Below are positions 1 to 64,000 of a stretch of 64,000 nucleotides of DNA, piece after piece; the first letter of the stretch is position 1; each line of letters opens with the position of its first letter. The DNA lies in contig NC_088788.1 in assembly GCF_949628265.1 (NCBI RefSeq), positions 32,226,335 through 32,290,334 of the forward strand, given 5' to 3'. Source of the stretch: Cloeon dipterum (taxonomy: Eukaryota > Arthropoda > Insecta > Ephemeroptera > Baetidae). Below the pieces are notes generated by a model that saw only the letters and a program-made list of their open reading frames with translations, was not told the DNA's origin and did not search any database. Made by a program: the position numbers and the translations under genes.

Positions 1-46
1 ACAAGTTGTTAAAAGGGTTGTTGGCACATTTTGTTCTGCGTTTCAG

Positions 47-753
47 GAGCATTGTTTGATGGGCATCAAAGGCACAGTAAGACGATCAACCGACGGCGAT
101 TTCATTCACGCCAACGTTGACATAGATCTCATTATATCTGAAGAGCCAGAGTATGGATGTTTGGACAAACCAGTGGAAATTTTTCACATCATTGAACACT
201 TTTGTCTAGGCAGACGAAGGTAAAATTTTTGTAATAGCTGGTTTATAGGCTTTGGTATACTGTTAACAGTAAATTTCAATCATACATTTTAGGGGTGTCT
301 ATTTGAGACATGAACATTAATAGTGAAATACAATTAAATTTTAAGGATTGTTAAGTTTTTAAATCGTCATCTCATTTTATAAGACTAAACAGAAAAATTG
401 ATTTTATTTTGAACCAATGAAATTGTCGCTATTTCCTCCAGTCACGCTCCCTCTATATTAAACTAAATTAGAAACTTCCGAAATATTTTCACAGACTGCA
501 CGTGTTTGGACGAGACAGCACGATCCGGCCCGGCTGGTTGACCATCGGTCCAGCGCTGACAAACAGCAACTTCAATGCTGACCAGTACTCTGGCTACTTC
601 AGCAACGGGCAGTTGACTACCGGATGCACCGAACGCATAGAGGCGCTGCGGCCTAAGTCGCCGCCTCCGAAGGGCAAAGGGCCGCCCGGCTCCAGGGGAA
701 GGGGTGGTGCCTCCAGAGGTGGATTCAATCGCGGCCGGGGAAGGGCCAGATAG
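47..753 (+). CDS. METTL14: METTL14, C-terminal part (last two exons; 5' part lies outside the window)
   Basis: This encodes the C-terminus of the METTL14 subunit of the nuclear m6A mRNA methyltransferase, which scaffolds METTL3 and helps bind RNA. Exons are 47-219 and 495-753, with a TTTCAG acceptor before the first and a GT donor at 220. The translation contains [20 protein letters not shown], then [15 protein letters not shown], then [19 protein letters not shown], all nearly identical to animal METTL14. The tail is rich in Arg and Gly ([13 protein letters not shown]), matching the family's RGG-type C-terminus, which contributes to RNA binding, although it is shorter than in vertebrates. 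The MT-A70 active-site region lies upstream of the window. The stop is TAG at 751-753 and the poly(A) signal follows about 90 nt later. Confidence 0.95.
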
Positions 754-844
754 GCGTAGCTTACAACCGACAGCACTCTCCTTATTTTTTATAGATTTTA
801 ACTCTTTATTCGTATAATATTCTCGCTACGTTAAACAGTTGTCA

Positions 845-850
845 AATAAA
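845..850 (+). terminator. Poly(A) signal of METTL14
   Basis: An AATAAA hexamer lies about 92 nt downstream of the METTL14 stop codon, a usual distance for a short arthropod 3'UTR. Confidence 0.6.
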
Positions 851-899
851 TTATAACATCTGCAAGATTCGTTCGATTCTCTCTTTCTACCATGTCGTT

Positions 900-3800
900 A
901 AATACAATGTATAATAATTGCAAATTAATCGAAGGAGAAAGATACGCTAGTAAGTTTAATCACAAGCATTCTAATGCAATTGCTGATCATTCATAAAACC
1001 CATCACCGACCAAATTGTTGATCTCTATCAGCACATTCATAAGTTGGGAGACACTTCTGTTTTGCCACCTCTTTAAGTAATACCGATTGTTAAAAGAATA
1101 CACAACAACTATGGAAAAGCCCAACATGCAGTTTTCTCATCCTCTGACACCTGTATTTCAGAAATACGTGTCGTGTTGTAAAGTTACCTAACACTTACAA
1201 TCAATTTTTGGTGTCAGAGATTTGAGATCATAAAATTGTACATATAAACTTCTTTTTTTTAACTTTTCACACTTACTGTTAAATCTTGTCGAAAACAAGG
1301 AATATTATAACGTAGAAAAAATTTATCTGCTTCTCTATTAGAGAAAATTTAAACAATTCCGATAAAGAACATTTAGACATAAAATATGAGACACGTATTT
1401 TAAGTAGAGTCATATTATAATGCGCCACAGCAAGAAACCACTACAGTCCACACCTCATTCTTTCTAAAGCAGATCTGTTCGTAAGTCTTCAGATTTAACT
1501 AACATTTGCAGATACAAGTCTAAAATTTTACAATAATAAAATAAAAACACTTTTGTACTTGCAAATTCCTGCTGAAAATTGTGTAGCACCTAAAATCGTT
1601 TTTGTCGTCAAATTGTACTTGCATCAAACTCATCACATTTCTTCAGGTTCCTTTCGTAAATTGTCACATTTTGATGATGGCACCTTTTTGGCAAGCCTCT
1701 AATCTTACTTGGTAATCTACTACGTAATTGAGAGATGAAGATCTGTGTGTTATGAAATGATGAGCACTTTTTTCACATTAGATGAAGTCCGTGTTTGTCC
1801 CGCTGGCGGGTTAGTCTCCCGTTAGAGCAGTACCACCAGGCAAAGAGGCATTTTATACTTATGATGCGCATGACGATGGGTTAAAAATGAGTTGATTCTC
1901 CTGAAAGAAAAACTAACTGTTGAATTGAGCAGGGCAATTCAACACCCAGCACTCTCACCTTGCGACCGACCGATCGCTCGACAGAAAGCATTTTTGTTTC
2001 GTTTATACGTCTCACTCCAAGCATTAGTCATAATGAATTGAAAGAGACTTGCTCCAACCGAAGCAACAAGCTGTTAATGGCCGCCTCAAAACCACAACCT
2101 CGATGATTGGAAGCAAAGCAGGAAGAAATAGGAAGACAAAGCACAATTGTTGTTGTTCGTTTGTTTATTTGATTAGTTGTCGTTTTGCAGCAACTTTCTA
2201 TGCCAATTTTGGTACACAGAGAGACAGAACATGCTTTTTCCTTCTCCACTGTCATCATCATTTCTCATTTTTCCCAACGAACACCTCCAACAACAAAGTG
2301 TGTTTCAGCAGCTAAGTAGAAATTCCGACAATTATTTCTCGAGATCTGCAGATAACTTGAAAATGCAGTATTTTCCTCTTGCTACATTCAATAAATTATT
2401 TCGTGAAGATAGGTGTGATTGGCACAAGTTGGCACAAAACAAATTAAATAGAGAACCGTGTGTAAATAATTGTTATAGTATATCGGTCGTTTAAATTCGT
2501 GAGGACGTCGCAGCAAGGGAGAAAGACATCTTGTTATACAATTGAGAAGCGCCCGTCACGAAGCCGTATTTTCTTATACGTGGGATTTTGACGAAATATC
2601 AAGTAGTAAGACAGCAGTTAGTTGAGTTGCAGTGAGGGAATTTCTTTCTTGATTTGTGCCGAACCAGAGTCACATCAACAATTGAATATAATTCTGCTAT
2701 CAAATATTAAGTTGACATATTTTATAAATTAATTTGGTTCCTTAAGTGTGAGAAAATTCAGTTCTATTTTAGAAACCTTGTACTTGTCACTTTGACAGAG
2801 TAATTTAATAGTAAATATCTATGAATCCGTTAAAAATAATGCATGTATATGCAACTATCTCATACAAAGAATCATTATTATTAGTTATTGTTAATTGTTT
2901 TCACAATTTTCTTTTGTTCCGATTAGAAATCAAATTTCCCGACATTTTTGCCTCGATAGGTTACGTCTCGAAACTATTTCGCATCTTTTGTTCGAAAAAT
3001 GGACTCAATGTGATCACTGAATAGCAAAATGTTAATTTGTACATGTATGGTTTTAACAGTCCTCCATCCACATATTCAAGTATCATTCTCGTCTAAATCA
3101 AAGCGCGCTCTTTTTTCGACTGCTACATCTATGGGTATAATTAATAATGCGAGAAAAATATGCATTTCTGACTAATTAAGATGGATGCACTAAGAACGGA
3201 ACTAAACATCATCATTCGGCAAAAGGAATTTGCAGCTAATATTTTGGAAGTAGTGCGACCTGTTGAAAACAAAACAAAGTCTACCGAATTCCGCCAGGCC
3301 GGTCGATTCCGTGCAATTTCACACCGATCTGCAAACAAACTGCGGTGAAACAACTACCTCGTCAGTGTTGCGTCTTACAAATAGCATGAAATATGCACTA
3401 GGCTCGCTCAGACTAAGAGAATCAGTTTACTGCTGCTTTGGTTGGTGTTCTCTAAATCAACTTATCTCGAGGAAAAATAAAATCGTGTTCGCGCAGCGCT
3501 CGCACCAGGGCTGCCGCCCCGGTCTCAGCAGTAATTGATCGATTTGAATATCAGCTTTGTCTTCGATTGCTAGTTGCTCGGGATATGATTCATCACGCCA
3601 CCTGCTCACCCGCTTGATACTCTGCCTCAGAGAGAAGCCGATACCTCACCACACGTGCATGATTCACTGGAGAGTTCAGAACAGAGTGTGTTTATCAAGG
3701 GCCAGCCTGCACCAACAGCATTCAATCAACAAATCAGAGCAAGCGGGAAGGGCAAGCGTTAAATCCGTATAATTATAAGGTGTCGCCGCCGGTCCTTTCA

Positions 3801-4390
3801 ACCAAAGCAAACTGGCTTATTTCTTCCTTGGCATTTTGGTATTTTGTGAGAAAGCAGCGAGCCTGGTGTCTGGATACTCGCCAATGGGTTGAATCGCAGA
3901 TGGAAATTTGAAATATTTTTCAGCCGCTGCAATTCCTCTTTAGAGTTCTGTTTGTGAGGTCTTGAATGAACAAAAAGTTATCTTACTAAATTCATTTTTA
4001 ATGATTTTGCATACTAAGCAAATTTGAAAAATACAATAATTTTCCCAAAACTTTTACAGTGGCTGAAAGATGAAAAACTGCATCAATCAAGAGCCACTTT
4101 GCCAGCTTATTCTCAGTGAAAGAACCTACAGCGGTGTGCAAGTCACTGCTAGCTACTAATAATAATTGTAAGTAGAAATAAAGCAGAAACTGAGCGTCTC
4201 AGAGCTCGTACGCAAAGAGCCATGCAACAGCATGCAGCCAGGTAAGAGAGTAGTAGTGTCAGGATTGAAAACGACGAATCTTTGGATCATCCAGAGTTAT
4301 TAATGATCTTGGCGAAACAAACGGTTTTCACAACACAGTTGCAAAACAATCAAAGGTCAAGCTCTCGGTAAAATGAGTGAAGAGTTTTGC
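900..4390. other. 3.5 kb without a recognisable gene, between the METTL14 and PTEN 3' ends
   Basis: Short open frames occur on both strands here (up to 105 codons near 2177-2494). None resembles a known protein, and none has adjoining exons in compatible phase. The stretch is AT-rich, apart from slightly more GC-rich patches near 1800-1840 and 3480-3800. It could hold the rest of the PTEN 3'UTR, a last PTEN exon, or a non-coding RNA. I see no tRNA or rRNA. Confidence 0.5.
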
Positions 4391-4398
4391 AGTCTTTT

Positions 4399-7494
<3,096 letters not shown>

Positions 7495-7860
7495 TTTGGT
7501 GTAGCCACCGAGGCTGTGATAGTAGTTGCTGTGGTGGTCGTGGACACCAGTATGCACCTGCTGCTGGACGCTGGTGCTCGAGGCTGCTGACTCTATTGAG
7601 GAGACCGCCTCGGTGGAAATCTCCTTGCAGCGGTAAATGTCTGCGATGTTATCCTCCTCCGAGCAGGATGAGAACTGGTTGACGCAGATGGCAGCATTTA
7701 AAGGTGTCACCGACGAGACGGTGTTGATGTACTCGACTTTGTCCAAGTCCACCTCGAGACGGTCACTGTGATTGTTGTTGCTGCTGCTGCTCAGTGATGC
7801 TTTACGGCACGAGTAGCAAACACCCATAAAAAACTCGCAGCACTTACTAGCCCACTTCAT
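7495..7860 (-). other. In-frame open extension upstream of the PTEN start (possible N-terminally extended isoform or 5'UTR)
   Basis: The PTEN frame stays open for 122 codons upstream of the canonical ATG, back to an ATG at 7860-7858, and continues without a stop to at least 7929. The extension starts MKWASKCCEFFMGVCYSC, a Cys cluster that could be palmitoylated, and continues as a Ser/Asn/Glu-rich, probably disordered stretch. Its ATG has C at -3 (weak), whereas the downstream ATG is strong, so leaky scanning could yield both forms. Against this, the sequence AGTAAGT just after the upstream ATG (donor near 7847) could instead be a 5'UTR splice donor that removes much of the extension. Confidence 0.4.
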
Positions 7861-7929
7861 AAGACGACTGTTCTTCCGTGCGTCCGGCCAGCCCCGCTTG
7901 CTCGGACAGGCAGCTCGGCTCCCGGTCAC

Positions 7930-9079
7930 GCCGACGAGCGGCCAAACGAAACAATGGCGCTGCTCCTCGGCACGCAGCCACCCACCGACCGAGTCACTGA
8001 CTTTCCGCCGTGCTTTCTGTCCGACTTCGGCTGCTGCGCCACCCCGACCACTATCTTACGTTCATGCCGAGCCTTGTCTGGCCGAAAACGCACTCCGACA
8101 ACCTACAGATGCATGCTAAAATCGAGATGTGTCACGGCAGCCAAACTGCAAACGAGTTGTTGCTCAAAACCTATAAAACTGGCTGCCAACCTAACGGCGC
8201 GAGTCGGTCACAGTGTAGGGAAAGCGTCGACCCGCGTTCGCCTGATGCTCTTCGTCGCGGCTATTTTCACTTTTCCCGACGCCTTCCGTACCGACTCGCT
8301 TCCACAAATCGGACGCTAGCTTCGGTCGACAACACGTTCTAATTGTCGACACTCGATTAGCAGCGCAAGTTGTTGGCAATTGTGCCGCCTTGCATGGCAA
8401 CAACGTAGATGACGAATTAGAGCAGTGGTGGGGGGTAATAAATTAAAAAATCAACCACTGGCATAGAATAATAGACGCGGCGGTATCTTTTTTGCCTCAA
8501 CCCCCATTAAATTTTCTCGCGTCAGTCAGGTAGAAAAAGAAAAAAGGTCAGCATCAAGGGGAGAGAACGATGCTTCTTAACAGAAAATCTTTTCAAAGCG
8601 TCCTTCATTCAAAGCACCCTCACGATTTTAAAGGGCAACTATTTAAAAATTCTAATATGTAATATTTTCCTACTTGTTTTTTAATGTTTTTGTAACACAC
8701 AATTTTACAACTATTGGCTATAGTCACAGTGTGATTTTGGTAATATCTGCGCTTTTATGAATTCGTTTATAACAGGCCTAAAAACTATAGACAACAAAAC
8801 TACCTTGTTCCTTCTCTGTTACTATTGACTTGACTCACAGTACCCGACTAAAGCAGAGAGCAAAAAGAACACAAAATTGAAGAATGTTATCACTTTCGCT
8901 GAATATTCAGACAGCGAAAATGCTCATTAAAACGAGCTGTACCATAAGACAAATGATAAAACAAAAATCACATCAGAATTGCAATTCTCTTGCAAACAAA
9001 GCAACTAACCAATCAATCATAACAAATATAACATTTAAATTATCAAAAAGGGAAAATAATTATTACTTTCCATCAAACC
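7930..9079. other. Intergenic stretch between the PTEN 5' end and the ATAD1 3' end
   Basis: The left part (about 7930-8350) is GC-richer than its surroundings, as expected for a PTEN promoter and 5'UTR. Overlapping open frames there are in all phases and show no family similarity. The right part (8400-9079) is AT-rich and probably includes the ATAD1 3'UTR. No gene was seen. Confidence 0.5.
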
Positions 9080-10790
9080 CTAGTCCATATCAGAGCTTGA
9101 CGCCACTATACACGCATTACTTCGAACTTTAGATTCCCTGATCTTGCTAAAAGATTTTCTCAAATCATCCATGTTAATAGGCCGAAGCGCCTCAGCTGTT
9201 CCCTGATTGTTTCCATTTATCACAGCAGCCCTGTTCCTGTGAATCACAAATTGGCGTCAGTCTTCCAGCAAACAAATCTATGCCAAACCTGGTTGTAGAC
9301 CTCATGAAATCTCTCATTCTGTAAACAGAGGCACTGCGACACAGCTCGTGGAGATCAGAACCTGAGAACGTTTCAGTCACTTTGGCAATGCCCTCCAAGT
9401 CTACGTCAGCGCCGATTGGCTCCTTGTCAAGGATCAGTTCCAAAATCTGCAGCCTTTGTCGGCGGTTCTGCAATCAGAATGGGAAGTTAAAAACCATCAC
9501 TGGAGGCAAATCGTAAAACGCACCGGGAGTCCAATGTGGAACATGGAGGGCATTCTACGCTGGATGGCCTGATCCAGGTCGCGAGGCCTGTTTGTCGCGC
9601 CCATGACGATCACAACGCAGTTTGGATCCGTGATCAGACCGTCCCACAAACTCATGAACTGAGCTTTCATCATAGCAGTGGCTTCGTGGTCTTGCGAACT
9701 CCTTACTCGTAGGAAAGAGTCTGCAGAAGAGCAAAGCGTGCGTTTCAAACATTGCATAATTTTCTGTGGCCGCGAGAAAAAATTATTCGACAGAAATGTC
9801 TTAATTTCTCTGATTTTCAAATAACTGGATAGCCTAAAACATTAGGACAAGGATTTTTTCAAACAAAAGAAATATCCACACAGGTTTAACCTTTAAATTT
9901 AAAGAAAACTGACTTAAGCTTTCCACACAGCAAAGCCATTCAGTTTTCCCTCAAGTTCAGGATTTTTTCCTTAAACAAACACTATAATATAGTAAAACGA
10001 TCATGCAAAAAGTCCTATTAAGATGGCCCTACCAATTTCATCAATGAAGATAATGCATGGTTGCAGTTCAATTGCCAAGGAAAATACGGCTGCAGCTAGC
10101 TTTTGACTTTCGCCATACCACTTGTCCGTGAGAATAGAAACGTCAAGATTGATGAATCGGGCGCCTGCTTCCTTTGCCGTAGCTTTGGCAATTAATGTTT
10201 TTCCACAGCCAGGAGGACCGTGCAGAAGCACACCTGAGGGTAAGAATTAGGTCATATGAAATGCAATGATAGTAATTTTGGACTGGTACCTTTAGGGGGC
10301 TGACTCAATTTTGATTCTACTAGCAGATCTTTTCTAGTGATGGGGAAAATAACAGTTTCCTGGATTTCCTCGATTACATCATCCAACCCAGCGATATCGC
10401 TCCATGAGACCTTGATATCTCTTGGGTCCACCAAGTGGGTTGCAATCATCAACTCATGTTCGGAAAGCTTTAAATCAAAGTACTGTTAGAGCCAACACGA
10501 CTTTGAGCGAGTCTATGCAAACCTGTCTTTTTACTTGAATCCCTATTTTCTTCATGAGATCAGTGGCCTGAAAATATAAAATTTGGAGCAAAAATTATAT
10601 TTGTCACTTTACTTCATTAATTAAGGAGTGTTATGTATATAATTACTTTAGCTTTTGCCTGATTTTTCTGTTTGTTGGTAGGATCAAGCTGGTTCATTAG
10701 CCACTTCATTGAATAGTATGAAAATGCTGACAGTAGAACTAACTTTGCTGTCACTTTGATAATTTCTGTTCTTGTGATCTCGGACTCCAT
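9080..10790 (-). CDS. ATAD1: ATAD1/Msp1 AAA+ ATPase (outer mitochondrial membrane protein extractase)
   Basis: This AAA+ ATPase pulls mislocalised tail-anchored proteins out of mitochondrial outer and peroxisomal membranes. Seven exons (10647-10790, 10523-10567, 10290-10467, 10033-10233, 9524-9720, 9289-9467, 9080-9236) encode 366 residues; human ATAD1 has 361. In order there is an N-terminal membrane segment ([14 protein letters not shown]), a linker, [19 protein letters not shown], Walker A GPPGCGKT, pore-loop region [17 protein letters not shown], Walker B IIFIDEI, sensor 1 MGATNRP, arginine fingers QRRMP, and the helical lid [17 protein letters not shown] acceptor just before the ATG suggests a 5'UTR intron. 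The gene lies immediately upstream of PTEN in the same orientation and is divergent from NDUFAF1. Confidence 0.95.
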
Positions 10791-11588
10791 GCTTCTGAAA
10801 GTCAAGAGAACAGATTATTAAATATGCTGGTGTGATGAATTCAGTGCATTGGCTATAATTAAACTAAACACGAGATAATCCTTTGAATAAGTAAAAACGA
10901 AGGTCACATCATTACTCTTCCATTCAGTGCGCATGGTTTTGTGACCTCCATACCGCACAATATGATTACGAAAATAATGATTGTATGAATTAGAGACCTG
11001 TAAATATTCTTCAAATGATGTGAAACGACGACTTGGGAACGATTTTCGGAATTTGATTAGTTAAACTCTTATACAGCTCAAGTAAAAATATTATGTGTTT
11101 GTCACAAAAAATAATTCATTTCTCCGCGCTGAACTGATTTCACTCCACCAGCAGGACCGGACTGGGACTGCTGTTGCTGTTCTGTACAACGTACATATTG
11201 TTCAAAATGCGCATGCACATACTGGACACGCCTTCTCATATCCAAGCGCGCTACGTTTAAAATACCCTTTCTGCCTTCAGTTGCGTTGCGTACACAATAC
11301 CACCCCATCATATCAGCTAGTTGTTGTATTTCGTAAGTTTATCCAGTTGTATGGTAAAGAAAACTGTATAATATTATACTTATTATTGCAATTTCTCTTA
11401 AATTTTGAACCTAATTTATTCATGTTATAAAATAAATTTTGTTGCAAAATTATGGGGGACTCACACTTTCCGCTCACTCACAGTTCTCGCTCTGATGGGA
11501 AGATTCAATGTTAATCCCTATCCTAGCGAGAAACGGTGAGTCTGCCATATGTTTAAAAACAAAATTATGTTTCCTCTGTTTTAGGACA
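10791..11588. promoter_or_regulatory. Divergent promoter region shared by ATAD1 and NDUFAF1
   Basis: About 800 bp separate the two divergent start codons, and no coding gene was recognised in it. A GTGAGT donor at 11536 and a TTTTAG acceptor ending at 11584 bound a 49-nt candidate 5' intron of NDUFAF1. The acceptor next to the ATAD1 ATG implies a 5' non-coding exon on the other side as well. No clear TATA box was assigned. Confidence 0.4.
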
Positions 11589-13111
11589 ATGGCAGAGACT
11601 TTAAAACTCTGCCAGGTTTTGCTGCGAAGGCGTTTGTTAAAACTGGGCTATAGCTCATCATGTCAAGCTTTTCATACCTCTGCAAGAAATCAAGTTTACG
11701 ATCCAAATCCGAAAGGGGGCTTCAGGAAAGAAGGAGATTTGAATTTTCCCAGTCGAACAGAAATGATTCGAGACGGCTTGAAACAACTCAAAGGTGAAAT
11801 CATGCTTTGGAAAGAAGAGGTGAAAGAAAAATTAGCTATGGACCCTCTCATGGTGGCAAGAAAAGGTTCGTCTTTAATTAGATTCAAAGTAATTTTTTTA
11901 TTGCGGATCAGCAGAGCAACTATGCTCCACACCTCCCCACACTCAGAACACAACAGATAAATATACAAAAACATTTTTTTTTCTTTTTTTTTAATTAACT
12001 TCTGAGAGTTTGGCTCTAACGAACCATATCTTCTTAGGTGAGGTGGACGTGCAGTGGCAGTTTAACAACCCTGAGGTGCTGGCCAAATTCCAGCTCAATT
12101 CTGACAGGGACCAGAATCACGGCTATAGCACCTGCGAGCTCAAAATGAGTCCTTCCGGCAAAGGTCTCTTTACAGGTTTTATTGACACACGGTGTCCAAA
12201 GGATGGAATCATCAGCACCACCGGCTACTGCTCGATGAGAACCTACAGGGCCAGGGTAAAATCTGTTTAGAAACCATTAATTTAAAGTTTAGTAAAGGCG
12301 TAAGTTCGTCCTGATTAAGTTGTCATATTTTTGTCTTAGAAATCGTTCAAACGGGACAGCTACCTGAACTGGTCTATGTATAACACACTGGTGATGCGAG
12401 TGCGCGGGGATGGACGCAGTTACCAGCTCAACATTGCCAACGCTGGCTATTTTGACATAACGTGGAATGATGTCTTTAATTTTATCCTGTACACAAGAGG
12501 CGGCCCTTACTGGCAACTCGCAAAGGTCAATATCAATACAATTAGGTGTTACCTAATTTAATAATGGAAAAAATTATTCGTGCGTTTTTAGACGGATTTA
12601 TTCATCTTAAAGTGTCTGTACGTGGTAGTTTTCCTTAAAAATGACAAGTTAATTTTTAAAAACTTAAAGTTCTCCTCGAAAAATATAAAATTTAGCAGCC
12701 AACACGCGTGAATTCGTTCGGAACGTCATCTCAAAAAACCATCTAATTTGTACAGAGAAAGTCTAGAAATATTTGAGTATTTACTTAAAAAAAAACCGTC
12801 TAAAATTTTAGTCCTACACTACTTGTAAAACAATTATTGGTCTCTTGAGGATGCTTAGTTATCGCCTCTGGCTTCATTGTTTTCAGATACCCTTTTCGAA
12901 ATTTTTCTACGTAAGTAAAGGCAGAGTTCAGGATAAGCAACGGCCGATCAACCTGGAGTTGGTCTCCAATTTTGGCATCACAGCTACAGACTCCTCAAGT
13001 GGGGAATTTAACTTGGAGATAGACTACATCGGCTTGGAATTTGATCCTGCTCACCAGGAAACGTTTGCATACGAAAAGTATAAGCATAGCAACTTCATTG
13101 TGGGTAATTAA
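11589..13111 (+). CDS. NDUFAF1: NDUFAF1 (CIA30), mitochondrial complex I assembly factor
   Basis: NDUFAF1/CIA30 is a matrix chaperone that binds intermediates of the respiratory complex I membrane arm. Four exons (11589-11865, 12038-12255, 12340-12525, 12887-13111) encode 301 residues. The N-terminus is Arg-rich with no acidic run after residue 3 (LLRRRLLKLGYSSS), which fits a mitochondrial presequence. The CIA30 beta-sandwich follows: WQFNNPEVLAKF, GLFTGFIDTRCP, YNTLVMRVRGDGRSY, TRGGPYWQ, IPFSKFFYVSKGRVQD and EIDYIGLEFDPAHQETFAYE, which closely match the C-terminal half of human NDUFAF1. The start has A at -3 and G at +4. An upstream ATG at 11495 would be in frame after removal of the 49-nt 5' intron and would add 15 residues. 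The gene is tail to tail with CRLS1, about 130 bp apart. Confidence 0.92.
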
Positions 13112-13244
13112 TAAAATGCTGTTTCAATTTGAAGCTCCTGTTTATGAATATAAAATTTGTAATTTACAAACCACCTTTCTAATGCTGGCGCAGAACAAAT
13201 GGCTGGCATCTCATGCCAATTAGGAATTTTATCACTTTTCGAGT

Positions 13245-14766
13245 CTAGCGCTTGCTAATTATTTTAAAAGTATTCCTCTCGATGATGTAGCTAAGCGCAG
13301 AAGCTATAGTTGTTGCTGCTGTGACATACCTGCAGGAAAGCACAATTTAAATTTAAATAGATTATCGATTTCAAGTTCAGATCTCGTTTTACCCAAACGT
13401 GGTCAGTGCATCTTGGGACGGGTATGAAATGACTGGAGCCACCAATACGGACGCCACAAATAACAGTTGGACAACAGTGTTGACCTTGCTGATTAGAGTT
13501 GGCTGCAATTGTGCGGTGACAAGAGTGGCGTCAAAATACCTCTTCAGTGTCCTCTGCAATTGAAAGATTCCATGTGCTTATAAGTGATTATTAATATTTT
13601 ATTGTAAATTGTAAATCAACATTTTAACAAGATAAGGAAAGTCTGGAAGCAACTAGAAATAGTATCTTTAGCATGAAAAAACATTTTTAAAATTTCCCAC
13701 CTTTTTGAATTGATAATTATTTACATTGAAATTAGTGACCATTAACAAATGGGCCAACACGAGCACAGCAAAAATATATTAGATTAGGTATATACTTACA
13801 GGTGGTGGCAGAGATTTGTATCTGATTACAAAACCAGCCAAGACCAAAAGAACATCGCGACCGATTATTAGGCCAGTCAGGGCAACTGCAAGTTAAATGA
13901 TAGTAATTCATTAAAGATCTGAATTATTTTTCGTGCAGTTAATTCATTACTGGGAATATGTCCAGCGACTGTGAGCGTAGCAAACAACACACTGATTAAA
14001 ATTTTGTCTGCCAGTGGATCAAGGAAGCTCCCGAGCTTAGATGCTTGGTCAAAATTCCTGGCTATCCATCCATCAAGCTGCAATAAAATATTCAAAATAT
14101 ATTCTCTCAAATATTAGAAAATAAAATTTACCAAATCTGTGATTCCAGCGATTGTGAAAACTCCAAGGGCCATAGGAAAGTCTCCCTGAACGATGAGGTA
14201 GCCAAGATATGGAGATGCCACAATCCGAGAAATACAAAGAATGTTCGGGATTGTCCAGATGTTTTCCCTCTGTAAAATTATCATATGATTAATAACGTAT
14301 CTTTCCTTTTGTTCATTTTTAAACATACTTCGATGACACCCATCCTCTCCTTCATCTTGTCCTTTGTCTCCCTGATGTCATTCAGGATGTTCTGCCCTGT
14401 CGCCCTTAGCCTTTTTTCCCTCTCCAAGAACTGGTCCTTCTTCATTTGAATGACGTCCTTGATCAGGTTGTCCTTGGTCGTCCTCCCCATGTGCAGACCC
14501 TTCTTGTCCGCCTCCTGACTCGAGTACAGGCGCCGCTGACCCGGCCATGCTTCCGTTAGAGTTTCAGGGTAAAAGAGGGACCTCCGCTCAAACAACTGCT
14601 GGTTTCTGCTGGCCAGCAGCCGTACCGTGTGCAGCCGGTCGCACCAGAGGAAGGCATGTCGGCTGGCGCACAACCTGGGCCCGACCAGAAGCCGCTCTAC
14701 GAATTTCTTGTTGAGAAACTTGTCCAGCCGCAGAACGGATCTGGACATGGGTGCGTAGCAGGCCAT
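13245..14766 (-). CDS. CRLS1: CRLS1, mitochondrial cardiolipin synthase
   Basis: The enzyme condenses CDP-diacylglycerol with phosphatidylglycerol to make cardiolipin in the inner mitochondrial membrane. Six exons (14329-14766, 14132-14269, 13951-14077, 13800-13885, 13393-13553, 13245-13329) encode 344 residues. A basic presequence-like N-terminus and a charged helical stretch precede [20 protein letters not shown]. The CDP-alcohol phosphatidyltransferase signature is complete: D191-x2-D194-G195-x2-A198-R199-x8-G208-x3-D212-x3-D216, in [17 protein letters not shown] and SFLDPLADK. Further hydrophobic segments and [20 protein letters not shown] agree with eukaryotic CRLS1 rather than phosphatidylglycerophosphate synthase. 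The start ATG has A at -3 and G at +4; a second in-frame ATG follows 6 codons later. Confidence 0.93.
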
Positions 14767-15501
14767 GCTCTGCTCACCTCCTGTCACATCGCACGTACGA
14801 ACTTCTCGTATGTGGTGCTAAAAAGCACAACAACACGAGCAAGAGCACCGGACAAAAATGGACACATGGACACACCCCTATCTGGTGTCAGCTGTATAGC
14901 GTGGAGTGGAAAGGAGTTGAAGAATATTTCTCGAAATGAACGTCTTGCCGTGAATAAAAACTATAAACCATACATTTTACCAAATTAATTCAGTTTATAT
15001 ATAGTTTAAAGTCCTTAAATTCTTATATTGTTAAATAAATTGGTGTGATAGTTATTTTCTTTTGTAAGTACGGCTCTACTCCTTAGAGGTTACTACCTCT
15101 TTATTTTAAACAATCCGTCAAGGTTGTATTGTGCGCTGTGCGAAAACACGAAAATCTGTGTTGATACAACGTGGAAAAACACAGCCTGAGCAACGTAATT
15201 CTAAAATGCTGAGATAAGCATAGAGTTCCGAGTGCATTCGCATCATTTTCCTTCGTAGTATCGAGTCAGAGTCGAGTGCCACTGCTTCACCGTCTTGCTC
15301 GTCTCGTGAAAGAAAATAGGCACCGCCCAGAGCACAGGGAAACGAGGGTTTCAAGGGCACCTGAGTGCTGCGTGGAGTGAAAGTACATACATACTTCTCT
15401 GTCAGGCGAGCCCCTTTTGCTCCTCTTGCTGTGCCAGCATACCTTCCAGGGCAGTCGAAGGTAGAATACGGATCAGATTAGAGTAGTGCTCCTAGCTAGA
15501 A
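14767..15501. promoter_or_regulatory. Divergent intergenic region between CRLS1 and GNPNAT1
   Basis: About 735 bp separate the CRLS1 and GNPNAT1 start codons. Open frames inside it have no recognisable similarity. It probably carries both promoters and 5'UTRs. No specific element was assigned. Confidence 0.4.
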
Positions 15502-17398
15502 ATGAGTCCGCACGGCAATTCGGTATGTTTTTATTTTATATGTCAGCATTTTTTTCAAAAATTAGACAGTATGTATTCGTATAATATAATACTCTTTGTG
15601 CTGTAGGATCTCGTTCATATTTTTTCCATAAGGTTAAGTATAACATGATACGAATACGAAAAAGTGATGCTTTTATATTTTCTTAAGCGCGAAGCTCTCA
15701 TTTTACAATTTTTATTTTTTCTCAGTATTTTCTGCATTGAAACTTCATGTTTTCATGTTGAGAAAAAATGAAACCAGGCTTCAACATTTAAAAACATATG
15801 TATATTTCTTAATATTGTCATAGGATTGTATTAATATTACAACAGTAGTATTAAAAATACTATTTTTAAGTATGATACATAACATTATTTGGAAAATGTT
15901 TTAAAAAAAGCAATATTAAAAAAAATCATTGCTCATATGGTTTAATCACACATCGTTTAATAAAAATTGCACGTTTTATTCTCTGCGTTAGATTGTAAAA
16001 ATAGAATGGCTATTTATAAATAAATTAACAAAAATCAAAGGTTGCAAATTATAAAACAACTTGATGACTTCGTCCTGAATTTTGTCGATTTTTCTGGTAA
16101 TTTAAATCTATTTAATCCAATGTACATTTGTTATTGTTTGAAGATGCGATCGAACAGCGAAGAGGCTGAGTTTTTGTATGAACCATCCATTCTGAAGAAG
16201 CTTGAATTTGGCAAAGCCAGAACTAAATTCGAGCCAAAAATTAGTGCAGCACAGCCCGGCGCGGGGCTTCTTGTACGGCCTTTGAGCTCGGATGACTACG
16301 ACAAAGGTACACTATTTTATTATTCTGCGGTTGTTACTCTCTCGCGTCAATGGCGATTAGATTAAGTTGAATTGACGCGTGTTTTCAAGGCTGTCAAGGT
16401 GGACCCGGAAATTTCTCCTTAAGCTAAAGCGCCGGTTTGATCCGAACGTAATTGGTCACTTATGTGGAGCAAACTTGTCGGCCTTGAAAGTTCATTTAAC
16501 GCCATGAATGCTGCTTTTTATTTTACACGCTAGCTCTCCAGTGATGTGAGGAATTAATTGCTATATTTCCATGATTTCAGGGTTCATCCAATTACTAAGT
16601 CAGCTGACCAAAGGAGGAGATGTGAGCAGACAAGACTTTCTTGGTAAACAACGCATTGTGAAAGGAAAAGGTGCATTGTCCTAACCCACGGCTCTTACAG
16701 ATCGATTTGCTTCAATGAAGCGCTGTGCAAATACTTACTATGTGACTGTGATCGAAGACACGCATCTGGGCAGAGTGATTGGGTCTGCCACTCTGGTCGT
16801 CGAGCAGAAATTCATTCGCAACTGTGCCTTGGTAAATAATATATGCTTTTTATATGTTCTGCAATAAATAAAAAAAATATCAGTGGCTATAAATCTGTGG
16901 CAATACCGTCAGACTGATTGGAGCTGTATCTAAACATCTTTCAACAAACCTCATTTTTTTGCTCAAAACGGGTTTCCATCAGAAGTGAAAGCAGATTAAT
17001 GCAAGAGTTGACAGCCATTTGAGGCGTCCCTGCCAAATTCTCTTTTACTTGATTGTGTCATATTCTTCCTTTCGTGTAAACTCTATTTTTAGGTAAATTC
17101 ATAAACGTTTTTTCTCTCTTTAGCGAGGAAAACTGGAGGATGTGGTTGTGAATGACAGCTATCGGGGCAAGCAATTAGGCAAGCTGTAAGTAATGCTTTA
17201 AATGTTTGCTTTTATTATTAAATTATGTAACAACAACTTGAATCCCGCAGGATCATTTCGACGATCAGCCTTCTTGCTGAGGAACTTGGCTGCTACAAAA
17301 TCAGCTTGGACTGCAAGGACCAATTGGTGCCATTCTACACCAGCCTAGGCTACCTGCGCGAGGAGGGAAATGCGAATTCGATGACGATCAGGTTTTGA
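15502..17398 (+). CDS. GNPNAT1: GNPNAT1, glucosamine-6-phosphate N-acetyltransferase
   Basis: The enzyme acetylates glucosamine-6-phosphate with acetyl-CoA in the hexosamine pathway to UDP-GlcNAc, which insects need for chitin and glycans. Exons are 15502-15522, 16144-16306, 16581-16643, 16701-16831, 17124-17185 and 17251-17398, encoding 195 residues. The N-terminal part (LYEPSILKKLEF, LLVRPLSSDDYDKG) and the GNAT fold (NTYYVTVIEDTHLGRVIGSA, VEQKFIRNCAL, RGKLEDVVVNDSYRGKQLGK, CYKISLDC) follow animal GNPNAT1 throughout. RGKQLGKL is the acetyl-CoA pyrophosphate-binding motif A. The first exon (MSPHGNS) is inferred from a GTATGT donor and phase. If it is not used, translation would start at the ATG at 16144, the first codon of the second exon. 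Fairly long 5' intron (about 620 nt). Confidence 0.93.
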
Positions 17399-17465
17399 GC
17401 TTTGCAATCTCATTTCTCCCATCTATCTATCTATCTTTCTATCCCGCCACTGATATGATCTGAGT

Positions 17466-17471
17466 AATAAA
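17466..17471 (+). terminator. Candidate poly(A) signal of GNPNAT1
   Basis: An AATAAA hexamer lies 68 nt after the GNPNAT1 stop codon, in the 375-bp gap before the convergent APD-like gene. A short CTAT microsatellite (about 17421-17443) lies just before it. Nothing else was seen in the gap. Confidence 0.55.
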
Positions 17472-17773
17472 ATAAGTCTGAGTACAAACAGCCGTAAATA
17501 TCCTGGTATAAAAGTTCCATTCTTGTTGAATGAGAGAGATGCTGAGTGGAATTTTCCAAATTGAGCTTAATGTAACATTTATGGAGTGTTTGAAACAGCA
17601 GTTCGATTGAAAGTCCATTTCCATCAGGGAATTTTGATTCTCTGCATTTTTCTGAAACAAACAAATTAGGTTTTTAATCATTCAGATCGATAACTGAAGG
17701 TTTGCTTGCTGGAGGGAGTTGGTGAATGAATTTGTTTAATTCGTGGGTGAGGCATTATACTTACAAGTCTCTT

Positions 17774-20700
17774 TCACTGGAAGGCGAACGTGAGGATGAG
17801 AATAGGCACAAGTATCATGCAGACTAGGTACAGGGAGGTCCTGGGCTCGCAGGTGGACACGACCAGATACTCCTCGTTCCAGTGCTTGGCCAGCGAGTCA
17901 GCCGACGAGTTGGATGGTCCCTCTTTGCCTGGGGCCACGGGCACCTCGAGCACCACCTTCTCAGAGGAGAAAAAGTCGAGCGGGAAGGAGCATTGCATTG
18001 TGTTGTCGCACTGGGCCACCCTTTGGCTCGTGTTGTACGTGGTCCTCACCAGGGAAAACTCAACGCTGATCAGGTTTTCTTCAATCTCGTTCTCCGAGTT
18101 GAACACAAAGAAGTAGTAGCCGCTGGTGGTGGCGGTGTAGCTATACGTGTCCGCCACGGGCAGCGTCGTCACCGCTGCCGGGTTGGAGCACTCGCGCCGA
18201 GGCGTCAGCGGCAGGTACAGCAGCAGTCCTTCGCACTTCATTAGCGTTTCCTCGCTGCTTGAAAAGGAGGACCACTCTTCGTCATTGGAGCGGTCGAATG
18301 TCGTATTTTCCGCCAGGTGGCCACGCGTGTCTGCGATGCCGTCTGGCTCCAGACCCTGATATATAGAGGGGTAATTTATGATCCGTTCATTTCACAATTT
18401 AATTTGTGCTAAATTTTAATCAAGCATGTCTTTGTATCGTGAAAATAATTGGAATTCTAGTGTTTAATTAATCTCCATTGGATGCACTTATAGTTTTATT
18501 TTTCATATTTTTAATCAACTTATATATGTTAACATTTTAAACTCAAATCCCAATTGTGCTTTAACAGGTTTTTGGAATGAATTGCTCACCGGTAGTATAA
18601 TTTGTGAGATGTTAAAAAAGAAATTTATAGATGCGAAATTAGAAATTTTCTATTGAATGCTTTGGCCAGTAGTGCTAAATCAATTGATGCCTTTGATGCA
18701 TATTAAATTATATCATTACTGGTTGTGTCATTGAAATATAAAATTTATAATCGCATCCAATCATATTTTTCTTTTATACATCTTTCAAATAACAATTAGA
18801 TATACTGGGTTGATTTTTAATCTGATCCTCACCTCCTCAAAAGCGCCGTCTTCTAAAGAGTCCGTTTCCGCGTGAAGCTTATCCTGCAGGGCCGCAATTC
18901 GCCGCTTCCGGCTCAGAATGACCTTTTCTTCCTGAATAACTTCGTTGAGCAACTGCAAAGCCTCAGCTTTGTGGTCAACACTTCTCTTGGTTCTATCGCT
19001 GCCGTTGTCGGCACTCCTTTTAGCTCTGTCGATCGCGTCTCCGTCTTCATCCTGACAAAGTAACAATTAATTTTATTTCCAAACGCGAGAGAGGCTGTGC
19101 TGATGCGCACCTTTGCAGTGGTCACAGTCAGTCTGCTGCCGCTATTCTTGAGAAGCTGTTGAATAAGTTCGACCAACATTTGGTCCTTTAGTTCGTCTTC
19201 CACCTGCGTCTTACCGTCGTTCTGCTCTTTGGAATGCAGTTGCAGGGCCAGCTTCCTTAGGGCTCTTTGGCCGCTGGGTCCCAGGGAGCTAACTTTGGAC
19301 ACGAGCTCGTCCAAGGCCTCCTCGGAGGTGATCGAGTCGGTGCTGATGCGGCCTTCTTTGACTAGTGGATTTGGCGCAGCAGCTCTTGCTACCTTTCCGT
19401 CTACGAAAATCATAGTTTGGTTTTTAAATACTTAAAACGCTCTCATACTGCCTCACCTGAATGTGTGGGTTCGATTTTTTCTGGAACACGACTTGCGGTG
19501 GAAGTAGTTGACATTCGGTCCGTCGTCGGCTCGTGTGATTCAGGTACAATATTGTCTTCCGTCGTCGTCATTTCATCTAGTTCCTCTGACGAGTTGTCGC
19601 CAATATAAGCGCAGTCTCTCAAATGTTTGTGGCCTTTTATCACGATTAAAGATGCACCAGGCCCCCTATATAAATTCAAAATTGTTGTTTGGTCGGAGGA
19701 TTTGAAGAATTTGGAAATAAATTTTAAATCTAGGACTCTAATCCCTAAATTTGCCCGTTTATTTTGTAGCAAAGCTCTCTCTGGTATATATTTTTTAATT
19801 TTAAATACAAAGAATGACTCTACTTTACGCGGATATTAATTTGAGGCTCAAACAGCCGCTGTATTGTACAAGAACGTGTTTTTCACTACTAGCTGACCGT
19901 CTTGAATTAATTTCCACGCAGAGTAAAGCCATTAGTTCTACTTTAATTTTAACAAATAACCTTCTTGTGGCTTCTTGTATTCTTTATTTGTCTCAAATAA
20001 ATTTTTAATAGACATTTTCACTAAATAATATCCAGATCCCTAGGAAAATTGGGGTAGAGTTTCTAAATTTAGAATCAAGCAGGAATAAATTTAACTGATA
20101 CTACTAGAGTTTTCCTATGGAAAAATATTTCTACGTATAACATTAGTCACCTCGAGCAAGCTTTAACCTTCACCTCGGAGCCAGGCAGCAAGTAGAATCC
20201 CCAGTATTCTTTCATGTCATCTTCTAGGTACATGTGTCGGGTCATGCTGACCCTGGCAGGGCGGTTATTGTACTTTGGCGTTTCTGGCATCAGATAGGCG
20301 TTGAACGATGCGTTTCCCCTCATCTTTTGCCCCTGAAACATTTCACAAGCGTTTCTAAAACATGATCTTTTAAGGTTGAACGAGGTGGTCAGCGCAAAAC
20401 TGTGAAACGACCCAGCGCGTTTTAACAAAAAGGACGGAACCGTTTGTCATCCTGTCTGATGTAACATTCGACCGACCAAGCCAGTGACCCAGAGTGCGAT
20501 TCTACGAAGTGAGTCACCAAAAATATATAGTGATCAAAATAACCTGGTTAAAAAGAATAAGAAGCTTTGACTGCTGCGGCCAATTTCGGATCCTGCTGCC
20601 CGAGTTTCGTTGTTGCGCGCAGTATTGTCTTCTTTTATTTTACTATTTTGTGATATGGCTTGCGCGTAATTAAAGGTACTTAATAATGGGAAAGTGCGTT

Positions 20701-23700
20701 TCATTAACACTTAGCAACAACAGTGCTGATTAAAGCCCTTGACGGCTGTAATAATGTCTTTGGGCAAAATAATAAAGATAGTTCACGTCATGTGGAACAT
20801 CTTTGTGTAATCAAACTTATCTTTCGAGCATTCTCTAGTGATATAACCAATGATATCGAGTAGTAAACCAAAATCTTGAAATTAAATTAGGAAACATAAT
20901 CTTGTTACTCAAGCACACGCGTGCAGAAAAAATTATCTGAACATTAATTTCCGCAGATACGGACCATTTTACAGATCATATATAACTTAATCATTCCAAT
21001 AAAATTTTGTAAGATTCTGTATACTCTTTCACTGGATTTTTTCATTTTCAAAGAATAACCAGAACTAAAGAAATCCTTTTTTTAAGTACAAAATTCATGC
21101 ATCTTCTTGGATTAGTGTTTGGATCTTGTATTCGTCCTTCGGGGTCTAGAGATCTAGAGATGAAAGTTAAATATATACAATTGATAGTGATGAGTGCTCT
21201 TCAGATAAAAAGCCGACAAATAATAGAGCGATTGAAGAGGGCAATAATCTGTCGAGAGGTCTGTGAGGCAGAGGTTGCGTACCTGGCACCAAGTGGTGGA
21301 AACGTGTCCATCTATGAGTCGGACGTCAGAGAAGGCGACTGGGTACTGTTGCTCGTGCAGCACGTGGTAGCGCACGTAGAGTGGAACAGCAACAAGACAC
21401 GCAGGCACCAAAACTCCCAGCAGACACAACCGCACCAGCCGGCATGGACCCTGAAGGCCGCGGCACCATCCGTCGCTGCCGTCCATGCTGCGTCGCCGTG
21501 CTCTGCATGGCACTACCACATTCTCGTCGAGGAACGAGCCCGCCTCCAGTGAAACCTCAGTTGAACTACCTGCTGTTGGAAAATTTTATATTTTTTTTTA
21601 AATTGCTGTTATTTTTTCTGATCTTAAATGTATGACTGGCAAGAATAAACAACAATATTAATTAATTTTTAACTTCATGAGGTGCCAGCAGAATGGCATT
21701 TTTTAATAAAAAATTGCAAAATGGCTCAGCTCTCAGGAAGGATAGCTAATAGTGAATTTTTAAGAGTAAAAGTTAAATACCATGTTTACGTACTCAGAAT
21801 TCACCAATTTTGCAATACGCAAAAAACAGCTTGAAAACCACGAATTAGTCCGCATTTTTCCGAATCTGACCTCCAAACAGTATTTAACTAGTTTTTTCAC
21901 ACTTACAAAAAAAACAAGTTTCATCAAATCTATTGTTCATATTTAGCGCCAAACAAAAGAAAAATGTATGAAAACTTAAAATTAAATTTTCAAAAATCGT
22001 ATTGTGGCACTAAGATAGATCTTTAAAAATTAATATTTCAGCCATCCAAAATTAAATATTAAGACATCATATGTACGTGTGACGTGCCCTAAATTGCAGA
22101 AAAAACGATATGAAACGTTTTCTGCGATGCCGTGGGTTTTTTCTGGGATAAAGCTGGTTATTTTTGCGTACCCTCTGCGTCATATTGTACAGCGGCTGTT
22201 TCTGTCCCGAAGGCCTTTACCAGCAGTACTTTAACTCCTTAACAAGAATTATTTATACTCCAATATTAGCTGCGGAGAATTCTGAATCACCAATCGTTGA
22301 AAACGTTCGACTGACATTTTTTCTGGAGTGGACCATACAAACCAAGCTTAAAATTATATGACGAAATACAGTGGAAGTATGAAAATGAATAAATTCTTGG
22401 CTACGTTTCTAGCAACGAGATAAAATTCCTTTAATTAACACAGTTGAAAACAATTAGTGCCGAACACTTATAAATGAAAATTATAGGAATATTATTGAGC
22501 TGCCGATATTACTAGAATAACTCTAGTTTAATTTGAAAAATTTTAATACGCGCTAAACACTGCCAACGGTTTTTCAAGTTGGGTGTTGAATGTTATTTTC
22601 AAGAAGTATTCCTGAGAGCATTAACCTAAAAGCACCCAAGGTTAAAATAAGAATAAAAAACTCGATCAAATACCATACTACTTGTTTACTGCTGAGCTAG
22701 CTGCTGCGAGTTTGCAACATTCGAGACTATCTCGCTAGGATTTTTCAAGCACATTCGAGACAGTGCGTTTGCGAGATCTGTGTTTGATGCGCGCTTGCTA
22801 TTTAACTTGTGCAAATTGACGGTAGTGACTCCAAAATTTGGGCACTTTTATAAGCACTCTTTACTTGCTTGCTCGTTAATTCGACAATATTTTCAACCAA
22901 ACAAATATAAAACAGTGTGAAACGTTTGATTCATGTGGATAGTCCTTGCATCCAAGCAACCCGGCGCTCTCCCAGCACGCGACGTTATTGAGACACTTAA
23001 AAGATTTCGCAAACTCTATTGCTTTTACAAGTAGTTTGCGCTACTCGTGGTAGTGAGACACTAATAAATAAAAGTCTAAAATTAGAACCTAAATATTTTA
23101 TTGAATTTATTCTCTTCCATGCATGTTGCCAAAAATCTCGCTGTTATTAAGGTTTTGATTCTATAAAATACCAATTTTTCTTCCCTACAGTGGCAAAAGA
23201 GAAAACAGTTGTTTTGAATAATGAGTGAGATGCTCTACGTAGCTTTCATAGTGTGTCAATCATGCATTCCCACGCGTGTGTTCGTGAATTATCTTTTTAT
23301 CTCCTGCAAGAAGCCTGTGGTTGGCTGGGATGATCCAACGATTAGAGACTCGTCCTCCGAGGCTACAAATTAAAATTAATGAAACAACAACATCCTTATT
23401 GAGCCCTCCCCAAACTATCTAACAGGCGCTTTCGTAACTCAAACATTGTCTTTTTTGCAAATTTCGGGCGATCGGCCTCTCTCAAGGACTCGGCTATTTT
23501 GATCGTGTTGCACAAGCAAGAGCCGGCGCGTGAACTAAACAATCGACTCGCGCCGAGGCTGGCTCTAGTTTTAAATGCGCACATTTACTGATCATTGGAA
23601 TTTATTCCTTCGAACCATCACACAGCCGTTTGAGTGTCTATAGCAACAGGATTTTGTTTGCCTCGAGATTATAAAATATTGTAATTTTTTATGAACTAAA

Positions 23701-23975
23701 AGTAAGTTTTTTTAACAAATGGTCCTATATCTATTTTACTGTCAGAGAGATCAACGTGTCTTATACGATTTTATTTGACACGTGGATATATATTTTGAGT
23801 ATACACTATTGTACTCTTTTAAAATGCAGTAAAAAATAAAAATTATTTTCCACCCAATATTGTGCGAAGCAGTGCCATGCTGCTTTTTTTGCAATGGTGG
23901 TCTAAATTAAAAATTAAGCAGAGGTTCTTCAAATCTTGCAAAGCAAATTTTGAACTCACCCATCGCGTACTTCAT
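17774..23975 (-). CDS. Two-membrane-segment protein resembling the APD1-4 N/M-domain (DUF4793/DUF4792) family
   Basis: Seven exons (23960-23975, 21283-21569, 20151-20332, 19457-19665, 19111-19400, 18833-19051, 17774-18355) keep phase and encode 594 residues. A membrane anchor near residues 50-75 (CLLGVLVPACLVAVPLYV) precedes a predicted luminal part containing MKEYWGFYLLPGSEVKVKACSR and PGASLIVIKGHKHLRDCAYIG. An acidic Ser/Thr-rich linker and a helical charged region follow. The C-terminal domain (TYSYTATTSGYYFFVFNSEN) leads to a terminal hydrophobic segment (LVCMILVPILILTFAF) at the stop. The two folded parts resemble the N and M domains of plant APD1-4 and uncharacterised insect proteins; this assignment is from memory. 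No RING domain follows, so it need not be a ligase. Two RxKR sites lie near residues 337-351. The 16-nt first coding exon is inferred from phase and a GTGAGT donor. Confidence 0.7.
21570..23959 (-). other. Long first intron of the APD-like gene
   Basis: This 2.4 kb AT-rich intron is bounded by GTGAGT at its 5' end and a pyrimidine-rich ...CAACAGCAG acceptor. No nested gene was recognised. Short open frames near 22164 and 23396-23584 have no similarity or supporting splice structure. Confidence 0.5.
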
Positions 23976-26900
23976 GCTGACTCTGTGCATTTTGCCCTGA
24001 TTTCACCCAGCTTGCACGTCTTGAGGAATCTCCCCAACACCATTCCTCAGAAGAAGCCAGAAGGAAGCGAGTCCCCGGCTCCTTCGTTGGTTCGGAACTG
24101 GCAGCCGCGGCCACTCAAACCGTCCGTCCGCCGCTTCTTTATCTGTCTCTCGTGAGACACGGACGGCCCCCACCAACTCGCAGCTGATATTTTTTGTCCC
24201 ACACTCGCGATTAGGGATGTCAATGATCACGGATTTTAGACTGACTTAATCGAATTGTTTTTCGGCTCTTCGTCTCGCATCTGAGTTAAATTTTTAAGTT
24301 TAAGTTTAAATCAAATGCAGAGCCCGCATTTAATTAAAACTAAAAAAAATTATGACAACCTCGAGTGCATTTGTATTCATTGGCATGATCTAGCTACATT
24401 TTTAAGTCTCAATCAGTACAAATACAACGGTATAACAATTGATATTTATATAATTTTAAAACAATATCCATTTTAAAAATGTTGTGATAGACTAAACAAA
24501 GGTTCAAAATTCATTTTACTTTGAATGCATACTCTGGAATAATATTATACCATTTTCCCTGTCCTATAAATCATTAAATCGTTTAAATTCATTATTACTT
24601 TAATTTTTGCTGACAAAGAATATAAGACAAAATTGAAAAAACGAACCACTAATTTTCTCTTGTTTATTCCTGCTATAATTTCAAAACATGAATCAGAGAA
24701 AGTAAATTAAAACGCACGGTATAAGAATAAGCGAATACAATTAACTAGCAAAGTACTGCAAATACAAACGTAATATCTCGCCGCATATTTTTTTCAATAA
24801 AATTTCAAATTGTCAGCGTGTTGCTGATGAATTTTATTTACTGCCGCCTTTTTGGCACAGTCACCCTGAAACACGGCTTTTATTGTTTTAAAGCTAAATT
24901 TGTTTTATCTTGTCGGAGAGGCGGAAGGCATTAATTATGATTTCTACGCACGTATTCTCTGTGTTGTGTTTACTTTGACACAAACGTGCCGTGCTTCCGT
25001 GATGAAGGAGCGCACGCTTAGCAAATCAATTGAGCTAAAAGCTATGTAATATTTTACGCAATCAGTCGTGAATCTTATGAAATATCACACAAAATTCGTT
25101 GCCCAAATCGATATTGTTCAATGTTCAGTAAATAAATTTAATTTCCAATCCAGAAAATCCGTGCACCTCGGAAATTTGCAAATTTTGTTAAAAATCTGTT
25201 AAATGTTTTTAGCACAGTTTTAAACTCAAAAAACCAGTTTTCAGATTCAAGATTTCAATCATGCTAGAGCCTTTAAGAAAATACGTCTATGAGTATGTCG
25301 TGTAGACGATTCATTAACAATCTGAACCAACAAGAAAACAGGAAATATTTGTCGTTGCTAATGCTCGAGCAAAGAAATATAATAAATATTAAATCGCAGC
25401 GTCAACTGAAGAAACGCGTGCAATTCTTTTGAAACCACGTGGAAAATGTTGAAAAGGGAGAACTCGTATTGTTCTGAAATTGAGCAATGGACTTGATATA
25501 CGGTTGGAAAAATATTACTAAATGATACAGATAATTATACTATTTTTTGAGTTGCTATTGCTACTTCTACCTTTGGAATACTCATTAGATACTGCTTTTG
25601 AATCTAGTGTGGTCTTGAAGCATTAAATAGCAACACTTTAAAATATTTAAGAAGCTCTACACTATAGTAACTGAGTGCCTTGAAAAGGAATATTAACGAA
25701 GGCGCAATTCACTAGCAGCGTAATCCAGCATTAGCACCGGTTGAAAAACAATTAATTTTTCCAGTTTAGTCGACTATGGTTTTTAATTGTGATAGTAAAA
25801 TTGAACGATGCATTAAATAATTATCAACTCACACTTTTTCAACAGCTCGTACATGTTGGTGTTTGCCGCTCGGTCTCAACCTGTTCTGCCGACGGGTTGT
25901 GCTGTTGGTCCAACTTTAATTAGATGATCAGCAGGCAGCGGCGTGAAGAAGTCCGTCTCTCTATCCTTTCCTAATTGCCTTTTTTCTCGAATGGTCAACG
26001 AAAGACGGCGTGCAAATTGGTATTAAATCAGTGCTAATTTCCTCACACACACATGTCAACACAAGCAAATATAGTTATTCGCACACGTGACCTGTTTTCT
26101 CATTGGCCGATTTATATTTAGTTCCATTTACTCAGAGAAAAGTTATATATTTATATACATTTGGTGCTTCAACGTTTTTCATGTTATGCTCTGTCAGTCC
26201 AAATATTTGAGCGTCGCTGATAACGAGTCTGCTGCGCTGAGAAGCAAAGGTCTCTCTCTTTTTACGAGTATAATAGAAATATTCGGTGCATACAAAAGGA
26301 CTCTTATATAACTAAAGTGTCACCGAAAAGCATTTTCAGTGAATCATTAAATTTTGGCAGTTAAAACAGAGCATTGAAAATTCCCTTTCATCTGCGACTC
26401 TGCGTCCTTGTCAATTTCCAACCGAGTGAGTTATCTTGGGTCTTATTTCGAAATGAGAGTCAACAAATCGAGACCGGGCAGCAGCACGGTGGAAAATCAG
26501 AGGCCCTTCAAGGTTGCCAGCAAGCTACTTCAATTTTGATTTTCAGAGAAATGTTCTTTACAGCAAAAGAATGCAATATGACATCTTTTTTTAAGTGTGA
26601 TTTGCTGTCTTATTTTGATTTAAGCTATAATTGTAATACAAAAAATTCAAAAAAATTTAACGATGGCCAGAAGTAAAAAGAGCTTTCGGTCTAGAATTTC
26701 ATAAATCTAAAATATATTTCCATTTGCATGACTTACAATTATTATCAAATCTTAGGCATCTGACTGAAACGACCATTAAACTCAAAATGCAAATTATACA
26801 CCACCTCAAATAACACTGTCTGCAGTTGAAGCTGCAGGAGACTTACAAACACGATAGTGACTCACCATATCGCTGATTGTTTTAACGTCTCGTTACATTG

Positions 26901-29580
26901 TGGTGTTTGTTCGCGGTAAAAGGTTTTTAGTACGCGTGCAGCAAACACAAGTGTGAAATTTTGTGTTAAATTGATTGAAATTGCATAGTAAGCATTTTAA
27001 TGGTGTTTTTTTTTTATTAATTTTATATCAAGTGGTGTTCGTAAGGACATTTTGGGAAATCAAATCTCCTCAAACAAACAAAAAATCTAAATGTACCCAA
27101 AGGAGAAAAAACAAGTTTATCAAAGAGATATATATTGATTTTAAATGTACATTATTGTAAGCCAAATTTTGTTCACCTATTTGCCATTATAGAAACAAAA
27201 ATAAAAAATTAAGAAAGGATTTAAAATAGGACCTTTTTTTTATTATTTTAATTTTGCACGTTTTCAGAAAGAGTACGGCAGTTGTATGCAACTGGAAGGG
27301 CGCGCATGCATTGCCTGGCTGCGTACATGGCAGGCGTCGTTCGAGACCTTCCTTGGGAAAGAACGACTGGTTATATGATAAGGCTACTCGTGACAGCGCA
27401 ATTTGACTCGAAGAAACATTACAAAATTCTTTCTTCCGTGATTTAAACAGACGGGTCAACGTTAAAAGCAAAACCTTGTAGCTTTGTAGCTAATGATGGG
27501 AAATGTTGTGTTTTTCCAAAGAATAGAAAGAATATTAAAATTAAATGGAGTGTTATATTTACAAAGTTTATTGAAATTATTTTTAGGAAAAGGTTGGATA
27601 ATATCTAAAATACGCTCTGAGCTGAATTTTGATTTTGACAGTTTTAACTAAATATAATTTTGCAAACTCCAAGATGATAATTCGTACATGATATATAAAC
27701 CACTTAAATGCTATATATAAATATATGCAACAATAAACGTTTTCACCTTATTTAATTGATTAAATACATATATGTCTTTTATGCCAAAGTATTTTCTTTT
27801 ACGAAAGTTGAAAATATCAAGAATATTCGATCTGTCTGGTAACCATATTTTCAGTATTTGAGTCAGTGAATAATAAGTCAAATTTATCTTTGCCGATGAA
27901 TTAACATGCTCACGCAGTTCTTTTAGATCAGCCTACGCGTCAATATGTAAAGAATTGTATAGATTTTAAGCCTATTTACATTGAATGTTAGTCGTAATCA
28001 AACATTAATTTGTTTGAATGATCGACACGATTCTATCGCGAATTAATTAAACAAATTCCCAAAATCCATAACTTCAGGGTGCTCTTGCTTCAAACCCCTT
28101 GCAGTTTATGTTTTGGACCGAGAGCGGCCGGAGACCACCCAGCGCGGCCTCCGTGTCCATATCTTTTTGTCAGCCCTCAAGTCAAAGGTGGAAAGGTCGT
28201 TTGTTCTTATTCACTGCGCTTATCGCGTACTCTCAGCGAGCTAAAAACTCCAATCGATCTAGTTTCATGGCTAGAACACTTTTGGTCTCTTTGTTTGTGA
28301 TCACAAAATGCTAGTTCTATCCGAACACAATTCTTTGTGGTAGATAAGGAGTACGCTCTTCGGGATTTTTGCTGTTTTTCTCTGTCTACAGACGGAAGGT
28401 TCACAGTACAAAGACGCTCGGTCACGTTCTCGATGTCGCCGTTGCCATTTCTCGCAGTGGGAAATAACCCACTGCGCATATATTTATCAATCGGTTTGGA
28501 ATTTGAAATGGAAGAAATCCTTATTTTTGTTTATTCATTCGCTTGCATGTTGGAAAACAAAAATAAATATCTCATCCGCCAGTTGCGCCATTAATTGAAG
28601 AAACATGAATATGTGTAGATATGAGTCAGCTTTGGTGATCGATAATATATAAATATAATATATAAATAATGGTTTTCACCTCATTTGTTCAGTCAAGAAT
28701 AATTGACTTTTCCGCTCACATAGAAACTTAGTTTAAATAAGGGGCTTCATCTCGAATTAAAAATTCGTTGCATTTATGTATAAATGACGATTAAAAATTA
28801 TGTAATCGATATTTTAAATTTTATTTGATATTTAATGATAAATATCCCATAAAGCCAACAAAACAAATTAAATTGAATCCATCTCCAACCATACTTTGTT
28901 TGTACTTGATTTCATCACAACATACAATAGTGATAAGATTTTTATATTCATGAGAAATAAAGGTCACATTAAAGAACTTAATAAATCTTAATTTAAATAG
29001 GCCATGCAATTTTATGCTCGGACCAAGACTGAGTCTTATAATGTTGGTCTTTAGGCTTTTTTAGTACTGTATCTTTAATTTAATTAAATGTATCATCATA
29101 ACTACTTACAAACCCTTCGGCTGTGATTTATTTTTAGTGAGAAAAATTGGTTCAATTTCAAATATTTTGGAACAAGAATTATTTTGACGAACACGGTGAT
29201 GCGAAGCAAAATTGTCAAGCCTATATGATTATAACGCATCATATTAATTTCCAACATTCTATTAGGCTCATTGGAAAAACTTCAGGGTTCAATCAGCTTT
29301 TCTAACTTAAGACACAACTAAAAGAGAAGGAAATAGACAATTCTAGAAGGTCAAACATTCATTGAGGCAGGGGAGCAGGAACAAATTTCACACGTGACCA
29401 AGCGCGGGACGAGAGAATGGAGGGATTTACTTGATTAATTGATTTCGAGATGACCATCGCTGGTAAATAAAATGTCAGTGACGCGCGGCAGAGTCTGAAG
29501 GAGCTGAGGGAGTGAGAGGATATATCGCTGCCGGCACTCGTTATCACAGTTCACTTGCTTCACAGTCGCTCTCTGTATTG
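23976..29580. other. About 5.6 kb gene desert upstream of the lipoprotein gene
   Basis: No gene was recognised on either strand. Most of it is strongly AT-rich. GC-richer islands lie near 24000-24200 (probably the promoter and 5'UTR of the APD-like gene), 25850-25990, 27270-27480 and 28080-28480. The last holds a perfect 9-bp inverted repeat. The desert is the natural place for enhancers or alternative 5' exons of the downstream lipoprotein gene, but that is inference. Confidence 0.45.
28453..28476. repeat. Perfect 9-bp inverted repeat with 6-nt spacer
   Basis: CGCAGTGGG and CCCACTGCG are separated by AAATAA. It lies inside a GC-richer island of the otherwise AT-rich desert, outside any recognised gene. 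It could be a dimeric regulator site or a short hairpin. Confidence 0.6.
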
Positions 29581-29586
29581 TCAGTT
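29581..29586 (+). promoter_or_regulatory. Candidate initiator (Inr) of the lipoprotein gene
   Basis: TCAGTT fits the arthropod initiator consensus TCAKTY and lies 59-64 nt upstream of the start ATG. No TATA box sits at -30. A sequence matching the DPE consensus lies slightly too far downstream (+34), so only the Inr is proposed. Confidence 0.3.
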
Positions 29587-29644
29587 TGTCGGATCAGTGG
29601 TGAATTTCAAAGTCTGGTCCTCTGATGCAGCTTCCGGTGTCACC

Positions 29645-29696
29645 ATGATCACCAGAATACTGCTTCTGCTGTTCTACGGCAGCGCTTTTGCCACAG
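29645..29696 (+). other. Signal-peptide exon of the LLTP
   Basis: MITRILLLLFYGSAFATG has a basic n-region, a hydrophobic core and small residues at the expected cleavage site, so the product enters the secretory pathway. The exon ends in phase 1 at a GTAAAT donor and is followed by a 1.4 kb intron in which I see nothing coding. Confidence 0.85.
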
Positions 29697-32600
29697 GTAA
29701 ATGAGAACATTTTTTTGCAAATTGTTGCTTCGTTATAATGAACAAAAAATACGCAGCCTTATTCTGAGATGAACCTGAAGTACCGAAAGTAAAGTCCTTT
29801 TTTAATTCAAAAAGAAAGAAAAAAGAATTGATCAGTCTAATTAGTGCGCCATATCAAAGATTTGTCATTGAAATACTGAAAAAAGCTTTCTTAAACGTGA
29901 TCATCAATGTCAAAAGATTGACCTTCACTCTCTATGATGAAAATATGAAATCGTATATCACTAAATCATACCAAATCTGTCATGAAATACGTTCAAAAAT
30001 TGTATTTTGCTTAGCTGGAAAGGTTAAATCATTTTTTTATGGACCGTAACGATTTAGTTACCCTTAAAAGCGTTTTTTCTCCAGTTGTAAATAATTTTGT
30101 TTGGTATTCACGGTTGATTTTCTCTCATAAAACCATTCAAGAGTTACTTAACTGGTAGTAGAAAGACTAATAAATGATGGGAATAGAAGAAAAATTAAAA
30201 TTTTCATATCATGCTAGATTAAAACATCCTTGGGATCAGTATGGAAAATAATATTGTGTAATTTTTAAATGATTTAGTTCCAAATGCAGAACATTGTATC
30301 GATATTGACTCTTGAAAGTGCAAAAGGTGGGTATAGAGATTTGATTACATTAAACGAGTATTGATTCGTAAAAAATTACTGCATTCACATATTACATGCA
30401 GCTGAAAATGTCCTGAGAAGGCTTACAGCATGGCTTCTCGTTAAGCAGAAATTTCTTTCACAATGGATCGGAGAGCAGCCTAATTGCCGGCCTCAAAAAG
30501 GGCTTTTGTACTTTCAAAGCTCGCGGTCAGCAAGAGTCGAGAGAGATCTTTACACTCCATGCGTAGTCAACAATTGTTAACGCAGCGTTTATTTATACCA
30601 AAGACTAAGAACAAATAACAACCATTGAGCAGTTAAATTTTCAGTTAAAAGCGGTTAAAGTGAGGAAACTCGTTTTGTAGGAGAAATGATTATTTTCAAG
30701 AGGTTTTAGAGAAACTAATATATTGTAACTTGAACATTTCACTATTTTCAATGAGAAAATTTAAAATTTTATTCATCAATACAACGAACCTAAACGAAAC
30801 AAGTATCCTAATACAGAAGGCCCAATATTAAATACTTGTAACGACAGTGTAACATAAAGAAAATTAAATTTTTACAGACAGTAAATGCAATAGAATTACA
30901 AATTGACGCAGGGAGTGTAAGAAAACTAAAAATTTTATTCCTAGACGCCCATCCTTAGTGAATTCTTTACAAAGTAGATAGAGCCATTGTGTAATTTCTT
31001 TGTTTTCATAAACAAAAAGCATCTATAATTTCCACGTAAAATATATCCCTGCCTTTCAAATAAATATATTCACCATCTTGCATTTGCAAAACACAATTAA
31101 AAATCTAAATTTCACGCCCATTTATCTAATTTCAGGAGATTCCTCGCCAGCAAAATGCGCTTCGTACTGCTTAGGTGAGATGATCAAGACCAATTTTCTA
31201 TTTTTTCCCTGATGTATTTTAAACTACTTGTTAATATCCAGATAACTCGCTCATATTTGAGAAAGATGCTACGTTAGAGTACTCATACTCTGGGTCAGTT
31301 GAAACGATCTTGACATCTCAAGAGACGCTAGACAAGGAGCGTGGTGAACCTCTCGAGCTCAACGCTACCGTGATCATTAGGACCGTATCGCCTTGTGAGA
31401 TTTCGCTTGAGGTCAGATTATCTATTTTTTGCCAATATCTGTGTTACATGAAACGAAAGTGTAAAATTAAAATGAAAAATAATTAACCGGATTTGTGTAA
31501 ATGAAATACATGTTTTCAGCTGAAAGATGTAAGGTCGTCCAGCGAGAACGAAGGTGCCTCCTTCGTCGACCTCCTGACCGGCAACCCCTTGAGAGCCTCC
31601 TTCCAGGACGGTCGCGTTGAGGCGGTCTGCGCGCCGTCGTCAGAGAACCGCTGGGCTCTAAACGTCAAAAAAGCCATTCTCAGTGCGTTCCAGATGCCCC
31701 TTGGAGTTCTTGACCAAGATGATTTGATTACGGTGCACGAGGTAATGTAAAATCTGGGCCAAATTCATGCATGAACCCGTTTATAGAGTTCGTGGCTCCT
31801 GTGCAGACAAACGTAGGCAGCCAGCGGCACTCGCGTGTCAAGCTGGTTGCATATCTCGCCTCCGCAGGCGCTTTTAAACTGTTATTCCAATTCCTTTTGC
31901 AGACTGACGTTTCTGGAGTGTGCAGAACGCAGTACAAAACTCTATCAAACGAGGAAAAGACGGTCGTGAGCAAGACGAAGGATTTGACGCAGTGCTCTGG
32001 TCGCAGGGGAAAAATCAACTTGGAATTGCCTTATGTTCAGAACTCAGCAGTTCATCTTTTGAAGTACGAACAAAATTGAGTAAGAAAAGGAGATGCTAAA
32101 ATTCATCTGAAATTATTTCAGAGGGCAACAAGAATGCGAGCAAACTCTCGCCGAAGGCCGTTTGTTGTCTTCCAAATGCAGAGAAACGCAGGCACTTGTT
32201 CCTTTTTCAGATAAAGATGGAGGTGAAAGCGTAAAGACGTTAGTCTCCCAGATCATTAATCTGGAGTCGGTCACTCGGGGTAAATTTCCAAAAATTAGCA
32301 AATTATCGTTTATAAAAATCATTTGATGAATTAGACGTTTCTGGCGTGGAACCACTTTCGTTAAACTTCAGCCGCTCGTCTCTGTTATTTGACTACGGAG
32401 AATACGATGAAAAACTAAGCCTGGAGGCTAAAACAAAGCCCGAGGACGCTCTCGTAGAGGTCAAAACGATTTTGCACGAGCTTTCCAGCGATGGCGGTGA
32501 ATCAGCAGTCGTAACAGCCGACACAGCAAAATTGTTTGGCACTCTTGTGCACGCCATGGCGAAGCTTGACGCAGATCATTTGAAACAAGTCGTTACCGAT

Positions 32601-35600
32601 GAGCGCTTGAGCGACGCAAAAAGGTTCGTTTTGCTTTTCCACTTGAAAAAGCATTGGCTAATTAATTTTACAATGCGACAACACTTAATTTAGTTAATTT
32701 TTATGAAATTCGATATTTTATGCATTTGTCTCTTGACCATAAATTTAAAATTAGTAAATTTGCTGCAAGTTCGAAGGAGAAATAGTATGCTAGTATTTCT
32801 AGTTGAAATAATTTTATGGAAAAAGGTCTTTTGCCTGTTCTTCCCTGACTATCTTATTTTATCGAATTAAATTGAGGAAAATTATAATTAAAGGGGATTT
32901 ATCATGGACGTTTTGCCAAGCCTTGACAGCCACGCAAGCATCGATCTGATGAGTTTTCTCTACATGGAGAGGGCGAAGCAGATTCCAAAAATTAAGTCAT
33001 GGATGGAGAACAACGCTGCTTCTTGGTTCGCCTCGCTGGCCTACTCGCGCAAGGTTGAAAGCGCGTCAATGAAGCCGCTGCAGGTTGGTGCCAGTTGTGC
33101 GTTTCCCCTTGCAAATTACTTGAAGATTACGAATTGCAGAAACTTTTGGTGTACTGTCTGATGGGATATGCGGCAGAGTCAGACGTTTCCAGCATTGTCT
33201 TGGGAATTACCGGCCTGGCTCGAAAGTACTGCGAAAACTCAGGAGACATGGACTCGTGTGGATCGCACGCTTTTGAAATTCTCTCTACCTTGGAGCAAGT
33301 TTTGATGCCAGATTCGCAAGCGAGCGAGAAAATCAGAATTGTTGCACTAAAAGGTTTAGGAAACATCGGCGCTTTTACAAATGGTCGAATTTTAAGGAAC
33401 AAAATATTGGTAAATATAAAACTTTTTTTATAAAAATTTCGCAACTGTCTTTTTCTTTTCAAGAACGAATCTCTCAGCATCGAGGAACGTTTGGTTGCAA
33501 TCGATTCGTTTCGTCGCGTCTCCTGCCCAACGTTGGACACCTGGATTACCTCCACGTTCCTGAATACCTTCACAGACACAAGCCAAGACACGGAAATACG
33601 AATCGCAGCGTACCTCATGACCATTCGGTGCCCAACGCCAGCCATTGTGCGTGCAATTAAACGGTCCCTCTACTCGGAGACAGTAAACCAAGGTCAGATA
33701 TTAAGTTTATAATTTTTATTATTTTTGCACGAGAAGAGAGTATTTTAATGTAGTCGATTTCATAAATTAATTTTTTAAACTTGTTTTAGTCGGCTCTTTT
33801 GTTTGGACGCATTTGACCAATGGCCAAGAATCGACAGCAAAAGGGCGGCAAGTTTTGAGGAGCATTCTTGCCAACGAATTCCTGCAAAATAAGTTCAAAA
33901 CTGACGCACGCCAGTTTTCCCGCAATTATGAAGGTTCCCAATACTTCCAGTCGCTCGGAATAGGAACCAACCTGGACGCTAACCTGATTTTCTCGACAAA
34001 GTGAGCAATTTTATTCCCATTCATTCACGCTGCAAAATCTAGCCGCAGAGTAAAGCTTGCAAAAGAAAACGATATAAAAACATGTACCCTGATATTTAAA
34101 ATTTAATTAAAAAAGACGTCTTTTAGTGTCCTTAAATTTATTTTTTATATTTTAAGTGACATCATCCCTTACAATTAGGAGATAAATAGGTTATTAAAAT
34201 TGCAATTTCAGGTCATACTTGCCGCGCTCGGCGATGATGAACCTGACAGTGGACGTGTTCGGCGAGTCCATCAACCTGTTTGAGGTAGGCGGTCGGGCTG
34301 AAGGCTTTGAACCCATGGTCGAGCGCCTCTTCGCCAAAAACGGGGCGTTCGAGAACGAAGCTCTCGAGGGGTTCCTGAAGAACGCGCGCCAGGACGAACA
34401 GTATGAAAGCGTGCGCAACAAGACTGTGCCGATGAAGCGGAGCACCAAACCCAGGGCAAGCGGCTTCCTCAGGGTCAACGGCCAGGAAGTCAGTTACTTG
34501 GAGCTTGAGGACGTGGTGAAGAACGCCTACAGGTTCAATTTCCAGCCGAAAGAGTTGCTGCGGAACCTGCTGAGCAAGAAGGAAGTCGATTTGCAGCAGT
34601 CGGCCGAGCTGCTCAACCTTGAAAGGGAGTTTCCCACGCTGATGGGGCTGCCACTCAGATTGAAACTCGCCGGCACGTCCAGCGTGACGCTCAAGCTCAG
34701 CGCCAGCTTTGAACGCAAGAACGCGGCCTTCCAGATGTCTGCGATGGTCAAGCCGAGCGCCAGTGTGCTCTTGACGGGAACAATGTCCGTCGGACAGGAC
34801 GGCTTTGAGCAGGGTGTCCGAATCGAGGCGTCACTTTTCACCAAGACCAGCGTGGACAACCGACTGAGCGTGACGGAGGATGGAAAGGTCAGCTTCAAGG
34901 CCCACGTGCCTGAGGAGAAGCAGACCCTGATCGACCTGCGGACGGAAAGACTCACTTTCAATGGACACTCGGTGCGCAGACTCGGCGATTTGTCCGACGC
35001 ACGCGACAACTCGAGTTTCTGCAGCGGCGAGTGGGTGGACGGGCTGTCAGGGCTGCGGTTCTGCTCCGACCTGAGCTTCCCGAACGCGACCCTGGAGGGT
35101 GGGGTGTTCCCCTTCAACGGCAACTCCCGCTTGCTGGTCACCCTGGAGAAAAGTGACCCCGACTTTGAGGCTTACGAGTTTCACTCGTCGTGGACGCATA
35201 TGCCTGGCCGCAAGTACGACTACAGCCTCGTTTTCGACCGCGTGGGCTCCGAGCAACGCAACAAGCGCCGCGCTGTAATCCTAGTCTTCGACAGAGACGC
35301 TGGAGTGGCGTCTGCCGAGCTAGACGTCCCAGAAAAACAGGCAGCAATATCTATTCTCTGGGACAACACGGACTTTTCAGCTGGGGAATTGGCCATTTCT
35401 TATGACAGAGTTAATTACGTGGACATTGTGGCCAAAATCGACCATCAGAAGAAAACCATGTTTGGTACTAACGAGCAGTTTGGAAAAATCGAGCCAGAAA
35501 TCAAGTTCAAGGTGAAGCGTTTGCCAGAGTTCCACCTAAAAGGAACGATCAACTACTCTGGAAAGTCAAAGGTAAAATTCGAAATATCTTTTCACGAGTG

Positions 35601-38600
35601 CTATAAATTGTTTTTTTGCAGTTGACTGCCGATTTGAATGTTTCGGGCCTGACCGAAAAGCCGATAATTTTGGCGATCGACTACAACACCGAGGCAAATT
35701 TTGGAGGCATCAATGCGAGGATAAACGTCGACTCTCAGTACATAACATGGGACGTGAAAGCCAATGCGAAAGTTTCTCCCAGCTCGCTCGGACTGAGGTT
35801 GAACGGAGTTTACAATGCGACCGCAGAGAAACAGCATACCTTTGAAATAATAACCAAGTGCAATTGGAATCAGCAAGGTGCCCTGAAAAGGGGTTTTCTA
35901 AATTTGAAGAGCAACGTAAGTTAAAATATTTAAGAGTGACACGACGTTTAAAGCAATTTTTTATCGACAGCTGTCACAGTGGCCTCAGTACAGCGGCCAG
36001 CTGCAGACAGACGTCATGCTGAGCAAAGGTTACTACGAGAGCAACGTCAAACTCTCTTTGACTAACGAGGAGTGGAACATCACGCAGAGACTCCAAGTAT
36101 CTGGCCCAGTTGACGTTTGGCTCAAACAAACTGTTCAATGCCCACAAAGACAAATCAACTTCCTCCTGGAGCACAGACACAAAGTAAGTTGGCGGATGTG
36201 AGTTTTTGGAAGCAAAATGGATGATATTTGAGCAGTTCGGGGATCTAATACTGGCTGCCAAACGTCAGAGATGGCAAAAGGTGGTTAGTTTCGAAATGCT
36301 CAAATAAAAAAAGGTTCAAAAGCAATATTCTATCGAAAAAATCGAAAAGTTACTAACTGATATGCCTTATAATTATTGAAAGTTGATTCGAGTTGTTTTA
36401 TTTGTTAGTTAAAATTATTTTTCACCGGTCTACAAATCGTAAAATAATATTTCTCGCACGCACTTTAAAATACAATCGGGTCACCAGATCAATTCGATAA
36501 ATATAGCAAATCTCAGCCTGCAAAAATTAAAAAAAAATATTTTACACAAACTAAAATATTTTAAGTCGTATCTCTGTCTAAAAAACTACTATTTGGATTG
36601 CCTACGCTGGGAAATTAAAATATAAAGATTAAAATTATATTTATTAAAAAATTTTGCGTATTATACGTAGGAGTGATTTTTTAACATCAAATGTCCTTAA
36701 CGTTTTTTTCACCAGGAAATCAGACAATTGTTGAAAACAAAATTTTCCTTGTGTCATGCCCTTAATATGCATTACAACCCAAGATCCCTTAAAAAACTCC
36801 GTGACCCGTGACGCATTTAATTTTTAATTTAATGTATGCAAAATGCACTCTGAGATTTATAATACATTTTTTAGGCAGGACAAATTTCCTCTGAGCTTTT
36901 GCCGAGAATGTTCTCAACCACGACCCAGCTGAACGTGGATGAAAAGCATCGGGCGAACTTCCACCTGGACTACAAGTACATTGAAGGTGACGGCATCACC
37001 TTCTCTGCAGAGTCCGAGTTGCTGTGGCCGAGGTTCACGTTTTCAAACGGCACGGGGCCGCACCTGCAGTCGCGCGTCCGGCAGGTTTTGCCAGGCGAGT
37101 ATGACGTGTTTTTCATCACGCAGTGGACGGATAAGCGACCACCGGTCAAAATCAACGCCGTTTACAAGGACAAAGGGAACCAGAAAAAATTGAACCACTT
37201 TTTGAACGGCACCTTGGCCGGCGTCTTCGGCTTCACCGAGCTCTCTGCACTTGGAGTGCAAGCCAAATTCCAAGCCGTCAGCCACACGTCAAATTTTGAA
37301 GGCCGAGTCACTGTCGGTGCAAGCGAAAAGTGCGAGTTTGCGGTGCTATACGAACATGACAAACTCGAGAAAAAAAGCGTCGCAGCAAAAATGAACGTCT
37401 GGCGCGATGAGGGTGTCAAAAAGGAATACCAATTGAATGGGACTTTTCAAAAGTCCGAGGAAGAACTTCTCCTCTCCTTTGACGTGCTCATGAGTCGGCT
37501 CATCTCCTTTGAATTTAGGGTGCGAAAAAATGTCTCACTCCTTTGAAATATAATGCATTTACCATTTTTTAGAATGGAGGGGAAAGTGATTTCATCTCTC
37601 TTTTCTGGGACAAGGCAAACGACGCAAATAAAAACATTACCCTTTTGATCGAACATCCTAGGACAAACGAGATCTCCGTCAATCTGCTCTTTCCAGGGCA
37701 GAATATTTTTGTCAGCGGGAATCTCCGATATCTAACAGCGACTAGCAAAAGCGACAGTAACGTACACTTGAGGTAATTTTCAATAATCGCAGTGTATTTT
37801 TTATTTCAATTAAATAGATAAGTTATTAAAAATATGGCCCTCTTTACAATCTTAAATTCCGCAGAAAAAATATTAAACTTAAAATTATTATAATAAGAAA
37901 AAATGAAATTTTTTCAAAAAATTAACATCCACATGAATTTCAGTGGTCACGCAGTAAGTGGAAGAGTTGCTTGGTCTCCAGGAAGAGAAATTTCTTTCGC
38001 TGGAAGCTACAAGGGCAACTTGAACTTAGGTTTGGAAGTTTTGGTCGAGGTCAGCACAAAAAATCTGCCTGTGGTTGGTTCACATTCGCGCAAACTAGAG
38101 GGAGAGTTTACTCCGGGAAAGAGCGAGAGAGGCGGAAGATTAATTATCAAGCATGCTTGGCGGACCAACGGGCAAAAGCCGGAAAATCTGGAGGCGCAAA
38201 TTCTGATCGAAAAGGACCAGGAAAATCTGAATATTGAATTCTCGTTCCTCTCTAGCCTTTGGCATCCAAAAAGTGTGACGGTAAGGAGCAATTAAACTAA
38301 GTAAAACTAAGGCAATTTAAATATTTCACCAGCAATTAAATTGTTGAATATTTTTTAGATTTCCGTTTTCAATTTTTTCTCACGACATTTAAAAAATCAT
38401 TCTACTGCTCTATTTTTAGGGAAGAGTAAACAACAACTTTAAGGACTGGACCGCTATCAGAGGAAATGTGAGCACGCACTGCGGAGAAGAGGGCGTCTCT
38501 TTTGCTTGGGACTGGAACTTGACAAACGGTGCATCAGTAGCAGTGCAGAGCAATTGGGAGAAAATTTCTTCCACTAAATTTGAGGTCAAATACAACGTTC

Positions 38601-41600
38601 CATCTGAAAGTCACCAAGGAGTTTTGCAAAATTGGATTTTGCTTCAAATGAAGGACAATATTTGGAAGATGAATGTCAACGTGAAAAAGGAAAAGACTTT
38701 CACCACTGGAGATTACGGTAGTAAAGATTTGATTATAGCTTGCCACCTAAATTTATTTTCTCCTGTAATGTTGCAGTGTTTGAATTGAGAGTGGAAACAC
38801 CGATGAAAGATTTTGAAAACCATTTGATTTCGGCCAAGCTGAACAGGAACAACAATGACGTTGACTTTACAAGCATAATTCTAACTCCTCTGATTGGCGA
38901 TTACGCGTTGAACTTGTCTAACCGGCACATAGTCGAAACAAACAAACTAAAGGCCAAGTTAACAGTTTCTAATCAGGGCGACTCAGTCACAGATTTGAGA
39001 TTAACCGCGACGCATATTCCTATCAGCCAGGGCGTGGAAGCAGAGATCTCTCTTTACATGCCTGACATTTTAGAAATTAAAAGCGAAGTCACGGTTGTTG
39101 TCCGAGAAGACGGCGCCGACGCCAAAGTGAACTATTTCAGCAACGACGAACTGTTGCACGACTTTAAGCTCGGCCTAGAGTACGAGAATGAAGGCGACTG
39201 GGACAAACTTAGTGTCGATTTTTCAGGCTACAGCTACATGGTAATGCCCTCGCGGTGGAAACTCGTCGTCAAGCTCGAAGGCACAAACCTTAATCACACC
39301 GGTTACCTCGAGGTCAACAAACTAATTCTAGAACACAAGTTCGAGTTCAACGAGAATGAAAGTAGCTGTGCCTTTGACCTGAAAGGAGTGGCGGATCAAA
39401 AGGAAATTCTGAACGTCGGCATACTGTACGAGGATGTACTGGACGGCAAGTATTTCTTAACCGTGATGGGGACGCAGGTTTTCGACGTACAATGCCAAGT
39501 CAACCTGGGCTACGTTAACATGATGTTCATGAACAAAGCTCTGCAGATCTTGACACGGGTTTCAGACGAAAACGAGATGGAAACTAACACCAGAATTATA
39601 GCCAGTGGAAAACTGTACGCGACTGTGAAAACTAGCGTCTACTTGCGGTTCAAAGACGACGAAGGCGGGGTAGAGTCAGCAATAATTAGCCTGGACGTCG
39701 TGTCAGAAAAAAATAGTGCCAACGTCCAGGTAAACTTGGATGCTTGGCGCCGACTGGTCACGAACGTGAAAGGTAAATACGAAGATCACAAGGCTGAGCT
39801 GGAGCTCGACGTGCTCTCCACGAACAACACGCTTAGTTTCAAGTACTGGAAGGTAGATGACGTAATTTTTTATTCGGACGCGTATGTGTACTTCGAGATT
39901 CCGGCAGCCGCAGTCGGCGTGGTAATCCACGAGGGACCATTCAAGTTAAGGGCGGAAGCTGAAGGCGCCGTTGACGAGGACATGGTCGTTTACGCCGTTG
40001 CCCAAGTGGACTCGGACGACTCTATTTACTTCCCTATGTCGGTGAAGGCGCAGTGGCAACTGCCGCAAGACGATCCTATCAAGACTGGAGGGAGAGTGAT
40101 ATTCACAGCTCCAGGCAACTTAAATATCAAGTTTTCCGGCCACCTTGACTACACGGACGCAAACAAGTACCTGAATGCAACCCTCCTCCAAACTATGGGC
40201 GAAGGCGAACATTATGAAGCGCACACCTATGAAGTGCTTGCGTCGCATAAAACCTTTGAGAAGCAGTATTTGTTTGCGCGGTACCGTTACGACGAAGAGA
40301 AAGTGGAGGTCGAGGTTATGCTGACGGAAATGATGCTGGAAACGAAGCTGATAACGCCGATTCAGAACTACAAGTACGTCAGCCTGAAGGCGGGCGTGGC
40401 GGAAAGGTCGGAGACGGAAAGGCAAATTCTTGAATTCGTCCGAGACGAATACATTATGAATGCCGAACTTTTATTCAAGAAGAACAAAATGATTGGCTCC
40501 GCAAAATCCAACAACGGATTCGAGTTGGAATCTTCCATGACCAAGATCGAAACTGAAGCGTCAACTGATGTGGCCATTGAAGTGGTGTTAAACAAAATTA
40601 GCCGAGTCGAGGCCGGAGTATACATGCAGTATGGACAAGGAGTCATGGATGTTGCAGCAAACGTAAGAATATTCTCGAGTATTAAAAAAACTTGGTTGTT
40701 TCGTGTGCACCAATTTTTATAACCATTGCGCTCATGAAAGTCACCCAGGAAATTTCAATAGAAGGCGTTGATTATTGAAAATACTTAACGTATTGTGCTT
40801 GTGTTGTCACAAAACAATGCTGTCTTGCATTAAATTTTTAACAATTAGGCTCGTTAATATGTATTTAAATCATTTAGAGCTATCACGAGGGACTATATAA
40901 ATAATTATAAAAATGCTGCTAAACCTACAGTATTATTTATTTTCAATTTTTTACGTCGGAAGTTTAAAAGAGTCATTGATTGATATACGCGAATAAAATG
41001 TTATAGATTTGAAAGAAGTTATGCAACCTGTTCGTAAGATATGCTTGGCGGCGCAGTGTTTCTCCTTCGAAGGCGCTTAAACGCACAATTGGCGGAGCAT
41101 TGTGATGTAAAGCGGAGATCATACATTGTTTATATTTGACTAGCTTTGCATTTTTAGATGCAACCATAGCAAGATGTTTTTATTATCCAATGGTTATATA
41201 GAAGTTGCTAAAATACATAAAGCAAATTTTTAATGTCGTGCTAGTTTTTTACTATCAAGGGGAAACTTTAGAGCTTTTAAAAATTGTAAAAGGTCCTCAT
41301 GGCTATAAACCTTATAAAATCTTGATTATTCTAATTTCAGGTGACCAGAAACGGAGAAACCCACAGGATGCAGTCAGTGATAATGAACACATCGGACAAA
41401 AAACGGTTTGGTATAAAAACTGAATACATGAAGAAGCGTTATGAAATGGAAATATATTCAACAAGGGCGAACGAAGGAAATTACAGTCAGGGTTTTAGAT
41501 TAGCTACTCAAGGGTTGGCATCAGAGTTTCACTACGAGAAAACAGAACAGAGTTCCGCAGCCATCTTCAAGTATCAAGAGCAGTACCTGAAATGTCAGCT

Positions 41601-44600
41601 GAATGGCTCGACAACAGCCGGATCTCTCCACGTCACGCAAAAAAATGGGAACGTTGGATCACAAATGACTCTTGCATTCGACTTTGAAGGAAAAATTGAC
41701 ACCGAGTTCAGAGTTCGACTAAACGAACAGCTTTCTGACAGCGACGAAGTCGATATTCCTTTGTTCGCTAAAGCTATTGTGCGTCCGGGCCAGGAAGTAC
41801 ACCTGAGCTTCTATCACGGTGGATCAATTTACCTTTTCGAGGGTTCAATCGTGAAAAAAGAAGAGGAAATAAAAATCAACGGAGCAACCATTACTCCATA
41901 CTTTGAGGCAATCCGCTTGAACGCCAGCTACAGCTTTGAGAGCACACAGAAATGTATCAACACGCACTTGGACATCGGATCTGATTTCTATGAGCTAAAG
42001 TCTAACATTTCGATGGATGGATCGTACTCTATTGAACTCAACATGGATGCCAAGTCCTCTGTACCTGACTATGAAGCGATAAAAATTAAAGGTGGCTTCA
42101 GCAACAACGAAAAATTCAAAGGAGTGCTGCAGATGATTTTTCCCACGAACACGTACAAAATAGCTGTTGAATACTCGCAAGAAGCTGCATGCAGTTTGAA
42201 GCTCGAAACAGATGACAATGAATATTTGTTTAAGTACGTCAGGTTGGATGACAACACGAACTTTGTCGAGTACTTCCGCGACCAGAATCAACTGCTGAAC
42301 TCGACTTTTGTGTTTGCGAACGAAAGCCTGCTAGTGACCATCATGACTCCTTTCGAGAGATTCAATAATTTGACCTTTGATATTGGTTACGGCGCAAATT
42401 TGCCAAGCAAAAATTTAGTCGTGCACAAAAACAACGAGGTGGTCTTTATGGCGCAAATGTTTCCAATCGACCAAGAAGATATTGCCAGCGGAACTGGAAT
42501 TACGGCTACCATCTACCAGGGAGACCAAAAATTCGTGTATGATGCTCAATTCTCGATCGACAACCCAGTGTTTATTGTCTTGAAACAACACGAAGATGGA
42601 AATGTCACGAGAGACATCTTGCATTTTAGCCTAAACGTGACGGACGAGAATTCTGCTTCAGGAAAGGCGGAAATCATGCTTCCCATCTCTCCAAACACAA
42701 AGTTGCTGGCAAAGGGACAGATTCAAATTGAAAACAAAAACGCCGAGTTTAAAATGAGCTACAAGTTTGACGAGGAAGAGGAAAACAACTTTGCTATCCA
42801 CTATTTCACCTACACTGACAACTACAACATTTACAACATAGTGACCAACTTGACGACGCCGTTCAAAGGATACGAGAGCATGTCGCTTAGGATCACGAGT
42901 AGCTGGACCGAAACGGTGGTCAAGTTCACTAGTCAATTGCCCAGCTATGAAAACATTGCTCTGATCGCGGTGCACAGACTGGAGGGACCTCAAAAAGAGC
43001 TCTGGGTTCAATACCAGAACATGAAGAAAAGTGCGCTTTTCGTGAAAGCGTTGTTCCACAACGAGCCCAACAATAAACGAATTGAACTTAGCACGCAAAC
43101 GCCATTTTTGAACGGACAGGCACTTGCTTCAAACAATGGAACAGTGATGGAAATTATGGTAGAGCACGAAGGAATTACTCTCTGCCAGATCATTTCCAAA
43201 TTTGAAGAGATCACGAACGGCAATATTTACGAATTTTCATTCAAAAAGCCCGAGAAGGTCTTCAAACTGAAGTCAAAATTGGTCAAGCAGCTCGGTGTTT
43301 TGTTTGAATTCGATTCATATCTTGACAACGAATTGCTGGCGAAAATCGATTTCATAGTCGACGCATTGGGATCTTTCAGCTCTAACATAACCGTCAAAGA
43401 AACACAATACGAAATGACTGGAACCTTGAACTGGCTGGAGAAATCGATAAACCTTGTCATTAAAAATCAAGACAACTTCCAGGCTAAATTACAATTCGTT
43501 CTTCTATGGAAAGGATTTGTTAAAATATCTTCCACAGAAATACAACACGACATCAACGTCGCCTGGATTTTTTCCGAAAGTCTCACCAACTTCAACATAT
43601 CAAGAGGCGAAGTCATGAAAATGGATTTCAGTGCGAGCGAGGATAGCTTAGAATTCAAATACGAGCGCAACGGAAAAGAATACTCCTTCACATTCGGTCA
43701 AACTCGCCCAACTGGATGGCCAAATATTCTTTTAAAAATTGTGTGGGACGATGAAAGTTTGATTGATTTCTTGCACGAGTTTTTAACTGATGCGCATTTG
43801 CTGATCGTCCGAACACGGCTCACGTCTCCTTTCCTCGGCAACCACAAAAACATGAAATTCAGTCTAACCCTCAAAACAAAAAGCATCATCGAAATCGAGG
43901 CGGAGTTCAAGTGGCGACCAAAAGATGTGACGCTCTTTACGGCAGCCTTGCAAATGGACCGACTGGCAGCTTTAGCTTCCGTGGCGTTTGTGTCTCCTTT
44001 CAATTCAAATTTCACCTTCAACGCACAGTTTGATTTCTCTGGCGCCGAAAAAACGTTTGCCGTCGTTTACGTCCTAGGCAACGTCGTTTCCATCGAAGGA
44101 AGTATTCAACCAACTGGGGACGAGCAGTCCATCAGCATTAAATTGCGGACACCAATTGTCGGATACAGCACGGTTGATCTGGTCGCTTCCCACAAGGTCA
44201 ATGGCAAATCACAAAGAGCCGAAATGCATTTCACAAAGGAAACCGATAAAAAGAGCATCGAAATTTTCTATGACGACCGAAATTTAAAAGCAAACGCAAT
44301 CATCAATCCTGAACTGCGTTGTGTTTTGTCAGCAACCTATGAAAAGAAGGAAGGCATTCACAATATTCAAGGCTTTGCGAAGTGGAGTGGTACCAAAGAA
44401 CCTTTCAAGTTCGAGGGTAGCTACAAGCCACGCGAAAAATTCTCCATCTCTTTGACAAGCCCACAAAATGAAAAATATTCGTTTGACCACAAAATGATAT
44501 GGCAAAAGGAGAAAAAAGCAGTTGACGTTTTTATCCAGAAAGCAGACGAGACAATGGAGCTGAGTGGCAGCCTTTCAACTCAAGAGAATTTGAACGTTCT

Positions 44601-47600
44601 GATCGCGTCCATCAAATCCACCTGGTTTAGTTACGTGAAAATTTCAGCGATTTCAGACAGCAAGACAAATGAATTAGGGGGTGCTCTCCAAATTGAAGAC
44701 TCCGCTTATTCGATGAAGGCTAGCCAAGTGGTGGGGAACACTTACGACATCAAACTCTATGACGGTCAGGAGGAAAAATACAACATTCAGGTCACGTTTG
44801 AAGGCGAATATCGTTCAGGGTTGAAAGTGGCATTGAAAAGCACAACGCCAGGGTACAAATTCACTACAGACGCTGCAATAACGGCAAATGAAGAAATGCT
44901 GCACGTTTCGAGCTCAATTTCATGGGGTGATGGAGAAACAGTCTATTTTTCACTGAAGAATTCTGTTAACACGGAAATCGAGTGCGTCTTGAATACGGAA
45001 AACGTCAAAGACAGCGAAGTCTACCTATCTTTTGGGTCAAATTTCATAACTGCGATGATGAGAAATCAAAGCGAAACCTACAAAGGAGGCTTAAAGTTCG
45101 AACTTGGCGAATTTTACTCGATCAACGGAACGTACGAAATCAGCGGCAAAAATTACGAGGTCCTTACTTACTATGATCCCAATGAAATTAAACTCCACGT
45201 AGCATATGCTTGGCCGCGCGACAAAAGAATAGAGACTGTGATTGTGTTGAAGCCCGGAGACGTGTCAATGACTCTGAAAACGCCATACATTCAATACCAC
45301 AACATACAAATCAACGGTAAATACTCTGAGCATATGACCTACAATGACTACCAATTAGCAAGTACGGCTGACGCCAAGTGGAACGACTTCCTTGTGACCG
45401 TTTCTGGTGTGATCAAAAGCTCGCAGAATAACTATGGCTTGGACGGTCGGCTTGTTTGGGACAGTACTAATGAAATGAGACTGAAGTTTGGAGTAATTGC
45501 TAGCAAGCAGGTCAATTTCGAATTGAAAACACCATTCAGAGGGTTGCCCTATTTCTCAGCACAATTGGAAGCATTAAAATATCGGCACCTTGTTTCTGGA
45601 ATAAGCGGAGTTTTGAGAACACCTTTTGAAAAACTCCCAGTCCTGAATTTCACCTTCAACACGGTGAATGAGGAGATCGAAATGAAATTTTCGTTTGATA
45701 CGGCTACTTACAAGAACGTCTCCATTCATACCATCCTGAAGAGTAAAAATGGAAAATATCTGCATATGCAAATCCACGCGCCATTCTTCAGCCACGTCAA
45801 ACATCTCATTGTGAACGCGCGTACGAGCAAATTGATTGGAAAAAATGGACAGGAAACAATGATTTCACTGCATCTTGATGAGAAAGAGTACAGTATTCAC
45901 AACAATTACACTCTATTGAAGAGGAGGCTTGACAGTTACGTGTTCATGAAAGGTCCAAATATTGAGCCAATCGTCATCAGATTTGGAGGCCAATTCGAAA
46001 TGGAATCCATGGAGAGCTTTGATTTGGAAACCTATTTCAACGATATTCTGCTCGGATTCCAGTACAAGTCGGACAAAGATTTGCTATTGCGTGGACGAAT
46101 TTGCCTATCAACGATAATTCCCATTCCCAACACTGATTTCACTCTCAATCTCGTCCGCAGCAGTCACTTTGAAGGAAGGTTCGATTATAGCTATGGAGAT
46201 TTTACTGGTAACGCCCTAGTGAAGAACAAGCTACAAAAAGACTCTCTGGAAACCGTGTTGTACCTAAATCTGCCTCACATCCTCAAATACCCTCTTCAGG
46301 TCGAACTGACTGCAAATTACAACCAACCAAGATTGCAATTCAACGGATTTGCAAGTTTCATGGCTGAGCACCGACTGGAGCTCGTTATGGTGCAAACGTC
46401 GTTCAGGACGACGCTCAACGCCGAATTGGACAGCGCCTTTTTCAAGGGCAAGAACAAATTCGAGCTTACTTTGAGCGGTGGGTCTCTCAGCGTATCCATC
46501 AATGACGAAATAAAAATTACCGGTATGAAGAAAACGAACCAGCTCATGCTCACCCTGAGTCAAGTGTCTTCAAGACAGGATCACACGCTGACTTACAATT
46601 GGGATCTTTCGCAACCACCAACCTTTGACGTTACCCTGGAGTCCCCAGTCTTGGCATCCAAAAAAGCAACCTTTTCGGCTACGTACCTGGGCGCCTTCAA
46701 GGGCGTGAACATCAAACTTGTGTCTGGGTCGGAATCAATGAAACTGGATTACGATGTGGTAAACCAGACACACTCAAAGGGCCTGAGACTTGTGGTTGGC
46801 AACTCGCAAACACAGCTGTTGAATCTTGCAGCTTACTTGGATCAAACCAATAACGGACACAAGCTTCTAGCAGAACTGAATTTGTTTGAAATAGACTACA
46901 AAGCTGTCTTTGAATATTCTTTGCCGGTCCAAAGCGCGAATCCAAATTTGGAAGTCAACTTTTTCCTAAGTTTGCCGTATCTCTTCCCATTCAGGCTTCT
47001 GGATTTGAATGTAAAGACTGGAAAAGATGCCGAGGAATACTTCATCAATTCCAATATTGCCATAGACAACGACAAAGTCAACTTGAACGGAAAATTGGTC
47101 AGTAATCAACTGAGCATCGATATCTCGTCAACTTTTGAAGAAATGAGGTCATTGTCACTGGAAGGCTCGTTCGCGGAGAAAGGAGAACAGCAGAGTGTGA
47201 ACGCATTGCTAGTAGTGAACGGCTTGGAGTTTCTCAAAACTAACATCTCGGTGATCCGATTGCTAAATGGTGTGATTCTGCAAGTGGAGTCTAGCTCTAA
47301 AATCAAGCACTTTGAACACATTTTCCTTAAGTTGTCAATTCCATCAGAGCAGCGGTTCAGCCTGACTGCACAGTTTGAGCTGAGAGGAACAACACACTTT
47401 GACGCTCACTTGTCTCTGTCATGCAAACCTGGATACACGAATATGGAAATGAAAGTTACTGGCCTGACAGTTAATATGTACCTGACAACAAACCAAGGCT
47501 TTTTTGGATACAAAACTCCAAGTGATGAATACAGCATCAGGATTTATTCAAAATCATCTGGCCACCAGTTAGACAGCGAAGTGACAGTAAACAGCGGAAA

Positions 47601-50600
47601 AGTTCAGCTCTTTAAAACTGGTCTCTTTGGAATGTACTACAACCACACCGACTTTTACATTTTGATGAGCACGAATTGCATCTACGAGACACTGCCGGAT
47701 ACAGTCCTCTCATTCAGCGCCACCAAGTCCGAAATCAAATTTGGAACCGAATTCGACTACAAGATTGGAGACAAGCGGTCCTATTCTGTAATAATAAATC
47801 ACTTCATGGAAAGCGCTACAAACTTTGACATTGGTTTAACGTTTGAGAGCAATGACAAGGAAACATTCGTCACCAAGATTACGCACGTTCTGAAAGAAGA
47901 TTTGTACATAGCCCTGGCGCAGGTGAATAAAGACATCGTCAAAATAACCAAAATAAACCAGAACAACGCGATTTTGGTGACAGGAACAATTATCTGCGCA
48001 GATTTCGCGAGCGACCTAAGTGGAAAACTGTTGAATGAGATCAGCAGCAAAGGCGTTGACCTGAAAATCACATGGGATGGAGACCTGTACCAAGCTGGCG
48101 GTAGCTACAATTACAGTGACGGCGAATTCATGCAGGCAAAGTTTAACCTAAACTCCCCACAAACTGGTCAGTATATCGGTCAGTTAGAATATTCAGACAC
48201 ATCCAACCTGCACGTTTTGTTTGATCGCGACCAATCGCCCATTCTCCTGGTTGAATTATCCAGTCAAAAAATGCGTACTATGTACATTTTGCTGAACACG
48301 ACATCGACAAAATTCATGCTGAGTGAATACCAAAGCAGCAATTACTCTTACGAGCTCTTGACCAGTGTATACTACGATGAGAAGACGATTCAAATGCAAT
48401 ACGACTATGACACATTCCCTGAGAGTCCAGATTCTTACAGAATGAACGCTACGATTGTCACGCCTATCAGGTCAGTTGGAGTGAGCAGCGAACAATTCAT
48501 TAGTGAGACGTACAACCTGAGTCAGTCGTATGTATCGTGGGAGACTCTGGACAAACGAGTTGGCTATAAGTTTGAAATTACACAAGATGACGTGAAAACA
48601 AATCTGAAAACGTCTGTTGAAATCCCACACCGAACCATCGACCTGAACACTCACTACAAGTTGAAGAAAGTCGCCGAGCTTACTAACCTAGAATGCGGAA
48701 TTCAATTTAACTGGAACTCTAAGTTACGTCTCATTCCGGTCACGTTCGTGACAAACGTTACGCTGGACCACGCGCAAGAAGTGGCTTACCATTACACGGT
48801 GCTAACACATCCCTCATTCAACAGCAGCTTCATGATCAACGGCAGGATGACAAAGCCAAATCCATACGAAAACTTCTTCAACGTAGAAATGGGATCTGTG
48901 GAAAACGGAATAATGAGTCCAGTTCTCAGGATCAATTCGAATGCTACTCGCAAAGCTCTGTCAAGTCTCTACCAAATTATTCTTGAACATCCAAAGACAG
49001 GAATACAACAGCAGTGGGAGCTTAATGTTTCCTACGACCGTGGTCTTGCTGCGAAACTGTCGCTGCAGCGTGGAGGAGAAAACCGCGGCTTCAGCTCAGT
49101 CAGCTTTGCATATAACAGCGCAGGAAAGAAAATAGAAGTCGGGCTAACTCACAATGAACTGACGGCTGACGCAATGGGACTATTAACTATGGACAAACAG
49201 AACAAAAGGTAGATAACAAATTTAACTTATAATGCATTGAAGCAAATTGTGTGGATTTTAGATATAAAAGAATTTCATAAAATAATTATTACAGAGGAAA
49301 TTATTTTTTTAAATTTATAATTCTTTTTAACATTAAAAATTGTCTTGAGATTAGTTTCCCATTTTTTATTCAGGTATATATAAATTTTGTTCAGGTTTGG
49401 AGTGCACGCTTCAGCTTCTTTTGATGAATTCATGCCACCAATAATGTTCACGACTGTCGTGGAAAAACCGGAGACAAGCAGTTTCATTTTAACATCAGAA
49501 ATTAATTTGGCACTGCAGAGAGCATATTTTGGAGAGGCAAGTATTAATTTAGTTGCTTGTATTGTTTTATAATTTAAAATCGTAGGCTAAGTGGACACCC
49601 AATCATGTATCAGCACAATTGAGCACGCACGAGTACGATGAAACTCGCACCGCTTTGCAAGCAGCCGTTACCCTGAACACGACCAACACCCTTTCGTTTG
49701 CAGCTAAATACAAGTCTTCCATTTGGGCAAATCTGACGCAGGATCTTTTGGGATCATTTGAGCACGGAAAAATCATTGTCAAACAAATTTCTCGTGGACT
49801 TTGCGACACTACCAAAGAGGAAGTGTTTGCACGGTAACTCCTTGCACGGATTATCTTAGGATTCGACGTTTTAAGTTTTGGGGTATTTATTGAAAACGTC
49901 TAGTTTTCAACGAGTTAAGAGATATCCTAAGGGGAAAAAGTTTGATTGGATGCCGTTTGCGTATGAAGTAGCTCTGAAGGTAAAAATAGTTATGGGATTT
50001 AACATGGGAAATCATTAATTTTTTTTTTAATTTATGAGCTCCATTTTCGTCACTCCACCGCTGTACGTGGTTTACATAAGAAAAGACTACACGAATTCAA
50101 TGGTTTCACCAAAAACTAAAACGTCGAAACCAAGAATTTCCTATTGTTAGATTCGGTTTCTCAAAACAAAAACTTACGCATATTTTTAATAATAGATATG
50201 CGTCGATCATAAAATCAGGAGCCGTGAAAAATGTGTATCACACGATCGTGGAACACACGACTTCTGAAATTAACAGCGTTCGTCAAGACTTGGCTAGTTT
50301 CCGGCAGCAAGTTCTGCAGATTTACAAGAGAGACGATTTCTACGTGAAAACGATTACTGAATACTTCATCAAAGCTTTGTAAGATTTTACCATCTGAGGA
50401 CCAGAACAAAAACTTTATGTTTCAATATGCAGCTCTAACAGTCGGCAGGCCTCTTCGCACGCTCTGGCCAAAGTGAAGCAAGCCTTCTTAGACTTCTTCA
50501 CGGAAACGATGCCTAATTTCTACGCAGTCATGTACAAAAACAGCTTTGAACCAATCGTATCTGCTTGCCAAAAATTCAGTCCAACATTCGCAAAGTCTCT

Positions 50601-53600
50601 CAGAAAAGTTTCTTCTATTTGGAATGAAATTTACAGCGGCGGTTCATCAGTTTTGAGGTAGGAATCAATTTTCTACTGAGTATAATGTCACTTAATTAAT
50701 CCACGAGTGCATTTCTCAGAACCTCCGTGTCATACATGCAAGAGGGAGTGAAAAGAATATCCAAGCACACGAGCGAAAATATGGCTTCTGTCTCAAACTG
50801 GGCTGTCGAAACCAAGGAATGGGTCACCACAGACTATTTGGAGCCTGGAAAAAGAGACTTGCTGGCAGCGGCGAATGCTTTGGAGACGTTTTTGAAGGAA
50901 ATGAATGGTTTGAAAATTTTAACTTTGTAGAAACGCTTTAAAGTGTGAAACATTTTAGCATTTTTTGTTTCCCTGCCAAGAGAGATCGAAATTTATCTGC
51001 TGTCGCTAGAGGAGGTCCAAGAAGGAATGCAAATTTACAAGCAATACGCCGCCTGGCTGGAAGAATTCAAGGTTGCTAGATTGGTTGCCGAGTTTAAAAA
51101 GGAGTTTGATAAGTAAGGGTTAATTTTCCTAACTAGAAATAATACTATATAATATTAATTCCATTTTAGCCTTACCGAACGTTTCTTGGAGGACTTGAAA
51201 GAATATTTAGGGGAGCACGCCATGATTGTGACGAAGGTCATTAAAGCGATAAAAGGATCTTACGACGAATTCATGCAAATGCCGTCGGTTGTTTACCTGA
51301 GAATGATTTACTCGAAAGTCAAGGCCAAGGTAACAATGAAGATATAAAAAGATTTGACTCGCAATATGAACCATCCCTTTTTCAGGCCGAGTTCATTTGG
51401 GAAGCGTGGGAAATGAAAATGTTCCTACAAGAGCTGGTGATTCGCACAGCCAATGAAGCGCTCGCGTTCATCAACAAAATCAGCTCATCAAGCGACGACT
51501 ATCGGAAGGGCGTTCTGCTCGAGGATGAGGAATACAATCTCAGATACGAGCCGGAAAATGGCGAGCTCTCGGGCAGCATCACCTTACCCGTAACTTGGAA
51601 GAGTTTTGACCAGTTGCCCACCTTGCCTGAGGACACAAACGAGAAGTTCCACAACCTCCGTTTCTCCTTAATGGACAAGGCGTACGAAGCGACCAACCTT
51701 GAAAATCTGCAAGACGCAATCTGGCGCACATTGCTGCCGCCTTTCAGATCTAACGCGCTCATCACAGTCAACGGCCACGTCATCACCTTCGACGGCAATC
51801 ATTACAAGGTCAAGAACGTATTTTGTGGAAGCTATCTCCTCGCTGCTGACTATATGGACAATACGTATGTTTTTTTGTTCAAAAGCAGACTTTTGATTAC
51901 GGTTAAATTGCACCCAAAACAGATTTGCTATCGTGGCAAGCTACGGCTCTGAAACGGAAAAGAAAGCGGGCCAGCTGTCGTCCTTAACCCTCTACACGCA
52001 CAACGGAAACAAGGTCACCATTGAGATGACACAGGTCTCAACAAGGACAGACGTGGATGGCCTGAGCAAGATTTTCATCAACGGCTCAACGGTAAAAAAA
52101 TCGAGCTAAATTTGTGTTATAAATTAAATCATGAGCTACACTTCCTTATTGAGCGAATATATGCAACCGGTGCGTCGCGTGTGATTAACAAATTGTATAA
52201 CTCCGCAGCAGGTGGAGCTCCCCCTCGTCGTCGACGACTTCGAGCTGACGCGACAGGGCCCCAAGGTGGTTGCCCTGAACGAACGAGGCGTCGGCCTACA
52301 CTGCAACATCGTCAACGGCATCTGCTCACTTGATCTGAGCGGCTGGTATCACGGAAAAGTGGCAGGGATCATGGGCTCCTTCGACAAAGAGCAGAGAAAC
52401 GACTTTGCCAAGCCGGACGGTCGCGTATTAGACTCGGTCGTCGAATTCCTTGAGGAGTGGAAGGTCTGACTGTGTCTCTTTACTTAATAAATCAACCGAA
52501 GGCTTCCTAATTTCAGGTGAGCGGATCGACTGATTGTGAAATGCCGAAGAAAGTGAAGACAAACAACAATGACGCCGGCGCTGCTGTTTGCGCTCAGCTC
52601 TTTTCAAAGTCATCGTCGGTGCTGCAGCCATGCTTCGCGCGACTCGACCCTGAACCCTTCCGCATCATGTGCGAGCAGGACGCGACGGACGGCGTCGCCA
52701 GCGATAAGGGACCCGACTGCCTCGCAGCCGAAGCGTATGTCGAACAGTGTCGATTCGTCGGCATGGATGTATCCCTACCTGCACACTGCTGTGAGTGATA
52801 TAAATATTTGTGAAAATTCAATAAATATCAAAACTAACTATTTAGCACGGTGTCGTCTTCCGGGCCGAAGCATCGCTGCAGGCGACGTAATAAGTTTCGA
52901 CAGTAGTCCAGGGTCTAGAGCGCCTCCGCCACCACAGATCGCGGATTTTGTGTTCTTGCTCGAACAAGGAAGCAACCAAAACTGCCTGCAAGGGCCCCAC
53001 CTTGTTGACCTTCCTGCAAAGATCGACTCGGTTCTACGTTCAACCCTGGGCATCAATAGCACCAAATTCGCGCTCGCCTCTTTTGGCGCAGGCAAGCCGC
53101 TCACCATTCACACCATTGAGGGCAACATCTGGAGCGGGCGACGCGGTGTCCAGAATGTTATGAGCAGGTAAAATAAAATCGCCGCAAATAATTTCGTGAT
53201 TTAAAAAGCAAATTGAACTAAAATATGTTGTAAGGGATGTTGGCGGTGTTGCATCAAATTAATCGAATCTTCATTTTGGGGACTAATTTTAAATAGAAAA
53301 AGAGAAATTAAAAGTTATTAGTTTTTAAGCTACTGCTACGTTAGTCACATTAACTGCTAAAATACCAAAACTACAGACACAAACACAAATTGTTTATAGT
53401 TTGGAGCTACCAAAGAGCGAATTGGCGGCAGATAACAAAGACCTGCGGCAGGCATTGTTCGCCGCGGCCTCCAAACTGCACTACCGACCTGGCGCCTCGA
53501 AAAATTTGATTCTGGTGCCGTGCACGTCATGTGGCAGGTCAGAAAAAACGGCTGACATATTCTCTGAAGCCTCAAGCGGACTTGTTTTTACTGATATTAA

Positions 53601-54550
53601 AATGCACGTGCTGCAGCGGGACGAAATGATGTTTAAACGCACCATCACTAAGGTTATTTCTTATCCATGAGCAGAGTGAACTTGTTTTTCCTGAGCTAAA
53701 TGATAAAAACAACTTTCAGAAAACGAGACGTGGCAAAGTGAACCCTGTGATGGGCCTGGACAGGCACGGCGCATACACGGGCAGGAGACACAAGGGCACA
53801 TCGCTTCCGCTCGCGAGCAAAGCCATTTTCCGCCAGCTTTCCCTGCCAAAGGTACGGAAATTCAATCGCTTCTAGAAAACAGATTTAACGCGCGGTATCG
53901 CAGGACTTGTGCACGCCGCTGGTCATGGAGACGAACGGAACTCTGTTCTCTGCGTCGAGCTTGTTTGAAAGAGGTGCCAGCGACGAGAAACGAAAGTGGC
54001 TGGACGTTTGGTCGCGAAGGGTGGCTAGCTCGGCCAGACCGACCGCCTGCCAGGTCAGTTGCGTCGTGTATTTCCCCTATGTTAAGTAAAATTAATTGAC
54101 CCTTCCGACAGGCGTGCGACTGCATTCCTTTGCCCGATGGAGTGTCGAGGCTGTCGTGTACCTCGTGTCTGATGCCAGAAATCGAAATTTTCTTGGATGT
54201 GAGTAAAACTTTCAAAAGAATGCGGATTTGAATGCTTGGCAGAATTTTTTATTGACTAATATAACAGCTCTGAAGCATGTTGTACTAATTTTGTATCTTT
54301 AGACTTAAAAACTATTAAGAATATATTCATCAAGCTAATTTTATTACAACCGTAACTACAATCAAACTCATTTTGTACAAATTAGGACTGGGAACGCGCT
54401 TTGGATGAGTCCATGCAAGAGGTTTTGGACGAGGACTACGGCTCAGTTGAGGTCGAACTGCCTGACTTAAGAACCAGCGATATCGAGGCTCTCAAGAACA
54501 TACGGGGCACATTGTATCCAGGCAACACATTTAGTTCTGACGTAGTTTAA
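29645..54550 (+). CDS. Giant LLTP-family lipoprotein (apolipophorin/apoLTP-like), about 6,231 residues
   Basis: LLTPs are secreted apoB-like proteins that carry lipid in haemolymph. The model has 38 exons whose summed length, 18,696 nt, is divisible by 3. Exons: 29645-29696, 31136-31174, 31242-31411, 31520-31741, 31903-32063, 32122-32279, 32335-32623, 32894-33083, 33140-33409, 33464-33692, 33790-34000, 34212-35571, 35622-35915, 35971-36183, 36236-36280, 36875-37519, 37573-37772, 37944-38280, 38420-38717, 38777-40662, 41341-49208, 49395-49536, 49586-49833, 50196-50378, 50433-50657, 50720-50907, 50983-51112, 51170-51329, 51386-51864, 51923-52091, 52212-52463, 52517-52790, 52846-53167, 53400-53652, 53720-53851, 53904-54053, 54112-54198, 54386-54550. 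Domain order: signal peptide, LPD_N module, beta-rich region, helices, VWD, C8, vWA-like domain, tail. Apolipophorin is about 3,300 residues, so the lipid-transfer-particle protein Apoltp is the closer fit, but orthology is not settled. The ATG sits in CACCATGA, and a signal peptide follows. Confidence 0.88.
31136..36280 (+). other. LLTP N-terminal lipid-transport module (LPD_N/vitellogenin-N and following beta sheets)
   Basis: Residues about 18-1300. The beta-barrel opens with CASYCLDNSLIFEKDATLEY and SYSGSVETILT. The family-typical DVSGVCRTQYKTLSN and KTKDLTQCSGR give the conserved cysteines. The alpha-helical horseshoe spans the exons at 32335-34000 (LFGTLVHAMAKLDADHLKQ, FLYMERAKQIPKIKSWMENN, RIVALKGLGNIGAF, AYLMTIRCPTPAIVRAIK). 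The large exon 34212-35571 begins the lipid-cavity beta sheets (LPRSAMMNLTVDVFGESINLF). This order matches the lipovitellin-like fold of apolipophorin, MTP and apoB. Confidence 0.85.
38777..49208 (+). other. LLTP beta-rich repeat region, mostly in one 7,868-nt exon
   Basis: Residues about 1795-5045 come from two exons (38777-40662 and 41341-49208), separated by a 678-nt intron with no visible content. The protein is almost wholly predicted amphipathic beta strand with very few cysteines. A short motif of the form T/S/L-P-(F/I/Y/V)-x-x-(Y/F)-x-x-hydrophobic recurs, for example TPFERFNNLTF, TPFKGYESMSL, LPSYENIALI, TPIVGYSTVDL, TPYIQYHNIQI, TPFRGLPYFSAQL, APFFSHVKHLIV, LPYLFPFRLLDLNV and SPQTGQYIGQL. 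This is the expected nature of an apoB-type lipid belt. Confidence 0.8.
49537..49585 (+). other. GC-AG intron in the LLTP gene
   Basis: Only a GC donor (GAG|GCAAGT) at 49537 keeps the frame across this 49-nt intron, giving ...AYFGE|AKWTPNHVSA. The nearest GT donor, at 49541, would create an in-frame stop right after the acceptor. The rest of the donor matches U1 well, as is typical of GC-AG introns. Confidence 0.75.
50196..51600 (+). other. LLTP alpha-helical region before the VWD domain
   Basis: Seven short exons encode about 350 residues that change abruptly from beta to helix: VYHTIVEHTTSEINSVRQDL, QAFLDFFTETMPNFYAVMY, YAAWLEEFKVARLVAEFKKE and RFLEDLKEYLGEH. Charged and hydrophobic residues alternate in helical periodicity, like exchangeable-apolipoprotein lipid-binding helices. 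The change in exon size marks it as a separate structural unit. Its function is inferred. Confidence 0.65.
51740..52790 (+). other. LLTP VWD and C8 domains
   Basis: The VWD starts at SNALITVNGHVITFDGNHYK, continues through VKNVFCGSYLLAADYMDN, and ends with GWYHGKVAGIMGSFDKEQRN and DFAKPDG, the usual VWD calcium-site region. The CGLC disulfide-isomerase-like motif of VWF is absent (VAGIMGSFD), as in other LLTPs. Exon 52517-52790 then gives a C8-type pattern: VCAQLFSKSSSVLQPCFARL, FRIMCEQDA, PDCLAAEAYVEQC and PAHC. The VWD is standard for this family; C8 is more typical of mucins and VWF. Confidence 0.75.
52846..54550 (+). other. LLTP C-terminal vWA-like domain and Cys-containing tail
   Basis: Exons 52846-53167 and 53400-53652 read IADFVFLLEQGSNQNCLQ, AKIDSVLRSTLGINSTKFAL, ASFGAGKPLTIHTIEGNI, DLRQALFAAASKLHYRPGAS and KNLILVPCTSC. 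This follows the strand/helix order of a von Willebrand A domain, but the DxSxS metal site is replaced (LEQGS), so metal binding is doubtful. The last exons add a basic stretch (KKTRRGKVNPV, GRRHKGTS), a short Cys cluster (ACDCIPLPDG, LSCTSC) and an acidic end (EDYGSVEVELPDL). The vWA call is from pattern recognition only. Confidence 0.5.
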
Positions 54551-54705
54551 CTCTTTGTAACCGTTTGAAAATATAGATTATATCATTTGTACGAGCGTAG
54601 CGAGTTTTATTTAGCAAATAGACAAGATTATAAGATTATCACCACAAATACCCCAAAAAAGCATGCATTCACAGATTTTCGCAGGCTATATACAAAGAGA
54701 AAGAA

Positions 54706-56302
54706 TTAAGGAGGCAAACCAAGCGTGCGACGAACCAGCCTCTCTGCAATTTTGTTGAACTCTTCTCGATTTTCTCTCCACATCTTCGCGGCGTCAACAT
54801 TGGCACCACTTTCGTCGTTTGGTTCTGTAGCATTCAAATAATATATCAGTTAGAAACATCATAAAAATTATGGATTTGCTATTATTACTAAATATTTTTC
54901 AATTAAAATATCGGTTTAGAAATAAAAAATATCCAATGATGAGATTTTAATTTGAGAGCTTTAGGCGTTTAAATAGTTGTAGAATTGTAGGCAAAAGTTT
55001 TAAAATAATTAAAAAAATAACCAAAATCTCTGTTGCATTAATGAATTTCTAACAATCTCACGAATAACAATACATACCCTAGACTAAAAATGAAAAAGGA
55101 GTGGGAGCTCGGCTCCGCAACCACTACACTACTATTCTCTGCACTGATATCAAATAGTGTGGGGACTGTAATCGAAATTTTAGGAAAAAAATCACATAAT
55201 TCTACCCTCAAAATTACAAATAGTCCCGATCCTAATTAATATCAGTGCAGATAATAACAGCCATGTCATAATTCGTTTATTTTCAAAAGAATTTCCACTC
55301 TTCATTCAATACTAAGTTCAGTCTTGTAATCAGGAGATCTAATGAATGCACAATTGGAAGAAATTGGAATTGTCCACGATATAATTACCTGCTAGCATGC
55401 TCACAACAGAGAGTAAAATTTTCTCCACACTCTGGACTGGACTCCACCTCTCAGCACTGGATTCGTATCCCATTGGATCATCTCCAGGTGCGTGCAAAAT
55501 GGAAATGCATACTCTGCCGTCGCTGTAAACTATAGATAAACAATATCATTTATACTTCTCCTGAAACAATTTCCAATGATAAGCTTACTGTTCGGATGAA
55601 ACATTTCACAAGTAAACTGCATTTTAGGTGGACTCAAAGGGTAGTCAGGCGGGAAAATTAATTTTGCCGGGAATACGCCTCCTTCAAAACAGGTACCTTC
55701 AGGACCTCTGCAAGATGAGCGTTAGCTTAAAAAAGGATCCTTTTATATTTTGAAAAATTTCTTACGTTATCAACGCTTCCCATTCAAAGAAATTTTCTTC
55801 ATTGATTGGCCCAGCTATTATTCCCTCTGGAGGATTTAAGGTCAACTCTGAAATTAAAAACGATAATAAAGCTTCACAAAATAAAATGTCTGTTCAAAAG
55901 CGAAAATTATGAAAGGAAATGACTTTTATCAGTTTAAGTACATAATAAAGGTAGAATAAGTAACTCTAACATTAATCACCATTTCCTGCATAAGAACCGT
56001 TTAATTTGTCAACTATCTATGCTCTATGTTATGTCTATGTATTTATGCCTATTGTGCATAAATTAAGTACATACTTGTCATGAAAAAGTAGAGCAGAATA
56101 AATACATAAATTATGACTGTTATTTCTTTTGATTGTCATTACTTCTCATAATACTCCTTTGATCAAAATGAAAATTCTGCCAGTTGTAAAGTTAAATACG
56201 TTTTTCATTCTACACCTATTTGTGAAGCCGAAATCATTATCGGCTAATGGAAAACTTACGTTTGTACTCGGCCATCAGCCGACGAAGTGCCGACCCTGCC
56301 AT
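54706..56302 (-). CDS. UBE2G2: UBE2G2, ERAD ubiquitin-conjugating enzyme E2
   Basis: This E2 works with gp78 and HRD1-type ligases at the ER to build K48-linked ubiquitin chains on misfolded proteins. Five exons (56260-56302, 55766-55847, 55589-55707, 55389-55529, 54706-54824) encode 167 residues; human UBE2G2 has 165. The start [20 protein letters not shown] and the UBC fold ([32 protein letters not shown]) are nearly identical to human. The catalytic Cys89 is in [10 protein letters not shown]. The acidic loop inserted after the active site ([17 protein letters not shown]), diagnostic of the G1/G2 class, is present. The C-terminus ends RRTLGLPP. The gene is tail to tail with the LLTP gene and divergent from NOP58. 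An imperfect inverted repeat lies in its fourth intron. Confidence 0.97.
55133..55256. repeat. 124-bp element with 18-bp terminal inverted repeats (17/18 match)
   Basis: TATTCTCTGCACTGATAT at 55133-55150 pairs with ATATCAGTGCAGATAATA at 55239-55256 with one mismatch. The interior keeps partial complementarity (GGGGACT against AGTCCC), so the whole element could fold into one imperfect hairpin. It lies in an AT-rich intron of UBE2G2. It resembles a small non-autonomous transposon (MITE) or a pre-miRNA-like foldback. No clear target-site duplication was assigned. Confidence 0.6.
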
Positions 56303-56748
56303 GTTTACAAATTTTTAAACTTAGCGCCAAATCTTCGTTACATGAGTGGTGACCTGAACAAGACAACGTGGGAAGTGGCAACAGTGCAATGATCGATGAT
56401 TAGTTGGTTAGTATTTTATTATTTTCATCTCTTTAAGTGTAGACAATTTTTATAGATGGCGTTAAAACTCGCATAGTGCCATTCAGTGGGTACCGATAGA
56501 CGCTGGTGCTGTCACTTTTTTGTGTGAGCAACATTGGTACTAAAAACAATTCATTGGATGTTGTCCGACTGAGTCATCTCCATCTCCAACCAGCCGCCTT
56601 TCCATTTTATCAGCCTACAAATCGACACGGACTGACGAGGACGCCGGGCTTGTTTTTATCGACCTCGTGGTTGGAATGAAATTGAGTTACACTGCTTGTT
56701 GTTAGCTCCAATTTTTATTTGCATTTGTTTGTACTATCCTAAAGCAAG
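56303..56748. promoter_or_regulatory. Bidirectional promoter region of UBE2G2 and NOP58
   Basis: Only 446 bp separate the two divergent start codons, so the genes probably share a promoter. The sequence TAGATGGCG at 56453-56461 resembles the core of the insect CTCF site. No TATA box was assigned. Confidence 0.4.
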
Positions 56749-59384
56749 ATGCTGGTTTTATACGAGACTTCAGCGGGCTATGCTATTTTCAAGGTACATA
56801 AATAACTACACACACACACACTCGATTTGATGCAAAGCTTCTCCCACGTGGTTTCGCCTAGAAACTTCATAGTTGAGCACATTTTCAAGTTTAACAAGCG
56901 CATTGGGAACATTATGCATATTTTTATGACTACTTGACATCACAATAAATTCATTATCATATGTATTTGTTTCAGCTCTTAGACGAAAAGAAACTGCAGG
57001 CGACAGACAATTTATTTAAAGATTTTGAAACTCCAGCAAAAGCAAATAAAATGTAAGTCCGCTTAATAGCATTCCCTTGTGTCATTTTCTGACTTTCTAT
57101 TCTAATTTCAGTCTAAAACTCAAGCAATTTTCCAAGTTCACTGACACGACTGACGCTCTCGCAGCCACAACTGCTGCGGTTGAGGGAAAAGTGTCCAAAC
57201 AGTTAAAGAAGGTCCTGAAGAAGCTGGTGTTGCCAGATGTGCAGGAGAAGCTTTTGGTGGCGGATGCCAAGTTGGGCGGTGCCATCAAAGAAAAATTCAA
57301 CTTTTCCTGCCTGACCAACAGCAACGTGCAAGAGCTGATGCGATGTATCAGGTCGCAAATCAACGGCCTTCTGGGAGACCTTCCCGAGAAAGAAATGACC
57401 GCCATGGCTCTTGGTCTGGCGCATAGGTACGCTTTTCATAAAGCTCTGGTGAACTTATCTAATCTATTCTTCCCTCTGCAGCCTCTCTAGATACAAGCTC
57501 AAGTTCAGTCCTGACAAAGTGGACACGATGATCATCCAAGCTGTTTCCCTCCTTGATGACCTTGACAAGGAGCTGAATAACTACATCATGAGGTGCCGTG
57601 AATGGTATGGCTGGCACTTCCCAGAGCTCAGCAAGCTGGTCACAGACAACACAGCTTACATCAAAATCGTCCAGCAAGTTGGTAATGTTGAAAGCTTAAG
57701 CTATGTGAGTTCCGTGGTGTTAATTGAAGTTTTCAATTTCAGGCACAAGGGAAAAGATGATCAAATCAGATTTGTCAGAAATCATTCCAGAGGAAATGGA
57801 AGCTCTGGTGAAGGAGGCAGCGGAAATCTCGATGGGAACAGAAATTTCTGATGAAGATATTGATAACATTCAAATGTTATGTATTGAGGTATGCATAAAA
57901 TAAAATAGCAAATTAATTGAATCTTTGAATTGATCCTATGCAACGTGAGTGAATCATAATATTTGTTTGCAGATCCTGGCGATGATCACGCACAGAACCT
58001 CCCTGTTTGAATATTTGAAGAGTCGTATGATGGTCATTGCTCCAAACCTTTCCATCATGGTCGGAGAACTGATTGGCGCTAGGCTCATCTCACGAGCTGG
58101 ATCTTTGGTGAACCTGTCTAAGTTCCCCGCCTCCACGGTGCAACTGCTTGGTTCAGAAAAGGCCCTCTTCAGAGCTCTCAAGACCAAGAGAGACACTCCG
58201 AAATACGGCCTCATTTACCACGCTACCTTGGTCGGACAGGCCAGCACAAAGAATAAGGGCAAAGTAAGTAATGCTGTGAAGTTTCTAAAGAATGCATTTC
58301 AAGAGCATACTATTATTTATGAATTTAATCTTGATCATGAAGTTTTATTATTTTGTGGTTTGGTTGAATTATTTCCTTGTATCACTGATTTGAACTGTTT
58401 ATGAGCTATTAGCCAATTTCTCTTCAAAAGACAAAAGACATGTACAATAAGAAATAAATGCCTCATTGTTCCATTTGTCTTGTCAAGAAGAGACAACTAT
58501 CATCATGGATGATAGAAACCTTGCTTCACAATTCGATTTTGAAGCACTTCCCATGTTAAATTCCATTAGGATTCGAAACCTTTGGAGCTCAAAGACTCAC
58601 TACCCTGTCAAATCAAAACTTTTCCTTTGATAATATCTCTTAACGCGTTATTTTACCAAACACTAAAATGGAGAATCCTTGAAATGTCCTTATAATTGTA
58701 TGGGTAATTAATATGTTGAATTCAATGTTTCCTCTCATTCTAGGCTGCCAGGATGCTGGCCGCAAAGGCCTCTTTGGCCTGCAGAGTGGACGCCCTTGGA
58801 GAGGACGGCAACGTTGATCTAGGTGCTGAGCACAAAGCAAAACTCGCCTCTAGGATGCGCATTTTAGAAGAAGGAAATCAGAGGAGGATCTCCAGCGGAG
58901 GGAAAGGTTCTGCCAAAAAGCACGAAAAGTTTCAGTTCAAGAGCGAAGTGGCGCAGTACGAGCCTGAGATGGACTCAACCTTGCCTGTCAAAAAGAAGAA
59001 GAAGAAGAGGTCTCTAGTTGAAGAGGATGGAGAGTCTTGTAAGTTTTGACAGCTACTCTTTTAATATAGATTTATTTTGAGTTTGATCCTTTTTCTGTAG
59101 CATCTCCAGCTGCAAAGAAACTCAAGGTTGAAGTGAAAGAAGAGGAAGCTCAGGAAGCTGTTGCAGAACCTACCTCCGAAAAGAAAAAAAAGAAGAGGAA
59201 GAGAACGATGGAAGTCGAAGAAACCGCTGCAGCTGAACCTGAGGAGCCTGTCAGTGCAAAGAAGAAAAAGAAGAAGTCCATGCAGCCTGAGGAAGTGGAG
59301 GAGGTTGTGGTTGCCGAGGCTAAAGCTGAACCCACCAGCGAAAAGAAAAAGAAAAAGAAGAAGTCCAAAGTAGCGGATGAATAA
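56749..59384 (+). CDS. NOP58: NOP58, box C/D snoRNP core protein
   Basis: NOP58 pairs with NOP56 and fibrillarin in nucleolar box C/D snoRNPs that 2'-O-methylate rRNA. Eight exons (56749-56793, 56976-57052, 57112-57426, 57482-57681, 57743-57888, 57973-58263, 58744-59038, 59101-59384) encode 550 residues. The N-terminal domain begins [20 protein letters not shown]. The coiled-coil/NOSIC part holds [20 protein letters not shown] and [12 protein letters not shown]. The RNA-binding Nop domain holds [40 protein letters not shown] and [12 protein letters not shown]. The tail has the family's KKE/D-type lysine runs ([28 protein letters not shown]), which act in nucleolar localisation. Sequence and length agree with human NOP58 (529). 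Confidence 0.97.
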
Positions 59385-59980
59385 ATTTGTGCTTAATTGC
59401 AAATGGATGACTTGTATATTTTATATTTTTCTTTCTCTGGCTCTGTTTCAGGCAACCTTACCCATAATATTATTTTCTTCAGACAAATTTGCAATTTCGG
59501 TCGGTTAATGATCAAATAAAAGGCATTGATCTACAAGGAGAATATTTGCTTTTTATTTTCATATTATTTACTGTTAATGTATATTATTCAGAATTAATTA
59601 ATAATGAGATTTAAAATAGATAATTCGGTTGCAAATTATTATCACAAGGCTCTTTAGTGAAAAAGGAAAAGAAAGAGCACACAATATCAGGACAAAGCTG
59701 AAAGCAATTTCTGGATTCCTGTTACGGTAATTAAATTTTGCGTGAATGGGTTAATAAAGATGTTAAAATATTTAAGAATTGTATCATGTCCCACAAACCC
59801 CCTTCTCGGTGTTCTTAGTCCTTCACCAAGGACACGCCCATAAACCATCAGCTGGTTGGCTGACGTTGTAAACAAAATATTGGAGTTTGGAGTGGATCGG
59901 ATCAGTGGACCTCAGTGTGGCGGACACTCTGTTTTTGTTACGTTTTGCTCAAATTAATTTATGTACGAGTGACTTTAAAA
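59385..59980. other. NOP58 3' region and VPS51 promoter/5'UTR
   Basis: The NOP58 stop is immediately followed by an overlapping AATAAA, and another AATAAA-type signal lies near 59515. The right half probably carries the VPS51 promoter and 5'UTR. A three-codon upstream open frame (ATG TAC GAG TGA) lies at 59961-59972. No other gene was seen. Confidence 0.45.
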
Positions 59981-62900
59981 ATGGGAGAAAGATCTTCAGA
60001 AGCAGCGGCGATGGATCTTGACGCTGCTAATTTTAATTCAGATTTATACATACAAACAGTTTTAAAGGTAAGAAATGAACATTGAATGAATAACTCCCTA
60101 CTGTTCAATCCCATTAATTGTTTAATTCTCTTTAATTTGACGAAAAATAAAATATGTTTAAATATTTTTTAGAAATGCACGTTAAGAGAAGTGATGGAAA
60201 AAGAAGCTCATATCATAAGAGACACTCAAACCCTGCACTCTGACATGCAGACTCTTGTCTACGAAAACTACAACAAATTTATATCAGCAAGCGACACTAT
60301 AAAAAAGGTAAGGGGTCAGCTAATCAATTTTAGTCTTAATGCCAGAACTTTAATTTTTTCAGATGACCAGTGACTTTAAAGAGATGGAGGCTGAGATGGA
60401 TTTGTTGGCTGCCAACATGAATTCCATCGCAAATTTTTCTGATCAGATCAGCACCACTCTTCATGTAAGAATCAATTACGTCTGTCATTCTTCTGTGTCT
60501 ATATCTTCTTTAATCACAGGACACAAGACAGAAGCTGACTCAGCTTTCGTCAGTACACACCACCCTGCAGAAGGTCCAATTTCTCTTTCGGCTGCCCCAC
60601 ACCTTGAAGCAGAATAAGGAGGAAGGGAGCCTGTCGCTCGCTGTGCAGAACTACACGAGAGCATTGGGAACGCTGAAAATATACTCGCATAATGTGTCAT
60701 TCAGCAGCATTCATAAGGAGTGCGACGAAATCATGGAGGGCGTTAAAGATCAGCTTTTTGGCCAGCTTTCGAGCAAGCAGGTGCAAAACACACAATATTC
60801 CACCTATAAAACTACTACCCCTTTCAAATTTAGGCCCGTTTTACCCTTTTTTCACGTTTAAGCCAGACAAAATATTTTTTTGGCTAGATCATGCCCGAGT
60901 CTTGACAGTATGGTTCCCAGACAGTGCAGAAGGAAGTCAACTTATTTTTAGTCAAAACGTAACAGGATTGGTTTAGCAATACAATCTTAACGTTGGGGCC
61001 CTTAAATAATTTCTGATTTGTGCATAAAAAAACTTACAAACATTTATGGCAGGCAACACCAAAGGAGCTGGGCGAATGCGTGGAGCTGCTGCTGTCGCTG
61101 GGTGAGCCTGCTCCGGTGCTGTGCCTGAAGTTCCTGCAACACGCGAGCGAGCGGCAGAACGAGCAGTTGCAAGGCATGGAGGAGCACCTGCGCGTTGGCG
61201 ACCAGGACGTGATAGAATTCCTTGACGTTGGAAGCAACGATTTCCTCAGCGACATCTGCCTCAATGTGGCCACCTACAACGAGCTGTTCGCCAAGAAGTG
61301 CCAGATCGAAGAGGGCGACGACCCCAGCGCGCTGCTCGACAATTTCGTCCACGAGGCTATGGACAAGTACTTACAACTGGTGAAGCGCAAGGTGGAGGAC
61401 GAGCAGGCGCCTGGAACTGAAGCCACAGTGCTGGTCAGGGCCCTCGACAGGTTCTACCGCCGTCTGCAGGCTGCTAGTACCCTCTTGCCCGGGCCAAATT
61501 ATTCAAAGTGAGTTAATTTGATTTTTTATTGTAAGCAAGAGGATCCTTATTTAGGATAGAGTGTTTATGTGCAAAGCATCTTGAAGTTAAATTTCCAGAT
61601 CATTTTCAAATAAAGCTCAAGTGTCTTTACAGCATTTGGCTGCCATGTCCCAAATAAATTCCAATTGAAGCTTTAAGGTTTACAAATTATCACAACAATA
61701 TGCTATACATTATTTATGCTCACATAGGTAAAAAAAGGAATAGGTGGCTCAGATTTTCAATTTACCAGTTTGATTTTTTAGTAAACTTCTATTGAAATGA
61801 CCGTGAGTGTTGCTTTGCTCCTTTTTTAGGTATGGGATGGAGGTGGTGGTTCAAGCTGGACACCGTCAGTCGCAAACGCACCTAAAGAACATGCAGGCAC
61901 ACTTCGTGGAGCTGCTGAGCAATGTGCGTCAGACGCTTGCCGCGCCAAAGTTGTCCCTGACCGTGGAGGAAGAAAAACGAAACCCTTCCAGCAGCAACCT
62001 GCCTGAGCTCCTGAACACGCTTGTTGCAGGATCTGTAGACAAAATTAAAAGCTGCCTCCAGGATTTGAAAGTATAGCTTGCTTTGCGTTCTATGAGCTGT
62101 ATTGTAAATCACTTTTCCTCCAGCTCTTCCTGCAGTCGGACCTGACCTTCAGTCTGAAGCAGGTCTTCCGGTCCAAATTTTGTTGCAGCGTGCGTGAAGG
62201 ATTCGTGGTTGCGTTCATCAAATTTCTGATGGACACTGCCACTGGTTTTTGCGTGCCGCAGACGCCGCCAACACTGCTGCTTCTTTTGTCTAAAATGTGT
62301 CTGGAGATGGAATCTAGCACCGTTAATTTTTTGGTAATGTACCTGTTTTTAATTGTTGCAAAGAAATATAAAAATTATCAGGGATGCTGGATAACACTCA
62401 TCATCAAAATTTAAATAGAGAGCATATTTTTTGCGCTTGTAGACACACATTTCTATGAATTTAATGAGACTGGATGTGCCTGCTGAAAGTTAAATTTGGA
62501 TGAGCAGTGATAAATTAATTGCATTTGAATTGACGCAGTCCAATAGAGTTGTTTATCCTTGCAAAGCAGATGAAAACAGTATCTAGAACAAGTTTTAATC
62601 CATATTTGAGTGTTATAAAACCAGACACAAAAAATAAACAAACTAAACAATATGTATGTTGGCATGGAGCCTATTTAGTTAATTTGCCCATACTTAACCA
62701 CGTTTTCTGATTCTTTCCCTGAAAATAATTATAATTTTTCTTATCTAGTTGAGTCAAACCGACGAAGAATTTTGCGTGGAGGACTCAGCAAAGGGGACGA
62801 CGAGACTGGTACTATGCAAACAGCTGCACGAGTCAGCTCAGAAGCTGCTGGACTATTTTGTGCGGACGCAGGGGCTCAATTTATCGCAGATGCTGCGAAA

Positions 62901-63929
62901 GTCTGTCGAAACAAGGGACTGGCTCTGCACCCCAGAGCCCCGCACCGTGCGCGCAGTCATGAAGAGGGTCGTGGAGGACGTGGCCGCCATCGAGGTGCAG
63001 GTTGGCTCGCTCTACGAACAGGGCATCCAGCAAGAGAGGAGCTCTGACTCGAGCAGGAGAACTCAAAGGTTAGAAAATTAGCTGCTCAGGGCTGGAATTA
63101 ATTTTTGCAAGCGTATGGCCATTTATTTAACTTGGTTATTGGTTCTTGACTGAGTAATCTTTGGAATATAAAAGTTCTTGTAGGAAATTATAAAAATCTA
63201 CGTAAAAATTAATGAGTAGCTCTACTCTGCGTGGAAATTAATTCAGGTTATTGGTTATCTAGAAATTAAATAACGCACGGGACGTAGAGCCATTCATTGA
63301 CTTTAAATTTTCATAAATAACCTGCTTGTGTATTTCTTATCTTAAAAAATCTATATTGCCCCAAAAAATTCGAATCACTGCTAAATTTCTTAAAATATAA
63401 CAGTTTTATTCTAATCTTATTCGATTTTGAAACATTTTGCAGGATTTTCTATTGTGCTAGGGTCTTAAATTGACTTATTTTGGATACCATTAATTATTAT
63501 AAATATTTGGCAAGCAGCAATTTTTGTAAGAAACGTTTCATCGAAACACTAACAAAAATTACACAATCAGCGTTCAAGTTTTTATTAACAAGTTTTGGCG
63601 GAGTTTTACAGAAAGAGGACCAACTGGTATGCTCCCAGTCAAATAGATTCAACACTCGCCAGCAACTTGCAAAAACTCTTTTCTGAGCGGATTGAGATTT
63701 TCTCTTGTGTGGATTTTTCGACTGTCTCAATAATGACAGGCATCATTAAAATAAGTCTGAAGGTAAGGGTATTTACATACAAAAGAAAATCATTGAAATT
63801 ACCTATTGCTTTTTAGACGCTTCTTGAGTGCGTTCGCCTGAGGACCTTCGGCAAATTTGGTCTGCAGCAAATCCAGGTAGACACTCACTACCTCCAGATG
63901 TACCTATGGCGCTTTGTAGAGAATGAAAA
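59981..63929 (+). CDS. VPS51: VPS51, shared subunit of the GARP and EARP tethering complexes (5' part; continues past the window)
   Basis: VPS51 bridges GARP (endosome-to-Golgi) and EARP (endosomal recycling) tethers to SNAREs. Ten exons fall in the window (59981-60067, 60173-60307, 60363-60464, 60520-60780, 61053-61507, 61830-62070, 62124-62333, 62749-63068, 63612-63762, 63817-63929), giving 691 codons and ending in phase 2 at a GTAAGT donor. Human VPS51 has 782 residues, so about 90 are expected beyond the right edge. Diagnostic are the N-terminal coiled coil [20 protein letters not shown] and [20 protein letters not shown], almost identical to human, then [13 protein letters not shown] and AECVELLL-like [19 protein letters not shown]. 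Later exons ([20 protein letters not shown]) keep the all-helical pattern. The start has A at -3 and G at +4. Confidence 0.95.
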
Positions 63930-64000
63930 GTAAGTCCATTTTGGTTTAATATCTAAAATACGAATGTTTGGGGAATGAACTAAAGAACCTTATCAAATTT

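Follow-up and report, generated by a model that had tools for sequence, protein, structure and literature searches.

The window analysed here, a 64-kb stretch of DNA from the mayfly Cloeon dipterum, very probably carries one gene encoding a secreted LLTP of the APO family (apoB / apolipophorin / apoLTP), that is, a lipoprotein scaffold. The kind of protein is ordinary and known; its length is unusual. With 6,200 aa, it is longer than apoB-100 (4,563 residues in PDB chain 9bd1_A), as the original prediction had anticipated, the ratio being about 1.36. From one end to the other, the predicted protein would consist of a signal peptide, a lipid-transfer part (LPD_N, open beta-sheet and DUF1081-like stretch), an unusually long amphipathic beta cluster (some 4,100 residues), a second cluster that is helical, the VWD and C8 domains, and a cysteine-bearing tail. 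All positions given below refer to the window and all features lie on the + strand.

Gene structure and coding capacity

In the curated model, the gene runs from an ATG at 29645 to a TAA at 54550 (29645..54550, + strand) and comprises 37 exons with a CDS of 18,603 nt and a single terminal stop. The predicted product has a mass of about 699 kDa. All 36 introns are of the GT-AG type and none of them could be retained in frame; intron 25 has a weak donor (score 1.5). The ends are those of the original prediction, and its 6,231 codons lie within 0.5% of the rebuilt protein, whereas its 38 exons and 18,696 nt exceed the curated model by one exon and 93 nt, a difference in which either model may be right. 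Two exons (33140-33409 and 33464-33692) were put back into the curated model by reading the sequence, and three exon starts (37944, 50196 and 52846) and one exon end (52790) were set in the same way.

The span is coding. Exon 20 (41341..49208, 7,868 nt), which lies within the beta region, is open over 2,622 codons, as against no more than 150 in any of 100 base shuffles. When a coding model was trained on this exon alone, 32 of the 36 other exons scored above zero and the modelled frame was favoured in 34 of the 36. Exons 1, 2, 9, and 36 have negative scores, between -1.3 and -2.1; in two of these, exons 2 and 36, the modelled frame is not favoured. Exon 1 (29645..29696) carries the start codon and a probable signal peptide, MITRILLLLFYGSAFAT, its hydrophobic N-terminus being judged by eye. 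The mature protein would begin in exon 2 (31136..31174), the shortest exon, which contributes two cysteines and has a weak coding score. Rfam gave nothing within the 64-kb window.

Automatic models all end at 54550. With the scoring trained on the curated model and the ATG fixed at 29645, 37 exons and 18,600 nt are obtained; with a free start, the model has 38 exons, 18,708 nt and 6,235 codons and begins at 29450, a start that scores 5.2 above 29645. This higher-scoring start was rejected solely because the extra residues would precede the signal-like peptide. Untrained runs with the ATG fixed miss exon pieces, both in the basic form (36 exons, 17,904 nt) and with a stronger intron penalty (34 exons, 17,778 nt); stronger intron penalties also lose LPD_N coding sequence. 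A first crude run with a free start gave 46 exons and 18,441 nt from 29450. Its micro-exons, 3-37 nt long and placed inside intron 1 as well as at other sites, were discarded because direct joining preserves the phase.

Domain architecture

Along the protein, LPD_N, DUF1943, VWD, and C8 follow one another in this order, which is that of LLTPs. The Vitellogenin_N / LPD_N lipid-transfer module occupies aa 36-602 (exons 3-11, 31256..33815). It matches Pfam PF01347 with an E-value of 1.6e-62 (212.4 bits) over profile positions 1-589 of 590, which places the protein in the LLTP superfamily. The open beta-sheet domain Vit_open_b-sht (DUF1943; PF09172, E 1.8e-58) comes next, at aa 635-904 (exons 11-12, 33912..34932). 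At the expected place after it, aa 942-1039 (35044..35337) resemble DUF1081 (PF06448) and contain an RNKR motif at aa 1013; the score of this stretch, 20.3 bits or 22.3 bits (E 1.9e-4) with exon 12 alone, is below the Pfam cut-off of 25. According to PMC1783640, DUF1081 is a domain of APO sequences only and corresponds to apoB residues 957-1072.

Among solved structures, the N-terminal part is closest to apoB. The nearest PDB match of the first 1,117 residues is apoB-100 (E 5.4e-34, 120.6 bits), ahead of lipovitellin (E 1.1e-24, 89.8 bits). Lipovitellin aligns as one stretch, aa 109-862, and apoB in three pieces. No MTP chain is listed among the PDB matches of these residues at E up to 1, where the sole further matches, two 14-3-3 chains, were taken as chance.

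Downstream of the lipid-transfer module, an amphipathic beta pattern extends over 4,126 residues (aa 905-5030, exons 12-20, 34933..49206), with beta-moment z values of 5.2-8.5 against residue shuffles in four sub-regions. A long amphipathic beta cluster past the lipid-transfer module is an APO family trait. ApoB carries a helical break (alpha-2) in this cluster, whereas none is seen in the mayfly protein. The beta region is followed by an amphipathic helical cluster of 288 residues (aa 5153-5440, essentially exons 23-27, 49832..51388; alpha-moment z 8.0); the limits of both regions were picked after viewing a profile. The pattern at aa 905-5030 backs the view that it is the central beta region that accounts for the extra length; this pattern is a statistic of hydrophobicity rather than a comparison with aligned shorter relatives. 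For exon 20, Pfam gave nothing above cut-off and the PDB nothing at E up to 1; exons 15 and 19, the two scanned among exons 13-19, have nothing above the Pfam cut-off. In the helical cluster, a Phage_int_SAM_5 match (22.4 bits for a cut-off of 22.3) was read as chance coil similarity.

The C-terminal part begins with a VWD domain at aa 5567-5726 (exons 28-30, 51767..52421; PF00094, E 2.7e-14), with matches to FCGBP, vWF, and mucin. A C8 domain follows at aa 5765-5825 (exon 31, 52589..52771); it matches PF08742 with 27.2 bits when scanned alone, for a cut-off of 23.7, and with 21.7 bits, below cut-off, in a longer piece. Of the landmarks named in the original prediction, LPD_N and VWD are recovered by Pfam, and the signal peptide was recognised only by eye. 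According to the gene model, the tail covers aa 5841-6200 (exons 32-37, 52872..54550); neither of its halves has a Pfam match, including the last 177 aa. Within it, aa 5860-6023 look vWA-like by eye; unsupported in Pfam or PDB at E up to 10, this candidate domain is no more than a lead.

Alternatives to a single APO gene

A single transcript would be the best reading of the sequence. One gene beats each of seven constrained two-gene models, in which the second ATG was placed between 34.0 and 54.4 kb, by 3.3-12.2 log units, the scoring being trained on the curated one-gene model. A split within the N-terminal domain costs only about 2 log units, yet it would break up a single uninterrupted Pfam match. 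When left unconstrained, exactly two genes cost 0.3, via an added 18-nt mini-gene, and three genes cost 2.4, with a cut falling inside LPD_N. The earlier judgement that the locus is not obviously two genes agrees with the scoring, by modest margins. It is unlikely that an APO protein ending at about 49.8-50.9 kb is adjacent to a separate gene for a helical/VWD-C8 protein, in the manner of LsLp1 and LsLp2 of the salmon louse. The cheapest splits of this kind cost 3.8 (49837/49950) and 3.3 (50930/51027) log units, and the weak donor of intron 25 would fit them. However, they leave just 112 or 96 nt between the genes, and introns 22 and 25 are GT-AG and frame-keeping, with no read-through possible. 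Moreover, the second proteins would begin with MPFAYEVALK or MQIYKQYAAW, which are not signal-peptide-like, whereas VWD-C8 is an extracellular module. In the salmon louse, the LPD_N protein (1,714 aa) and the VWD-only protein (2,153 aa) are described as products of separate genes, 16 kb apart (PMC8545670).

Nor is the single APO gene likely to be a vitellogenin-type LLTP (Vtg, clotting protein, Cv-d), a reading that we regard as quite improbable. The combination of LPD_N, DUF1943, and VWD is that of vitellogenin (PMC10799875), and the lipovitellin alignment is continuous where that of apoB is broken. Against this, vitellogenins are generally about 1,600-1,800 aa long (PMC1783640) and the present protein has 6,200 aa, apoB outscores lipovitellin on the N-terminal part, a sub-threshold stretch resembling DUF1081, a domain not expected in a vitellogenin, is present, and some 4,100 residues show the long amphipathic beta pattern. 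Finally, an assembly artefact, in which a duplicated haplotype or a chimeric joining inflates the length, is highly improbable. The length is far beyond that of the published relatives compared below, but a self-comparison of the protein shows no off-diagonal match at E up to 10, a result that also led to the rejection of an internal duplication as the origin of the extra length. Furthermore, one unbroken frame crosses the 7.9-kb exon 20, the beta pattern is similar in both halves of this exon, and the three tandem arrays detected in the window are all located outside the gene.

Relatives and putative role

Within the APO family, any assignment to a subfamily is tentative, with a slight preference only for an apoLTP-like role, since the furin site near residue 725, a mark of apolipophorin and apolipocrustacein, is absent: R-X-K/R-R occurs in the protein only at 1013 and 3701, and about one such site is expected from composition alone. 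A cut at RNKR 1013-1016 would yield fragments of about 111 and 586 kDa. A C-terminal VWD domain (PF00094), as in apolipophorin II/I and apolipocrustacein, is present; a VWD domain is ascribed to apoLTP as well. In apolipophorin II/I, the large lipid transfer module comes first, followed by DUF1081 and then VWD, an order matched here by LPD_N, the DUF1081-like stretch, and VWD, but the protein has about 3,300 aa in insects and a cleavage site that aligns with residues 725-728 of shrimp apolipocrustacein (PMC1783640); the mayfly protein is nearly double that length and has no site there. Insect apoLTP, an LLTP homologous to apoB, exceeds apolipophorin in length and has a vitellogenin-N domain (PMC3406001). 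The Drosophila protein has about 4,333 aa, to judge from a C-terminal tag placed after Ser4333 (PMC4486166), and, on the C-terminal side of vitellogenin-N, two furin sequences close to each other. No such pair, which may not be required outside Drosophila, is found here, where LPD_N ends at 602 and a single RNKR lies at 1013.

Decapod dLp/HDL-BGBP is likewise a very long LLTP with LPD_N and DUF1943, but the mud-crab protein has 4,831 aa and furin sites at 2,990 and 4,096 (PMC8416765), which the mayfly protein lacks. In PMC8545670, crayfish BGBP-dLp is presented without VWD, as is apoB-100, whereas VWD is present here; apoB-100 (4,563 aa) shares with the mayfly protein the N-terminal lipid-transfer module, the position of the DUF1081 or DUF1081-like stretch, and a long lipid-binding region. 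Biomphalaria BgApo1 has 3,607 aa (PMC10799875). No longer LLTP was recognised among the literature matches listed, which is no proof of absence. Three nucleotide collections holding hardly any animal DNA gave no relative of the parts compared with them, namely viral contigs for aa 1-764, bacterial and archaeal genome contigs for exon 12, and plasmids for the opening 2,000 bases of exon 20; given their make-up, this result carries little weight. The neighbouring NOP gene has no relative in the viral contigs either.

If the protein works like other members of its family, lipid would be loaded in the ER by the N-terminal module, assisted by MTP, and the amphipathic beta strands would form a belt around the growing lipid core. 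The particle may then circulate in the body fluid, either carrying lipid in bulk or serving as a lipid transfer particle, which in the case of apoLTP is of high density, and a longer belt could make it larger or more extended than that of apolipophorin. The lipid load of an apoB-type particle may depend on how long its amphipathic beta belt is. The mayfly protein, a natural homologue about 1.36 times as long as apoB-100 that has a single helical cluster and ends in VWD-C8, offers a comparison point for this idea. More tentatively, it could represent an undescribed giant APO subclass, in which the belt runs unbroken for about 4,100 residues, furin does not cut behind the lipid-transfer module, VWD-C8 is joined by a cysteine-bearing tail, and the particle is outsized or elongated. 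If so, it would serve as a natural experiment on whether the size of the particle is set by the length of the belt; if close relatives are equally long, this is simply the normal length in the lineage. Automated annotation may split such giant genes.

Gene model and gene number

Reading of the window from stop to stop reveals the expected long frames on the + strand, including 34198-35625, 38725-40722, and 41335-49212. The gene model was produced by a splice-aware dynamic programme and then corrected manually. It bears out the original prediction, one lipoprotein gene at 29645-54550 (+) with about 6,231 codons: the span is the same, with 6,200 codons and one stop (18,603 nt). The 37 curated exons lie at 29645-29696, 31136-31174, 31242-31411, 31520-31741, 31903-32063, 32122-32279, 32335-32623, 32894-33083, 33140-33409, 33464-33692, 33790-34000, 34212-35571, 35622-35915, 35971-36183, 36875-37519, 37573-37772, 37944-38280, 38420-38717, 38777-40662, 41341-49208, 49395-49540, 49614-49833, 50196-50378, 50433-50657, 50720-50907, 51010-51112, 51170-51329, 51386-51864, 51923-52091, 52209-52463, 52517-52790, 52846-53167, 53400-53652, 53720-53851, 53904-54053, 54112-54198, and 54386-54550, all on the + strand. 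All 36 introns are GT-AG (median 67 nt).

When scoring is trained on the curated model, the best automatic model has 37 exons and 18,600 nt if the ATG is fixed; leaving the start free gives one that begins at 29450, with 38 exons and 18,708 nt, and scores 5.2 units higher. Before this training, the fixed ATG yields 36 exons (17,904 nt) or, under a stronger penalty, 34 exons (17,778 nt). A coding model whose sole training exon was exon 20 (41341-49208), with flanking non-coding DNA as contrast, scores above zero in 32 of the 36 other exons and prefers the modelled frame in 34. Exons 1, 2, 9, and 36 are weak; exon 9 lies within the Pfam match to the LPD_N module. In-frame read-through is possible in none of the 36 introns. 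The exact protein length is thus uncertain by some tens of residues.

When gene number is left free, one gene is the best model whether the start penalty is 4, 8, or 12. Forcing exactly two genes costs 0.3, via an extra upstream mini-gene of 18 nt; a forced three-gene model costs 2.4 and places a cut at 32697/32904, which would split the continuous LPD_N match. A constrained two-gene test kept the start fixed and restricted the second ATG to each of seven consecutive ranges covering 34.0-54.4 kb; the costs are, in order, 11.6, 9.4, 5.9, 12.2, 3.8, 3.3, and 8.9 log units. The margins in favor of one gene are small near 49.8-51.0 kb. A second gene starting there would encode the helical cluster, whole or in part, and VWD-C8; for the salmon louse, LPD_N and VWD proteins are described as two genes (PMC8545670). 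However, such a gene would start just 112 or 96 nt past the first and would have no evident signal peptide at its start, and we consider it unlikely.

Domains and the central beta region

The N-terminal part of the protein carries Vitellogenin_N (aa 36-602, Pfam E 1.6e-62) and Vit_open_b-sht (aa 635-904, E 1.8e-58); among solved proteins, apoB-100 is the nearest to its N-terminal 1,117 residues (E 5.4e-34), and lipovitellin comes second (E 1.1e-24). Toward the C-terminus are VWD (aa 5567-5726, E 2.7e-14) and C8 (aa 5765-5825, above the Pfam cut-off only with the stretch scanned alone), through which aa 5031-5845 find FCGBP (E 1.3e-28), vWF, and mucins as nearest solved proteins. Exon 20 has no PDB match at E up to 1 and no Pfam match above cut-off. 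After C8, 52929-53652 (+) has by eye a degenerate vWA-like look, with no match in Pfam or PDB.

Amphipathic moments were tested against 200 residue shuffles, within region limits chosen after viewing a 200-residue profile. The beta moment is raised at aa 905-1500 (z 5.2), 1501-2408 (z 6.8), 2409-3720 (z 7.9), and 3721-5030 (z 8.5), less so in the open beta-sheet (z 2.1) and the VWD-C8 stretch (z 2.0), and not in LPD_N (z 0.0), aa 5031-5152 (z 0.7), the cluster at aa 5153-5440 (z -2.3), or the tail, aa 5841-6200 (z -1.8). The cluster at aa 5153-5440 is helical (alpha z 8.0). Together with the domains, this profile therefore gives the plan: a lipid-transfer module followed by a single long beta cluster, a single helical cluster, VWD-C8, and the tail. 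The alpha-beta-alpha plan is shared by insect apolipophorin, whose beta cluster is much shorter; in apoB, a helical cluster lies between two beta clusters. Since the protein has no internal self-match, its great length does not come from recent duplication.

Family placement and possible function

Sequence features place the protein, probably, in the APO family of large lipid transfer proteins (LLTPs), without a subfamily, because a DUF1081-like stretch (aa 942-1039) is in the expected place but below the Pfam threshold and subfamily marker sites are missing. DUF1081 is described as specific to APO, and a cleavage site near residue 725 as common to apolipophorin and apolipocrustacein (PMC1783640). 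Here, no R-X-K/R-R site lies near residue 725; RNKR at 1013 and RDKR at 3701 are the only ones, two sites vs. about one expected from composition. Drosophila apoLTP, of about 4,333 residues, is described as having a closely spaced pair of furin sequences beyond vitellogenin-N (PMC3406001, PMC4486166), which is not found here; nor does the decapod dLp/HDL-BGBP pattern (PMC8416765) fit. Compared with a few lengths from papers and the PDB, the protein appears longer than other LLTPs.

By analogy with the family, the N-terminal module would be lipidated with MTP assistance, the amphipathic beta belt would then wrap a lipid core, and the particle would then be secreted and circulate. A belt model exists for apoB-100 (PMC12419007), and MTP knock-down in Drosophila strongly lowers circulating Lpp and LTP (PMC3406001). 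A longer belt may mean a larger or more elongated particle.

Neighboring genes

A whole-frame scan (E up to 0.001) found no second LLTP domain in the three + frames of 54.6-64 kb or the three - frames of 1-29.6 kb. Upstream, on the - strand, are a PTEN-like gene at about 5.6-6.6 kb (PTEN_C2 in frame 5584-5976, phosphatase domain in 6237-6614), an AAA ATPase gene in several parts within about 9.3-10.2 kb (AAA matches near 9.5-9.7 and 10.0-10.2 kb, the AAA lid near 9.3-9.4 kb), and, within about 13.9-20.3 kb, a CDP-alcohol phosphatidyltransferase domain at about 14.0 kb and an APD1-4-type E3 ligase at 17.8-20.3 kb (N-terminal domain at about 20.2 kb, middle domain at 17.8-18.1 kb). Downstream, on the + strand, are a NOP56/NOP58-type gene at about 56.75-58.4 kb (NOP5NT below cut-off, Nop above) and an exocyst Sec5 gene at about 60.2-60.8 kb, with VPS51_Exo84_N and Sec5 domains.
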